Positions 1 through 64,000 of a DNA stretch of 64,000 nt are shown here, piece by piece. Source of the DNA: Imbricaverruca yamaguchii (Eukaryota > Arthropoda > Thecostraca > Neoverrucidae); the NCBI GenBank assembly GCA_034440575.1, contig JAOTOL010001640.1, positions 2,085,501 through 2,149,500 on the forward strand. Reading direction: 5' to 3'. The notes beneath the pieces are model-generated. The model did no database searches and had not been told where the DNA came from. It was given only the letters and a program-made list of their open reading frames with translations. The position numbers and the translations under genes are program-made. How positions within the stretch are numbered: position 1 is the first letter of the stretch; the number at the start of each line of letters is the position of its first letter.

Positions 1-778
1 TCCAGCCACTGCATCGAGCCTTAAAGGTCATCGCAATTGATGTGCAGACATTTAAACCGGTGGGTAAGCAATCTCTACTTTAAACCTATATTGTGCAGTC
101 GATTTCTGGAATAGGTCATTTATTAGGCATTGCTGATCAAATCCGCACAGTTTATCTTCCGAACATATGTATGCAGTGAACATCTCCAAACGCAATCAGA
201 AAGCAAGGTACATTCTGGGATCCGTTGAGTCTTCATCAACTCGAGGCCCCTTTTGTCGGTCGATGGGCCCTTCACATCTGACAGAGCCCCTCACTGGTCG
301 CCTGAAGGCCCTCTGGAGCGCCTAATTTCTTGCGTGCTTCGTCACTGCTTAGATTGAAGCACAACTCCCGTCAATTTCCGTGTCCATCGATATTATCAAT
401 CGCGCGCGGAGGGGTGCGTATGAGCCGTGCCGAACAGAGGGTGCTGCGCTGCTCACAACGGTGTGTATAACCCGCTACTCCCACTCACACACACCAACCG
501 CACCATGGGCAGCAGCAATGCCAGACATTCCTTGTTTTCATTTGCCTGTCGTACACTGCACGTTTGCAACAAGGAGCCCATGCCTTCTGACTACCCCACT
601 CGTCATCTTGTAGTCACTGGCGCAAACGTGCCAGCGCTGCCAAGGCGGATCCAACGCCCACTGCAGCGTGGACATATTATCTTTTGATTGAACGGCATGG
701 GGCTGCTCTGATAACAACGGCGCTCACTTACGTACTGGCTCGCCGACACACTATCGCACTGACGTACTGGCTCACTGC
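1..778. other. left-edge non-coding stretch
   Basis: I see no recognisable exon, RNA gene or mobile element here. The C2A half and N terminus of synaptotagmin 1, which should lie 5' of 8691, could not be recognised in this stretch or anywhere up to 8690. Small C2A exons may have been missed, or they may lie beyond the left edge. Confidence 0.5.
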
Positions 779-1130
779 TTCCCTGTCGCACTGACGCATT
801 GACACACTGTCACACTAGCACACTGTCGCACTGACACAATGTCGCACTGGCACACTAGCTCGCTGACACAATGTCAGACTGACACACTATCACACTGGCA
901 CACAGTCACACTGACGCACCTGACACACTGACGCACCTGACACACTGGCACACTGACACACTTACGCACCTGACACACTGTCGCACTACCACACTGACGC
1001 ACCTGACACACTGTCGCAGTGACTCACCGACTCACTGATACACTGTCGCACTGACGTACCTGACACACTGACGCACCTGACACACTGCCACGCTGACGCA
1101 CTGACACACCAACTCACTGACGCACGACGA
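779..1130. repeat. degenerate minisatellite of CACTG/TGACACACTG motifs
   Basis: Irregular tandem repeats of about 10-22 bp built from ctgacacactg, tcgcactgacg and cgcacctgac. Spacing is uneven and the copies have drifted. The same motif family recurs at 7145-7400, and both arrays are followed by the same unique flank, so the array and its flank were duplicated together. Confidence 0.8.
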
Positions 1131-1232
1131 AATGCACCTAAATTATACTGTTCTGACGTGGCGGCGTCCCTTTTGCGCCGGGGCTGCGAACTCGGGACTT
1201 ATCCTGCCGCTCAACTATTGAGCTGCAACATC
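1130..1232. repeat. flank of duplicated minisatellite (copy 1)
   Basis: This segment matches 7402-7504 with moderate divergence. The shared block includes gcgaactcgggacttatcct here against gcgaactggggacttatcct in the other copy. Each copy directly follows an array of CACTG-type repeats, which indicates a segmental duplication spanning both parts. Confidence 0.7.
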
Positions 1233-1424
1233 GGCACGGTGTCAGGGTCAGTACAACAATTCGCTTGTGCAGGATGCGGGACATACATTATGCAAAGCCG
1301 GCCCGGCCAATACAGTCACGTGGCGTGCCTCCACCATGCGCTCGGCCGGCTGTCGAAACTACTGCTGTCGGTTCGGAAAATCTGACTGGCATATTTGGAT
1401 TGAATGATCAGGTAGCCGCCATCG

Positions 1425-2345
1425 ACTGATGAGAACGGGCCCTCAGACGAGGTGTACACTATCGCTTCAGACCAGGAGGTGTACACTACCGGCTGATGAG
1501 AACGGGCCCTCAGACCAGAAGGTGTACACTACCGACTGATGAGAATGGGCCCTCAGACCAGAAGGTGTACACTACCGACTGATGAGAATGGGCCCTCAGA
1601 CCAGAAGGTGTACACTACCGACTGATGAGAACGGGCCCTCAGACCAGAAGGTGTACACTACCGACTGATGAGAACGGGCCCTCAGACCAGAAGGTGTACA
1701 CTACCGACTGATGAGAATGGGCCCTCAGACCAGAAGGTGTACACTACCGACTGATGAGAATGGGCCCTCAGACCAGAAGGTGTACACTACCGACTGATGA
1801 GAATGGGCCCTCAGACCAGAAGGTGTACACTACCGACTGATGAGAACGGGCCCTCAGACCAGAAGGTGTACACTACCGACTGATGAGAATGGGCCCTCAG
1901 ACCAGAAGGCTGATGAGAACGGGCTAGAAGAGGTGTACACTACCGACTGATGAGAACGGGCCCTCAGACCAGAAGGTGTACACTACCGACTGATGAGAAT
2001 GGGCCCTCAGACCAGAAGGTGTACACTACCGACTGATGAGAATGGGCCCTCAGACCAGAAGGTGTACACTACCGACTGATGAGAATGGGCCCTCAGACCA
2101 GAAGGTGTACACTACCGACTGATGAGAACGGGCCCTCAGACCAGAAGGTGTACACTACCGACTGATGAGAACGGGCCCTCAGACCAGAAGGTGTACACTA
2201 CCGACTGATGAGAACGGGCCCTCAGACCAGAAGGTGTACACTACCGACTGATGAGAACGGGCCCTCAGACCAGAAGGTGTACACTACCGACTGATGAGAA
2301 CGGGCCCTCAGACCAGAAGGTGTACACTACCGACTGATGAGGGCG
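1425..2345. repeat. 43-bp minisatellite, about 21 units
   Basis: Tandem units of 43 bp containing ctgatgagaacgggccctca and ending aaggtgtacactaccga. Units differ mainly at one a/c position (gagaatggg against gagaacggg). One damaged unit lies near 1910-1935, and the array decays into degenerate units up to about 2440. It lies upstream of the visible synaptotagmin exons, and no reading frame in it looks coding. Confidence 0.95.
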
Positions 2346-2744
2346 GGCTCTCACACCAAAACGTGATGCTGATGAAGGAGTGCTCTCAAGCCAGATGTAA
2401 CCTGCTGATTAGGACGAGGTCTCAGACCAGAAGGTGGACGGGAATCGTGTGCACATGGATATCTTCAGAAGCTGACTGAAATGACGGTCCGATCAGGCCG
2501 GTCGTTGTCACCATGCTCACCACTCAAGACAGGTCTGATAGCACGCTCAAAACATCCGGCGAATAGTTCGGCAACCACTCCGGAGCAAATTAGCACTATA
2601 TAGGCTAACTGAAACATTCGAGATCAGTCACTTATTATGCAGCGCGTTAGCATGCAGTGGCCTTCTCTGTTCGGAGAGTGCAACTGTTTCGAACCGCTCC
2701 AGCCGACCTGGTGAGGGCGAACGCCATGGCATTTCCACCGGATA

Positions 2745-3330
2745 CGAGCGTACCGCTGGGACCGGAAGGTCGCCACGACCACCTGATGTGGCGATGGGAC
2801 CGGAAGGTCAGCATGACTACCTGATGTGGCGCTGGGACCGGAAGGCCAGCATGACTACCTGATGTGGCGCTGGGACCGGAAGGTCAGCACGACCACCTGA
2901 TGTGGGCTGGGACCAGAAGGTCAGCACGACCACCTGATGTGACGCTGGGACCAGAAGGTCGCCACGACCACCTGATGCGGCGCTGGGACCGGAAGGTCAG
3001 CACGACCACCTGATGCGGCGCTGGGACCGGAAGATCAGCACGACCACCTGATGTGGCGCTGGGACCGGAAGGTCAGCACGATCACCTGATGTGGCGCTGG
3101 GACCGGAAGGTCGCCACGACCACCTGATGTGGCGCTGGGACCGGAAGGTCAGCACGACCACCTGATGTGGCGCTGGGACCGGAAGGTCAGCACGACCACC
3201 TGATGTGGCGCTGGGACCGGAAGGTCAGCACGACCACCTGATGTGGTGCTAGGACCGGAAGACCAGCACGACCACCTGATGCGGCGCTGGGACCAGAAGG
3301 TCGCCACGACCACCTGATGCGGCGCTGTTG
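2745..3330. repeat. 38-bp minisatellite, about 15 units
   Basis: Tandem units of 38 bp with the core gctgggaccggaaggtcagc followed by acgaccacctgatgtgg. Variants have gccacgacc for cagcacgacc. The array sits between two unrelated arrays (1425-2345 and 3765-4365). Confidence 0.95.
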
Positions 3331-3764
3331 CTCGTTAGTCAAGGAGGCGAAATTCCAGGTGTGCCGGCGCACCCCGTGGTTTTCCTCATGAGGGACGGCC
3401 AGTGAGCGTGCAGTCGGGGCTGCTTCGACCCTGCCCCAGGGTCGAAGGCAGGGTCTCCGACTACAGACGTCCGAGTTGGAGTGGGGCGGGGGTGATGGGG
3501 GGGGGGGTCGGAGCAAACTGCCCGCAGATATGCAGCTGATATGCAGATTTGCAGCTACAAACTAGTCGACGATGATGGGAAACACATCTGTTTCTTGTCG
3601 TCATTTGCATTTGTGTTAGCGGCTTGAAACGAAACAGTGCGAGCATTAGACGATCATACCGGAAAGGCGGAGTATACACCGGGGTAGGGAATTGCACCGA
3701 AATGAGCTGTACCAGGGGCGGAAAGCTGCACCGAGATGAGTTGTACCAGGGTGGGAAGCTGTAC

Positions 3765-4365
3765 TGGGGTGTGGAGCTGCACCGAGACCGGGATGGGTAG
3801 TACCAGGTACCGGGATGTGGAGCTGTACTGGGGTGTGGAGCTGCACCGAGACCGGGATGGGTAGTACCAGGTACCGGGATGTGGAGCTGTACTGGGGTGT
3901 GGAGCTGCACCGAGACCGGGATGGGTAGTACCAGGTACCGGGATGTGGAGCTGTACTGGGGTGCGGAGCTGCACCGAGACCGGGATGGGTAGTACCAGGT
4001 ACCGGGATGTGGAGCTGTACTGGGGTGTGGAGCTGCACCGAGACCGGGATGGGCAGTACCAGGTACCGGGATGTGGAGCTGTACTGGGGTGCGGAGCTGC
4101 ACCGAGACCGGGATGGGCAGTACCAGGTACCGGGATGTGGAGCTGTACTGGGGTGCGGAGCTGCACCGAGACCGGGATGGGCAGTACCAGGTACCGGGAT
4201 GTGGAGCTGTACTGGGGTGTGGAGCTGCACCGAGACCGGGATGGGCAGTACCAGGTACCGGGATGTGGAGCTGTACTGGGGTGTGGAGCTGCACCGAGAC
4301 CGGGATGGGTAGTACCAGGTACCGGGATGTGGAGCTGTACTGGGGTGCGGAGCTGCACCGAGATG
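3765..4365. repeat. 64-bp minisatellite, about 9 units
   Basis: Tandem units of 64 bp containing gtggagctgtactggggtgt and gtaccaggtaccgggat, with ggtacc in every unit. Before and after it, related shorter motifs (ggagctgtactgg, gagctgcaccgaga) continue as a degenerate fringe from about 3690 to 4670. Long open frames on both strands here follow from the repeat composition. Confidence 0.95.
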
Positions 4366-4696
4366 AGCTGTACTGGAATGCGGAGCTGTACTGGAATAGG
4401 GAGCTGTAATGGGATGCGGAGCTGTGCCGAGATGTGGAGTTGTACATGCCAGTGTGGAGAGCTGCATCGACGTGGGGAGCTGTGCTGAGATGGGGATCTG
4501 TACTAGGACGCGGAGCTTTGGAAGGATGGGGAGCTGTTTTGGGATGGTGAGCTATACCCTGGATCTAAAGTTGTACCGTGATGTGTAGCTACGCATACCA
4601 GGGTGGGGAGCTGCATCGGTATCGGGAACTGTGTTGAAATAGGGAGATGTACTGGGACGCGGAGCTGTGGAGAGGCGGGCAGCGGTATCGCTGATA

Positions 4697-5300
4697 ATAT
4701 GATGACGGCTGGTCTGGCGCGTCACCACCGTCCGGCGGAGGGGGCCCGCTCGCGCCACACCGGCGGGGGGTAATGTAATGACGGCTGGTCTGGCGTGTCA
4801 CCACCGTCCGGCGGAGAGGGCCCGCTCGCGCCACACCGGCGGGGGTAATGTAATGACGGCTGGTCTGGCGTGTCACCACCGTCCGGCGGAGGGGGCCCGC
4901 TCGCGCCACACCGGCGGGGGTAATGTAATGACGGCTGGTCTGGCGTGTCACCACCGTCCGGCGGAGGGGGCCCGCTCGCGCCACACCGGCGGGGGGTAAT
5001 GTAATGACGGCTGGTCTGGCGTGTCACCACCGTCCGGCGGAGAGGGCCCGCTCGCGCCACACCGGCGGGGGTAATGTAATGACGGCTGGTCTGGCGTGTC
5101 ACCACCGTCCGGCGGAGGGGCCCGCTCGCGCCACACCGGCGGGGGCCGGGGGTAATGATGACGGCTGGTCTGGCGTGTCACCACCGTCCGGCGGAGAGGG
5201 CCCGCTCGCGCCACACCGGCGGGGGTAATGTAATGACGGCTGGTCTGGCGTGTCACCACCGTCCGGCGGAGAGGGCCCGCTCGCGCCACACCGGCGCCGT
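4697..5300. repeat. 75-76-bp minisatellite, 8 units
   Basis: Tandem units of 75-76 bp containing atgacggctggtctggcgtg and ccgctcgcgccacaccggcg. Units differ by the number of g residues in the ggcggggg run and by gagggggccc against gagagggccc. Very GC-rich. No coding content is recognised. Confidence 0.95.
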
Positions 5301-5537
5301 CGTGTCGGCAACGCGTGACGTCACCGATCGATGGCGGATGGTGACCCGAGATGCGAGCGTCCCGGAGTCTGCGCTGTATTGCCGACCATCCCGACTGGGG
5401 CCCGGCCGTGACGTGCGCCCGGAGGCAGGCCAAGGTGGGGGGGGGGGCGCTCTCAGCCGAGGCAGACACGCCATCCAGCCGGCCAAGATCATGGTCTGTC
5501 GACAGGGCAGCGGGGGACTCCACACAATGCACTGCAC

Positions 5538-5732
5538 AAGTGAGAGGGACTCCCTACACGAGTGGGAGGGACTCCCTGCACGAGTGAGAGGGACTCCCTG
5601 CACAAGTGAGAGGGACTCCCTGCACGAGGGGACTCCCTACACGAGTGGGAGGGACTCCCTGCACGAGTGAGAGGGACTCCCTGCACAAGTGAGAGGGACT
5701 CCCTGCACGAGTGGGAGGGACTCCGGACTGCG
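5538..5732. repeat. about 21-bp minisatellite
   Basis: Tandem units of about 21 bp, gagggactccctgcacgagt with variants cacaagt and tacacgagtggg. Roughly nine units, then a degenerate tail to about 5850. Confidence 0.9.
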
Positions 5733-5739
5733 CCAATGG

Positions 5740-7140
5740 CAGGGGTTCTACACGACAGTGCCAGGATTCCACACTACATCAGTGACAAGGACACTACGTT
5801 GTGCCAGTGCCAGGGACAATACACCGCACTAGTGACAGGAACAGGTGCCGACAGAGAGGGGGTGGGAGGGAAGAGTGACAAAAAGAGTTTAGTCGGGGAC
5901 GGCGTCTGGACATAGCACCAGTAGTTTTCCTCGAACTCATAGGTTCGAGTATATTTACCGTGATAAACAACATGTTCGGTCAGAATTTGCTGAAGTGACA
6001 CCACAAAGTTTTCCCTCATCATGGCCAACTGAGGAAAACTTGTCGGGTTCGCTGTGCAACTTTGTGTGCAAGATGGTATGAGGAATTGCTGCGGTAAAGT
6101 GATTGCCAAAGTTTGCTGTCTCCGGATAACTGCCAGGCATATTGACTATTTGTCAGCCAGAATCATTGACGTAGGCATTGATGGTACCACAAATTATGTT
6201 GTTTTAGTTCGTCTGGTTTTCTCGTAAAGCAGAGAGGACGTTTTTGAAGGTGTGCAAGCTACGGAAAATGCTTGATGCTGGAACGTGTGGTTTCCTGGTA
6301 ACTTGACCTATTAAAACTAGCTCGTGCTTAACCGGGGCATGTTTGACTATAATGTAAGCATGTCGGTCGAACAATTTTCTTCGCCAAGTAAGCTTACAAT
6401 GCCGTTGCTTTGAACGTGACATCTTGGGACAAAGCCGAAAAGAGCGAAAAAAGCAGGAGCCAGAAATAGTCCACCGTTGGAATAGTAAGGACTGACACAC
6501 TTCCGAGGGTAAGAAGTGTCGCTCACCGGGCCTGCTGGAGCCCGTGATTAATCCCTAATCCCAATTGTGACTCTTAGCCAGAACAGCGTAAACTCGACAA
6601 GTTGGCATCACCATGTCACGTCTCTCCGGCCATGCTGCAATATCAATTAATTGTGCAGGGAGCAGCCCTCAAAATGCATAGTCATTTTCCTGCTTCGACT
6701 TCGCTATCAATATTTGGGTATTACCGGAAAACTACCATTTATACTGAAATCCACCTAGCAGGGGTGTCGTTTCGTATACTTTTTGGATGGCTCAAGCCAT
6801 TTCAACTTTCTTTGAGCCACTTCAATACAAATTTAGGCTATCCCAATGGTTTTGAAAGACGAAAATAGCAAGCATTAGGGAACAGCGCACCTTGAAATAC
6901 GTCCAGAGAACAGTCAACACTTCCTTGCTTCCGTGTCATCCGTATGGAATACTGTAAATGTATCTCAATCCTATTACTTATCAGCCCTTTAACTGCTGTG
7001 TTTTGCTATCATTACTGGGCTGATACCTCTGCAAATATTACTACGGCGATTGCCAATAGCAGTTACACCTAATCCAAGAAAATGTTGAACTTTCTCTGAC
7101 AGCCAAACGTGAACAGCTAACACATCAAGTTAGCTGACTT
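5740..7140. other. non-coding stretch, nothing recognised
   Basis: Mostly AT-richer, unique-looking DNA upstream of the visible synaptotagmin exons. I found no exon with convincing homology, no SINE and no array in it. Confidence 0.5.
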
Positions 7141-7144
7141 ACCA

Positions 7145-7400
7145 ACACACTGTCGCACTGACGCACTGACACACTGGCTCACTGTCGCAGTGACACTCAC
7201 TGTCGCGTGACATTCACTGTCGTACTGACACGCTGACACACTGGCTCACTGTCCAGTACGTACCGACTCACTGTCGCACTGATGTCGCACTGTCACACTG
7301 GTCATGTCCACTGACGTACTGACGCACTGACACACTGTCTTACTGACACACTGACACACTGGCTCACTGTCGCAGTGACGTACCGACTCACTGTCACACG
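7145..7400. repeat. degenerate CACTG-motif minisatellite, second copy
   Basis: Same motif family as 779-1130 (cactgtcgcactgacgc, gacacactggctcactg). It is followed at 7402-7504 by the same flank that follows the first array. Confidence 0.8.
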
Positions 7401-7401
7401 G

Positions 7402-7504
7402 CAAAAGACACCAATTTTCTACTCGACTGGCGTGGCGATGTCCCTTTTGCACCTGGCTGCGAACTGGGGACTTATCCTGCCGCTCATCTATTGAACTGCA
7501 ACAT
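7402..7504. repeat. flank of duplicated minisatellite (copy 2)
   Basis: Counterpart of 1130-1232. Shared blocks include cccttttgc, the gcgaact...gggacttatcct block and the ctattgaactgcaacat end. Confidence 0.7.
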
Positions 7505-8834
<1,330 letters not shown>

Positions 8835-9477
8835 TGACGTCATTAATCACTGGCTTACTGTGACGTCATCCCTTAGTGAGTAGTATTCATAATGGTTTAT
8901 TGACATTGGTGCAACACGTAGTGGCCGAGAAGTCGCCAGATGAAGGGCATAGGACGGCAAATAGTTGTCAATCCTTTACTCGCCAGATTTTTACATGTCT
9001 GAATATTTTGCACCAGCTCTATGGGTAGTCCATATGGGAAGGGAGCAGAAGGAAAGTGCGGAACAGTAATCTCCCTGGACTTTGAGACACGGATGCACAC
9101 TAAACCACACATTAGGGTGAGATACTGGTGCACAACGGACCACACACTTGGTTTGAGATATTGGTACACAATAGAGCACACACTTGGTATGAGATACATG
9201 TGCACAATGACCACACACTCGGTGCCAAACGCTTTTGAGCGGTCACAAAGCAATCCCATCCTCATCACACCCCACTCTGCTGCACTCACGGCACAGTCCG
9301 GATTCACTGGCTCTGGCCCATCTAAATCCAGCCTCGTATGCATGCTCCTAGAAAGTGGAGAATGTACACAGCACAAATAATTCAGCGGTCTGCCGACGAT
9401 TGCGGTTCGTCGAATGCCATATTTGGCACGGCAAACCAGGCGCGCGCTGTCAAACAGTCGCGGTCCGCCAGCCGCCG

Positions 9478-9568
9478 CTGCGCTGTCGCTCTGGGCGCTG
9501 CATGACCAATGTAGTCGATGCGCCCTAAAGCCCTAATAACTAACTAACTAACTGCGCTGTCGCTCTGG
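9478..9568 (+). mobile_element. mini-hairpin retroposon copy m1 with 17-bp target duplication
   Basis: A 57-bp insert (9495-9551) is flanked by perfect 17-bp direct repeats, ctgcgctgtcgctctgg, at 9478-9494 and 9552-9568. The insert reads gcgctgcatgacc, then gtagtcgatgcgccctaaag, and ends in an aactaactaact tail. The ends of the core (GGGCGC and GCGCCC) are complementary and could pair as a hairpin. The tail and the target duplication are what an RNA-mediated insertion would leave. It lies inside the Syt1 intron, 73 bp upstream of the alternative exon. Confidence 0.85.
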
Positions 9569-9641
9569 CGCCGAGTCTTCAGCAGCCCACGAGACGGGCC
9601 GCACCGCAGTCTTATCGAAACCGCCGCCTCGCCGTCCGCAG

Positions 9642-9779
9642 ATCCGTACGTTAAGCTAGAACTGCTGCTCGGCAACCGAAAACCGAAAAAGAAGAAGACG
9701 TCGGTGAAGAGAAAAACGCTAAACCCCTACTTTAATGAGAGATTCACGTTCGAAAAGATCACCAAAGGCGCAGATCGAG
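9642..9779 (+). CDS. Syt1: alternative or decayed second version of the Syt1 middle C2B exon
   Basis: A second copy of the exon at 14977-15110. After the acceptor ccgcag (ending 9641) it encodes [15 protein letters not shown], the polybasic run KKKKTS, then [17 protein letters not shown], matching the other exon residue by residue with many conservative changes. It begins with the same phase. The natural end by alignment is atcgag followed by gtagcc at 9780. This gives 138 nt, one base too many to join the last exon in frame, and the donor is weak. With the final stretch read one base shifted, it gives a KAQIE ending that resembles FEQIQ. So this is either a mutually exclusive exon with a one-base error in the sequence, or a duplicate starting to decay. 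Alternative C2B exons of synaptotagmin I are known from Aplysia (recalled). Confidence 0.6.
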
Positions 9780-9824
9780 GTAGCCGCCTGGGTCTGCGGG
9801 TGTGGTGATGGTGCTCTGCATGCG

Positions 9825-10065
9825 GTATGGTGGTATGGCGGTATGGTGGTATGGTGGTATGGCGGTATGGTGGTATGGCGGTATGGTGTTATGGCGGCAT
9901 GGTGGTATGTCGGTATGTCGGTATGGTGGCATGGTGGTATGGCGGTATGGCGGTTTGGCGGTATGGTGGTATGGTGCTATGGCGGTATGGTGGCATGGTG
10001 GTATGGTGATATGGTGGCATAGCGGTATGAAAACATGGTGGTATGGTGGTACGGTGGTATCGATA
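9825..10065. repeat. 8-bp GGTATGGY minisatellite
   Basis: Continuous tandem gtatggtg / gtatggcg repeats, with occasional gtatgtcg and gcatggtg, starting 45 bp after the alternative Syt1 exon. Open frames here reflect the repeat only. Confidence 0.95.
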
Positions 10066-10069
10066 TAGC

Positions 10070-10790
10070 AGAATACCAGCCAGGTGAGCCCAGTGTCGAC
10101 CTTCAGCGGTCATCTGCCGGATCACCGTAGGGACACAATGGTCATCTCCCCACAGCCAGGGCTGCGACAAAGGTAATCAGCTCCGCAAATGTGAGAAGGC
10201 AAACGTCATCTACATGATCAAATTTATAATACCAGGCGCCTATATTTGGTGACGTGAAAATACAAGGCTTTATGCAGCGTCGGGGTACTTTGTAGTGATA
10301 TTGAGCATAGATGCAGCTTACCAGTGACGGGACTGGAAAAACTTCACCAGATGTCATTAAATGATCTCCCAATTATATTATGTTTTAGCACAGTACCGTA
10401 TGCACCAGCCGTCAATGCTTTTTTAAGTGGCTAACTTTGACGTTCATCAACTCCACACCCCAATACTTTTTGATAACTACGTCCGTAGTCGCACTGAAGC
10501 CATCCAATCACTCTTGACCCATACAATGCACGTTGTAGAACTACCACAGTTTGCAAGGGGACAGCTTCTTCCAGCCTATTATAGCACATCTATATCTATT
10601 CCAGTATGTTTATTCTCACACGGGAGGAAGCTTAAAACATACACTTAAGTTATTTTCACCAAAATCTGAGTACGTCCATATTACCGTGCTCCGGTAAGTT
10701 CACGAATCTGAGTACATCCATGTTACAGCACTTCGGTGGGTACCCGAATTTATAGCCTTGCTGGGCACGGGGGGTGGAAGCAGGTGCACG

Positions 10791-10795
<5 letters not shown>
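10070..10795. other. Syt1 intron, nothing recognised
   Basis: Unique-looking intron sequence. A small direct repeat, ctgagtac(g/a)tccat, occurs around 10666 and 10710. No exon or transposon is recognised. Confidence 0.5.
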
Positions 10796-10798
<3 letters not shown>

Positions 10799-10838
<40 letters not shown>

Positions 10839-10842
10839 TTAG
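10799..10842. repeat. (AC)n(AT)n microsatellite
   Basis: A run of acacac repeats followed by atatat, just upstream of a SINE-A insertion. Confidence 0.95.
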
Positions 10843-10864
10843 CTGTTAGCTGGTTTTGGTTGTG

Positions 10865-11075
10865 TTTTTATTATGTTTTGTTTATTGTTTATTGGGTGGT
10901 TCACGACACACTTCATGCACATTCACGACTAATGGCGCCGCCCACACTGTTTCGCCGGTGGGCCGTGGGATTGATAAATGTCCTGAGTGGCGCTAGTGTT
11001 GAAACCGGGACCTTTGGTTCCAATAGCCCGACACCTTAACCACTCGGCCATCCCCGACCCTTTTTATTATGTTTT
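10865..11075 (-). mobile_element. SINE-A copy 1 (tRNA-derived), with 15-bp target duplication
   Basis: The element 10880-11060 is flanked by tttttattatgtttt at 10865-10879 and 11061-11075. Read on the - strand it starts ggggatggccgagtggttaa, a tRNA-like A box of the Ser/Leu type. It continues to a B-box-like segment that has drifted (gttgaaacc on the + strand) and to the family body containing cgccggtgggccg. It ends in an oligo-A-rich tail. Confidence 0.9.
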
Positions 11076-11209
11076 CACTGGTTATACCCACAGATAGGTG
11101 AGTGATAGCTGGAGGATACTTTTTGATGCGCTGTAATTAAAACTGCCGGTGATGCCCAGCGACCCACCCCTGGTCCTACCCTCCTTGTTCGGTATCTGTG
11201 CGGATGTTT

Positions 11210-11261
11210 ATTTGTTTTTGGGCTTTAGGGTGCTTCGACTAGTCTTTGATCATTCGCGCCC
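11210..11261 (-). mobile_element. mini-hairpin retroposon copy m2 (old)
   Basis: On the + strand, gggctttagggtgcttcgac is followed 10-20 bp later by gatcattcgcgccc. Flanks atctgtgcggatg (left) and atctgttcagacggatg (right) look like a decayed target duplication. Confidence 0.6.
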
Positions 11262-11420
11262 AATCTGTTCAGACGGATGCTACCACGTATAATTGAAATA
11301 ATGGAAATAGTCCTTTAAATGTTATTTGAAAGAGACAAGGAGTTAGTGGCGAATAGATATGATTTGGATTTGGCATAGCCGATAGATAAGCAAAGTGACC
11401 ATTTCGTTGTAAAAAGGCAA

Positions 11421-11480
11421 ACTTCATTGATTGATTATTTGAGCTTAAGGGCGTGCCGACTACGAGGTCATTTGGCGCCC
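11421..11480 (-). mobile_element. mini-hairpin retroposon copy m3
   Basis: Reads (+ strand) ttgattgattatttgagctt, aagggcgtgccgactacg, then aggtcatttggcgccc. The tail-derived part is attgattgatt. Flanks aaaaaggca and aaaaaagca suggest a 9-bp target duplication. Confidence 0.7.
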
Positions 11481-11632
11481 ATAAGAAAAAAGCATGATGC
11501 GGATGGCTTTGTATTACATGGTCATATCTATGAATATGAACATTATTGATGAATACCCAATTTCATGATTACTGCGTCCCTGGTTCAATGTAAGCATACA
11601 TTTATTGGTACTCATATATTTGGATATCTATG

Positions 11633-11700
<68 letters not shown>

Positions 11701-11720
11701 GATGTATATATATATATATA
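11633..11720. repeat. (AT)n microsatellite, left of mariner
   Basis: Nearly pure AT dinucleotide run. The mariner element at 11721-13061 is inserted inside it, since the run continues from 13062. Confidence 0.95.
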
Positions 11721-13061
11721 CGAGGTCTGTCTAAAATGTATCCGACCTTTGGCCGGAACAAATATATTACGTATCTGACGGGATTGGGACCATAATCCCC
11801 TTCAAAGTAGGCCACTTGCGCCTGCACACACATAAATAAATTTAAAAAAATTAAAAAAAAGTTGGCCCACCAATCCTTCCACTGCCGAAACACTTCTGAA
11901 AGGCTTCAATTTGAATAGTGTTCAACTCCGCCGTCGCCTTTTATTGCATTATCTCTTCTCTACTGTCAAAACGGGACTTTTTCAATGGCCCACCGATCCT
12001 TCCACTGCCGAAAATACTTCAAAAGTCGCAAGGAGCCATGTCTGGAGAGTACGACTGGAATTCCATGTTTGGACAAGACATTTTGGATCAGGTGCGATGA
12101 ATGAATTGGAGCATTGTCATGATGCAACTGTCAGTTTTTCGCCGTCCAGAGGTCTCGTCTTTTGCGCCAAACTGCATCACGGAGTCGTTTGAGAACTTGT
12201 TGATAGTATTCTTTTGCCACTGTTTGTCCTTCCGGTGCGTATTCGTGATGCACAACTTCACGAATTAAAAAAACACAGTTAGCATCACCTTGGTTTTGTT
12301 TCGCACCTGTTGCGCTTTTTTCCGGCCTAGGGGACGCGGGATTCTTCCATTGCGACGACTGTGCTTTTTGTTTCCGGGTCGTACCCGTACAGCCATGACT
12401 CATCTCCAGTTATCATGGTGTTCAGAAACTCAGGATCAGTGTTGGCAGTGTCCAGCATATCCTGTCCAACCTGAAGACGGTGTTCTTTCTGTTCCGCCGA
12501 CAGCAGCTTGGGCACAAATTTCGCAGCCACTCTGCGCATGTTCAAATCATCACGTAAAATTGCATGTGCAGAATCTTTACTGATCCCAACCTTTTCGGCA
12601 ATCTCTCGTACGGTCAAACGCCGATCTCCCATTACCAGATTTTCCACCCTCGCAACAACAGCTGCATTCCGAGCGGTTTGTGGCCTCCCAGAACGCTCGT
12701 CACTCTTCGCCGATGTGCGGCCATTTTTGAATCGGTTGAACCATTCCTTAATTTGTGTTATCCCAACATTTCTTCAAACACCCCCTAAATTTAACAAATT
12801 TTTCATCAGAGCTTTTAAATTAAAGCATTGTCTTTGCTCAACTCGTTCGGTCATTTTGAGATAAATCGAAAATCCGACGAACACGTATCATAGCACCTCA
12901 CTCAGCGGCCAGTAGGCAGCGACTGACACACTCGCAGGCAGAGAAAAAAATGCACTCATGCGCATTAAGCTGTCTCCTTCCACTGTGCACTGCTTCCACT
13001 GTGCCTTAGCATCACTACGGTACGGAAAATTCGAGGTCGGATAGTTTTTAGACAGACCTCG
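11721..13061 (-). mobile_element. mariner transposon, full length between TIRs but defective
   Basis: A 1341-bp element with inverted ends: left cgaggtctgtctaaaa...tatccgacct, right aggtcggatagtttttagac...ctcg. TA dinucleotides flank it, as expected of Tc1/mariner. The - strand encodes mariner transposase from about 12647 downwards. The helix-turn-helix region reads ADRRLTVREIAEKVGIS-like, then ITGDESWLYGYDPETK (first catalytic Asp), HHEYAPEGQTV, RLRDAVWRKRRDLW, HHDNAPIHS (second Asp) and YSPDMAPCDF (third). Breaks: a frame change after YDPETK, a TGA just before HHDNAP, another frame change before YSPD, and an internal loss that joins the CDF segment directly to the C-terminal FRQWKD region. 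It is therefore inactive. Confidence 0.9.
11862..12020 (-). pseudogene. duplicated C-terminal end of the mariner transposase
   Basis: About 36 bp are present twice: ccaccaatccttccactgcc at 11868 and ccaccgatccttccactgcc at 11989, both followed by gaaa and a cttc run. Both correspond to the transposase tail region. The copy at about 11990 is joined to the catalytic CDF segment, and the one at about 11870 continues to the 3' end. This marks an internal deletion or duplication within the element. Confidence 0.65.
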
Positions 13062-13070
13062 TATATATGT

Positions 13071-13166
<96 letters not shown>
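13062..13166. repeat. (AT)n microsatellite, right of mariner
   Basis: Continuation of the AT run interrupted by the mariner insertion. Confidence 0.95.
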
Positions 13167-13167
<1 letters not shown>

Positions 13168-13209
13168 TATATGTGTGTTTGTGTGTAGAAGTGTCTATGT
13201 CAAAATGTT

Positions 13210-14255
13210 GTCATGGCAAAATGTTCTTAGTGGAGTCCCCCAGGGGTCAGTACTGGGGCCACTACTGTTTATTATATTTGTAAATAACATTGAAAGTGGC
13301 CTAAGCAGTAAGGTTGTGAAATTTGCGGATGATTTGAAAGTCCTTAGGGCAATAACAGGTCAAAATGAACATATCTCGCTGCAAAAAGACTTAGACGAAC
13401 TTGTGAAGTGGTCCGAAGAATGGCAAATGAAATTTAATTTCGGTAAGTACAAAATCATACATGTAGGTAAGCAGCATATGAAGGCTCCATACTTGATGGG
13501 TGACCAAGTGCTATCAGTGACTCGACAGGAGAAGGATTTAGGTGTCATTCTAAACACAAAATTGGGGGTATCAGAACAGACCAAGGAAGCCAGGAAGAAG
13601 GCACTAAGAATGCTTGGGGCAATAAATATGAATGTATCATACAGAAGTGAGGAAGTCATCAGGAAGCTTTACTGTGCATATGTCAGGCCACATTTGGAAT
13701 ACTGCATCCAACCTTGGTCTCCTAGCTATGAAAGAGATTGTTGGCTTTTAGAGAGAGTACAAAATAGGGCTACAAAAATGGCTAATGGTATAAGCAACCT
13801 GGCATATGAGGAAAGATTGAAGAAGTTGAATATGTTTTCACTTTGATATAGATGGCTGAGAGGAGATCTCACCGAGGTCTTTAAATTTGTCCATGGTCTG
13901 GCAGAGGGGATATCTTGGGGATATGTTAAAATTTAACAGTAATGATGCCATTAGAGGTCATCAATTCAAAATTAAAGTTAACTACAGCAGAACAAGGTTA
14001 AGACAGTCTTTCTTCACTAACAGGGTAGTAGAACACTGCCAGAAACCATTGTAAGTAGCAGCACATTGAACGTCTTTAAAAACAGCATAGACAATCATAA
14101 GAATAGAGGGCTTGCTTTTCAGTATTACAGGGAGGGCTGATCGACGGATTTGGTGGGCAACTGGTTGAGTGTACAGAGTGCAACCAAGAAGGGCCCTTGT
14201 GGCTCATAGTTGCACTAATCTTTTATGTCTTTATGTCTTTATGTCTTTATGTGTA
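13210..14255 (+). mobile_element. 5'-truncated CR1/jockey-group LINE copy
   Basis: Begins within the reverse transcriptase at [20 protein letters not shown], followed by the KFADDLK catalytic motif (F-A-D-D) and the conserved C-terminal region (LEYCIQPWSPSYERD, RLKKLNMFSL). A stop at about 13844 (ttttgatatag) and later frame changes break it. It ends in tandem atgtcttt repeats at 14220-14250, the 3' tail of the family. It is roughly 90% identical to the longer copy at 51899-54134 over the stretches I compared by eye. The reverse transcriptase palm is incomplete, so this copy cannot move by itself. Confidence 0.85.
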
Positions 14256-14689
14256 GGTTAGTATTTACCTGTGTGAGGCTTAGTGCACTTATACACCGGC
14301 GAACGTGAGGGCAACGACTCATACTAAACCAGCAGCGTGGAGACAATCACAGGAACTGGAAATAAAGGGACACTTTGCACGCAATGTGTACCTGACGTTG
14401 GACTGCATGCGGTAGCAACTTCTCACCACAGAGGCTGGCTTCATCTCACGCGGAAAACCTTTGGGCAGTGGCTGTCGGTTGCTTCAACATACCGGCATGC
14501 AGGGAGAATATGTTGTGGGAGCTGTGGTGTCGGTGCAGGCTGTGCTGTCACGGGACCATTACAGGTGCCTACATCTCAGGGTGTCCGTCCGGTATCCTGG
14601 GGTATCCTGGCGCTTGTTTCCACACTTGTGCCGGCACTTACTTGCGGTCTGGTGACTGGCGCTGTGGCTGATGGTTGGGGCTGGAGCTG

Positions 14690-14930
14690 ACGACTGTGGA
14701 TGATAGCTTGGGCTGCAGCTGATGATTGGGGCTGGGGGGTGGTGACTGGTGATGGGATTGATTGCTAGAGCTGGAGCTGATGGCTGTGGATCATAGTTGG
14801 GAGTGGAGATGATTGCTTAGGCTGTGATTGATGACTGGGGCTGGGGCCGACGGCTGGAGATGACGGTTGGGGCTGGGGTTGATTGCTCAGGTTGGGGTTG
14901 ATGGCTGGAGATGAAGGCTGGGCCTGTTGC
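14690..14930. repeat. degenerate GGGGCTG(A/G) minisatellite before the Syt1 exon
   Basis: Drifted tandem units of roughly 20-24 bp (ggctggggctgatgattgg-like) ending about 45 bp before the acceptor of the 14977 exon. Confidence 0.75.
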
Positions 14931-14976
14931 AGTGGGCGAACTGTGGCGGTGCATGATTTCACTTGCGACATTGCAG

Positions 14977-15110
14977 ATCCGTACGTGAAGATAGCGCTCA
15001 TGCAGAACGGCAAGCGGCTGAAGAAGAAAAAGACCAGCATCAAGAAGTGCACACTGAACCCCTACTATAACGAGTCCTTCACGTTTGAGGTGCCGTTCGA
15101 GCAGATACAG
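14977..15110 (+). CDS. Syt1: synaptotagmin 1, middle C2B exon
   Basis: Encodes [15 protein letters not shown], the polybasic KKKKTSIKK used for PIP2 and SNARE binding, and [20 protein letters not shown]. The first Asp (codon completed by the g at 8808) is a calcium ligand. The acceptor is acattgcag (ending 14976). The donor gtgagt begins at 15111. The exon is 134 nt, from phase 1 to phase 0, which joins exactly to the last exon at 17398. The residues are those of an ordinary, functional Syt1, and this is presumably the default choice over the copy at 9642. Confidence 0.95.
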
Positions 15111-16290
15111 GTGAGTGAGCGCTTCCATCCACTTGACTGATAGTGCGAAGCTGCAGTTGGAGATGCGTCGTACCTTCACTCAGGTGAATTTTAGTGGTAA
15201 TCCAGCCGTGACCCATCATATCAGGGTTTGGTGGAACAGCACCGCAGGGCACGGTGGACGTACCACTGGAGGTGAGCTCTGGCCAGAGGGATGCTCACAA
15301 ACCATGCTTCACACGGAGCGATGGCAATCCAATCCTGGGTCCAATGGCGTACCTAAGATTTGCATCAGAGGGGAAGTCGGAATTGGATTGGCCACCCACC
15401 CTGATTAAAAAAGGACCGGACTTCCACCGGAGGCGGATCCAGAAACCTGGCTGGGAAATGGCAATCTCAAAAACGTTCTCCGATTTTGAGAATCTCATCA
15501 AATTTGAATCGCGAACATCCGTTGGGTTTGCTTCTGACATTATTTAACTTATAAAATGTTCTTAAATTTCGAGAACATGCCATTTTAATGCAAGGTCTCA
15601 ACATAAATCATCCTCTTGAGGTGGATGTGGGCGAAAATGGTCCATTTTCCCCTGGATCTTACACTGATTTCGACCACTATTATCAAGAATGTCCGTTTTA
15701 TTAAATAGTTACTGATCAATTAGATTGTCCTATGGAGGGAGCCAATCTACTACCATTGTTTCTAAGTCATTGAATTTCAATCTCCTCCCTCTGTTCATCG
15801 TTTTTTATGTACTTTAATAGGATATTTCACACTGCTGAAATTACACCTGTACAACTCACTTCAAAAAGTACAATTTTCTTATTCCACGCATCTCAGTTCA
15901 TAACGTCTGGTCGCAACCACGTCAACGTTCGTGCACGCGCACACCCGCCTTGCGTGTTCAGCACATTCGCCACACTTCGTGCTATTCTGTGGTTTCTGCT
16001 AGGCCTCATTCGTTTTGCTAATTACAACCAAATGATAGGCTTGTGCCATATTCGACGTCATGGCATGCCTCGTAAGAAAGTTAGCTGGGAAATTTCGATG
16101 AGTTGAATTGCATGATTGTCTCTTCTTCTCACAATTTCTGGTGAAAAAAAATTCCGGATACCCAACTGAGCTTTGATGCACCTATGTCTTTATTTAAATA
16201 TGCTCACAGATTGGCCACCGAACGAAGACACTGGTTCGATGTGTGCGTTCTTCTTCATCTAGTGATATGCTTTAGGATCCGGTGCGGTTG
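15111..16290. other. Syt1 intron, nothing recognised
   Basis: No exon is recognised. Around 15431 a ggcggatccag motif typical of transposon ends occurs, but no element could be delimited. Confidence 0.45.
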
Positions 16291-16299
16291 GGCCTCAGG

Positions 16300-16990
16300 C
16301 CCAGCATGTTTTTGAGACCCTAGTACTTTTTAGGGCTGTGCTACTTGTGTGACCGCACGGTGATTTTGATGGACCGGCGCATTTTCTAAGGCTCCGGTGT
16401 ACTTATTTAGTGCGAGGCACCAGTTTGTTCTTTCTTAGGCGCCTTTTGCGCGTCTCATCCTGTCATTGAGGCCTGCATGCTGTTTTTGTGGCCCCGGTGC
16501 GCTTCGAGGGGCTCAGGTGTGTTTCAAGAGCTTCCCGTGTGTTTATTTAGGGTCCTGCGCATGTTTAAAGCCCTGCCGCTTTTTGCGACATTCGATGCGC
16601 TTTGGATGACCCCGGCGCGTTTTCAGCTTACTGTTGTCTCATGGTCCCTCTGCTTGTCTGGGTCCCCGACGCAAATTGTATGGGCCGCAGTACGATTTTT
16701 GAGGGCTTCGATGCGAGTTTTCGTTGCTCCAGCGTCATTTCGTGTCCTCTCGCGTGATTCTGGGGACCCGACGCGTGTTTTCTGGGCCAGACGGGATATT
16801 TTCGGTGCTTGTTCTGAGTTTTGTCCAAGCCCGAGCCCCGACGTGATTCTTCGGGCCCCGGCACTATATTATTGTGCTCCGTCGCAATTTTCTTTAGTCT
16901 CAGTACGTTTTTTATGTACTGTTACATAGCACTGTTAGGCCTCTGGTGTGATTTTTGGTGCTCCAAAACGATTTCCAGGCCCGGACAGGT
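16300..16990. repeat. very degenerate minisatellite in the Syt1 intron
   Basis: Repeated loose motif of the form gg-cccgg(t/c)gcg-tttt at about 30-40-bp spacing (ccccggtgcgcttcg, accccggcgcgttttcag, gacccgacgcgtgttttc). Copies differ strongly, so the array is old. Confidence 0.65.
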
Positions 16991-17017
16991 GAAGATGAAC
17001 AAAAAGTACAGAATGTG

Positions 17018-17397
17018 CAGTGAGCAAAAGGTGCAGCTGGTGGCGACCGTGATGGACTATGACCGGGCCGACCCCTGTTGATCAGAAGGTGGTAGCCGTG
17101 GTGTTTATTTGTTTGTTTATTGGGTGGTTCACGACGCACTTCATGCACATTCACGGCTAATGGCGCCGCCCACACTGTTTCGCCGGTGGGCCGCGGGATT
17201 GGGAAATGTCGCGATCGGTGCGGGTGTCGAACCCGGGACCTTTGGTACCCAGAGCCCATGGTAACCGTGGTCAACTATGGCCGGGCCGATCCCTGTTGAT
17301 CAGAAGGTGCCGTGGTGAGCTATGGCCGGGCCGACCCCTGTTGATCAGAAGGTGGTAACCGTTGTGAACTGTGACCGGGCCGGCCTCTGTTGAGCAG
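17018..17397 (+). repeat. partial tandem copies of the 5' end of the last Syt1 exon
   Basis: At 17018-17095 the sequence gcaaaaggtgcagctggtgg and the following gaccgtgatggactatgacc repeat the first 40 bp of the true exon at 17398, with acceptor-like DNA. Further shortened and drifted copies (gtaaccgtggtcaactatgg, gtggtgagctatggccgggc, gtaaccgttgtgaactgtga) follow at 17257-17390, each joined by ccctgttgatcagaaggt. A SINE-A copy has inserted in the middle of the array. The first copy would read KVQLVATVMDYDR and then meets a stop within a few codons, so it is not a usable exon. Confidence 0.85.
17086..17272 (-). mobile_element. SINE-A copy 2 inside the Syt1 exon-fragment array
   Basis: Contains the family body (gtttattgggtggttcacga, cgccggtgggccgcgggatt) and a B-box complement cgaacccgggacc. 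The 5' part of the tRNA-like head is short. Flanking ggtagccgtggt (left) and ggtaaccgtggt (right) may be the target duplication or two array units. Confidence 0.8.
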
Positions 17398-17592
17398 AAA
17401 GTGCAGCTGGTGGTGACCGTGGTGGACTATGATCGGATCGGCACGTCGGAGCCGATCGGCAAGTGTGTGCTGGGCTGCGTGGCGTCCGGCACTGAGCTGC
17501 GCCACTGGTCCGACATGCTGGCGTCGCCGCGTCGGCCCATCGCCCAGTGGCACACACTCAAGGACCCCGAGGACGGCGACAAGAAGGACTAA
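17398..17592 (+). CDS. Syt1: synaptotagmin 1, last exon with stop
   Basis: Encodes [20 protein letters not shown], which includes the two calcium-binding Asp residues of VVDYD, then the C-terminal C2B helix region ([20 protein letters not shown]) and a short tail, [12 protein letters not shown], before TAA at 17590-17592. The acceptor is gttgagcag, ending 17397. It joins in phase 0 to 15110. The WHTLK ending is the conserved C terminus that interacts with the release machinery in Syt1. Both borders are unusual: partial tandem copies of the 5' border lie upstream (17018-17397), and the 51-bp end including the stop codon is re-copied downstream (17593-17844). Confidence 0.95.
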
Positions 17593-17844
17593 GGTTAGTG
17601 GCACACACTCAAGGACCCGGAGGACGGCGACAAGAAGGATTAAGGTCAGTGGCACACACTCAAGGACCCGGAGGACGGCGACAAGAAGGACTAAGGTCAG
17701 TGGCACACACTCAAGGACCCCGAGGACGGTGACAAGAAGGACTAAGGTTAGTGGCACACCCTCAAGGACCCGGAGGACGGCGACAAGGTCTAAGGTCAGT
17801 GGCACACACTCAAGGACCCCGAGGACGGCGACAAGAAGGACTAA
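17593..17844 (+). repeat. 51-bp tandem copies of the Syt1 C-terminal coding end and stop codon
   Basis: Five further units follow the real one (17542-17592): 17593-17643, 17644-17694, 17695-17745, 17746-17793 (48 bp, 3-bp loss) and 17794-17844. Each begins ggt(c/t)agtggcacacactca and ends in aag aag ga(c/t) taa. The unit is 17 codons, so all copies stay in the Syt1 frame and each carries its own TAA. Some also carry TAG where the coding copy has CAG. They must lie in the 3' UTR unless splicing removes them. Confidence 0.95.
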
Positions 17845-19030
17845 GGACAGTGCCGGCCGCCGCCGGACCACGCTGCCACGCGTGGAAACCAGATGCTGGT
17901 GGGTCTTCCACGGACTCGTCAACGTTGATTCTGAGAAGCGTTGGATCTCTGGATCAGTGGTCAATTGGTAGGATAATATTTCTGGGATGCAAGGACGTGC
18001 GTGGTCACCGGTCGGTCTTGGCACTTCAGTTGGCACACCGCATCACCATACCATGAGCAGCATGAGTTCTCAGACCACTGAGGATTATCCGCAGTGATTA
18101 ACTTGTCGTAGAATTGGCAGTCGCTATGATTGGTAATACTTGACACTTTATAATACCCATCATCACTGGATCAGCGGAGGATGCAATTCAATTTTTGATG
18201 TAACGGAATATTATTATTTACAGCGTAGTTAGTTTAGGGCTTTAAGGCGCATAGGCTACGTTGGTCATGTAGTGCCCATTTCTTTACACCGTACAATCAG
18301 TGCACTCGCTTTGTGTATTCAAGCACCCCAAGTGGACGGAAAAGCACGTAGTGGAGTGGGAAATTCCGAAGAGCCTTGTAATTTGTAAGATTTATTTCTT
18401 TAAGCGTTTCTTTAAGCGTTTCCATTCAAATACTCCGTGCTTGCACAAAAAAAAATGTTTGACAATGAAGGGATTTACTTCTTGCGCATTTTTGTCGGCA
18501 CCTCAGAACTCGGTTTGCTGCGCTATGCAACGTAATAATAATTGCAAGGCACTTGTGTGCTTTGTGGAAAGTTACCGCACTCGTGAAATTAATGAACACC
18601 ATAAAGAACACAGCATGGTATTGGCAGCGTATTACATGATATTACATCGGATAAAAGTACTACTTTGTGACACCGTATAACTGAGTCGCGAGCTTCCGAT
18701 AAAGACTGTAAAAGCGAAACCTGGCAACTGTCTTACAGCGTATATACCGCCGAACAAGATATGCCAGGCTGGTTGACAGAGCTGGGCGACGGGTGCAAAT
18801 TTCCACCCCATACGCAATCACAGTACGCGTTTCATCGCCGACCGACACTCACTGCAGGTGGTCCCGACGCCCGCTAACAGTCCCTCCCCCGTCAGGAACC
18901 GTTGACAGGTCCGAAGAGGCCGGAACGACCCGGCGAGGCCGAGGTGGAGATTGGAGCGCCATCTACCGGTGCTGAGCTGAGTGGGATCAACAGGCCGGTC
19001 CGGCCACGCTCGCACGGACCTCCGAGCCGG
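17845..19030. other. intergenic or Syt1 3' region
   Basis: No gene is recognised. An old mini-hairpin retroposon lies at 18226-18277. No clear AATAAA polyadenylation signal was found close to the Syt1 stop. Confidence 0.5.
18226..18277 (-). mobile_element. mini-hairpin retroposon copy m4 (old)
   Basis: Reads (+ strand) agttagtttagggctttaag, gcgcataggctacgttgg, then tcatgtagtgccc. The tail side shows agttag. Target duplication is not clear. Confidence 0.6.
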
Positions 19031-19450
19031 GAGGCCGGCAGTCAGTTCGTCTAATGACCGCCAGGCGGCCGGCAGTCAGTTCGTCTAATAACCGCCAGGC
19101 GGCCGCCCGTAAGGTGTGTGGGCTGGCGGTGCGGCCGGCCGGAAGCTCGTCTCGTGACCGCCTGGCAGCGTCTCGTCAGGTGTGTCGGCTGGCGGTGCGG
19201 CGGGAGCGGCAGTTCAGTGTAGTCGATGTGAATGGTACCGCCGAGTGTAGCGAGCGAGCGAGCGGGCAGTGGCGCCGCGCGAGCCAGCGTGCCCCAGCTC
19301 GGTTCGGTGGTGCGCCGCGACTAGACGCAATCAGTCGACATTTAGCCGTGCCAAAGTCGGCGCCGGGACGTTCACTGAGCGCGTGCATTGGCGGCCCACG
19401 GCCGGGCCGACCGCGCGGCAGCGCCGACAGCGGCTCGATGTTGTGCTTCT
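19030..19450. other. GC- and CpG-rich block, possible promoter region
   Basis: Dense CpG, short gccaggcggccgg direct repeats at 19063 and 19095 and a gcgagcgagcgagcg run at 19250, followed by a ctctctctct tract. It could be the promoter or 5' UTR of a + strand gene such as the candidate at 20703, but no direct evidence links them. Confidence 0.3.
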
Positions 19451-19694
19451 CCGACGGTGCGTCTGTCTCTCTCTCCCTTACTCTCGTGCGCTCGCTCTCT
19501 CTCTCTCTCCCCATCTATCCATCCGTCTCCGTCTGTCCGTCTGTCGTGTGGCCCTGGTGGGCCGACCGCGTCTCTGGTCGGTTGGCTGTCGGTCGGGGTC
19601 GCTCTCTCATATCACGGCCGCCGTGGTGGCAGTCTGCTGCTGCCGGAGGCGTCACGCGCTGGTGATGCCCGCCAGTGTCCGGCCCGGGCCGCGC

Positions 19695-20400
19695 CCCCAC
19701 AGGTCACAGGTCACAGTCGGGTCGCTCGCCACCGGCCTCCAGGTCACATCTGCCGGCTACGGTCGGCGCGCCGACCACTGACCTCCGCGTCACGGCTGCA
19801 GGTCATTCCCGGACCACAGGTCACAGTCGGGTCACTGACCACTAGCCTCCGCGCTGCATCTGTAGGCTGCGGTAGGCGCGCTGACCACTGACCTCTGCGT
19901 CACAGCTACAGGTCACTCTTGAACCACAGGTCACAGTCGGGTCACCGACCACCAGCCTCCGCGTTTCATCTGTAGGCCACGGTAGGCGCGCCGACCACTG
20001 ACCTCCGCGTCACAGCTGCAGGTCATTCCCGGACCACAAATCACAGTCGGGTCACTGACCACCAGCCTCCGCGTTGCACCTGTAGGCTACGGTAGGCGCG
20101 CCGACCACTGACCTCCGCGTCACAGCTGCAGGTCATTCCCGGACCACAGGTCACAGTCGGGTCACTGACCACTAGCCTCCGCGCTGCATCTGTAGGCTAC
20201 GGTAGGCGCGCCGACCACTGACCTCTGCGTCACAGCTGCAGGTCACTCTTGAACCACAGGTCACAGTCGGGTCACTGACCACCAGCCTCCGCGCTGCACC
20301 TGTAGGCTGCGGTAGGCGCGCTGGCCACTGACCTCTGCGTCACAGCTGCAGGTCACTCTTGAACCACAGGTCACAGTCGGGCCACCGCTCTCCGCGTTGC
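19695..20400. repeat. 110-bp minisatellite, about 6 units
   Basis: Tandem 110-bp units containing ccacaggtcacagtcgggtc, gtaggcgcgccgaccactga and cctccgcg. Unit starts at 19814, 19924, 20034, 20144 and 20254 are 110 bp apart. The array ends about 300 bp before the candidate secreted-protein exon. Confidence 0.95.
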
Positions 20401-20702
20401 ACCTACAGGCCACGGCCCGGCCGCTCACTGTTTGCTTTCGTGCTGGTGTCGTGGGCCACGGCTGGGCCATGGCTTCTGGTTGGGGCCACTGCCGGGGTGC
20501 CCGTCTGCGAGTGGCGGTCGGGCAGTTACGCCGACTGCGGTACGCCGGAGGGCAGAATGTCGGAGAACGTCGGACCTGGCTCGCTGCGGCAGGCTGTAGA
20601 AGAGCGGCGGTGTTGGCCCCGTGCCGGCCCGGATCGGCGCCTGGTGTGCGGCCTACGGGCCCGCCACCCCGCGCAACGCAACCGCCGGATTTTTTATTTA
20701 TT

Positions 20703-20929
20703 ATGTGGACGCCTTTAAAGAGTATATTGTTCCTGTTACTGTTCGGTAGTGCAGTTATCGGGCAACCCACATCCTGTGAAAGTGAGGTCGCGTCGAGTTC
20801 CCTTGTTTCGTTTTTGTTAGGCGTATATCATAGCGATCGTCGTTTCTGTACATATTACTCGGCACGTATATACAACTTGCATATACAACTTTGTGTCAGA
20901 AGAAATGCTAATCACTACCTAGATACACT
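20703..20929 (+). CDS. candidate secreted protein, exon 1 (unknown family)
   Basis: The frame starting at ATG 20703 gives MWTPLKSILFLLLFGSAVIG, a good signal peptide with likely cleavage near VIG-Q, followed by QPTSCESE and a Cys-containing stretch to HYLDT. A strong donor gtaagt begins at 20930 and leaves phase 2, which fits the second exon at 21092. The ATG has an A at -3. The same frame is open upstream to about 20397, so an earlier start cannot be excluded, but the hydrophobic leader favours this one. An alternative donor gtgagg is at 20782. I do not recognise the family. No homology was tested, so this remains a prediction. Confidence 0.4.
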
Positions 20930-21091
20930 GTAAGTAATGTGCAAAATAAAGGAAGACGTTATGGATGGGCGCGTCTGGTGGAACTCCTGGTGGACGGCGG
21001 ATCGACTCGCAGTGCAACCAACGTGGATATCCCGGCTGCGGCGACGTCACGAAGTGACTCACGGCCGGTGTGACGTCACGACCTGACCAAG

Positions 21092-21416
21092 GTACGTGAC
21101 CGTATCACTAAACCAAACTGTAATATTGGGCCCCCAGGTGGAACGTAATAGCACACGTAATGCAGGTGCCCAAGTAATCCTACTTCCTGCTATACCCGGG
21201 GAAACCAGGATACAGTTTCCGTTCGCAGCACGATATATCCCATTCGGATTTCTAGCCATCCGTTATTTTCCCAATCTCATCCAGCCAGAGGGAGGATGCA
21301 ACGTTTCAACAGCGAATCAAGGAGAGAACACGTACCTTTGCGTTGACAAGTATGAATGCGATTTTCTCAATTTCCATCCACCAGTGGTCGAACAGCAGTA
21401 TAATTGTAAATTGTAG
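21092..21416 (+). CDS. candidate secreted protein, exon 2 with stop
   Basis: After the acceptor-like gacctgaccaag (ending 21091) the frame completes a Leu codon and continues YVTVSLNQTVILGPQVERNS to a stop at 21414-21416. It contains three N-glycosylation sites (NQT, NST, NVS) and four cysteines near the end (GGCNVS, YLCVD, YECDF, YNCKL), which suits an extracellular, beta-rich domain. Composition differs from the random frames around it: no proline/arginine bias and normal hydrophobic patterning. The acceptor has a poor pyrimidine tract. Together with exon 1 it would give about 184 residues. The family is unknown to me. Confidence 0.4.
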
Positions 21417-21419
21417 CTC

Positions 21420-22855
21420 AAATGCATCCGAAATATACCGGGGGATATCGCAAGGATCGGGAAGTGACTTCTAGGAACTGAGGGTTTACGCCTTTGAAAC
21501 GATACTTTTGGTACTAGGCCAGCTCTGACAGCTCTACTGGAGCAGCCTCTTGCTGTTCGATGCGGGTGCGCTCCGGAGGCTTCTCTACGGCGCCGTCACC
21601 TACAGCAGAACGGAACTGCCGTCCGGTCCGGGCACACTTTCCCGCCGAAGAGCGCCAGAGCCATACCTACTCCTCACGCCGGCATCAGATCCCACGCCCC
21701 CGCCCCCCACACACACACACAGCGGGCGTTCCCGACGACGGCCGAGTTGACGGGCTCGCATCGCCGAACAATGCTCAGCAAGAGCTGGTCGTTGGACGGT
21801 GCTGGGGCCGTTTTGTATTGGGCGGTTCACGACGCACTTTATGCACATTCACGGCTTATGGCGCCGCCCACTGTTCAGCCGACGGGCCGCGGTATTGGAA
21901 AATGGCCCGAGCGGCGCTAGTGTCAAACCCGTGGCCTTTGGTACCCGGATCCCAACACCTCAACCATTCAGCCATCTCCGCCCCAGGGGCTATTTGTCAA
22001 TACTCGGCAGAACGTCTCTCGCCGGCAGCGGTACCCGATGGGGCAGCCGCCACCCGCGGCCGGCCGACCAGTGACGACACAGTCTGACCCAGGCTGGGTA
22101 GCGTGTCGTGAGGTTTTTGGGCGCGTCGACAGCCTTGGCTATATTTCGCCCATAACTATGTTAGGGGTACGTTATAAGTTAAAACGAAACGTGTACACAG
22201 GCGACGACGAGGAATGTGAATAGAATACAGAACAAATTAGGACGATATGAAGAGGTGGAGACGGTGTTAGATAGATGCGAAACAAATCAATCGATCTAAT
22301 CCACGTCACCCTGTGGTGATGGATTTGTTCTAAGCCGCATCGACCAGGTTGGCAATTTTACACCCATATGCCGCGGTTTGGTCGGCTGGTGACATTCTAT
22401 ATTCAGTCATTGATGCGATGTTGATTAATACCTCGGATATCGTTTTGCGACGCATATGACGTCTCTCTCCACGCCTGTGACGCATCCAATCAAGTCGGCA
22501 TGAAATTGCACGAGACGGTACATCAGGCGCACAACCACCAAACAACTAGAACAAGCGACGACGGAAACCGGTCTTCAGAAACATAGTGTATTCATTCGTG
22601 AATAATTTATCACCACGATTCCACTGCGGCAGCTACTCCAGCACCTGGCGGCGTGCTGTCACGTTGCGCGCACACCATCTAACCAGACGGTCTAGCGACT
22701 CGACCGACGGTTGCCCGTGGGCAGTGTTGCTGACCCGCCAGTGCCCACACCAGAAGACCCGTACCAGGTACGGGCAAGGGAGGCGAGCACAGGTGACCGT
22801 CGCCTGTCGCCCTCCACTGCTCCGTCGTACCGGCAGACCCGGGTTCAACCGGCGC
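21420..22855. other. intergenic DNA
   Basis: Apart from the SINE-A copy at 21808-21995 and a short (AC)n run at 21709, no gene or array is recognised. Confidence 0.5.
21808..21995 (-). mobile_element. SINE-A copy 3 (diverged)
   Basis: Family body gggcggttcacgacgcactt, ggcgccgcccactgttc and the tRNA-like head complement (caaccattcagccatctccg), more diverged than the other copies. Flanks ggggccgttt and ggggctattt could be a weak target duplication. Confidence 0.8.
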
Positions 22856-22857
22856 AC

Positions 22858-23160
22858 GCAGGAGTCTGCGGTACACCAGGGGCTCGCCGTACACCAGGGG
22901 TCTGCGGTACACCAGGGGCCCGCCGTACACCAGGGGTCTGCGGTACACCAGGGGTCTGCGGTACACCAGGGGTCTGCGGTACACCAGGGGCTCGCCGTAC
23001 ACCAGGGGTCTGCGGTACACCAGGGGTCTGCGGTACACCAGGGGCTCGCCGTACACCAGGGGTCTGCGGTACACCAGGGGTCTGCGGTACACCAGGGGCT
23101 CGCCGTACACCAAGGACTGCGGTACACCAGGGACTGCGGTACACCAGGGGTCTGCAGTAC
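22858..23160. repeat. 18-bp minisatellite
   Basis: Tandem ggtacaccaggggtctgc units, with ctcgcc or cccgcc replacing tctgcg in some. About 17 units. Open frames on both strands are repeat artefacts. Confidence 0.95.
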
Positions 23161-23224
23161 ATAAATGAAAGATACACCACACTAAGTGGCTAAGTAGTGA
23201 CGAACTTAAATGTTGCGGCTAGCT

Positions 23225-23560
23225 GCTTTGGACATGGTATGGAATAGTGGTGCTACGGTACCGACAGCGGCAGCACCCCTGGCGGGAACACAACACGCCT
23301 GGTGGTGCCACGGCACACCTGCAGAGAGTACCCCAGATGGGAGCACAGAACATCTCGTGGTGCTACAGACCGCCAATGGGAGCGCAGCACATTTTGTGGT
23401 GCCACGGCACACCTGGAGAGAGTACCCAAGATGGGAGCACAGAACATCTCGTGGTGCTACAGACCGCCAACGGGAGCACAGCACATTTTGTGGTGCCACG
23501 GCACCCACGGCAGGAGTACAGCACGTCTAGTGGCGTCACGGCACCCCTGGCGAGATTGAT
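23225..23560. repeat. about 94-bp minisatellite, 3 partial units
   Basis: Units contain tggtgccacggcacacctg, gagagtacccaagatgggag and cacagaacatctcgtggtgc. Units begin near 23303 and 23397. A mini-hairpin retroposon inserted at its right end. Confidence 0.9.
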
Positions 23561-23619
23561 TGATTATTTGGGTTTAAGGGCGCGCCGACTGCTAGGTCAT
23601 TTGCGCCCACCCTGGCGAG
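23545..23619 (-). mobile_element. mini-hairpin retroposon copy m5 with 10-bp target duplication
   Basis: The insert 23555-23609 reads attgattgattatttgggtt, taagggcgcgccgactgc, taggtcatttgcgccca and is flanked by ccctggcgag at 23545-23554 and 23610-23619. This is the cleanest copy with an (ATTG)n-type tail in antisense. Confidence 0.85.
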
Positions 23620-23689
23620 GGCACCTCTGGCGGTAGCGGGAGTACAGCACGACTGGTGATAACATGAAGCTCGTGGTAAGACAGCCTCC

Positions 23690-24535
23690 TTGATGGACCG
23701 CGGTACTCCTGGCGACAACATGACATCCCTGGCGACATGACACCCCTGGTGGCAGCATGACATCCATAGTGGTAGCATGACACACCTGGCGACAACATGA
23801 CATACCTGGTGGTAGCGTGACACACCTGGCGACAACATGACATCCCTGGTGGTAGCATGACACACCTGGCGACATGACATCCCTGGTGGTAGCATGACAC
23901 ACCTGGCGACAACATGACATCCCTGGTGGCAGCAAGACACACTTGGCGACATGACATCCCTGGTGGCAGCATGACACACCTGGCGACATGACATCCCTGG
24001 TGGCAGCATGACACACCTGGCGACAACATGACATCCCTGGTGGCAGCATGACACACCTGGCGACAACATGACATCCCTGGTGGCAGCATGACACACCTGG
24101 CGACATGACATCCCTGGTGGCAGCATGACACACCTGGCGACAACATGACATCCCTGGTGGTAGCATGACACACCTGGCGACAACATGACATCCCTGGTGG
24201 TAGCATGACACACCTGGCGACAACATGACATCCCTGGTGGCAGCATGACACACCTGGCGACAACATAACATCCCTGGTGGCAGCATGACACACCTGGCGA
24301 CATGACATCCCTGGTGGTAGCATGACACACCTGGCGACACCTGGCGGGACCTGACAACATGACATCCCTGGTGGCAGCATGACACACCTGGCGACATGAC
24401 ATCCCTGGTGGCAGCATGCCACACCTGGCGACATGACATCCCTGGTGGTAGCATGACATCCCATGACCTGGCGACATGACATCCCTGGTGGTAGCATGAC
24501 ATCCCATGACCTGGCGACATGACGTCCCTGGTGGT
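23690..24535. repeat. 34/40-bp minisatellite, about 22 units
   Basis: Tandem units of 40 bp, cctggcgacaacatgacatc then cctggtggcagcatgacaca, and a 34-bp version lacking acaaca. Variants have tagcatgac for cagcatgac. Long open frames on the - strand, rich in CHQGCHV-type residues, are repeat translations. Confidence 0.95.
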
Positions 24536-24539
24536 AGCG

Positions 24540-27420
24540 CAACCCCCCGGGTCACCGCCGTCGGAGGCAGAGCGCCGGCCAGCCGGCGTACAGGTGGCCA
24601 TGTGAATCCGGCACGTCCAGAGCACACTTTCGACGACGCCGCCAGCGGCGGAAACACAACACGGCGAAATTTTGAACCATCACAAGCGAGTCGAAAGCAC
24701 AACCGCTCCGACTCCCCAGTTGCATTGTCATCAACACCGCACCAGCAGCCACAGCACGGACAATGTACTATAGCTGACCTGGGTCACCGTCGCCCAGCTG
24801 CAGAAGGTTCGCGGTTCGAGGCGCGGAGCAGGATATACCGGGGCTTGCTCACACGCGCTGGGCGGCCATTGAAGGTGCTCGGACTTGTGAAGGTGAAGAC
24901 CAGAAAAGCTAGACCGAGAGTACAAAGCTACGTGAAGAATAGCTGCCTACGCCAATGGATGCCTAAGGAACGTGCAAATAGCTGCCTACATAAATTAATG
25001 GAACGGGTGGGTGTTCAGGGTCGATTGGGTATGCCTCTCGCAGCCCACCATGTACCGTGCCACAGTGCTCCCAGCGGGGCCGCGGCCAGGTCCCGCGGAC
25101 ACGTGCGGCTTAGCCGTGGCTGCTGCTGCTGGACGAGCCATCAGTATCGCATGCAGAGACGGTATAGCTGTGCGGAACACTTACCTACGTCACCACTGAA
25201 TTGCCTCCACCGATCTTAACGTCGGTGCCACCAAATTTCAAATGTTAAATCGATATCAATCCCGATCTAATTTTCGTGTAAACGTTTGGCAACTTAATCC
25301 AGGCTTTCTGAATCGCTGTATGGAAGTAAGCTGCAAGCAACTGCAATTTCTTCCAGATTTGCCATGTTTCTTAATCTTTGTTGCAACACATTAAAAAATA
25401 TGCACCTATTTTTACATCTGTGAATGTGTACATCCACGCCGTCTTGCGCCTGTCGAATTGCGACTTCCGCGGCTTCCAGTATCGTTGCTTCATATCCTCC
25501 ATTTTGGAACAGCTAACTTCTGGACACTGCACGACGCCGAGTGGGCAGTTCGTTCAGAGAGCCACTCGGGGTAGTGGGAGTGACGCTGGTCGGTGCCGTC
25601 GACCGTCTCGAGGCCGGAGACGAGCCGACCTCCACCAGCCAAGCGCACCCTAATGGCTCGACACTCTCGCCGACCCCACTTGTGGTAGGACCCGATCCGC
25701 CGGACAAAACAGCATAGGAATTGAGCACGACCACGGCATACCGAGCTATTTGGGTTTAAGGGCGCTTCGACCAAAACGTGATCATTTAGCGTCCAAACGG
25801 CATACGAATCGGGTCTTCTGCTGCTATCCGCACGGCTTACAGATGATCGACGTCACGGCTAAAACTAATTTGGCCCCACTATACGAACGTACGCATCACA
25901 ACAGCCAGTAATGCGGGTCAGAATCGACATGCGAAGCAATTTGGATAAAATAATTCAGCACTAAATTAACAAAATAACTAGTCAGCCTTCTGAGCGTTAG
26001 CTGACGGTATTGCAACACTAGAAAAAAGACAGCACCGAGATTTAATGGTAACATAAATATAGCACTTATAAATAAATTCAGTACAGCTGCTCTCCAGTCA
26101 TGCAAAAAAAAGATATCCTACTATCCGGAATACACCGCGACCTGGCACACCCCATGTGCTGGCTTTGCCGAGCACCTCCACAGATCACTCGATTTAGATC
26201 ACCTGTCAACAAAGCAGCGCAATAACGACGTGCCACCATATCGACCCAGCACGACTCCCGGGGTTCGTGGCGGCCAAGCAGCTGAGTCCTGCGACGAACC
26301 GGCCCGCCTAAATCACAGCAGTACGACGAAACAAAGTGAATAGTATAAAATATGGAGGATTCGACGCGGTGTTATCACACACAAGCAGGACTACACGAAT
26401 CTACATCTACTACCAGCACCGAAATCACTACAGACGCTACATAAGTTGGACCGCTGCAATAAACGCCTATCGAAAGACACGCAGGAATATCCAATGAAAC
26501 CCGGATCCAGATACCACGCCACTGGCCAAAAGTTGGCGAAGCCCACAAGGATGATTAGATGGCACCCACTATGGACCACATGAAACCGACCAGGAAAATA
26601 CTGTACGCTAAGTATCACCATGGTCTACCGGTGCCTAAAAAGACTCCAACTTTTCCAAGTCCAACTTGAGTAGCAGACTGCTCGACGGACGTTCGTAAAA
26701 ATCGTGTTCGTGGCGACAACTGCTGACGCTGTTCGTAGCGATAATTCCTGACGCGAGTTGAGCCTCGATGAGCCTTGACGCCGCCCCAGCTCGGCATCTC
26801 GGGGCACGCAGCTCCGTTGATGACGTCATTGGCCAACGGATGCACGTCACCAGTAGCGTGGCGAGGCGCGGAACCCCCATTGTCACGTGGCGATCGGTGG
26901 AGCCAGCGGTCTCGCTGCACTGAACTGGAACTGAACACTCGATTTCACACAGCGGACAGAGATGATGGGCCAGAACCAGATTTGACCCCATGGCAGTCCG
27001 ATCTGACCGCACAGCGGTGTCGGGCCATACCCCACATCGGTGTTAGACCTGACCCCACAGTAGTGTCAAACTTGACCTCACAACAGCTACTAGCACCCGT
27101 ACCGTCCATGGCCGCTATTGGATAGCTTCCAGTGCGCAGTCACACCCCGTACCACCCGTTGCGATGGAATTATCCGCCCCAGCCTGGACCCGACCGTCGA
27201 CCTCGTCCAACAACTCCCTCCACATCAAGACGACGAGGTCTACCTCAGACGACTCCTACATCAGACGAATACGTCTACGTCAGACGACTCGGTGTACGTC
27301 AGACGACGACACAGTGTCCATCAGACGACACAGTGTCCATCAGACGACATCCGCCAGCAGGGAGGCGGCGGCGGCCGTGTCGAGGTCGGCACTGCAGCTC
27401 GCGGCGGTCCTCTCCGCTGG
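24540..27420. other. intergenic DNA 3' of ceramide kinase
   Basis: Contains one mini-hairpin retroposon (25742-25796). Otherwise I see no gene with support. No AATAAA signal on the - strand close to 27421 was evident. Confidence 0.45.
25733..25805 (-). mobile_element. mini-hairpin retroposon copy m6 with 9-bp target duplication
   Basis: The insert 25742-25796 contains tttgggtttaagggcgcttc and gatcatttagcgtcc and is flanked by acggcatac at 25733-25741 and 25797-25805. Confidence 0.8.
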
Positions 27421-27523
27421 TCATATGTCCTTCTTGGCACGACGCGAACAGACGTTGCAGCACGAGTCCTCCTCCACCCGCTCCACACCGTGACCGAACA
27501 GTCGGACCGCCTGACTGTGCACC
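27421..27523 (-). CDS. Cerk: ceramide kinase last exon with stop
   Basis: After the acceptor ctccgttgcag, the first base completes the Arg codon begun in the previous exon. The exon then reads VHSQAVRLFGHGVERVEED and a species-specific tail SCCNVCSRRAKKDI before TGA (27423-27421). It matches the human C terminus (VHCQLVRLFARGIEE) well. The 27-bp array at 27531-28480 runs directly into this acceptor. Confidence 0.93.
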
Positions 27524-30500
27524 CTGCAACGGAGCCAGACGGCGGCACGGTCACACGGGGGTCAGACGGCGGCACGGTCACACAGGGGTCAGACGGCGGC
27601 ACTGTCACACAGGGGTCAGACGGCGCCACGGTCACACAGGGGTCAGACGGCGGCACGGTCACACGGGGGTCAGACGGCGCCACGGTCACACAGGGGTCAG
27701 ACGGCGCCACTGTCACACAGGGGTCAGACGGCGCCACTGTCACACAGGGGTCAGACAGCGGCACGGTCACACAGGGGTCAGACGGCGCCACTGTCACACG
27801 GGGGTCAGACGGCGCCACTGTCACACGGGGGTCAGACAGCGGCACGGTCACACAGGGGTCAGACGGCGCCACGGTCACACAGGGGTCAGACGGCACCACG
27901 GTCACACGGGGGTCTGACGGCGCCACTGTAACACGGGGGTCAGACGGCGCCACGGTCACACGGGGGTCAGACGGCGCCACTGTCACACGGGGGTCAGACG
28001 GCGCCACTGTCACACAGGGGCCAGACGGCGCCACTGTCACACAGGGGCCAGACGGCGCCACGGTCACACAGGGGTCAGACGGCGCCACTGTCACACAGGG
28101 GCCAGACGGCGCCACTGTCACACAGGGGTCAGACGGCGCCACGGTCACACAAGGGTCAGACGGCGCCACGGTCACACGGGGGTCAGACGGCGCCACTGTC
28201 ACACGGGGGTTAGACGGCGCCACTGTCACACAGGAGCCAGACGGCGCCACTGTCACAGGGGTTAGACGGCGCCACGGTCACACAAGGGTTAGACGGCGCC
28301 ACTGTCACACAGGGGTCAGACGGCGCCACGGTCACACGGGGGTCAGACGGCGCCACTGTCACACGGGGGTCAGACGGCGCCACTGTCACACAGGGGTCAG
28401 ACGGCGCCACTGTCACACGGGGGTTAGACGGCGCCACTGTCACACAGGAGCCAGACGGTGCCACTGTCACGCCGAGGATGGAGGGCCCGACAGGTCACAC
28501 AGAGGACGGAGGGCCAGCCAGGTCACACAGAGGACGGAGGGTCAAACAAAATAAAACGGTCGATGAAAGGTACGCACAATTCATCATTGGAATCAGTCAG
28601 ACAGCTGATCAAACGGGGAGGAGCAGCGGACGTTAAAACGAGCTCGAGCTAACACAACAGACACATGAACCTCACCTGAGGTGTATCCGCGGCTCGGCCA
28701 CCACCTCCCCGTCGCAGTTCCAGACACTGTCGCGCTCTCGGCGCGGCCGGGCCGACTCAAGCTCCGGCTCCGGCTCCGGCTGGGCGGGCCGCCAGTCGCC
28801 GCCGCCGCCGGCGTCAGAGTCGACCGAGAGCGCAGAGTTGACGTGCGCCTCGCCCAGCAGCCGCTGCGCCTCGCTGGTCGACTCCGGCAGCAGCTCGAAC
28901 TCCTTGACGCGGTAGTACTCGACGAACGGCAGGTCGAACTGACAAGGTCACGATGGGTCAAGACGGGTCACGACACCCAACCGCCGCCTCCCACAGGTCA
29001 GGTCACGCCAGATCAAGTCAGGTCATGACTACGAGAGTCACAGCGGCTCGAGAGGCTATGTTAGTCTGCATCATACCACGACGACATAACCAGTATTGCT
29101 CTGGACAGGTCGTCAGGACGGAGAGTGAGTCACACAGTCGCAGCTTCAAGCGGGTTGTACGAGGTTAGGCCATGGTACAACGAACACATAACTATAGCTT
29201 CTGACAGGTCGAATCAGGTCAGGTCACCACATGTGAGTAGCACAGTCGTGGTTTGTGACAAGCCATCTGAGGCTCAAGATACCCGAGTATGTGCCACGTG
29301 GCAGCTGTACTGCATGTCCGCTTTATGGTCCATGCCAGCAGCACATACGGGATTTCACATACATCCATACAGGATTTCAGGCTTCACGTGCACTTCTTAA
29401 TTCCACAAATGTCTCAACACAGAAGCGCTCCATACACGCTTGGCGGCTGCATTCTCCCTAGCGAGGATGCCAGACGGTGGGTATGGAGTGGTGTGTGGTG
29501 GTGGTGGTGGGGTCAGCACGTGTCTGGCCAGAGGCCACGTAGCGACGGAATGGCACGCACCCAGTCCTTGCCGGCTGCCGAGCGGTACATGTAGCGCAGC
29601 AAGTTGGCGCGCGACGTCTTGCGCAGCAGGATAAGGTGTGCCCAGCCGTCCGAGAGGTGCGCGCGCGGGCACATGCCCTCCGGCGTGATCTTGCAGCGAC
29701 AGCTGATGTTGGCGCTGCTCACCACCAGGAACGGTCCGGCCACGCGCTGCCACTCGCCTGTGGCGGAGCAGAGGTCAGGTCAGGTCACACGCTGCCACTC
29801 GCCTGTGGCGGAGCAGGTCAGGTCAGGTCACACGCTGCCACTCGCCTGTGGCGGAGCAGAGGTCAGGTATCACACGCTGCCACCCGCCTGTGGCGGAGCA
29901 GGTCAGGTCACGCTGCCACTCGCCTGTGGGGGGGTCAGGTCACACGCTGCCACTCGCCTGTGGCGGAGCAGGTCAGGTCAGGTCACACGCTGCCACTCGC
30001 CTGTGGCGGAGCAGAGGTCAGGTCAGGTCACACGCTGCCACTCGCCTGTGGCGGAGCAGAGGTCAGGTCAGGTCACACGCTGCCACTCGCCTGTGGCGGA
30101 GCAGAGGTCAAGGCCGGGTCAAACGCTGCCAAGATGCAGCGGTAGCCGGCGAGGCGAGAAGCCGCAGCGGCAGTCCACTGCGACGGCATGGCTGACGGGA
30201 GCTTAACTACGAGGTGATACTCTACTGCTCGCAGTGTACTACTCATGGAAGGGATGGATATGTTATTGCTCCTAGCGTACGTCTCTGCGAGGGAATGGTA
30301 ATGCTATTATGCACGGCCTACACCTCTGTGAGGAGATGCTCTGGGTGTCATGGCCTACCGCGACGAATATATGGGTTTGGGTGGTTACAATACCTGCCAA
30401 TGAGCAGGGGTGTGTCGGCTTTTTATTAACAGACACGACACTGCATCTGGCTACTCACTCTCACGTGCAGGAGCTAGTGAGACATATCTCAAGAACAATA

Positions 30501-33500
30501 ATTGTGTATGTTTTTTTAACTTAAATTGATTGACTGGTGGCAGATGCATGTGGTTTGTGGTAAAAACGTCCAGTCGCGGTCCGGATACACGGCATAACAC
30601 GGCAGACGCGTGCATCTCACAGCAACGATGCGTGTATCTCAGATAGCTGGAAAACCGGCAGTTGAGCGTCTGACAGTCGCCTCAGCGTGACGGCCCGAGT
30701 ACGTGCTCCGGAGAGAGGACAGCATGGCTGCAGCAGCATGTGCCCACACAAGCTCGGTGTCGTGCACACTGGCCAACAACGAAGCGTCAACTGACCTCTC
30801 CAGACGATACAATCGGAGTTTAGGGGCGCATCGACTACATCGGTCATGCAGCAGACGATACAATCCATATCCACAGCACGACGCTAGAATGAACTGAGTT
30901 GATTATATCTCTCACAATGTTACAAACTACTATCGGCGGCTGAAGCATCACAGTCTACCAACGCATAGCATCAGCCTCAGGGATGAGCACATCAGGGACA
31001 CCATTGTCGGCAGAGCAGCGACATCAGTGATCATGTGGCCAATTGCACCCCAACCAGATTCACTCGCGAGTCTACGTCCAATCTGTAAATTTATACCAAA
31101 TCCTGCACTGAAAATGTACGTAGACCCTGTTCACCGATACCGCTACACGGTAGCTCAGACTGCAGGTGAGGAGCGGCCTGACCCAGTCCCAGGTCAGGTC
31201 AGCACGTCGGGCCCGCTCTGTGCGCCACACCCACCCTGCTTGTCCGGCTCGGGGTCCGCCGGCCGGCTGGCGGGCGGCGGCGGCGGCTCTCGACAGCACA
31301 CCTCGCAGTCGGCGAAGCAGGCCTTGTGCGGCGCCAGCGCGCCCGGCGCGGTGCGGAACGCCACCGAGCCGCGGTAGGCGCGGCTGCGCCAGAAGCGGCC
31401 GAAGCCTGCCGACACGGGTCACAGGATACACCACGGTCCGGCACGGGTCACGTCGCACGCCTGGTCAATGGGCACCTCGGTGGTGGTAGATTGGAGTTTA
31501 GGGGCGCGTCGACATCTAGGGTCATTTTGCGCCATCAATGGGCACCTCAGTGTGCTAAATGACCTCGTAGTCGGCGCACCCTTAAGCCCCCCACCTCAGT
31601 GTCACGGCACACATCTGGTCAGAACACGTCAGAGGGGTCATGGCACACACCTGATCAGTACACCCCAGATGAGTCACGTCGCACACCTGGTCAGTGGGTA
31701 CCTCGGTGTGCTAAGTAACCTCGTAGTCGGCGCGCCCTGAAGCCCCACCTCAGTGTCATGTCGCACACCTGGTCAGTGGGTAGCTCGATGTGCTAAGTAA
31801 CCTCGTAGTCGGCGCGCCATGAAGCCCCACCTCAGTGTCATGTCGCACACCTAGTCAGTACACCTCAGAGGGGTCATGTCACACGCCTGTGCACTGGCCG
31901 GCTGTCGGCACCTCGTGTCGGGGTCCCGCCCCGGCCCGCGGCGCTGACTGGTGCCGATGGCGGCAAACAGGACGTTCCCGCTGACAGTTGACTGTGTGGT
32001 GAGACAACACCAGCCAGGCCGCCTGCGCCACCATCCGCCTGGTCGCACCCCATCCCACCCACACCACAAACACCGCCGTGAGGAGACCCCACGTGACGGA
32101 AGGCGACCTTGTCCAGCCTGTCACTCCAACGTCCCACCACAGGACACAGCGCGCAGCAAGTGCAAGACGGGCACCCACACTACCCTGGTGAACCCATCGC
32201 TGCGTGCTCCTTAGTGGCCAACACAGGACACGCGCTGCTGTCGATCTGTTCCAGCTCGCGACTGGTGTCGGCAGACAGGTGAGCAGCGATTATGGACTGT
32301 GTGCTCGAGGCAACAGCAGAGCGAGCAATCGCTCTGCTTTTGTATCCCGCACGCGCTGAGAATGCAAGATGCATCGCACGTGGCTCACCAGTACACACCG
32401 TGCCGGGTAGAACCGCAAGATATTCGCCGTATTAAACGCAATCAAACCTATCTGAGCACGTACGCCCACGCGCACGCACACACATTCACATGCGCGCTGG
32501 CATACAAATACATAGATATACACATACGCATACATACAAATAGATATACACATACGCAAATAAGTCTGCCCAGCATCCTCTGTATGTAGTAGGTGAAATA
32601 GCAGCAGGTGTTAATGACGTAGTGGTGTTACTACGTAACACGTGGCCAGGCCGACTTTCCACAGCTCACCTGAGCCACCCAATGACGCCGCTGCCGCCGC
32701 TGCCGCCGCCGTGGCCAGCCTGCCCAGCCAGGTCTCGGACACACTGCGGCCTGCGACCAACTGACCTGCCACGTTGTAGCGCATCGGGCCGAGCCAGAGC
32801 AGCTTCTCGCTGGCCTTCAGCAGGTCGCCGAAGAAGCCGTAGGTGATCATGGAGAGCGAGTAGCGCAGCAGCCGTCCGCCGCTGCGCAGACTGCACACGT
32901 CCACGTACCGGGTCTCCCCTGTCGGCGGCAGCCAGGGTCAGACGGCACACGTCCAGGTACCGGGTCTCCCCTGTCGGCGGCAGCCAGGGTCAGACGGCAC
33001 ACGTCCAGGTACCGGGTCTCCCCTGTCGGCGGCAGCCAGGGTCAGACGGCACACGTCCAGGTACCGGGTCTCCCCTGTCGGCGGCAGCCAGGGTCAGACG
33101 GCACACGTCCAGGTACCGGGTCTCCCCTGTCGGCGGCGGTCAGGGTCAGGCGGCACACGTCCAGGTACCGGGTCTCCCCTGTCGGCGGCGGTCAGGGTCA
33201 GACGGCACACATCCAGGTGCCGGGTCTCCCCTGTCGGCGGCAGCCAGGGTCAGACGGCACACGTCCAGGTACCGGGTCTCCCCTGTCGGCGGCAGCCAGG
33301 GTCAGACGGCACACGTCCAGGTACCGGGTCTCCCCTGTCGGCAGCCGCCAGTGTCAAGCGATCGCAAACACAGGGTCAAGCGATCAAGCGAGAGTTGTGT
33401 TGACAAAAATGCTCCAAATCACGCACACTGCGTCTGTGGAGGGTACACCACTGAAAGTGAAAGACTTCAAAAGGTGTTAAACTTTGTAAGCGGGGTAGTA

Positions 33501-36500
33501 GCTGGTTTAAATCGCACTGTCTCACCTACATCATCTCAGCTCGGCTGGCTAGCAATGAAGGGGCTTATCGGAACGGAAGGAAGGGTGGAAACAAAGCGGC
33601 CCCGCCGGAGAAGAAAGAGGCTGCCCCGCGCTGCATTGTCTGGCGGAGAGACACGTATATCCACACGTCCGCTGATCCGCGGCGCCAACTGCCGAGTGTG
33701 GGGGCCCAACCAGCACGTCCATCATTCGAGTATAGAGTGTTGTTAGCCTGGCACAACCTGGGCTCTTCACTAATAATGAAAAAGCTGCCATGGAACATGA
33801 GCATGTATCATGTCAGCTGATTTTTCAGTCTGCAACTGTTTGTAGTCAGCACGCATATTTAATCAGTATCAACTTTGAACCATTTTACCTTGCAGCGTGA
33901 CAATCACAGTGCGTACTGCTTTGACGCGTACATTTGTCTGAACATGGAAAGGCCAGTTTTCTGGGAATGTTCTGTGCACACCACTAAAACGAAACATTCC
34001 TGAAAGTCGTCCCAAAGTCATGACCCAAAGCCACGGGTACCGATACCACCAGCACGACCACTGCGCAGCCACTATGTACTCAGCTGCGGCCAATTCAAAT
34101 GGCTGATTATTCAGGTTTTGGGCTGCGTTCAGCAACAATACTTCAGCACACCATTGAGGACAAGTGCGCCGCTGCGGTACGCCGACACTGTTCCACACGG
34201 TACGAAGAGGACGAACGCTCGTCCAAGCCGGCATCACAGCCGTACGTGGTGGTGGTCGTTAGGTTTTACGACAAGTCGACCGTTGAGTCACGTAGCGTCG
34301 CCAATCTCTCACGCCGATTGGTCGCGGGGGAAGAGTAGCGACAGGTGAGACTCGAACCCACACCCTTTCGATTGTGAGACGGGCAACCTATCCCCAGACT
34401 ACTCGTCCCCACAGCCGTACGTGACGTGACTTCCCACCAGAACTACCGGCCACTGGGCGCCGTAACGCGTACGCTTTCAATTAAACGCCAGCTATGCGTC
34501 CGCCACATACCCCAGCGATACCTGAACGCCAGACAGTGTAAAATAATTGACCATGTGGCCTGGAAAGTCACAGTTAATGGAATTGTGCTATTTCATCCTT
34601 GTCTTATGTTTTTACCATTTTGCCACATGTGTGAGCAGTCATTATACACACGACTGTTAAATAATGTAAAATGCATGTGACTGAAGTGAAAGGCATTCCG
34701 CTTTTTTAATCCTTAAGTGGCGATCCTTTACTTTCTTCCAATCTTTCACTATTCCCAAGCAACTTCTTTCTCATCCACACAGTCAATGGTGAAGTAATTT
34801 TATGACACTGACGCCAGACAATGCGATATGCTATGATACAAAAATACCTTGCCATTCACAGAAATGTGGAGAGAAAAAAATTATAGCATTTAACGATACG
34901 GCATGAAGGCATGTCGCAGCGTGCGAAATGCTTTCATACCTTACAAAGCGAACGCGAGGCACCTGAAACTTCGTCAAGATAGTGTCAACAGGCTGTGACA
35001 TATCTACTCAGGAGCATACCAGCAACAGAAGATGAATATTGACACGCTCAGGACGTCGTATCATCGATGATAAACCGCTCCTATTAGCTTGCATAAATAT
35101 CAGCGTTTTCGCAACAGCATCTCATTAATTTTGTTCCACGTTTACCCTGAAGTGTGATTTTCTATCGATTTGGGCGGCTTCCACGTTTCGACCGGCTTTA
35201 ACGTATTAGCTAGGTTGTCTTTGGCCGCGACTTACGCATTCTAAAAGCAGAAGTTCCATAACGCAATCAACTTTTTATCCATGGGCATGCATACGTTGCA
35301 CGTGAATACACGTCAGACTCAGCCAGGCAGGCGATTTGTCATTCCAGCTACCGGTCACAAACATCACTGGTGTGCTCAAGCTTACTGACACGACTGAAGT
35401 CGACCGAGGGGCGGGGATGGCCGAGTGGTTAAGGTGTCGGGCTATGGGTACCGAAGGTCCCGGGTTCGACTCCAGCGCCACTCAGGACATTTCCCAATCC
35501 CGCGGCCCACCGGCGAAACAGTGTGGGCGGCGCCATTAGCCGTGAATGGGCATAAAGTGTGTCGTGAACCGACCAATAGACAAACGAAGTTGACCGACCC
35601 CGCGAGCTCTAGATTGACTTTACATGAAGAACTGGCGAAAACAATTGCCGAGAAATTAACAGTCATGGTTCTGGGGCGATCTTGTTTCTAGTTTGTCTGT
35701 TCCGAGGTGGCTTTATGTCGTAGGCTAATGAGAGAGTTATTTTAGGGCTTTAGGGCGCATCAACTGCAGTGCTTATACAGCGCCCATAGGCTAGTGGGAT
35801 GGAACACAAACAGGTATCAGCTGATGGGCCACAGGCGCACCCAAAGGATCACGAGGCTCACCTCCCTCAGCGACAAAAAAAACTGTTTTCAGTGAGAGAA
35901 GAAAAATTGACAACACTTCAAACGTTACACAGTATATACAGTTCCAAACATTTGAGGAGGTTTTTTTTTCGATTTCAAAGGATTGAGTAGTCAGTACCGT
36001 ATATTAGCAAAACATGTGTTGCACAGTTGGTCGACCCTCCTTGGGAAAATCCTGGGTCCGCCTCTGGACGGGTCCCAGCTGGCGTCCATTGATTTGACGA
36101 AATGTGAGAGCTGACCACCTGAACACCGGCAGACACCAGCTGACGGGCCCTCCAGCTGGCGCTGGGCCGTGACCGGGCCGTGACCGGGCCGTGACCGGAC
36201 CGTGACCGGGTCGTGACCGGGTCGTGACCGGGTCCTGACCCGGTCGTGACCTGGCCGTGACCGGGTCGTGGCCGGAGGGGAGACGCGTCTGGTACGGGCA
36301 CCAGCCGAATGCTACTACAACACCAGACAGTGGCCATTACGGCCTACACCAAGAGCACATGCCAATACACACGCGCTCACATTGGTGGATTTAGTGACGA
36401 TTTTTCTGCATAATATGAGGTAGCGAACACCCTTAGCACACTAGCAATGTCCAGCGGAAGCTGAATATCACAGCTTCATCACAGCTACGTTTTTGACACC

Positions 36501-39500
36501 CGTCTTTTTAGCTTTTCAGCTTTCATGGGCACGAGACCAATGCATTTCATGATGATTACAACTGACTGTAAGCTAAACCCAAATTAATTTTTGTCTTCTT
36601 TAACATGCATAACACAAACGTCCGCCATGTCCCCGCTCATAGCAAATTTCCGATCGGTGACAATGAATGGTCAGTATATTTTTTCAGCAATGAATTTGCT
36701 GCCAAATGTACGGATCCAACAGTGTGCTTTCTTCTTCATTATACTTTGGATTGCCTGCGCTCTTTGCCGGCTTCAGCTTTATTCTGGCACGCGTTTCGTC
36801 TTGGCGGCATTTTCTTCTTCATGAGATCGGCCTCAGGGTGTGCAGAACGGAGGAATAGTTGAGCCGATGAGTCAATTACATGACCGCAACCCACGTAATG
36901 GAAGACCCATAGCGGAAAGTAAGCAGTGTCCAGACAGATACCCTTCCCGTAAATGCAGTCCAAGCAGAGAAACCATTGCGCTGGAGGATATTAATTGCAT
37001 GCCGATCCACTCGTGTTGTTGAGATGATTGAAATGCTACGTCATACGTGCGGTTTGGTCAATAAATATGCGAGCACACGGACCACCAGCTGACAGTGCAT
37101 CCGATACACAAAACCAGCAGCTCGAATTTTCCTTCCTGGTATCAAAAGACAATTAGCTACGGGATATTATGGAAGGAGACAACCTAACCGGGATGCAATA
37201 TTTGTGAAATTTTTACTTTCATCTTCATGACCGCAGATAGTCCAAAATTCACCAAAAGCTTTTTTCTTCTCTTTTAGAGTTATTCCATGGGTTTCTGTGG
37301 CTGCCGAAAAGCATAGGCTGATACGCTTATGCTCATCTGTATTGATTTTATGGGCCTGAACAGATATGCAGGTCATCCATATATTAAAAACGTACTTGGG
37401 CCATAACGTTTCATCTGATGATCTAAGCGAATCAAGATTGTGCCTGGCGAATTATGGAGACGAGAGAACCTCTGGTATCAATGTTCGTCGAAATCGGAGA
37501 GATGAGTGCATTGAATTCCATGCCCGCATCAGCGGACGTGGCATTCTGGGGACGAGTAGCCTAGGGGTAAGTTGCTCGTCTCACAATCGAAAGTTTGTGG
37601 GTTCGAGTCTCGCCTGTCGCTACTCCTCGCCCGGGACCACTCGGCGTGAGAGATTGGCGACGCTACATGACTCAACGGTCGACGTGTCGTAAAACCAACA
37701 ACCAACCGGACGTGGAATTCTGCTGATTTGTCAGTGAATGAACTCCCCAATAGTTAATGTTTCCGGCGAGTGTGTACGCGGTTACGCTGGTAGCGCTGGC
37801 GCAGCGTCCACCCCTCCCCCGTCTCTAAGCGCACGACTCAGTTCTCATTGGACGTGATTGCACTTATTTTGATTTGGAGCCGTCGTAGCCAAGTTCAGTC
37901 GCCGATGCCAGGGACTAAGTGCATCAAGGTCGCGTAATCAGCGCCGCCTGCTGGTGCTCATTTGGAAACTGCCGCCACCTGTTGACTGCCGACAGTCGCG
38001 ACGTGCCGCTGCAGAGGCCGCTGCTCTGACGACCGTCAACACACGGCGACCCGGGGTGGGTGGGGGGGGGGGGGGGGGGGGGGCACTCACCCTGTCATCA
38101 GTGCCGGGGGGAGGAGGCTGCCCGCCACTGACCTCCGGCACTTACCACACCGGCCGGGTGGAGGTGAGGCGGCTGCCTGGCACCTGCATCGGTTATGCTC
38201 GGACAGTCGACACCTCAATCCGTCCCAAACCAATTCCAATGCAGTGCTTTATATCAATTTTGGCGCCGAGGATAGGCCCATCGTGCTCCATCCGAAATGA
38301 AGAAAACCATCCGTCCGATGTGTTAGCTCGCATGATGGCACACACGAATCGTCCCGTGGAAGTACGCCCGCCTTTGCGTATAAAGAGGAAAAAGTGGGCA
38401 CAGGAGCGCAAGGATAGAACGTGTTTTTCACCTTACAGCTTCGCTCTGGTTAACTTCCGATTTTCACGAGCGAGTGTTCAGTCATTTTCAAGGTCAGATC
38501 CATTCCGCCACTTGAGAAAGCAAGAAATATCCTGTGAGTGCATCTGGTGGTTGTAAATCGGGCTTCTGCGCACACCGTGGACCACTTGCCATGACAAAAT
38601 GATAGCTATTGTCTCGTTTGACATGTCAAAGGAATCATTGCATAACTGTAAACAATTCGTGTTGGTTGGTTATTGGACACATCGACCGTTGAGTCAGGTA
38701 GCTTAGCCAATCTCTCACGCCGATTGGTCGCGGGTGAAGAGTAGCGACAGGTGAGACTCGAACCCACAACCTTTCAAATGTGAGACGAGCAACTTACCCC
38801 TAGGCTACTCCTCCCCTTACAAAATTCATGTTGAAAGCTAATCAGTAACATATGGATACAAACCCGCCAATCATATTTGGGCGGGAAGAGATGCTCCGGT
38901 AGTTTGGCTTGCAATGCTAATCACTGCCGGGGAAACTGTTGGTTAGTTATTGTGGCTGAGGGGCGCATCGACTGCATAGGTCATACAGCGCTATAGCGCC
39001 CATGCCGGGGAAACTGGACAGGAAAATGTTCCCAAGAGCATTCCAGCTCCGGTCCAGCTTGACCTGATCGGCCGGACACAGCCGAACGAGACCTGCCGTG
39101 TCTAACCTAACCTAATCTAGCCCAGAATCAGCATACAGAATCGCATACGCAAGCACCGAGACATGAACATAATTTTAGGAATCGGAGCTCCGTTCTCAAC
39201 ACGTCCGGGAGGAGATGGGCCACTGGGAGCCGCCAGCAACACACGGGTCACCACCACCGTGGAGCAGCGCGGCCAACAGTGCCAGGAGGGTGAGCGCGGC
39301 GAGCAGTACCGCTTGGGATAATATGGAGCGGCAGGTGCCGGCGGCCCATGCGCGTGAGAAATGAACGCACGAAACACAAGCAGCGTCCCCGACCGTCGGT
39401 GAATGCATGGCAGCACACCAGAATGCGAGGCACAGGCGGTGAGGCATGGCAACGAAAACGCAGGGGCTTGGCAGCAAGTCGCAATCTCCCGCCTGACCTT

Positions 39501-42500
39501 ACGGCAGCCTATACACCAGCCGCTCCAGTGTACTTTGAACTGATAACTTGTTGGCTTTAGCACTCGTGGACACTCGCAGTCATTAAACTTCGTCCCTGGC
39601 CATGACACAAGGGGTACAACCGAACGAACCAGCTTCCTCATACTGGGCGAAAATTTGTGTGTAATGAAGACACCGTGTGGTAGCATCCTTTCGGAACGGT
39701 TTAACACTCACATAAGATTTCAGGGCAAGGCTAGCAAGAGAGTGCACCTCAACCAACGCCTTGGTGCCAAACATGCTCTGAACGAAGAGCCAAAACTGAC
39801 CTGATCTGGAGCAACACAACCAAACTAACATAACCTGGCTTACCCTATTGTACCTAAACTTACCTTAACATACCTGACTATGCGCGGGACTAGTGACCAT
39901 GGCTATACACAGGGCTGCCATGATCTACCTACCTATGACTGTGTGGACACCTGGCGTGGCCGACCCACATAGCTATGTGAACAGCTGCAGTGACCTACCC
40001 ATGACTATGTGTAAGTCCACTGCGACCTACCCACAACAAGGTGTAGGGTTGTTGTGACCTACCCATGTCTATGTGTAGGTCTGCTGTGACCTACCCATGA
40101 CTAGATGCTGGTCCACTGTGACCTACCCATGACTATGTGTAGGGCTGCTGTGACCTACCCATGACTATGTGCTGGTCCACTGTGACCTACCCATGACTAG
40201 GTGTAGGGCTGCTGTGACCTACCCATGACTAGGTGCTGGTCCACTGTGACCTACCCATGACTAGGTGCTGGTCCACTGTGACCTACCCATGACTATGTGT
40301 AGGGCTGCTGTGACCTACCCATGACTAGGTGCTGGTCCACTGTGACCTACCCATGACTAGGTGTAGGGCTGCTGTGACCTACCCATGACTATGTGCTGGT
40401 CCACTGTGACCTACCCATGACTAGATGTAGGGCTGCTGTGACCTACCCATGACTAGGTGCTGGTCCACTGTGACCTACCCATGACTATATGCAGGGCGGC
40501 CGTGACCGGGTCCTGGTTGCCTTGTATGCTGCCACACACCGCGTCCGTACTGCCGGCTGTTGGGAACATCAGCACAGGTCACATCCACAGGTCGGCGACA
40601 AACTGGTCACTGGGGCGGAGCACTAACACACACACACATACACACGAGTCCCAAGCCGCAACATACAGTCATAGTACCCCACACCGTCGGCACCCCCCCC
40701 CCCCCCCCACACACACACACACACAGACAGACAGAAACGACATCAGTCTTCGAACGAAACACACTGCCAAAGACAGAAACGGCAGCAGCCTTCAACCGAA
40801 ACATACACAAACAGAAGGGACGGCAGCCTTCATCCGAAACGCACCGACACAAACAGAAACAACAGTGGCCTTCAACCGAAACACACCGCTAGTGACCGAA
40901 ACGGCGGCAGCCTCCCACCGAAACGCAGATGATGTAGCGTGAGGTAGAACTATGCCCGACCGTTTTTGTCTCTATCATCGGGCAGTGCTGTCAATTTGGG
41001 GGCTTTAGGGCGCATCGACCATGTTGATCATATAGCAGTGTTGTCAAGCATCGAGCTGAGAACGACCGGCTAACTGCAACACTCAGGCGGATGAGGGGAC
41101 GGCGAGGCGGCGGATGAGGGGATGGCGAGGCGGCGGATGAGGGGATGGCGAGGCGGCGGATGAGGGGATGGCGAGGCGGCGGATGAGGGGATGGCGAGGC
41201 GGCGGATGAGGGGATGGCGAGGCGGCGGATGAGGGGATGGCGAGGCGGCGGATGAGGGGATGGCGAGGCGGCGGATGAGGGGATGGCGAGGCGGCGGATG
41301 AGGGGATGGCGGGGCGGCGGATGAGGGAGATAGGCGAGGCGGCGGATGAGGGGCTGGCGAGGCGGCGGATGAGGGGATGGCGAGGCGGCGGATGAGGGGA
41401 TGGCGAGGCGGCGGACGAGGGGATGGCGAGGCGGCGGAACTGACCGGGGATGACGCCGATGGGCACGGGCGCGCGGGGCGGCTGGTCGGCCGACTGCCGC
41501 ATCAGCAGGCCGTTCAGCACCTCCATCAGGGTGCCGTCGCCGCCGACAACCACGACGCCGTCGCAGTCGCTCAACGAGCACTGCTGCATCACCGAGGACG
41601 CTTGGCCGGCGTACGTCGTCTCAATCGCCTCCATCTGCCGACACTAGAGGGTCAGCGTCTGCCGACAGCGGAGGCTCAGTGCTACCATCTGCTGACACTA
41701 ATGGGAAGGAGAGCAGTGTCTCTTTCTGCCGAAACCAGAATGGGGCTGGCAACACCGTATGCCGACATCGGGGGGGGGGGGTCAGCATCACCATTCTCCA
41801 GCACCAGGGGACAGGGAGTCAGCACCACTCTGCCAACACCAGAGAGGGCGGGGTGGGGGACTAGCAGCACCATCCATTCGCCAGTACCAGGGAACAGGGG
41901 ATTGGTAGCACGGTCTGCCGACACCAGAGGGAAGGGGGGGACGAGCGGGGCGTCGCTCTCTGCTCCACCAGTCACCATCGGTCCCGACACCATCTTCCGC
42001 CAGATCGTGGTGCCTAGGAATGAAATTCCTCTCTAATCCTCTGTCCTTAACCCACGGAGTCAGTGGAGGAGACTCCCTCGGTTTTTCCGCAATAGCAGTG
42101 AAATCAATTGAGACAGCAGGTTGAGACATCTAGTACCTTCAAATGAACACCTAGGACATTATATGTTAAAAATTACCTCGGGGTCATCTCAGGTCATGTT
42201 CCAATGACGCCATAAATTCGTTCGTAAGTCCTGCAGCATCTCAAATGATTGATTGTTACGATGAGATAAAATCGGACTAATGAATACTAACAGATCAATA
42301 CAGGTGCAATGGGTGTACCAGAGGTCATTTTTTATCACGTGACCCAACTAGGCCATTCTGGGTCATATTGATATTATTAATTTTATTCAGATACGAACGC
42401 TTAGAACTGGATAAGATATTCAAGTCATTATAGAATAAATATACTGGTTACAAAAGGCATCCTTATCTGTGAGGTAATCATAGGTAAAATATACATGTGT

Positions 42501-45500
42501 GTTTTTCGACACAACACCCGGTCATATTATGACATCGCAAACTCAATCGCAGGTGATGCTTTTGCCACCTGACGCGGTTGCTTATCATCCGATACAATCT
42601 AACCAAAATATACCAGCTGGTCAATCCATTTGTAATTATCATAGAGGTTCATGTCACCTCGTAACCCCAAGTAGGACATACTGAACACAACAGAACATGA
42701 GAGAGAATCTCTGGTATATTAGAAAGCTTATGTCAGTTTTTCGAGTTTCTCGTAGAAATGTAGCCCATAAACATGTGACTGCTCGTAGTGGAAGGTTGGT
42801 GCTTTAGTAAGTGCCGAATACTTGTTTCATTTTGCGCCCATGGACTTCAGTAGAGCACACCCTACATAAGAACTGGATTCCTTTCTCCCAGAAGTGGTGG
42901 TCATTGGTGGCTATTGGTTTTACGACACGTCGACCGTTGAGTCATATAGCGTCGCCAATCTCTCACGCCGATTGGTCGCGGGCAAAGAGTAGCGACAGGT
43001 AAGACTCGAACCCACAATCTTTCGATTGTGAGACGGGCAACTTACCCCTAGACCACTCGTACCCTTTTCGCCCAGATTTCAAACTGAACGCTGAAAGGAA
43101 CAAAGGTGTACCATCCCGCTCAGTATCCTAATGCTACAAAATTTGGTTGAAACTGCACTTCCTAAAAATTCGCACTTGCTCTTTGCATAATGTTCACTTA
43201 CTGAACTTGCATTCCAAGTGCAGTACTGCATCTCAACAACTGTTGCGGACTTGAATATACATACTGAAATTCTGGCGGACCACCATCAACGTTTTTGAAC
43301 AGATGTTACCATCCTACGCTTCCATATCAACTGACGCCTGCAATTTTTGGATACACCTAGATACTTGAAGACTGTTGGCCGCACTGGGGGAAGCCTAGCC
43401 AGGTGGCAGTCACAAGAGCTACCCGAATGACGACCAACGGCTGACAAGGTCACGGTCCGAAGTTGACCCAATGACAGGATGGCGAAAGTGGCCGGAAATG
43501 CGGACGCATGTGTGGGGGACGGGTACGAGTACGGTGCTGGGGGAGGGGCGGACACAGGCTCCGGATTTCGGGCAGGGGCGGAGGGCACGGCTGAGCGCGG
43601 GGATCGGAGCGGGAGCTGCGTCGAGGTTCGGTACCCACGATCAGCCCGGGAGGCCGGACGGACGCCGTGGTCGGCACCTGTTCCGGCCGGCCGGCCGGCT
43701 GGGTCGGCACCTGTTCCGGCCAGCCCCCGACGGGCGGACGCCGGGGTCGGCACCTGTTCCGGCCAGCCCCCGACGGGCGGACGCCGGGGCCGGGACCTGT
43801 TCCGGTTGGCCCGTCGACGACGCGCCCAATCATGACCCCGCAGCCGGGCGCCAGTCACGGCGCCGGCGGGCCTGCCGGCGGCTGCCGTGCCGACGAGTGC
43901 CCATGGCGACACCGACACACACACCCCCGCCGCCGACGCCAACCGGCCGTCACGCGACTGGCTGCCGTGAGCCGCCGCCGGAGCCACACACACACAGCAG
44001 ACATGCGATCACAGTGCACTCATGCAACGACCAAAGCCACAGACATCCAGTCTGGCCGCAACAGCCCAGCCACACGTCAGCGGACCGCCGACGGGCGACA
44101 CGGCCACCGTGCGGTGTCCGGCGCAGGCACGTCTCTGCCGCTGTGGCCGTGTGTGGTGATCTCTGACGGCACACCTGTGACTACAACACGAAGCCAAGCG
44201 CGCGCGCCGCAAGTCCCCGCATGCGTGTCGGACTGAACGCCACCACATAATCGACAGCAATCAGGGATGATCAGGTTTTGGATTTAAGATTTGTAATTTT
44301 GGATTGCAATCCGTTTTTAGGATTGGCAAAGAACGCAAGCCTACTCTAAAAGGGATTGCATTGTACTTCGGCGCCCAATGTTTTGCGCGCTTCATTACAT
44401 TCGCCCCGACGGTTCATGGCGCCACATGACACACGGCGGTCCATGGCCGTCCATGGCGATCCATGGCCGTCCATGGCCGTCCATGGCGGTCCATGGCGGT
44501 CCATGGCCGTCCATGGCCGTCCATGGCGATCCATGGCCGTCCATGGCGGTCCATGGCGGTCCATGGCGGTCCATGGCGGTCCATGGCGGTCCATGGCCGT
44601 CCATGGCGATCCATGGCCGTCCATGGCGGTCCATGGCCGTCCATGGCCGTCCATGGCGGTAGACCCGGCCCAGGAGTGACTTGCCCACCCAATCGCACCC
44701 ATCACACACAAGTGTTCTGAAATTGAGCTTTCGTCAAGAGGAGGGCAACAGGTGAGGATGTCGAAACCTGTGATAATGACGAAATAATTTGGCAATATAA
44801 CAACCTAAAGATGTTACTGTGTGAGTAACGTATTTGCTGGAGAAATTGTGATGGGAAAGACGCGAGGAATTGGGTATGGTGATGAGCATGTATGGTACAT
44901 GGTGATGGGCATGGTGTAAAGCGTAACAATTACTGCAGTTGAATGCTGTGAAGTGTAACGGAGGTAAGTTCAGTGAGTCAAAACTGTGCTCATAGGAAGT
45001 CAACACAAACTTAGGTTCGGAGTTGTCGTCCACATACATTTCGGAACATTGCTACGCAGAAACTAGTCCGCTTCAGTTCACAGACAATACGCCGGGTGAG
45101 AGCTCGAGGTGAGCCGGCCCAGTGAAATGCGAAAGGAGGACCTCTTGTTTGGCACCTAATCTAGCATCAAACGAACTGATCGCGCAAAATGACTGCGGTA
45201 CATATTCGTTCGCATCTTCGAGAGAAAGATTGATACTGAGTGTTACAAACCCGAATATTGTGCGAAAGAATTACATGAAGTCTTACATATTTCGTTGCTG
45301 GACCTCGAAGACTGTGCCACCAGCATTACCTATTAACCTGATCCAATTCGTTCCGGGAATAAGCGCGCATTTGCATCTATACAATAGGATAACATAAAAG
45401 GACAGTCGATTGTGCTAGAGATGAGCCCTACTTGCCTGGGACCATGCTCCCGAACCCACCCAAGCCCACTTGCCTTTCAGGTAGCATGCTCTCAAACCTA

Positions 45501-48232
45501 AGCAGAATCAAGACCAAGAAGAAAAGAGACAGGGTGGAGAATTGGGAGGCTGGGTCTGATTGCGCCGTCCTCATCATCCCTGACTCCAATGCGACAGTAC
45601 GTGCAGCTGCCACATTGCAACCGTTTGACGCATGGGCAACCGTTAAGACGTCACATTACGAACAACAACACGTAAACAGACACCAGTCTCCATTTTCGTT
45701 AGGCGAGCAGTTACATTACCTGAATGCCCGCTAGTGCGAAAATAGGCTTCACTTTCTTGTTGTAAATGGCCGGAGCTTTTCGGCGGCCACAGGCTGGGTT
45801 AACAATCACCATAAGCCTTTGGGGTCTCCGCAAACCTGGTGGTATCAGAGAGACGCGTGGACAAAGTGCATGCCATCTGCCGCTCAAGACCCCAACTGCT
45901 ATCGAGATCAAGCGACACGGTAACAGCGTTAATTGCGACCACCGCAGGCAGTTAGTTGGGTGTGTATGTAGAGGGGAGAAGAGTGTCAGTACCAAGTCAA
46001 ACGGTCAACAAGCGCTCAGTTAGCATGTACGGTTTGATCTGGCAGCACCCAATGACGCCCCCACAGTCCGAGATTGTGCTCGTGCAGTCCAGAAGCGCAA
46101 CACACGATGCAAATCGCACAGTCGGTTAGTCACCGAGGGACACCGAACGATCGTGCACGGGATCGGAAAAATAGGCTGCTCCCGGATTTTTCTCATTTTT
46201 TCTCGCTTTGATTTTGAATGGTGCTGTGTCACAACAAACTGCTGTGTGACAGATTGCCCAAGATTCATTGGAAAGCACAAGATAATTTCCGATGCTTGAT
46301 GAAAAATATCCTCTCCATATTTGCTGAGGCAAACATTCTCTTGTCCACATCCAGAATTACGCAGTACAAGCCCAACCTTGGTCGTGCACCATCGCGTTTA
46401 GCCCACATGATCAGTGAAATGGCGCGAGCGCGCCCACGGAGGGACGATGACATATGAGATCCGCCCACCTGCATCGGCGGCTCAAAGCGGGCATGTTCCG
46501 CAACCGAACAAACTGATCCCGATGTTGTGTTATATATACTAGCATACCTTCTGTGATGCTACCCTTTCCGTATTCCCGCTCGCAGGTTGAATAATGCCAC
46601 CTGATAATAAATTCGTATGCTTCCGGACAGAATGCACGCATCGTTCGCTTGGTTTCCCTGAGCCGTAGCACCACATAGCCGAGGAGAAATCGACACTAGA
46701 CATACTCCGGTGGCTCTACCCTAGCTTCAGCTACCGACAAAAACAAAACATTCCCGAACATGCCTCCATGCCAAAGCTGCCTGCCGCACCACTGTTAATT
46801 CTGGTCACACCAATCGGACGCTCCAATGTATTAATGCGGAGGTTGGCAATCGTTACAGGACAAAACCGAACGCTGAACAAATGGCAGGCATGTCTGGTGA
46901 TAAGTGGTCCATCGCGTCTCTTCCCTCCCCCACCCAGGTCGTATAATTAACGGAACGATCATTGTGTCGGGGACCGGTTCGCGTGCAACGTAACACAAAT
47001 ACCATGGTGTGACATGACAGCCGCCCGACATGCGAGATGCCAAGTGGGGTTTTATATCAATACTACGCGGTCATGTTGGCACTCTTGAGACCAAAGCAAG
47101 GTTTAAAAAATAAATATCGCAGATATTCATCAGATGCATCCATTTCGGATAAACATAGGACTTCCTCCAATGTTTACATGATCTAGACATCATCTAACAA
47201 GCTTCACACTGTCAAATTATTACACACACAAAGTTGCAACTCTCAAATAGATTGTAAAGCGCCAGCTATACATAATTAGTTTTCATTCCGCACGACAAAA
47301 GCTATATGGTGGGAGCAGATCTTCTGAGCGGCCAAAGAAGTACAAACGACCCACCTCTCCTGTATTAGTCCCATTTTGTATCTCAACAAACATACACACA
47401 AGAACCTATGAGGAACTCGTAAATCTGGTTAAGCGCTGACTTCCCCTCTCTTCCTGCACATCGAACCGTCTGCGGAACCATTCCCTGGAATGTTGGGCGG
47501 AGAAACTGCTGGAATGTTGGGCGGAGATACTCTGCTGGGATGTTGGGCGGAGACACTGTAGGGACGTTGGACTGAAACACTGTTTGGATGTTGGAGACAC
47601 TGCTGGGATGTTGGGCGGAGACACTGCTGGGATGTTGGGCGGAGACTCTGCTGGGATGTTGGGCGGAAACACTGCTGGGATGTTGGGCGGAGACTCTGCT
47701 GGGATGTTGGGCGGAGACACTGCTGGGATGTTGGGCGGAGACACTGCTGGGATGTTGGGCGGAGACACTGCTGGGATGTTGGGCGGATACTCTGTAGGGA
47801 TGTTGGGCGGATACTCTGTAGGCATGTTGGGCCGAGACACTGCTGGGATGTTGGGCGGAGACACTGCTGGGATGTTGGGCGGAGACTCTGCCGGGATGTT
47901 GGGAGGAGACACTGTCGAGGTGTTGGGCGGAGACTCACCATTGAGCAGCTCCTGCAGTTCGCCAGTCCACTGATGAAGAAGGTCGACGCTTTGTTGGTGG
48001 AAATGCAGCCGATGCAGCTTCCAGCGGCGTCCCACCCTCTGGGCGTAGTGGAGCGCGAACGAGCGGCTACACGTCTGTCCCGCCGGTGTCTGGTGCGGCG
48101 GTGTATGGTGCCGGCGGGGGCGCTCGTGTTCCGGCACGGGCACCCGGTACACGGCGGTGCCGTCCGGGCCAGGTCGGCCGTGCTCCGGTCCACTGACGCC
48201 CACCACCTCCGTCAGCAGGACAATGTGCCGCA
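27421..48232 (-). CDS. Cerk: ceramide kinase gene, nine exons found, 5' end missing
   Basis: Ceramide kinase phosphorylates ceramide to ceramide-1-phosphate with ATP at Golgi and plasma membranes. Nine - strand exons (47939-48232, 45720-45835, 41445-41634, 40479-40556, 32766-32918, 31235-31405, 29561-29757, 28676-28938, 27421-27523) have GT/AG borders and agreeing phases. They add up to 1565 nt, about 520 residues plus stop, close to the length of the matching part of the 537-residue human protein (recalled). Order of parts: PH-like domain end; NPACGRRKA and GGDGTLMEVLNGLL of the lipid-kinase catalytic domain; AGSTDAVCG; LLRYSLSMITYGFFGD; a CX3CX2C motif; HLSDGWAHLILLRK; SVWNCDGEV; and the VRLFGHGVE C terminus. 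CX3CX2C and the C-terminal NCDGE block set ceramide kinase apart from sphingosine kinases. The N-terminal exon or exons are upstream of 48232 and were not identified. Several junctions are surrounded by minisatellites that copy them. Confidence 0.93.
27531..28480. repeat. 27-bp minisatellite filling the last Cerk intron, about 35 units
   Basis: Tandem gtcagacggcgccactgtca cacgggg units. The last unit on the left side grades into the splice acceptor of the final ceramide kinase exon. Because 27 is a multiple of three, long frames without stops exist on both strands (for example SDGATVTRG repeats on +), but these are non-coding. Confidence 0.95.
28676..28938 (-). CDS. Cerk: ceramide kinase exon 8 (of those seen)
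   Basis: Encodes FDLPFVEYYRVKEFELLPES, an acidic, low-complexity linker with a GGGG run and (PE)n repeats, and DSVWNCDGEVVAEPRIHL. The NCDGE block is the conserved phosphate-site element near the C terminus of this kinase class. Acceptor gaccttgtcag, donor gtgagg. 263 nt, phase 0 to phase 2. Confidence 0.95.
29561..29757 (-). CDS. Cerk: ceramide kinase exon 7
   Basis: Encodes GEWQRVAGPFLVVSSANISC, RCKITPEGMCPRAHLSDGWA and HLILLRKTSRANLLRYM, matching the human segment EEWQVVCGKFLAINATNMSC onwards. HLSDGWAHLILLRK is the conserved C-terminal lobe motif. Acceptor ctccgccacag, donor gtgcgt. 197 nt, phase 1 to phase 0. The acceptor with the first 13-20 bp of the exon is re-copied about eight times on the 5' (higher-coordinate) side, at 29758-30120. 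Confidence 0.95.
29745..30120 (-). repeat. junction-copying minisatellite at Cerk exon 7 acceptor
   Basis: Units of about 35-47 bp read on the + strand cgctgccactcgcctgtggc ggagca(gagg)tcaggtc. Read on the - strand, each carries tgctccgccacag, the acceptor, followed by gcgagtggcagcg, the first coding bases of exon 7. The unit nearest the gene is the real junction; about eight others follow in tandem. Unit lengths vary because of the tcagg repeats between them. Confidence 0.95.
30125..31234. other. ceramide kinase intron
   Basis: No exon is recognised. A mini-hairpin retroposon with a 14-bp target duplication is at 30801-30865. Confidence 0.5.
30801..30865 (-). mobile_element. mini-hairpin retroposon copy m7 with perfect 14-bp target duplication
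   Basis: An insert of only 37 bp (30815-30851: ggagtttaggggcgcatcga, ctacatcggtcatgcag) lies between perfect copies of cagacgatacaatc at 30801-30814 and 30852-30865. It is the shortest copy and shows the minimal retained core. Confidence 0.9.
31235..31405 (-). CDS. Cerk: ceramide kinase exon 6
   Basis: Encodes FGRFWRSRAYRGSVAFRTAP, then HKACFADCEVCC, and a proline-rich linker ending PEPDKQ. C-FAD-C-EV-C is the CX3CX2C motif that is typical of, and required in, ceramide kinase (recalled from work on the human enzyme). Acceptor ctgtcggcag, donor gtgggt. 171 nt, phase 1 to phase 1. Confidence 0.95.
31430..31870. repeat. about 80-bp minisatellite built around mini-hairpin retroposons
   Basis: Units contain gtcgcacacctggtcagtgg, gtacctcggtgtgctaagta, acctcgtagtcggcgcgcc and agccccacctcagtgtcatg. 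The second half of the unit is a mini-hairpin retroposon. After insertion it was amplified as part of the array (copies near 31715 and 31795). The array lies just 5' of the Cerk exon 6 acceptor. Confidence 0.8.
31465..31602. mobile_element. two mini-hairpin retroposons (m8 -, m9 +) inserted side by side
   Basis: m8 (31479-31534, - orientation) is flanked by tcaatgggcacctc at 31465-31478 and 31535-31548. m9 (31554-31591, + orientation) is flanked by cacctcagtgt at 31543-31553 and 31592-31602. The right duplication of m8 overlaps the left duplication of m9, so one insertion landed at the edge of the other, in opposite orientation. Confidence 0.8.
31880..32600. other. ceramide kinase intron
   Basis: No exon is recognised. 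Around 32480-32560 there is a cac/cata-rich, low-complexity run. Confidence 0.5.
32766..32918 (-). CDS. Cerk: ceramide kinase exon 5
   Basis: Encodes ETRYVDVCSLRSGGRLLRYS, LSMITYGFFGDLLKASEKLL and WLGPMRYNVAG, matching human LLRYSVSLLGYGFYGDIIKD SEKKRWLGLARYDFSG. This is the substrate-side part of the kinase fold (GYGFYGD-type motif). Acceptor cgccgacag, donor gtcagt. 153 nt, phase 1 to phase 1. The acceptor and first 32 coding bases are re-copied eight times upstream (32919-33345). Confidence 0.95.
32919..33345 (-). repeat. 53-bp junction-copying minisatellite at Cerk exon 5 acceptor
   Basis: Eight 53-bp units. Read on the - strand each has ctgccgccgacag, the acceptor, followed by gggagacccggtacctggac gtgtgc, the start of exon 5 with one change (gtg to ctg), and then departs from the exon. 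Since 53 is not a multiple of three, using an upstream copy would normally shift the frame. Confidence 0.95.
34247..34412 (-). mobile_element. SINE-B copy 1 (tRNA-derived)
   Basis: Read on the - strand: ggggacgagtagtctgggga (A-box region), a middle part with tctcacaatcgaaag, ggttcgagtctcacc (B box ggttcgagtct), then the body cgaccaatcggcgtgagaga and ttggcgacgctacgtgactc, ending in the gtaaaacc... tail. About 165 bp. Confidence 0.9.
35396..35597 (+). mobile_element. SINE-A copy 4 (reference copy), with 12-bp target duplication
   Basis: The element 35408-35585 starts ggggcggggatggccgagtg gttaagg (A box), has gggttcgactcc (B box), then the body with cgcggcccaccggcgaaaca and ccattagccgtgaatgggca, ending caatagacaaac. 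It is flanked by gaagtcgaccga at 35396-35407 and gaagttgaccga at 35586-35597. The head looks like a Ser/Leu-type tRNA. This is the only + strand copy and the most complete. Confidence 0.92.
35721..35799 (-). mobile_element. mini-hairpin retroposon copy m12 with 13-bp target duplication (11 of 13)
   Basis: The insert 35734-35786 contains agggctttagggcgcatcaa and tacagcgccc. Flanks are taggctaatgaga (35721-35733) and taggctagtggga (35787-35799). Confidence 0.75.
36160..36265. repeat. 10-11-bp GTGACCGGG(C/T)C minisatellite
   Basis: Ten or so short units of gtgaccgggccgtgaccggg, in the large Cerk intron. Confidence 0.9.
37550..37716 (+). mobile_element. SINE-B copy 2 (reference copy)
   Basis: Starts ggggacgagtagcctagggg taag (A-box region), has gtgggttcgagtctcgcctg (B box), then the body with cggcgtgagagattggcgac and ends tcgtaaaaccaacaaccaac. 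It is the + strand version of the copies at 34247, 38663 and 42896. Confidence 0.92.
38056..38084. repeat. poly-G run
   Basis: An almost unbroken run of g residues (interrupted once by t near its start), preceded by gacccgggg. Possible G-quadruplex or assembly weak spot. Confidence 0.9.
38663..38818 (-). mobile_element. SINE-B copy 3
   Basis: Contains cgccgattggtcgcgggtga agagtagcgacaggtgagac, tcgaacccacaacc (B-box complement) and taggctactcctcccc (head complement), about 155 bp. Confidence 0.88.
38925..39016 (-). mobile_element. mini-hairpin retroposon copy m13 with perfect 14-bp target duplication
   Basis: The insert 38939-39002 (ttggttagttattgtggctg, aggggcgcatcgactgcata, ggtcatacagcgctatagcg ccca) is flanked by tgccggggaaactg at 38925-38938 and 39003-39016. 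Tail side ttggttagtta. Confidence 0.9.
39895..40490 (-). repeat. 32-bp junction-copying minisatellite at Cerk exon 4 donor
   Basis: About 18 units of 32 bp. Read on the - strand each carries tagtcatgg followed by gtaggtcacag, which is the last coding bases of exon 4 and its splice donor (exon: catatagtcatgg, donor gtaggt). The two main unit types differ in the spacer (tggaccagcacc or cagccctacaca) and roughly alternate. The unit nearest the exon is the true junction at 40479/40478. Confidence 0.95.
40479..40556 (-). CDS. Cerk: ceramide kinase exon 4 (small)
   Basis: A 78-nt exon encoding the end of an Ala codon, then GSTDAVCGSIQGNQDPVTAA LHIVMG, which matches human AGSTDCVCYSTVGTSDAETS ALHIVVG. 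GSTD follows the IIPA segment of the catalytic core. Acceptor gttcccaacag, donor gtaggt, phase 1 to phase 1. It fits exactly between 41445 and 32918. Confidence 0.93.
40735..40925. repeat. degenerate about 45-bp minisatellite 5' of Cerk exon 4
   Basis: Units with ccttcaaccgaaacacacc and gacagaaacggcagcagcc. About four drifted copies, preceded by ccccc and (CA)n runs at 40690-40725. Confidence 0.85.
40982..41047 (-). mobile_element. mini-hairpin retroposon copy m14 with 13-bp target duplication
   Basis: The insert 40995-41034 (tttgggggctttagggcgca, tcgaccatgttgatcatata) is flanked by gcagtgctgtcaa (40982-40994) and gcagtgttgtcaa (41035-41047), one mismatch. It lacks the outer GCGCCC end. Confidence 0.85.
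41090..41438. repeat. 23-bp minisatellite starting 7 bp after the Cerk exon 3 donor
   Basis: About 15 units of gcggcggatgaggggatggc gag. Read on the - strand the array begins immediately after gtcagtt of the donor. The donor itself is not re-copied. Confidence 0.95.
41445..41634 (-). CDS. Cerk: ceramide kinase exon 3
   Basis: Encodes MEAIETTYAGQASSVMQQCS, LSDCDGVVVVGGDGTLMEVL, NGLLMR and PVPIGVIP. GGDGT is the nucleotide-binding loop of the DAGK-type catalytic domain and defines the lipid-kinase family. Acceptor gtgtcggcag, donor gtcagt. 190 nt, phase 0 to phase 1. Confidence 0.96.
41640..41990. repeat. degenerate minisatellite 5' of Cerk exon 3
   Basis: Drifted units of about 40-50 bp with tctgccgacaccagaggg, ctgccaacaccagagag and gtcagcaccactctgcc. 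Read on the - strand these resemble the real acceptor context tagtgtcggcag, so this may be another, older junction-derived array. Confidence 0.7.
42000..43470. other. ceramide kinase intron
   Basis: AT-richer intron DNA with a SINE-B copy at 42896-43068. No exon is recognised. Confidence 0.5.
42896..43068 (-). mobile_element. SINE-B copy 4
   Basis: Contains ttggttttacgacacgtcga, gccgattggtcgcgggcaaa, actcgaacccacaatctttc and the head complement cccctagaccactcgtaccc. Confidence 0.9.
43480..44240. other. GC/CpG-rich block with a 44-bp array
   Basis: Strongly CpG-rich intron DNA. At about 43675-43800 three units of ggtcggcacctgttccggcc agcccccgacgggcggacgc occur in tandem. No exon is recognised. 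It could be an internal CpG island or promoter of a shorter Cerk transcript, but nothing else supports that. Confidence 0.4.
44440..44660. repeat. 10-bp GTCCATGGCS minisatellite, about 22 units
   Basis: Units gtccatggcc, gtccatggcg and gatccatggc, each with a ccatgg palindrome. Frames are open on both strands because the period is 10 and no stop arises. Confidence 0.95.
44665..45719. other. ceramide kinase intron, nothing recognised
   Basis: No exon, SINE or array is recognised. Confidence 0.5.
45720..45835 (-). CDS. Cerk: ceramide kinase exon 2 (of those seen)
   Basis: Encodes LRRPQRLMVIVNPACGRRKA and PAIYNKKVKPIFALAGIQ. VNPxxGxxKA is the first conserved block of the DAGK catalytic domain (human RPKHLLVFINPFGGKGQGK). 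Acceptor gataccaccag, donor gtaatg. 116 nt, phase 1 to phase 0. This is the one Cerk exon without a minisatellite at either border. Confidence 0.94.
45840..47478. other. ceramide kinase intron, nothing recognised
   Basis: AT-richer unique-looking DNA. Some open stretches on the - strand around 46120-46670 have ordinary composition, but no family was recognised and no consistent splice structure was found. Confidence 0.45.
47480..47938 (-). repeat. 24-bp minisatellite beginning at the donor of Cerk exon 1
   Basis: About 19 units. Read on the - strand the first unit is the splice donor itself, gtgagtctccgcccaacac, and the following units are g(tg/ag)tctccgcccaacatcc cagca. The array therefore starts at the exact exon/intron border and repeats the intron side of the donor, with gtgagt changed to gtgtct or gagtct. 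Confidence 0.93.
47939..48232 (-). CDS. Cerk: ceramide kinase first exon seen (PH-like domain part)
   Basis: Encodes RHIVLLTEVVGVSGPEHG, a variable Pro/His-rich stretch, then CSRSFALHYAQRVGRRWKLH and a segment ending DLLHQWTGELQELLN. The second half matches the end of the N-terminal PH-like domain of human ceramide kinase (FTVHCVKRARRHRWK ... LCHLWLQTLREML). Donor gtgagt, acceptor tgttgcag. 294 nt, phase 1 to phase 1. The acceptor exists in many tandem copies upstream, so the true 5' limit could be at another copy. Confidence 0.88.
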
Positions 48233-48872
48233 CTGCAACACACACCCAGCACCTCCGTCAGCAGGGCAATGTGCCACACTGCAGCAAACACCCAGCACCT
48301 CCGTCAAGGTCGCTAACACACACCCAGCACCTCCGTCAGCAGGGCAATGTGCCGCACTGCAGCAAACACCCAGCACCTCCGTCAGCAGGACAATGTGCCG
48401 CACTGCAACACACCCAGCACCTCAGTCAGCAGGACAATGTGCCACACACAAACACCTCCGTCAGCAGGACAATGTGCCGCACTGCAACACACACACCACC
48501 TCCGTCAGCAGGGCAATGTGCCACACTGCAGCAAACACCCAGCACCTCCGTCAGCAGGACAATGTGCTACACTACACCACACAGACAAACACCTCAGTCA
48601 GCAGGGCAATGTGCCACACTACGTCACACACCAACCACATCAGCAGCACAATGTGCCACACTACATCACACACACACTACCACTTCCATCAGCAGGACAA
48701 TGTGCCACACTGCATCACACACACAACCTCCATCAGCAGGGAAATGTGCCACACTACAACACACACCAACCACCTCCATCAGCAGGGAAATGTGCTGCAC
48801 TGCAATACACGCACTACCTCCGTCAGCACGGCAATGTGCCACACTACATCACACACCCAACACCTTGGTTAG
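48233..48872 (-). repeat. junction-copying minisatellite at Cerk first-exon acceptor
   Basis: About 13 units of roughly 40-60 bp. Read on the - strand each has (g)tgttgcag, then tgcggcacattgtcctgctg acggaggtgctggg, which is the acceptor and the first ~35 coding bases of the exon. Variants have tgtggcac for tgcggcac and ctgatgg for ctgacgg. The outermost unit (48840-48872) is the most diverged. Confidence 0.94.
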
Positions 48873-48873
48873 C

Positions 48874-49340
48874 AGCACAAGGTCGTACTTGGAGCTGTTG
48901 GTTCTGAACGCGGCCACTCTGAAGCTTGGCGGGATTACTTCGTAGTAGTTTGAATCGAGTTATACTTACTAGCACTATGAGCTATACTTGCTAATTTCCA
49001 TGTGGTTAAGTGCTAACTGTGTTATCTAGTGCACTTACATTGCATTCTGATAGAATAACGACCAATAATGCAATAATGAATGAGAACACACAAGTACTTC
49101 CAGATAAAATGAATAGTTATGCCATCATTAAATCCTTTATAACCATTATGCAAACTAGGTGAAAACAATTGTTCAACCTTAGAAGCATGCAGTACCACAT
49201 GGCCAATAGCAATCGTATTAACATGAAAACTGAGTGGAAATGCAGTGCTTCCCACAAAACTAACATCTGAATTGGCTCTTCCGCTCGTTATAGGGATAAC
49301 CACCGACCGAAAAGTTGCTATTTCATGCAGAATCACTAAT
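48874..49340. other. non-coding stretch 5' of the Cerk array
   Basis: A - strand frame at about 48950-48840 (IPPSFRVAAFRTNSSKYDLV-like) leads into the last array unit and may be a remnant of the original exon. Otherwise nothing is recognised. Confidence 0.4.
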
Positions 49341-50185
49341 TGGTGCTGGGAATGCAGGCGTCACCACACTGATGATACTGACCACCCATCCTCTCCAGTA
49401 TGGCTCAGCTTGGGGGCATAGGCATCACCACACTGACAGTCCCACCCTGTCCTCTCCAGTGTGGCTCAGACTGGGGATGCATGCATCACCACACTGACAG
49501 TCCCACCTTGCACTCTCCAGTATGGCTCAGACTGGGGACATGGGCATCACTACACTGACATTGCCACTCCATCCTCTCCAGCATGGCAGACTAGGGATGT
49601 AGGCATCACTGCACTGACATTGCCACCCCATCCTCTCCAGTGTGGTTCAGACTGGGGACAAGTGGAAATGCCAGTTCCTTTTCAGTTTCCCGCAACAACC
49701 TAGTATAAATTCCATCAGGTCCTGCTGCCTTGTTTGGCTTTATTCTCCTGATATGATTGTAAATAACATCACTATCAATGAAATCAACATCATTTATCAG
49801 ATCACATGTCACTGAACTTTGGTGTATTTTCTATATGCCTTTAGATTACCAATATTTGAAGCTTCTTTAAACACTCTAAATGCAGCTTTTTTACCCTTAA
49901 TTGCTTTTATCAAGTCTGGTGTAAGCCATGCTGGCTTTCCTACCCTTCCTAGGCATCACTGCACTGACAGTCCCACCCTGTCCTCCCCAGTGTGGCTCAA
50001 ACTGGGGAAGTAGGCATCACCACTGACATTGCCACTCCATCCTCTCCAGTATGGCTCAGACTGGGGACTTAGGCATCACCACACTGGCATTGCCACCCCA
50101 TCCTCTCCAGCCTGGCAGACTGGGGATGAAGGCATCATGCACTGATGACAGTCCCACCCATCCTCTCCAGCATGGCTCAGATTTC
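49340..50185. repeat. about 60-bp minisatellite interrupted by a LINE fragment
   Basis: Units contain atggctcagactggggacat, gggcatcaccacactgacat and gccaccccatcctctccag. The array is split at 49672-49949 by a LINE piece. Units continue on the other side to about 50185. Confidence 0.93.
49672..49949 (-). mobile_element. internal fragment of the CR1/jockey-group LINE
   Basis: Matches 52070-52600 of the long LINE in reverse (for example gccagcatggcttacacc, and NDVDFIDSDVIYNHIRRIK, PNKAAGPDGIY) with an internal deletion. It has neither the 5' nor the 3' end of the element, and no target duplication was seen. It was probably captured by recombination rather than by retroposition. Confidence 0.85.
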
Positions 50186-50189
50186 CCAG

Positions 50190-50700
50190 TGACTATGGGC
50201 ATACTTGTCAAGGAAACATTCATTAGATTTGAGCATGAATATTGAAAGTATGCAACCTAGGATAACTCAACCAGAGAAAGCCAAATGCATGGAGCATTTG
50301 GGTGCCCACCACTTCCATTGACAAAGGTGCATCACACCCCTCTTACAGAACCCACTTAAATGTAAAAAATATTGTTTTTGTCAGACAAGAACAGAATTCA
50401 TATCTCATATTTGTGTCTGTTTATCTTTCTTCTGCTTCTACCTGTCATAGGCATCTAACTTATATTTCAGGCAGAAGGAAAGAGATGTCATATGAAATCT
50501 CTCAGACCAAAACTTAGTATTGTAGGCATCGTGCAGTGATAAATTATTCATGAAATATGGTGGAAAATACCACTTCTCCAAAAGTGGTATTTTCAGAACA
50601 CTCAATCAACATCATTCTCCAAGAAGCATTGACATCCTACTCCCTGGTGCATGTGTTAAAGCCTTCATATTTCCCTTCTAACAGTATCTAATTTGTAAGT
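50190..50700. other. non-coding stretch, nothing recognised
   Basis: AT-rich, no exon or element recognised. Confidence 0.5.
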
Positions 50701-50709
50701 GTCATGTCA

Positions 50710-51490
50710 ACCTGTCCTGTCTTGGGGGTCTTCAACTGCCCTGCCCCCACAGGTTTTTCATGGATAGCAGACAAATGGAGCATGGCAGCAAGCCAAAATT
50801 TTGCATACCTTTTCCCACATCAATTTGACATGCTGATTCAAAATGTTTAGGTCAAGTCATCTAGGGTCAACAAGTTAGTCAAGGTCAAGTGAGGTCACCT
50901 CCAAAAAAATTCAACCAGTCATCACACATTAACAGGTACAGATATTTTCATGAAAATTGCAGCAGTTGCTTCTCTTTATGGATGCAACAAAAAGTATGAG
51001 TGGAGTTCTTTCATTTCTTCGTTTTTGACTACATAAATTTTGCAGATTTGCCAAATTGCAGTTCAAATACAGGATTCTGGCTAAAGTAAGCTTTATTTGG
51101 GTACAAGTCAACTTCCAACAACATTTCTTGGTCTGCTCTACCCATTGGAAAAGCAAAATTAAAGAAGACTTGAAAACTCAAAATTTAGAAATAAAAAATA
51201 TAATTTTGCTTTTTGGGGGGAGCAAAAAAATATAGCCCTGGTCAATTTTGATGTTCTTTTCTCATTCCAAATAATTTTTTCATATATCCCAAAATGAACT
51301 CTCCAGGGTCAAAAACATAATGGAAGTTGTGAAGTCATGAAAATCTAGCCCCCTGGTGATGTCACTTTTGGGGGAAATTGTTTTGGAGGGTGGACCCAGA
51401 CCCTACTCGCCAAGCACTTTCCAATGACACCTCTTTCATTTTCATGCGATGCTTAGTTTGGATTTTAGAGGGGGTCTTCAGCCTCCCCAA
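50710..51490. repeat. unknown dispersed repeat, copy 1
   Basis: Shares with 56530-57310 and 60140-60620 the blocks gttagtcaaggtcaagtgag gtcacctcc, catcaatttgacatgctgat and gatattttcatgaaa. All three copies have the same orientation. No protein-coding content, terminal repeats or tRNA-like head were recognised. Confidence 0.8.
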
Positions 51491-51889
51491 AACGGGTTTG
51501 AGGATTTTACTGGAAAGATAGTGTGGGTTAAAATTAATATGGCTTCCAAGTACAGAAGAAGTCAGTCATCAAAATGATAGTTTGAACTGATTTCAAAGCA
51601 TGTGGTCAGCTGATCAGGGTGGGAAACTTGCTTTCCAGGTTTGGAGTTGGAGTGCAAACTGATTTCTTCTGGAGTACATTTTCATGGACATATTATTTTT
51701 CATGCATGGAATCTAGTTGCCAGTAACCGACGAGAAAATAATTTGCACCTAGTTAGTGTCTATGTAATATGCATAAGCAATACACATCATTTTTGGTCAC
51801 ATCAAAGCATAGAAACAAAGAAGTGAGCAATGGATGGCACCACAAGACAGGGAGTTGTGATTAGCTCAGCTTTACCTCTCATAACTCAC

Positions 51890-54143
51890 AGGAGCAATTC
51901 CAAATTTCAACAGAGCAGACTTTAACGGCATGAGAGCGGCTTTAAGTGCCATCAAATGGGAAGAAGAATTCTCCAATTTAAATGCCTGTGAAATGTGGGA
52001 AAAGTTCAAATCTTACTTAAAGGAAACTCAGATTAGACATGTCCCCCAAAAGCAAAGATGCAAAAGAAGGGTAGGAAAGCCAGCATGGCTTACACCAGAC
52101 GTGATAAAAGCAATTAGGGCTAAGAAAACTGCATTTAGAGTTTTTAAAGAAGCCTCAAATGTCATTAATCTAAAGGCGTATCGAAAAGCTAGAGACACTG
52201 TGAAGCAAAAAACCAGAGCAGCAAAGCGAGCAAAGGAACTGGATTTAGCTAGAAACTGTAATGGGGACAGTAAAAAGTTCTTTAGTTTCTACAAGCTGAG
52301 TAAAGTTTCTAGCACAATTGGTCCACTGGAAGTAAACGGGACTACATTGGGTGAGGATAGTGAGATGGTTGAGGAGCTGAGCAAGCAGTTCAAATCAGTG
52401 TTTACATTGGAAGATATGACCAATCTGCCGACCGTACACCATAGTTCAGTTACATGGGATCTGACAAATGATGTTGATTTCATTGGTAGTGATGTTGTTT
52501 ACAATCATATCAGGAAAATAAAGCCAAATAAGGCAGCAGGACCTGATGAAATTTATGCTAGGGTGTTGCGGGAAACTGAAAAGGAACTGGCATTTCCACT
52601 TAGTATAATATTTTGTAGATCAGTTTCATAATGAAACATTTCAAACATAATGAAATTCCAACCGATTGGAAAAGGGCAAATGTAGTTCCTATTTTCAAGA
52701 AAGGAGAAAGAGGGAAAGTTGAAAACTATAGGCCAATAAGTCTCACATCCCTAGTCTGCAAGGTACTCGAATCAATTATCAAGGATAGAATAGTTAGTTA
52801 TCTGGAAGGTAGCAGATTGATTCAAGATACTCAACATGGATTTAGAAAAGGACGATCGTGTCTCACAAACCTCTTGGACTTTTTGAACTTCGCCACAGAA
52901 CAATTTGATCAGGGAAATCAGGTTGATGTAGCATATCTTGACTTTAGTAAGGCCTTTGACAAGGTACCCCATAAACGGTTAATGATACAGCTTCAGTCCC
53001 ATGGTATTGCAGGTAGCATCTTAAAATGGATAGAGTTGTGGCTTTCAGATAGACAGCAAAGAGTGATGCTAAATGGTACAAAGTCATCATGGCAAAATGT
53101 TCTTAGTGGAGTCCCCCAGGGGTCAGTACTAGGGCCATTACTGTTCATTATATTTGTAAATAACATTGAAAGCGGCCTAAGCAGTAAAGTTTTGAAATTT
53201 GCAGATGATTTGAAGGTCTTTAGGGCAATAACAGGTCAGGATGAGCATATCTCGCTGCAAAAAGACTTAGACGAACTTGTGAAGTGGTCCGAAGAATGGC
53301 AAATGAAATTTAACTTTGATAAGTGCAAAATCATGCATGTAGGTAAGCAGCATATGAAGGCTCCATACTTGATGGGTGGCCAAGTGCTATCAGTGACCCA
53401 ACAGGAGAAGGATTTAGGTGTTATTCTAAACACAAAATTGGGGGCATCAGAACAGACCAAGGAAGCCAGGAAGAAGGCACTGAGAATGCTCGGGGCAATA
53501 AATAGGAATGTATCATACAGAAGTGAGGAAGTGATCAGGAAGCTTTACTGTGCATACGTCAGGCCACATTTGGAATACTGCATCCAAGCTTGGTCTCCTA
53601 GCTATGAAAAAGATTGTTGGCTTTTAGAGAGAGTACAAAAGAGGGCTACAAAAATGGTTAATGGCATAAGCAACCTGGCATATGAGGAAAGATTGAAGAA
53701 ATTGAATATGTTTTCACTTAGATATAGAAGGCTGAGAGGAGATCTCATCGAGGTCTTTAAATTTGTCAATGGTCTGGGGAGGGGATACCTTGGGGAAATG
53801 TTTGAATTTAACAGAAATGATGCAATTAGAGGTCATAAATTCAAAATTAAAATTAACCACAGCAGAACAAGGTTAAGGCAAACTTTCTTCACCAACAGGG
53901 TAGTGGAACACTGGAACCAGCTGCCAGAAAACATTGTCAGTAGCAGCACATTGAACATCTTTAAAAACAGCATAGACAATCATTATAAGAATAGAGGGCT
54001 TGCTTTTCAGTATTACAGGGAGGGCTGATTGGCAGATTTGGTGGGCAACTGGTTCAGTGTACAGAGTGCAACCAAGAAGGGCCCTTGTGGCTCAAAGTTG
54101 CACTAATCTTTTATGTCTCTATGTCTTTATGTCTAGGAGCAAT
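51890..54143 (+). mobile_element. CR1/jockey-group LINE, long copy with 9-bp target duplication
   Basis: The element 51899-54134 is flanked by aggagcaat (51890-51898, 54135-54143) and ends in atgtctttatgtct repeats. Frame 1 (to 52631) gives the region before the reverse transcriptase (KPAWLTPDVIKAIR, PNKAAGPDEIYARVLRE). A stop and frame change at about 52629-52631 separate it from frame 2 (52631-54028), the reverse transcriptase: [60 protein letters not shown] (active-site FADD) and a C-terminal part with EHWNQLPENIVSS. The endonuclease domain is absent, so the copy is 5' truncated. Apart from the one frameshift the reverse transcriptase is intact, so the insertion is fairly young. The truncated relative at 13210 shows the family has several copies. 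Confidence 0.9.
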
Positions 54144-54149
54144 GCACCT

Positions 54150-55050
54150 TCCTTTCACTGTTGGTCTCAGCACAATGCTAGGCAAAATGAAAAACACGAA
54201 TAATTCACACTTCACCCTCAGCTCAGAGCGCACACCTACCTACATATGCAGCCAATTCCCTGCACGATACAGACCCAACACCACTCCCTCACACGCAGTC
54301 GGAAGCGACTGCGGTGTGCAAAGGATCAGTCAAGGTCTTGTGTTTGCAGCATGGCACTGTTAAGTGTTCAAAGTTGCTAATGGTTATGACGTCACTTAAA
54401 AAATACCTTGCATTGATTGGTTGAAAAGCAGTTTTCGTAACAGAAAATGCAAACGCAGCAAATTCCTATTGGCGGCCTCCGCTGTACTCCAGAAGCGACT
54501 CTTAAAACAGTCAGTTTTTCCCACTATAGGGTGGCTCAAAAGCAGGTTTCTGGAGACACACCGGCCGAATTCGTAGCAACCGGAGGCCAGTATATTCAGT
54601 GCGCAGGCACGAAGTTTGGCGCGTTGTTGTCAGCATTTCCGCTGGTTGTCGTTTTGTGTGGTGTGTGTGTTCGGTTGCTGTCTGTGCACTTGATGGTACA
54701 AAAAGTGTATAGTTATTTGGTAACAGTAAGTAGAATAACATGTTTGGTGGATATTTTCTTCAATCTTGTATTAAATTTTTAGTGGTATTTTTGTTCCTTC
54801 TGCATGTTTGTGTCAGAGTACATGTGGATCCCATTCTATCCAGTATGAATCCAGAGTGCAAAAATGTTTTAGGAGATGAAATCTCTTAAGAAGTGCCTTA
54901 ATTACCACCCTGCAGCTGATATCAGCTCAATGTGGCTCCATTTCTAATGTCCATCACAGTTTATCCTGATACTTTTCTTAAAACTTACATGTTGATGCCC
55001 AAGAAAGCAATGAATATTTTTATGTCAAATTTTTTTTTCAATGGAAAACA
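54150..55050. other. non-coding stretch, nothing recognised
   Basis: No exon or mobile element recognised. Confidence 0.5.
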
Positions 55051-55052
55051 AA

Positions 55053-55081
55053 ACCCTAACCTAACCTAGCCTAACCTAACA
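55053..55081. repeat. short interstitial CCTAA run
   Basis: accctaacctaacctagcct aacctaaca: five CCTAA-type units, the complement of the arthropod telomere repeat TTAGG. A shorter taacctaacctaat lies at 39103-39116. It is too short to be a telomere. Confidence 0.7.
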
Positions 55082-55084
55082 ACT

Positions 55085-56520
55085 TATTTGCTTTATGTGG
55101 GTAAAAGGTTTGTAAAACTTGTATCATTGTATTTGATGTATCACGGATACATTAAACTGATAGGTAGGCATTCCCATCACTGCAGATGCAGACTGGTTAC
55201 TCTACATCAAGTTGTTTATCTTTAGCACACTCATTCCATGAAACTGCTAATTCCCTTGCTCATGATGTATTCTTTCGAAATGCATCCGTATGATACCCCA
55301 TTGTCAAATATGCGAGGGTGTAATTCAACTTTAACTCACAATCAGGAGCATCTTCTGGTTCCCATGATATGTAGTTTTGTCCGAGTGATACTTTATGACC
55401 GACGGAATTTATTTGAAAAGAGTCTTGCCGACGAGGAGGTCCAACCCTACGGCTAGCACGAACTTCAGCCCCCTCCATTGTCATATAAAATTTAGCACGA
55501 AAGAACAGTTTAAACCAGATAAATAATCGTTTCGAAACACCGCCCCAAACTCCTCTCCCAAGCCCACTTCAGTAGCACACGCCCACAGGAGGAATGAATT
55601 AGGCATGAATGGCGCAAAAATATCAGTCCTTGTTCAGGTCCGCGGAAGCTCTACGTCACATGGGCTGAGCCCGAAGTGTTTTGTGCGATTTCTGCAGTTT
55701 TAAAAAGAAAACATTAGTACCTTGCGCATAGCCATTCTACGAGTGAGTGTTATGAAATGGCAATACCATTCTGCATCTTTAAAAAAACGGTCAACTTCGT
55801 CTTTCAGTAGAATATGCATTTGTTCATAACCGCATAACAGTTCGAGGTAGGCTGTAGTGGGAATTTCTCCCAAAGTTAAAGTTCCTTCATCTGGGCTCCA
55901 TATGGCTACCATAACTAAAATACTATATGGCAAGATCGAATGGTATATATCGCCTTGGATCAAAGCGGTGATCTTTTTTCTGGGTGGTGGGGGGTCAGCT
56001 CTTATGACATCAGGTTGGAGTAGATTCCATTATAAAGTACTATATTTGTTTCCAATATTGATTAAATTCGTAAAAACGAGTCCTGCCTGTTTTTGGAAAC
56101 TCTCTTCAGCTATCGGAATCTGCCAGTAATCGGCTCAAAGATGAAAAGATGAGATGACGCTTGCTCCATCAAGGCAGGCCAGAAATACTTCAATTTTGAC
56201 GAAGGAGATAGCTAGGAGTGCAGTAAAGGTTTCCTTCAGGAGAGCCCGACAAAGAAATGTTGTGAAACAGAGGCCGCTTTCGGTGCGAGTGGCGTGCCGG
56301 AAAATTCTGCTTTTGCGTGGTACGGAAATCTTAAAATTTATCGATTCATCTGGTGCATTTTTGGTTCCTGATAAAGGGGCGACAGTCCCCGTTATCTGCG
56401 CTTCCAGGGATAGTTATTTTCTTGGTCATTTAGTTTAGTGTTCCGAAGTCAATCGCGAATCGATTGCACACATCCTCACATTTAGAATGAGTCCAACACA
56501 CGGGCTGTTTGATTAACCCG
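55085..56520. other. mostly non-coding stretch with one exon-like frame
   Basis: Apart from the possible exon at 55721-55851 (-), nothing is recognised. A further open stretch on the - strand at 55260-55480 (GQNYISWEPEDAPDCELKLN) has ordinary protein composition but no recognised family or splice support. Confidence 0.4.
55721..55851 (-). CDS. possible exon of an unknown gene
   Basis: Between the acceptor-like attcccactacag and the donor gtacta lies a 131-nt frame, YLELLCGYEQMHILLKDEVD then RFFKDAEWYCHFITLTRRMA MRK. It is phase 1 to phase 0, with the residue mix of a folded, helical protein and unlike the neighbouring random frames. I recognise no family. It could equally be a scrap of a mobile element. 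Confidence 0.25.
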
Positions 56521-56529
56521 CGCCGTCTC

Positions 56530-57310
56530 GGGGGGTGGGGGTTGATATGCGCCTCCCTAAGGTTTTCCGCAGATAGTGAAAGCACGGCGCGAGGCAGCGC
56601 ACCGAAATTTGGCATACGTGAATTATACATGTGGTGTCAAAATGTTGAGGTCAGGTCATATAGGATCAACGAGTTAGTCAAGGTCAAGTGAAGTCACTTT
56701 TAGAAATGTTCAGCAAGTTGTTACGCTCGAACAGATGAAGATATTTTAATGAAACTTTCAGCACTTGCTTGTCTTTAGGGACGAAGGGAAACGCAGTATA
56801 TACATTTTTTCACGTATTATTTTTTACTTATTAGTTTTGGCATATTTGCACATTAGAGTTAAAATATAATATTCTGGCTAACGTAAGCATTCTTTATGAC
56901 AGCAAGTTGACTTCGAACGATGTTTTCCGGTCCGCTCTACCGATTGGAAAAAAAATTAAGGAAACTTGAAAACGCAAAATTTTGAAATTTCAATAACATA
57001 TAACTTTGATTTTTGTGAGCAAAAATGTCATGGGCATGGTCGCTTTTGTCTTCCTTTCCTGATTCCAAATATTTGTTTTTCAAATCTCCCCAAAATGAAC
57101 TCCCTGGAGTCAAACAAATGAGAACAAATGATGCAAGTCGTGTAAACCTAAGCCCCTAGTGATGTTACTGTTTTTAATAGGGGTGGTGTCTGGCCCTACT
57201 GGTCGAACGGTTTCCGATAATATCGCTTTCGCCTACGTACAACGTTTAGTTTGGAGATTAGACTTATCAACCCCCTAACCTCCCCCCCCCCCTGAGACGG
57301 GGTGTGAGGA
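56530..57310. repeat. unknown dispersed repeat, copy 2
   Basis: Aligns with copy 1 through cgagttagtcaaggtcaagt gaagtcac, attctggctaacgtaagcat and the aatgaactccctggagtcaa region. Diverged by many substitutions. It starts near ccgcgccgtctcggggg. Confidence 0.8.
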
Positions 57311-57319
57311 TATGATCAG

Positions 57320-59340
57320 AAGGACAGGAGGTTTAATCGGTTATTCCAGCTTCTAGCGTAATTTTACTTCGTTCCCTACCGAAGGTAAGCAGCCAAAGAT
57401 GTGCGATAACCCCTTCCCCGAAAAACTGGATTAAACAAGACATTTTGGACTTGCACCACGACAAAAAATAATTGTTCAGCGCGCAATTTGCACGCCGAAA
57501 GCGATCTTGGTAACAATATATTGCTCGGGTCGGACCCACTTAAGAAAATCCTGGCTCTGCCGCTGTCCTCTTCACAGGTGGCCACTCGGAAGCTGAAGGT
57601 GGCAACGTCATTGACACCTAGCGATGCTTATTGCATTGTATCTATGTGGTGTGTATCCTTGAATGCGACCAACATGCAAAAAGCTGAATTCAATCATGTG
57701 GCATCGCTTGCCTATTGTTCGAGCCTGGGCTGTGCCAGTAATTCCATCCGAATAGTCCTCTCCTGTCTGGGACGGGTGTAAGGGGGCGGTGGGGACATGT
57801 TCACACCAACCTATGGAATGTGTGTGCCCTTCCGGTCAGGAAATGGCGCCCCTCTGAGAGGGCTTAAGTATACAACCCTCCAAAAAAGTTAAACCAGAGA
57901 CGCTCCTCTGAGAAGAAAAGTGCCCCCTTGGAGGGAAAGGTAACCTTCTGGGAATGGCAGTAAGTACCCTCTTCCCATCAAATTTGATTTATTCTTCAGC
58001 CAGAGGCGCTCCTCAGACGGTAAAGCCGCCCCTCTAGGTAATGCGCAGTGGTGCCCTTCCGGACATGTGCCCCCATGGCAATTCCCGGATCCAGCCCTGG
58101 CCGATATTCTTGAAGAACGTCTTGCATGGCCCTTCTGATATCTCTAGATTTGGCGACATATTCTGCTTTGTATGACAAGCGAAGTTTCAGATCATTCATT
58201 GCCGCCGATAATTACAGCATGCTGTGCATTGCAAGCCGCAGTATATGCTACAGTTATGCACCAAATATGCGCCCAAGACATGCCTTGGCGCCGGGTGGCT
58301 CGCAGTGGGACCGATACGATCCAGCCGTCACGTGAACATGACGGATATCCGGACCGGCGTGACCAGCCTTGGGAGGGCATTGCTCGGCTTACAAAATCCC
58401 GAGATGCTGACTTGAATCAGATGTTGTGCCGTCGTTGTGATATGATTCATCGGTCTGCCCTTCAGAAGAATTAGAAACCTCAATATCACCTGTTCCCCAT
58501 TAGATGAAATCTGCAATATTGGCTAGCAGGACAACACAAAGTTCCATTATTTGAAATAGTGTTGGCACGACTTAGATTGGATCATACACACATCGCCCAT
58601 TGCCATTTGATCACCTGAAGTTCCTCCCACCCCCACCCCCGTCTGCGATCCATGCCAAACTCCACTTACTATCGAACATTATATGTTGCGGTGTCCACTC
58701 TGCTCTTCACCGCCTGTGCATACGAGTTGTTGCTCATAAAAATATTCAACCTGATTAAAAATGCTGCTTGGCAATGACCCTCCAGTTCCACCGGAACATC
58801 TTCGAACTGATCTAATGGTTTCTCATCTCATCGCCCGTATTTAAGCAAATAGGGTTATTACCTGTGCACATTTTGGTGAATCGTGTACAGGCCTTTCCCA
58901 TGTCCGACGGGAATGATTTTCCCGCCTTGGTACTCCTCTGGGCTAAGCGTGCAGTGTCAGGTTTGTATTCTCTGTAATGCTTGTCCTAAATAAAATTGAA
59001 GATGCAAAGAATTTGTCTCTGCTTCGTTATGTTGGGAATGATAGCACGGACACCGCCAGGAGTGATCAGACCGGGTGCTTGTGAACAAAAAAAAGAACCA
59101 ATGAAGCACATACACAAACAAAGAAACGACTCAGACCATTTGACTTAGGATATAAATATGCTTAAGTTCTCCACCAGTATTGGGTACATTAGTTGCAGGT
59201 GCTCAGTTTTCGCGATTGTGAAAAATCTTACTTCTCAGCAAAACAAAATAGAAAAGCCGCGTGTCATGCGTTGACCCGCGTTAAACATCGAAGCGTCGAA
59301 CCAGTCCGCCATGCCGGATAGCTAGGATGACCGTAGAAGC
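57320..59340. other. non-coding stretch, nothing recognised
   Basis: No exon or RNA gene recognised. A motif aaaatcctggctctgccgct at 57546 resembles transposon-end sequence (compare aaaatcctgggtccgcctct at 36046), but no element could be delimited. Confidence 0.45.
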
Positions 59341-59753
59341 CTTTATTGAGTGCATGCTGTTTTAACACCAGGCGTCCTCATAACACACAGTTCAATCTGC
59401 ACATGCCAGGTGGTGTTCACCATCAAGACATGCGCTATTGGAGGACGTAATAAACGGTGCGCCACTATAATTCATAATTTAATAGCAGCTGCAGCCATCA
59501 ATCTAGCGCGATCCATATTCTGTCACATATTGGATGATGGATACCGGACGATAAGTTCATATCCGTTGGCGTTCTCGTCGGTAAAGACGCCTTGCCATGT
59601 ACATGGCGTAGGTTGTCCCGAGAGGGCCATCTCCCAGCACAGCTCGGGGTCGGGCTGCATCAGTGACCAGCTCGTTACCTGAGATCCATCGACGCACCCG
59701 ATACGCGTGCATTGATGGGGGCGGGTCATCCAGGGCAGTATCGATGGTCATGC

Positions 59754-59971
59754 GCTATCTGTTTGGTTTGGTTTTGTTTGTTTTGTTTATTGGTTGGTTC
59801 ACGACACACTTTATGCACATTCACGGCTAATGGCGCCGCCCACACTGTTTCGCCGGTGGGCCGCGGGATTGGGAAATGTCCGGAGTGGCGCTAGAGTCGA
59901 ACCCGGGACCTTTGGTACCCATAGCCCGACACCTTAACCACTCGGCCATCCCCGCCCCGCTATCTGTTTGG
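59754..59971 (-). mobile_element. SINE-A copy 5 with perfect 13-bp target duplication
   Basis: The element 59767-59958 is flanked by gctatctgtttgg at 59754-59766 and 59959-59971. Read on the - strand: ggggcggggatggccgagtg gttaagg (A box), gggttcgactct (B box), body and a caaaac-rich tail. Near-identical to the reference copy at 35408. Confidence 0.95.
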
Positions 59972-60139
59972 ATAACAAACTTCGGACATCTGGCGGTCGT
60001 GTGCCACCTATTCGTGAATCAACTCCGCGCGATGGCCGCGCACTCTGACTAGATATACCAGCGGCTTAGGACCCCTTCGCCCTCCCCCTCTCCAAGAATG
60101 AACCTTTTGCGTACTTGGCTGAAGCACTGCGATATACTT

Positions 60140-60620
60140 TTAACCCGTTCCGTCTCGGGGGTCTTCAACCGCGCCCCCCTCATATTTTTCGCGGATAACG
60201 GACGAACGGCGCGCGGCAGCGCGCCAAGATTTTGCATACCTTTTCCCACATCAATTTGACATGCTGATTCAATTTTTTTGGGTCAGGTCATGTATGGTTA
60301 ACGAGTTAGTCAAGGTCAAGTGAAGTCACCTCCAAAAACGTTCAACCAGTCGTCACGCATTAACGGATACAGATATTTTCATGAAACTTTCAGTATTTGC
60401 TTATCCTTACGGATGCAACAATACGTCCGAGTGGAATTTTTTTTCTTTTTTGACTAGATATGAATTTTGCGTATTTGCCAAATTGCAGTTCGAATACAGG
60501 ATTCTGGCCAAAGTAAGCATTTTTTATGATGACAAGTTGACTTCTAACAACGTTTCTCGGTCTGCTCTAACCAATGAAAAAGGAAAATTAAATACAACTT
60601 GAAAACTCAAAATTTTGAAA
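60140..60620. repeat. unknown dispersed repeat, copy 3 (shorter)
   Basis: Shares ccgttccgtctcgggggtct tcaacc, cataccttttcccacatcaa tttgacatgctgattc and agttagtcaaggtcaagtga with copy 1, then stops near 60620. Confidence 0.8.
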
Positions 60621-60899
60621 TTCCTCGCTGATTTTCTAGTATAAATAAAGTCAAGCGGACGTCGGCCGAACACCGACACCGAGTACGAAATGTGGCAATG
60701 TCAATTGAATGTCGTAGGGTAACTTCCAAACCCCTCGATATTGGAGGAGATGCGATTTAGTAGGCCCGGCTCGTTTTCCCTTAAATATTACATCCTTCTG
60801 GCATACTTTTTAGGTCGATTTGACGTCCATATTTCTGCATCTTCGTTCCGTCTTTCACAGTGCATTTCATTTTCCCTTCCGTGCCTCTGTCTGCCTGTC

Positions 60900-61020
60900 T
60901 CTATCTCCCTCCCTCTATATCTCTCGCTTTCTGCTCTCCTCTCGGAAGCGCTCTCTCTCTCTCTCTCTCTTTCTGTTTCTCTTGAGGGTTGCTTTTGCTC
61001 TCGCCCCCTATTTATGCTGC
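60900..61020. other. pyrimidine-rich tract
   Basis: ctgtctctatctccctccct and ctctctctctctctctctct tracts, then ctatttatgctgcc. It lies about 450 bp 5' of the possible first exon at 61461. A promoter role is only a guess. Confidence 0.3.
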
Positions 61021-61460
61021 CTTTTCTATATTTTGGTAATTCCTTTACTTCTTTGCTTTCCATTTGGATTCGTATAGGATCTACTTAACAGCCGGACTGC
61101 ATAGGGTACCCAACATGATTTTGCAAAACTATCGTGCTTATCCATTTTAATGAACTCTTAATATGCTTGGAGAGGGGAACTGGAGCCACAGGCTGCCTGA
61201 CCGGATTGCCACCACCTCCCAAACCGAGCTCCTCCCCCACCCCCACCCACACACGGTTGGTGGAAGCCACTGGCTCTCGGCGGCGGCAGTGGTGGTGGGG
61301 GCGGGGGGCGGGGAGGCCGGCGGTCGGCGGCGAATGGTCACCTCTGTCGGGCCACAGTGGCCGCCACCGTCGGCTGGACAGGGCGGCACGCGCCGGGTCG
61401 GAGGACGCACGGCACGTGCTGACACCCGCGCACGACGGCCGACGGCGCCACTCTGCAAAT

Positions 61461-61506
61461 ATGGCGCGAACTGTGCTTCTGCTGCTGATGTTCAGTCTTG
61501 AACACG
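61461..61506 (+). CDS. possible first exon with signal peptide (unknown gene)
   Basis: An ATG in a good context (aaat before, g after) gives MARTVLLLLMFSLEH, a typical hydrophobic leader, and is followed at 61507 by a consensus donor gtgagt, phase 1. It is preceded by 200 bp of GC/CpG-rich DNA, as expected near a promoter. No following exon was recognised before the window end. The donor and exon end have been duplicated by a mini-hairpin retroposon (see 61500-61587). Confidence 0.4.
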
Positions 61507-61587
61507 GTGAGTGGGCGTAATGTGACCAAAGCAGTCTGGGCGCCCTAAATCCCGAATAACTAGCTAGCCAACTCGAACACGGTGAGT
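61500..61587 (+). mobile_element. mini-hairpin retroposon copy m15 with 13-bp target duplication over a splice donor
   Basis: The insert 61513-61574 (gggcgtaatgtgaccaaagc, agtctgggcgccctaaatcc, cgaataactagctagccaac tc) is flanked by perfect gaacacggtgagt at 61500-61512 and 61575-61587. The duplicated target contains the last coding bases of the possible signal-peptide exon and its donor gtgagt. Full-length core plus tail, same orientation as m1. Confidence 0.88.
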
Positions 61588-61589
61588 AA

Positions 61590-62840
61590 GCTCATGCACG
61601 GTGTGTTGCTGCCGCTGTTGTGATATATCCATCTGTGCTCCCATCACACCCCTTCCCTATTCTACCCTCTACCAAATCAATTCCATTCTCGACTGCATCC
61701 ATCGTCCCCTACCTCCGTTCGCAGCCGCCATCCCGAACTGGCGCGGCCGAAGCCCCTGGGTGTGTGTTGGGGGGGGGGGGCTGGCTGCCTGGCAAGTTGC
61801 TCGCCGGGCATGAGCGGGCATGTCCGGAGTTCCAACGATGCACATCCGCCTCGGCTGGATGCAGGAACTCCAGGTCGCGGGATAGGTTTCGGCCGTCGGC
61901 GCCGATAGTCTGAAGCCTTTGCGCCGCCGTGTTTGCACAAGTGCCCGATGGGCGTGTTCTTGTCGGTGTTTTCGGACGGCCGGTGGCCCTTCACTCCATA
62001 CTCCGGCGTCATACCCGCTTGCACACAGTCCGAGGACGATATTTTTCCGTGACTTATTGTGATCAATCAGATTGCATCAGGCAGTGCGCAGTATTTGTTC
62101 CCAGACACTGCGCAGCGAGCCCAACAGTGACGGTAAAGGGTACGCAATACTTTGGAGATATGACTCTTAATTGGGTCCTGACAGTAATTTCTCATTATCA
62201 CACAACAAAAATCCACCATCAGCCAGCTGCACCTGATAATCGCCTGGCCACCATGGGACACAAATATGACGGCACCTCTTCTGTCTTTCGACCCACTTGT
62301 GAGGTATGCGGTATCACAAAACTACGGTACACACTTTACACGACAAGGTGGTGAACACCACATCTCAGTACGTACACATGAGATGTTTTTAATGCACTCC
62401 CTCCCAGTGTACCTCCCCCAGCGTACAGCTCCAGCCAGGCCAACAAACCCACGTCAGTGCCCTATGTCTCTAAATCCTAAATCTCAAAATGTTTCTGCCG
62501 CATCCGGTTTGACCTACGGAGCACCGGAGAGCTTGAACACCGCGTGCCAAGTCCGTCGGCTCTGGCAGTTGAGCGACCAGCCCTGCTTACTGGCTCAGGG
62601 GTACGATTTTCTCGACCGGTCGCTACAGGTTGTGCCACCCGGCTGTCCTCGGCCGGTGACTTCTGAATCGGTGCACACGGAGCACCAGCATCCTGTTCCA
62701 CAGTCGCGTCCGTCGGGCGCTCGTCATCGGAGTTCAGCGACTTTGTGGCGTGACCCATGTTTGAGCCTGGATTTGAGTTGATTGTGGCTTTGCGACGCAC
62801 TCAGCAGCTGGGGCCACATGGCGTCGCCTGCCTCTCGCCC
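61590..62840. other. non-coding or intron stretch, nothing recognised
   Basis: Includes a poly-G run near 61769. No convincing exon continuing the 61461 frame was found. Confidence 0.45.
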
Positions 62841-62845
62841 TGGCG

Positions 62846-62930
62846 GGAAGGGCGGGCATCGCGGGGAATCGAACCCCGCACCTCTGGCTTGCCAGACGCT
62901 CAGCTGAACCACTTAGCTACCGACGTCCCC
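62846..62930 (-). mobile_element. tRNA-like SINE head (third family, single copy)
   Basis: On the - strand: ggggacgtcggtagctaagt ggttcagctgagcg (A-box-like), then ggggttcgattccccgc, a perfect B box inside a T-arm stem. The 3' part continues into gcccgcccttcccgccaggg rather than a tRNA acceptor stem, so a SINE or tRNA-derived pseudogene is more likely than a working tRNA. Confidence 0.6.
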
Positions 62931-63269
62931 AGGCTTGAGCCTGGACAGGATGTGGCTCTACCTGGGCACACATGGTCCAAATGACCACGGAAACTTTGAC
63001 CATCGGGAAGCCTGAACGTCACACATCTGTCCTACGACTTCGGTGACAACAGCTGAACTCCAGCGCTTATCGAGAACGACACCCCGCACGAAAACAGCAC
63101 CCCCACATGCAAGTACCTCTCGACAGATCTCTGATTGTTACTGGACGTCTGCTCCGCTTGCCATGTGTTACCCTATTTCTCCCACCCGAATGGAGACGGC
63201 GGAGACGCGTCATCATCACCCTGTCGTTGAGCATTTCACCCGGTAGAATGGCCTGCAGTAGAATGTGAC

Positions 63270-63945
63270 GTAGTGCGATAGTGAAATGGCACTCCGGACA
63301 AACGAGCTTGGAAGGACCCATCAGACTGTTCCTGAGTCCAGCTTTACGACATTTACCGCAGACTCCACCTGTCGGTTCGACTGCGAATGCCACTGGGGCG
63401 AGAACATCTGCTTCACGTCGTTGGACGTACAAAAACAAGCCATGTTTCCGAAACTAAAACCTTTAGCGTTGTCGGATACCAGCACGTTCGGCACCCGTGA
63501 TCAGCAGACGATCGCCTGACACACGCAATGGTAGCCTGCTATCCCGTCAAATCACCCGTCCAGAAGGTCGGGTTGCCGTCAGATCACTTCAGCTGCGCGC
63601 TCACCACTACTAGAATCATGCGCCCCTCGGTCGGGCCTGCGTAGTCCACGTGCGCCCTCTCCCATGGGCGGGTCCAACGCCATGGGTACTTTGGAACCTT
63701 GACCGCTTTCGGTTGGGTTTCCTGGCACGCTAGACAACTTTTGAGTTTTCCCTACTTGACCATCTAGCCCGGGCCAACAGACTTGAGACCTGGCCTTGTC
63801 CTTCATCACCACGATGCCTGGATGACCCTGCTGCAATAGAGATAGAACCTCTTTGTGGAGCGGAAGCGGTTCGCTCCCACTTTCACAGCAGCATGCCATC
63901 CTCAAAACCGAGGACATATACACTAGTCTGGTCGCTGCCAAGAGT
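63270..63945 (-). pseudogene. decayed Ty3/gypsy integrase
   Basis: The - strand shows the zinc-binding and linker part (GHPGIVVMKDKARSQVCWPG LDGQ), then, after a frame change, LACQETQPKAVKVPKYPWRW and the first catalytic Asp in HVDYAGP. Further on come SDNAKGF (second Asp), SPQWHSQSN and QVESAVNVVK (catalytic Glu). Stops and frame changes separate these, so it is dead. Only integrase is visible; reverse transcriptase would lie beyond the right edge (higher coordinates). Confidence 0.8.
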
Positions 63946-64000
63946 CCCCTGTGGGTGTTCGCTACTGCAAAGCGACGAGTCTTCTCATCGAGGAGATCCT

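Follow-up and report, generated by a model that had tools for sequence, protein, structure and literature searches.

The short hairpin elements scattered through the 64-kb window (the whole stretch of DNA analysed here) are very probably 3'-end-only insertions of non-LTR LINEs with a CCHC-like ORF1 and an ORF2 encoding endonuclease, reverse transcriptase and RNase H, and most of them end at the foot of the hairpin. The hairpin and its tail are the 3' end of LINEs encoding these three enzymes, copy number falls at the foot, the insertions carry target-site duplications (TSDs), and sequence variants are shared by short and long copies.

Profile search (E < 0.02) found 16 hairpin copies within the window, in agreement with the approximately 15 counted in the first-pass annotation. 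Since a minisatellite has multiplied a single insertion into the hits at 31552, 31708 and 31790, 14 copies are independent (the duplicates at 31708 and 31790 were left out of this tally). Besides the window, the search took in 20 loci of 10 kb at arbitrary positions (L009-L028) and eight motif-chosen loci (L001-L008), and it returned 37 copies at E < 0.02, of which 16 are those of the window; the reversed sequence gave 0 matches at E ≤ 1. With at most 1 mismatch, GCGCCCTAAA occurs at 10 window sites, and 100 shuffles give a mean of 2.9 and a maximum of 7. All four flanking repeats quoted earlier (9478/9552, 30801/30852, 38925/39003 and 61500/61575) were relocated with the right coordinates, and most window copies do have target duplications, as had been claimed. 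The copies and their TSDs are as follows.

9478..9568, + strand: young-family copy; hairpin 9493-9525, core up to 9537, AACT tail
9479-9494 / 9553-9568: TSD of the copy at 9478..9568; 16 bp, or 17 bp counting 9478/9552
11217..11261, - strand: old copy with an imperfect TSD
11437..11480, - strand: copy with an AATC-type tail, a weak TSD and an apparent start about 5 nt upstream of the hairpin (approximate)
18217..18293, - strand: copy; core 18234-18277, TSD TACGGTGTAAA / TACGCTGTAAA
22112..22151, - strand: old copy with a weak TSD; about 12 nt of upstream sequence, with AGTTAT at its end
23545..23619, - strand: copy with an AATC tail; core 23566-23608, 10-bp TSD CTCGCCAGGG, extra T preceding the hairpin
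25733..25805, - strand: copy; core 25748-25794, 9-bp TSD GTATGCCGT, extra TT
30801..30865, - strand: copy truncated within the hairpin's 5' arm; core 30816-30852, 14-bp TSD (30801/30852)
31465..31552, - strand: copy; core 31490-31533, TSD GAGGTGCCCATTGA
31543..31838, + strand: one insertion (31552-31589) and two minisatellite-borne copies (31708-31747 and 31790-31829)
35721..35797, - strand: copy; core 35742-35785, TSD CACTAGCCTA / CATTAGCCTA, extra T
38925..39016, - strand: copy with GCGCTA repeated or inverted at its 5' end; core 38949-38991, perfect 14-bp TSD (38925/39003)
40982..41047, - strand: copy truncated some 6 bases inside the hairpin; core 41000-41036, TSD TTGACARCACTGC
61497..61587, + strand: copy; core 61513-61557
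61497-61512 / 61572-61587: TSD of the copy at 61497..61587; 16 bp with one mismatch, 13 bp perfect from 61500/61575

Thousands of such hairpin insertions, approximately 45-65 bases in size, are present in the genome. The 19-mer GTAGTCGATGCGCCCTAAA (≤3 mismatches) matched the whole genome 26,879 times (13,741 + 13,138), and the reversed pattern matched 50 times (23 + 27); one degenerate hairpin pattern had 0 exact matches in viral contigs. For one family (F1), we counted 19-mers at ≤2 mismatches along the element and found 4,944 matches genome-wide for the hairpin (control, 2), 218 for a 19-mer approximately 10-31 nt upstream of it (control, 14) and 96 for a 19-mer 1.5 kb upstream (control, 3). 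The F1 count thus falls about 23-fold between the hairpin and the 19-mer 10-31 bases upstream, a ratio that may be inflated because the UTR may diverge faster than the hairpin.

Individual F1 copies were then classed in a sample of 94 young copies, taken from the listed places with an exact hairpin match (ordered from small contigs upward, with the last six left out), and 75 were short and 19 LINE-extended. Because the pattern behind this sample requires the hairpin start to be intact, the sample misses copies cut in the 5' arm. Second, weaker copies in L038 and L048 were excluded from the 94, and both members of two same-flank pairs (L086/L087 and L055/L073) were counted among the 75.

Most short copies are flanked by TSDs. 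A TSD score of at least 10 was reached by 61 of the 75 short F1 copies vs 0 of 589 mismatched pairs; in an earlier set, it was reached by 36 of 59 copies vs 2.8% of mismatched flank pairs. In the 48 copies ending within 3 nt of the hairpin, the TSD measures 10-24 bp (12-16 bp in 39), and the TSDs fall outside the repeat tail. Eight copies with low scores (<8.5: L055, L058, L073, L082, L097, L102, L109 and L119) still count towards the 75; two of them, L058 and L082, lack a TSD.

The suggestion in the first-pass annotation that the elements are LINE copies cut to about their last 50 bases was supported by extending copies in the 5' direction: longer versions exist (19 of 94), and they continue into LINE bodies that share the hairpin and tail. 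LINEs with this 3' end were found in L028 and L050-L052. In L028, a reverse transcriptase matching RVT_1 is followed by an RNase-H-like region (seen by eye) and then by the hairpin and tail. Four LINE copies ending in the hairpin (L049-L052) differ in length, at about 1.0 kb, 3.4 kb, at least about 4.7 kb (L050) and at least about 5.1 kb (L052), as estimated from alignment and open frames. The Pfam endonuclease domain (PF14529) is present in L052 and L050 and falls below the cut-off in L051, RVT_1 (PF00078) is present in L051 and L052, and RNase_H (PF00075) in L051; tblastn links L050 to the enzyme of L028. CCHC motifs are visible by eye in ORF1 of L052 and L050, and the ORF1 pieces gave no Pfam match. 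Judged by domain content, the parents appear to be I-superfamily-like LINEs, since endonuclease, reverse transcriptase and RNase H are all represented, spread across L050-L052. The other LINE of the window (51885-54028) was rejected as a parent, since an ATGTCT-type repeat forms its 3' end and the hairpin is lacking there, and for the reverse transcriptase of L020, the hairpin is absent from the 1.27 kb read downstream.

Short and long copies share their sequence. In F1, the majority sequence over 60 bases is the same for the 19 long and the 75 short copies, and an A/T variant at site 35 is common to both classes (T in 6 of 19 long and 14 of 75 short copies; Fisher p = 0.22). Hence, the short copies look like by-products of the LINE and not like a separate lineage.

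A second, related LINE family shows a similar cut at its hairpin: the hairpin 19-mer occurs 3,161 times (control, 2), and a UTR 19-mer from one subfamily 110 times (control, 2). Among 20 loci of this family, 6 are LINE-extended, 1 is partly extended and 13 are short; adding a LINE copy from outside the 20 (C252, in L040) gives 7 long, 1 partial and 13 short (n = 21). A TSD score of at least 12 was found for 12 of the 13 short copies, as a raw count without control pairs.

Most short copies begin no more than one or two bases from the hairpin foot, and the base preceding GGGCGC is T in 73 of the 75 short F1 copies. Among the 67 with a TSD score of at least 8.5, 39 show either no extra base or just T or AT; the remaining 28 have other extras of 2-16 nt, mostly unlike the LINE, and some of these lie in minisatellites, where the TSD is ambiguous. 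Some copies end inside the 5' arm (+4 to +6), and others extend a few bases upstream of the foot, by at most 9 in the F1 sample, by about 13 in L016:7970 and by more in L140. Hence, the end is not a single base. LINE copies are usually recognised by 5' truncation at variable positions, whereas here one boundary serves most copies. At this boundary, three of the 75 short F1 copies (L036, L074 and L062) are joined to parts of a second hairpin, and in one of the 13 short copies of the second family (L142) the first 16 bases of the copy recur in reverse complement. Judging from these few fusions and fold-backs, in which the shared pieces measure 9-12 bases, the copied RNA may have ended at the hairpin foot.

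The LINE RNA would terminate in the conserved hairpin and an AACT- or AATC-type repeat tail; target-primed reverse transcription would begin in the tail, copy the hairpin and usually end at its 5' foot, with the U preceding GGGCGC as the final base in most cases. For the cause of this stop, we tentatively prefer a short template: the LINE protein may mostly mobilise an approximately 55-65-nt 3'-terminal hairpin RNA, left after the upstream LINE RNA has been cut or degraded to the protected hairpin, and the enzyme would run off the RNA 5' end, sometimes jumping templates or folding back there. Tens of thousands of insertions consisting of the hairpin alone would be the outcome. Within the LINE-end explanation, we give this cause about half of the weight. 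About a third goes to release by the enzyme, in which a long RNA is copied and the protein usually lets go on its way out of the hairpin; hairpin binding perhaps holds an initiation state, and escapees continue for kilobases. The two-phase profile (from 4,944 to 218 at the foot, and from there to 96 across 1.5 kb) speaks for release, and stops scattered a few bases on either side of the foot also fit it. However, a stable or bound hairpin should, by reasoning, block entry and not exit, and second-hairpin joins or fold-back at the boundary better fit a template end; we regard release as somewhat unlikely. Trimming of the cDNA receives the remaining, small share, about a seventh: once a full cDNA had folded into the hairpin, a structure-specific nuclease of the host would remove the single-stranded remainder. 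Stops near the junction of single and double strand, some of them inside the stem, are as trimming predicts, but it leaves the joins to second-hairpin pieces unexplained and is improbable overall.

The first-pass annotation had also offered a minimal SINE made from a small structured RNA. As an independent lineage, in which a self-transcribed small RNA gene gives copies that seed further copies through the LINE enzyme, this reading found no support, and we consider it quite improbable, even though the nearly uniform base before the hairpin, the large excess of short over long copies and the fusions with second-hairpin pieces would all suit it. The LINE 3' ends have the same 60-base majority sequence and site-35 variant as the short copies, and a second LINE family is cut alike. 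Copies without a complete 5' arm would be unable to refold and are probably dead ends, which also counts against a SINE. As previously noted for this DNA, no tRNA, 7SL or 5S head is recognisable: the window contains no tRNA and no Rfam match at the gathering score, and in five hairpin loci the one Rfam match (E 4.2) lies away from the hairpin, with none on it. We thus found neither a Pol III promoter with a tRNA, 7SL or 5S head nor a source lineage distinct from the LINE. Part of the small-RNA idea may survive, in that a short fragment from the 3' end of LINE RNA may serve as the template. Chance similarity, or an origin as a MITE or Helitron, is hardly credible. The terminal GGGCGC and GCGCCC do form inverted repeats, but they are not flush with a fixed short TSD, the tail lies outside them, the TSDs are 10-24 bp and lie outside the repeat tail, and LINE bodies are attached; chance is opposed by the empty search of the reversed sequence.

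LINE truncation is commonly viewed as a loss of processivity at varying positions. In two LINE families, the short insertions described here suggest a process of two steps, divided by a sharp checkpoint at the 3' hairpin's foot. They offer a natural, countable record from which to ask at what point a LINE enzyme turns to long synthesis, whether RNA decay products are mobilised and how spread is possible for tail-only modules, which form the back half of many SINEs. If the reading of an approximately 55-65-nt template is true, this would be, to our knowledge, the shortest natural retroposon unit, and a short hairpin RNA would be a possible first step toward SINEs with LINE tails. Repeat annotation may class these units as SINEs, so caution is needed. 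Fly mini-me elements likewise have a very short core with a simple-repeat flank, but they belong to the DINE-1/Helitron type, unlike the LINE 3' ends here.

In Lepidoptera, truncated 3' ends of RTE LINEs seed microsatellites and, as here, form common 3'-only copies with simple-repeat tails and TSDs that can be mistaken for SINEs; unlike the present copies, they keep C-terminal reverse transcriptase coding sequence, and a fixed stop is not described in the sections available (PMC2887409). The words 'hairpin' and 'stem-loop' are absent from the main text of that paper. Ordinary truncated LINE copies are also target-primed, 5'-truncated and defective, but they end at various positions and measure 100-1,000 bp (PMC3747384, in part), whereas the present ones measure 45-65 bp with a sharp stop. 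In the available parts of these two papers, of PMC4176376 and of PMC7650587 (on truncated copies of R2), neither a fixed hairpin-foot stop nor a retroposon this short appears, which is a weak negative.

The outer stem, whose GGGCGC and GCGCCC ends had been recognised as complementary, is paired in 91.7% of cells across 32 aligned copies, with no excess covariation. UnaL2 is a stringent-type LINE of the L2 clade with a protein-bound 3'-tail stem-loop, and in stringent-type LINEs a repeat tail follows. The stringent-type tail of zebrafish ZfL2 has a hairpin near the LINE 3' end, as here; ZfL2 belongs to the L2 clade and protein binding to its stem-loop has been shown (PMC4176376, in part), whereas in the present EN-RT-RNase H elements binding is putative. 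By analogy, the LINE protein may select its template by gripping this hairpin. A pseudoknot of both inner pairings was rejected by reasoning, as it needs zero-length loops deemed impossible. The inner TACAT/ATGTA stem, which equals an alternative fold in energy, pairs in 66.5% of cells and scores 0.252 vs 0.160 after shuffling (0 of 500), with kinship among copies ignored.

The hairpin repeat, a family of ~45-65-base insertions in which GGGCGC...GCGCCC is followed by an AACT- or AATC-type tail, is real and abundant. We searched ~287 kb (the window, 20 arbitrary 10-kb loci and 8 loci taken for the motif) with a profile and found 37 copies at E<0.02, and 0 copies in the reversed sequence of the same ~287 kb. 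The window accounts for 16 of these, in line with the ~15 counted in the first-pass annotation, and 3 of the 16 are a single insertion multiplied within a minisatellite. The 20 arbitrary loci have 12 copies per 200 kb; extrapolating from these loci, we infer roughly 46,000 copies in 767 Mb, with the window itself denser. Genome-wide, a single 19-mer with ≤3 mismatches has 26,879 matches vs. 50 with the reversed pattern.

The young form of the repeat is T-GGGCGCTACATGACCAATGTAGTCGATGCGCCCTAAAGCCCTAAT(AACT)n and the other form is GGGCGCAAAATGACCTTAGTAGTCCACGCGCCCTTAAGCCCAAAT(AATC)n. Among 32 aligned copies, the outer six-pair stem is maintained in 91.7% of cells, with covariation not in excess. 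Two inner folds are near-equal in energy (-14.7 and -14.6); TGAC/GTCG pairing is present in 91.4% of cells and TACAT/ATGTA pairing in just 66.5%. The compensatory changes of TACAT/ATGTA exceed those of 500 shuffles and of a slid register, in a comparison where kinship of the copies was not controlled.

The repeat is LINE-derived. At the arbitrary locus L028, an RVT_1 reverse transcriptase (Pfam) and an RNase-H-like region (by eye) lead into the hairpin and tail, and 8 of a separate set of 20 loci chosen for an exact 3' 19-mer have upstream sequence in common over most of 182 bases, falling into two groups (6 + 2). Judged from alignment and open frames in extended sequence, the LINE reaches ~1.0 kb in L049, ~3.4 kb in L051, at least ~4.7 kb in L050 and at least ~5.1 kb in L052. 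Two of the checks proposed in the first-pass annotation gave positive results: the bodies at L028 and L049-L052 end in the hairpin, and 5' extension reveals longer versions. The endonuclease (Pfam) was matched in L052 and L050 and fell below cut-off in L051, RVT_1 (Pfam) was found in L051 and L052, and RNase_H (Pfam) in L051; upstream frames with CCHC-like motifs had 0 Pfam matches. By domain order, the parent LINEs resemble the I superfamily. Used as a protein query, the L028 enzyme retrieved 118 relatives; those with names come from spiders, crustaceans and beetles, and one metagenome record carries the label Bacteroidota.

For the young hairpin family (F1), we sampled 94 places with an exact 19-mer from a list ordered small contigs first, hence non-random. 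Of the 94, 80 were collected for this sample and 14 came from loci already in the study. Consistent with the suggestion of LINE copies mostly cut to the last ~50 bases, 75 were short (no LINE body) and 19 were LINE-extended. Target-site duplications (TSDs) scored ≥8.5 in 67/75 short copies and ≥10 in 61/75 vs. 0/589 mismatched flank pairs; a score ≥8.5 with an end ≤3 bases from the hairpin was found in 48/75 vs. 1/589. The base before GGGCGC is T in 73/75. Between TSD and hairpin, the 67 copies scoring ≥8.5 have T (21), no base (11, the TSD itself ending in T in 9), AT (7) or different extras of 2-16 bases (28). Among these 28 are LINE-matching extras (TAT, TTAT, TGTGTTAT in L110 and TATTGTTAT in L078) and three hairpin fragments; the remainder match neither LINE nor hairpin, or sit in minisatellites with ambiguous TSDs. 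Among the short F1 copies with a TSD, LINE-matching extras of 10-100 bases were not recognised; L058 and L082 have no TSD. A related LINE family with its own hairpin (the second family) gave 13 short, 6 LINE-extended and 1 partly extended (L140) among 20 copies, with an uncontrolled tally of TSD scores ≥12 in 12/13 short copies. At L046, the sequence flanking a young copy looks by eye like a decayed, earlier copy of this hairpin, in or beside which the young one would have inserted. The copy pairs L086/L087 and L055/L073 share their flanks and were probably duplicated after insertion.

Most unselected copies also begin near the hairpin foot. By eye, 18 of 26 independent copies from the window and arbitrary loci start at -2 to +6 of the first hairpin base, the 5' arm being partly missing where the start is at ~+4 to +6 (e.g. 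window 30852 and 41036). The others comprise one repeated start (window 38991), two copies with ~12-13 additional bases (window 22151 and L016:7970), one LINE (L028:829) and four ambiguous starts (window 11480, window 11261, L016:4618 and L028:2828).

Copy number falls sharply at the same place. With ≤2 mismatches, the F1 hairpin 5' arm has 4,944 matches (reversed control 2), a UTR 19-mer ~10-31 bases upstream has 218 (control 14; a range is given because the intervening stretch differs in length), and a 19-mer 1.5 kb upstream has 96 (control 3). The drop is ~23-fold across the hairpin foot and just 2.3-fold over the following 1.5 kb. For the GGGCGCAAAATGACCTTAG hairpin, 3,161 matches compare with 110 for a UTR 19-mer from a single subfamily. 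Because the UTR sequence may change more quickly than that of the hairpin, these hairpin/UTR ratios are upper figures.

The first-pass annotation had also offered a new minimal SINE. In F1, the 60-base majority sequence is identical in long and short copies, and an A/T variant at position 35 occurs in both classes (T in 6/19 long and 14/75 short; p = 0.22), as continuous production from LINE RNAs predicts. In the one family compared, these shared sequences argue that the short copies are not a SINE lineage of their own.

How the LINE copies stop may be explained by a short RNA template with its 5' end at the hairpin foot, where the enzyme would run off. At a template end, reverse transcriptases can switch template or fold back on the new strand. 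Pieces resembling a second hairpin lie between TSD and hairpin in L074 (11 bases), L036 (12, one mismatch) and L062 (9), and in L142 the copy's first 16 bases recur as a reverse complement, set off by a two-base gap; as products expected at template ends, these favour a template with its end at the foot of the hairpin. Just upstream of the hairpin (UUAU|GGG) lies a UA step that common ribonucleases would readily cut, and the AT extras are consistent with a cut there. Alternatively, the enzyme may be released at the hairpin exit on a longer template. Because such release also explains the two-phase counts, we give the short template, proposed from DNA copies, about an even chance within the LINE explanation.

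The insertion chemistry is ordinary; the copies are unusual in sharpness and shortness. Published accounts describe LINE copies of 100-1,000 bp whose truncation points vary (PMC3747384). In Lepidoptera, truncated RTE 3' ends have repeat tails and TSDs and may be taken for SINEs (PMC2887409), and in zebrafish the LINE protein is reported to recognise a 3' stem-loop (PMC4176376). The literature searched yielded no account of copies stopping at a fixed point at the hairpin foot, a weak negative.

The window also contains another LINE (51885-54140 and 13085-14137), which has RVT_1 and ends in an ATGTCT-type 3' repeat; copies occur in L009, L014 and L023, and its protein has a 98% identical match in a JGI metagenome contig. 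At window 31543-31838, a hairpin insertion is now part of a minisatellite and present in three repeats, and an opposite-strand hairpin copy (31490-31533) adjoins it. Further window features are as follows.

41083-41643, strand -: diacylglycerol kinase catalytic domain frame, then GC-rich repeat (domain match)
3461-5553, 17320-18042, 22550-24783 and 27094-28554, both strands: repeated peptides in long frames (by eye)
29543-30206, 32686-33746 and 47383-48907, both strands: repeated peptides in long frames (by eye)

Judged by eye, the repeated peptides in these seven intervals point to many minisatellites.
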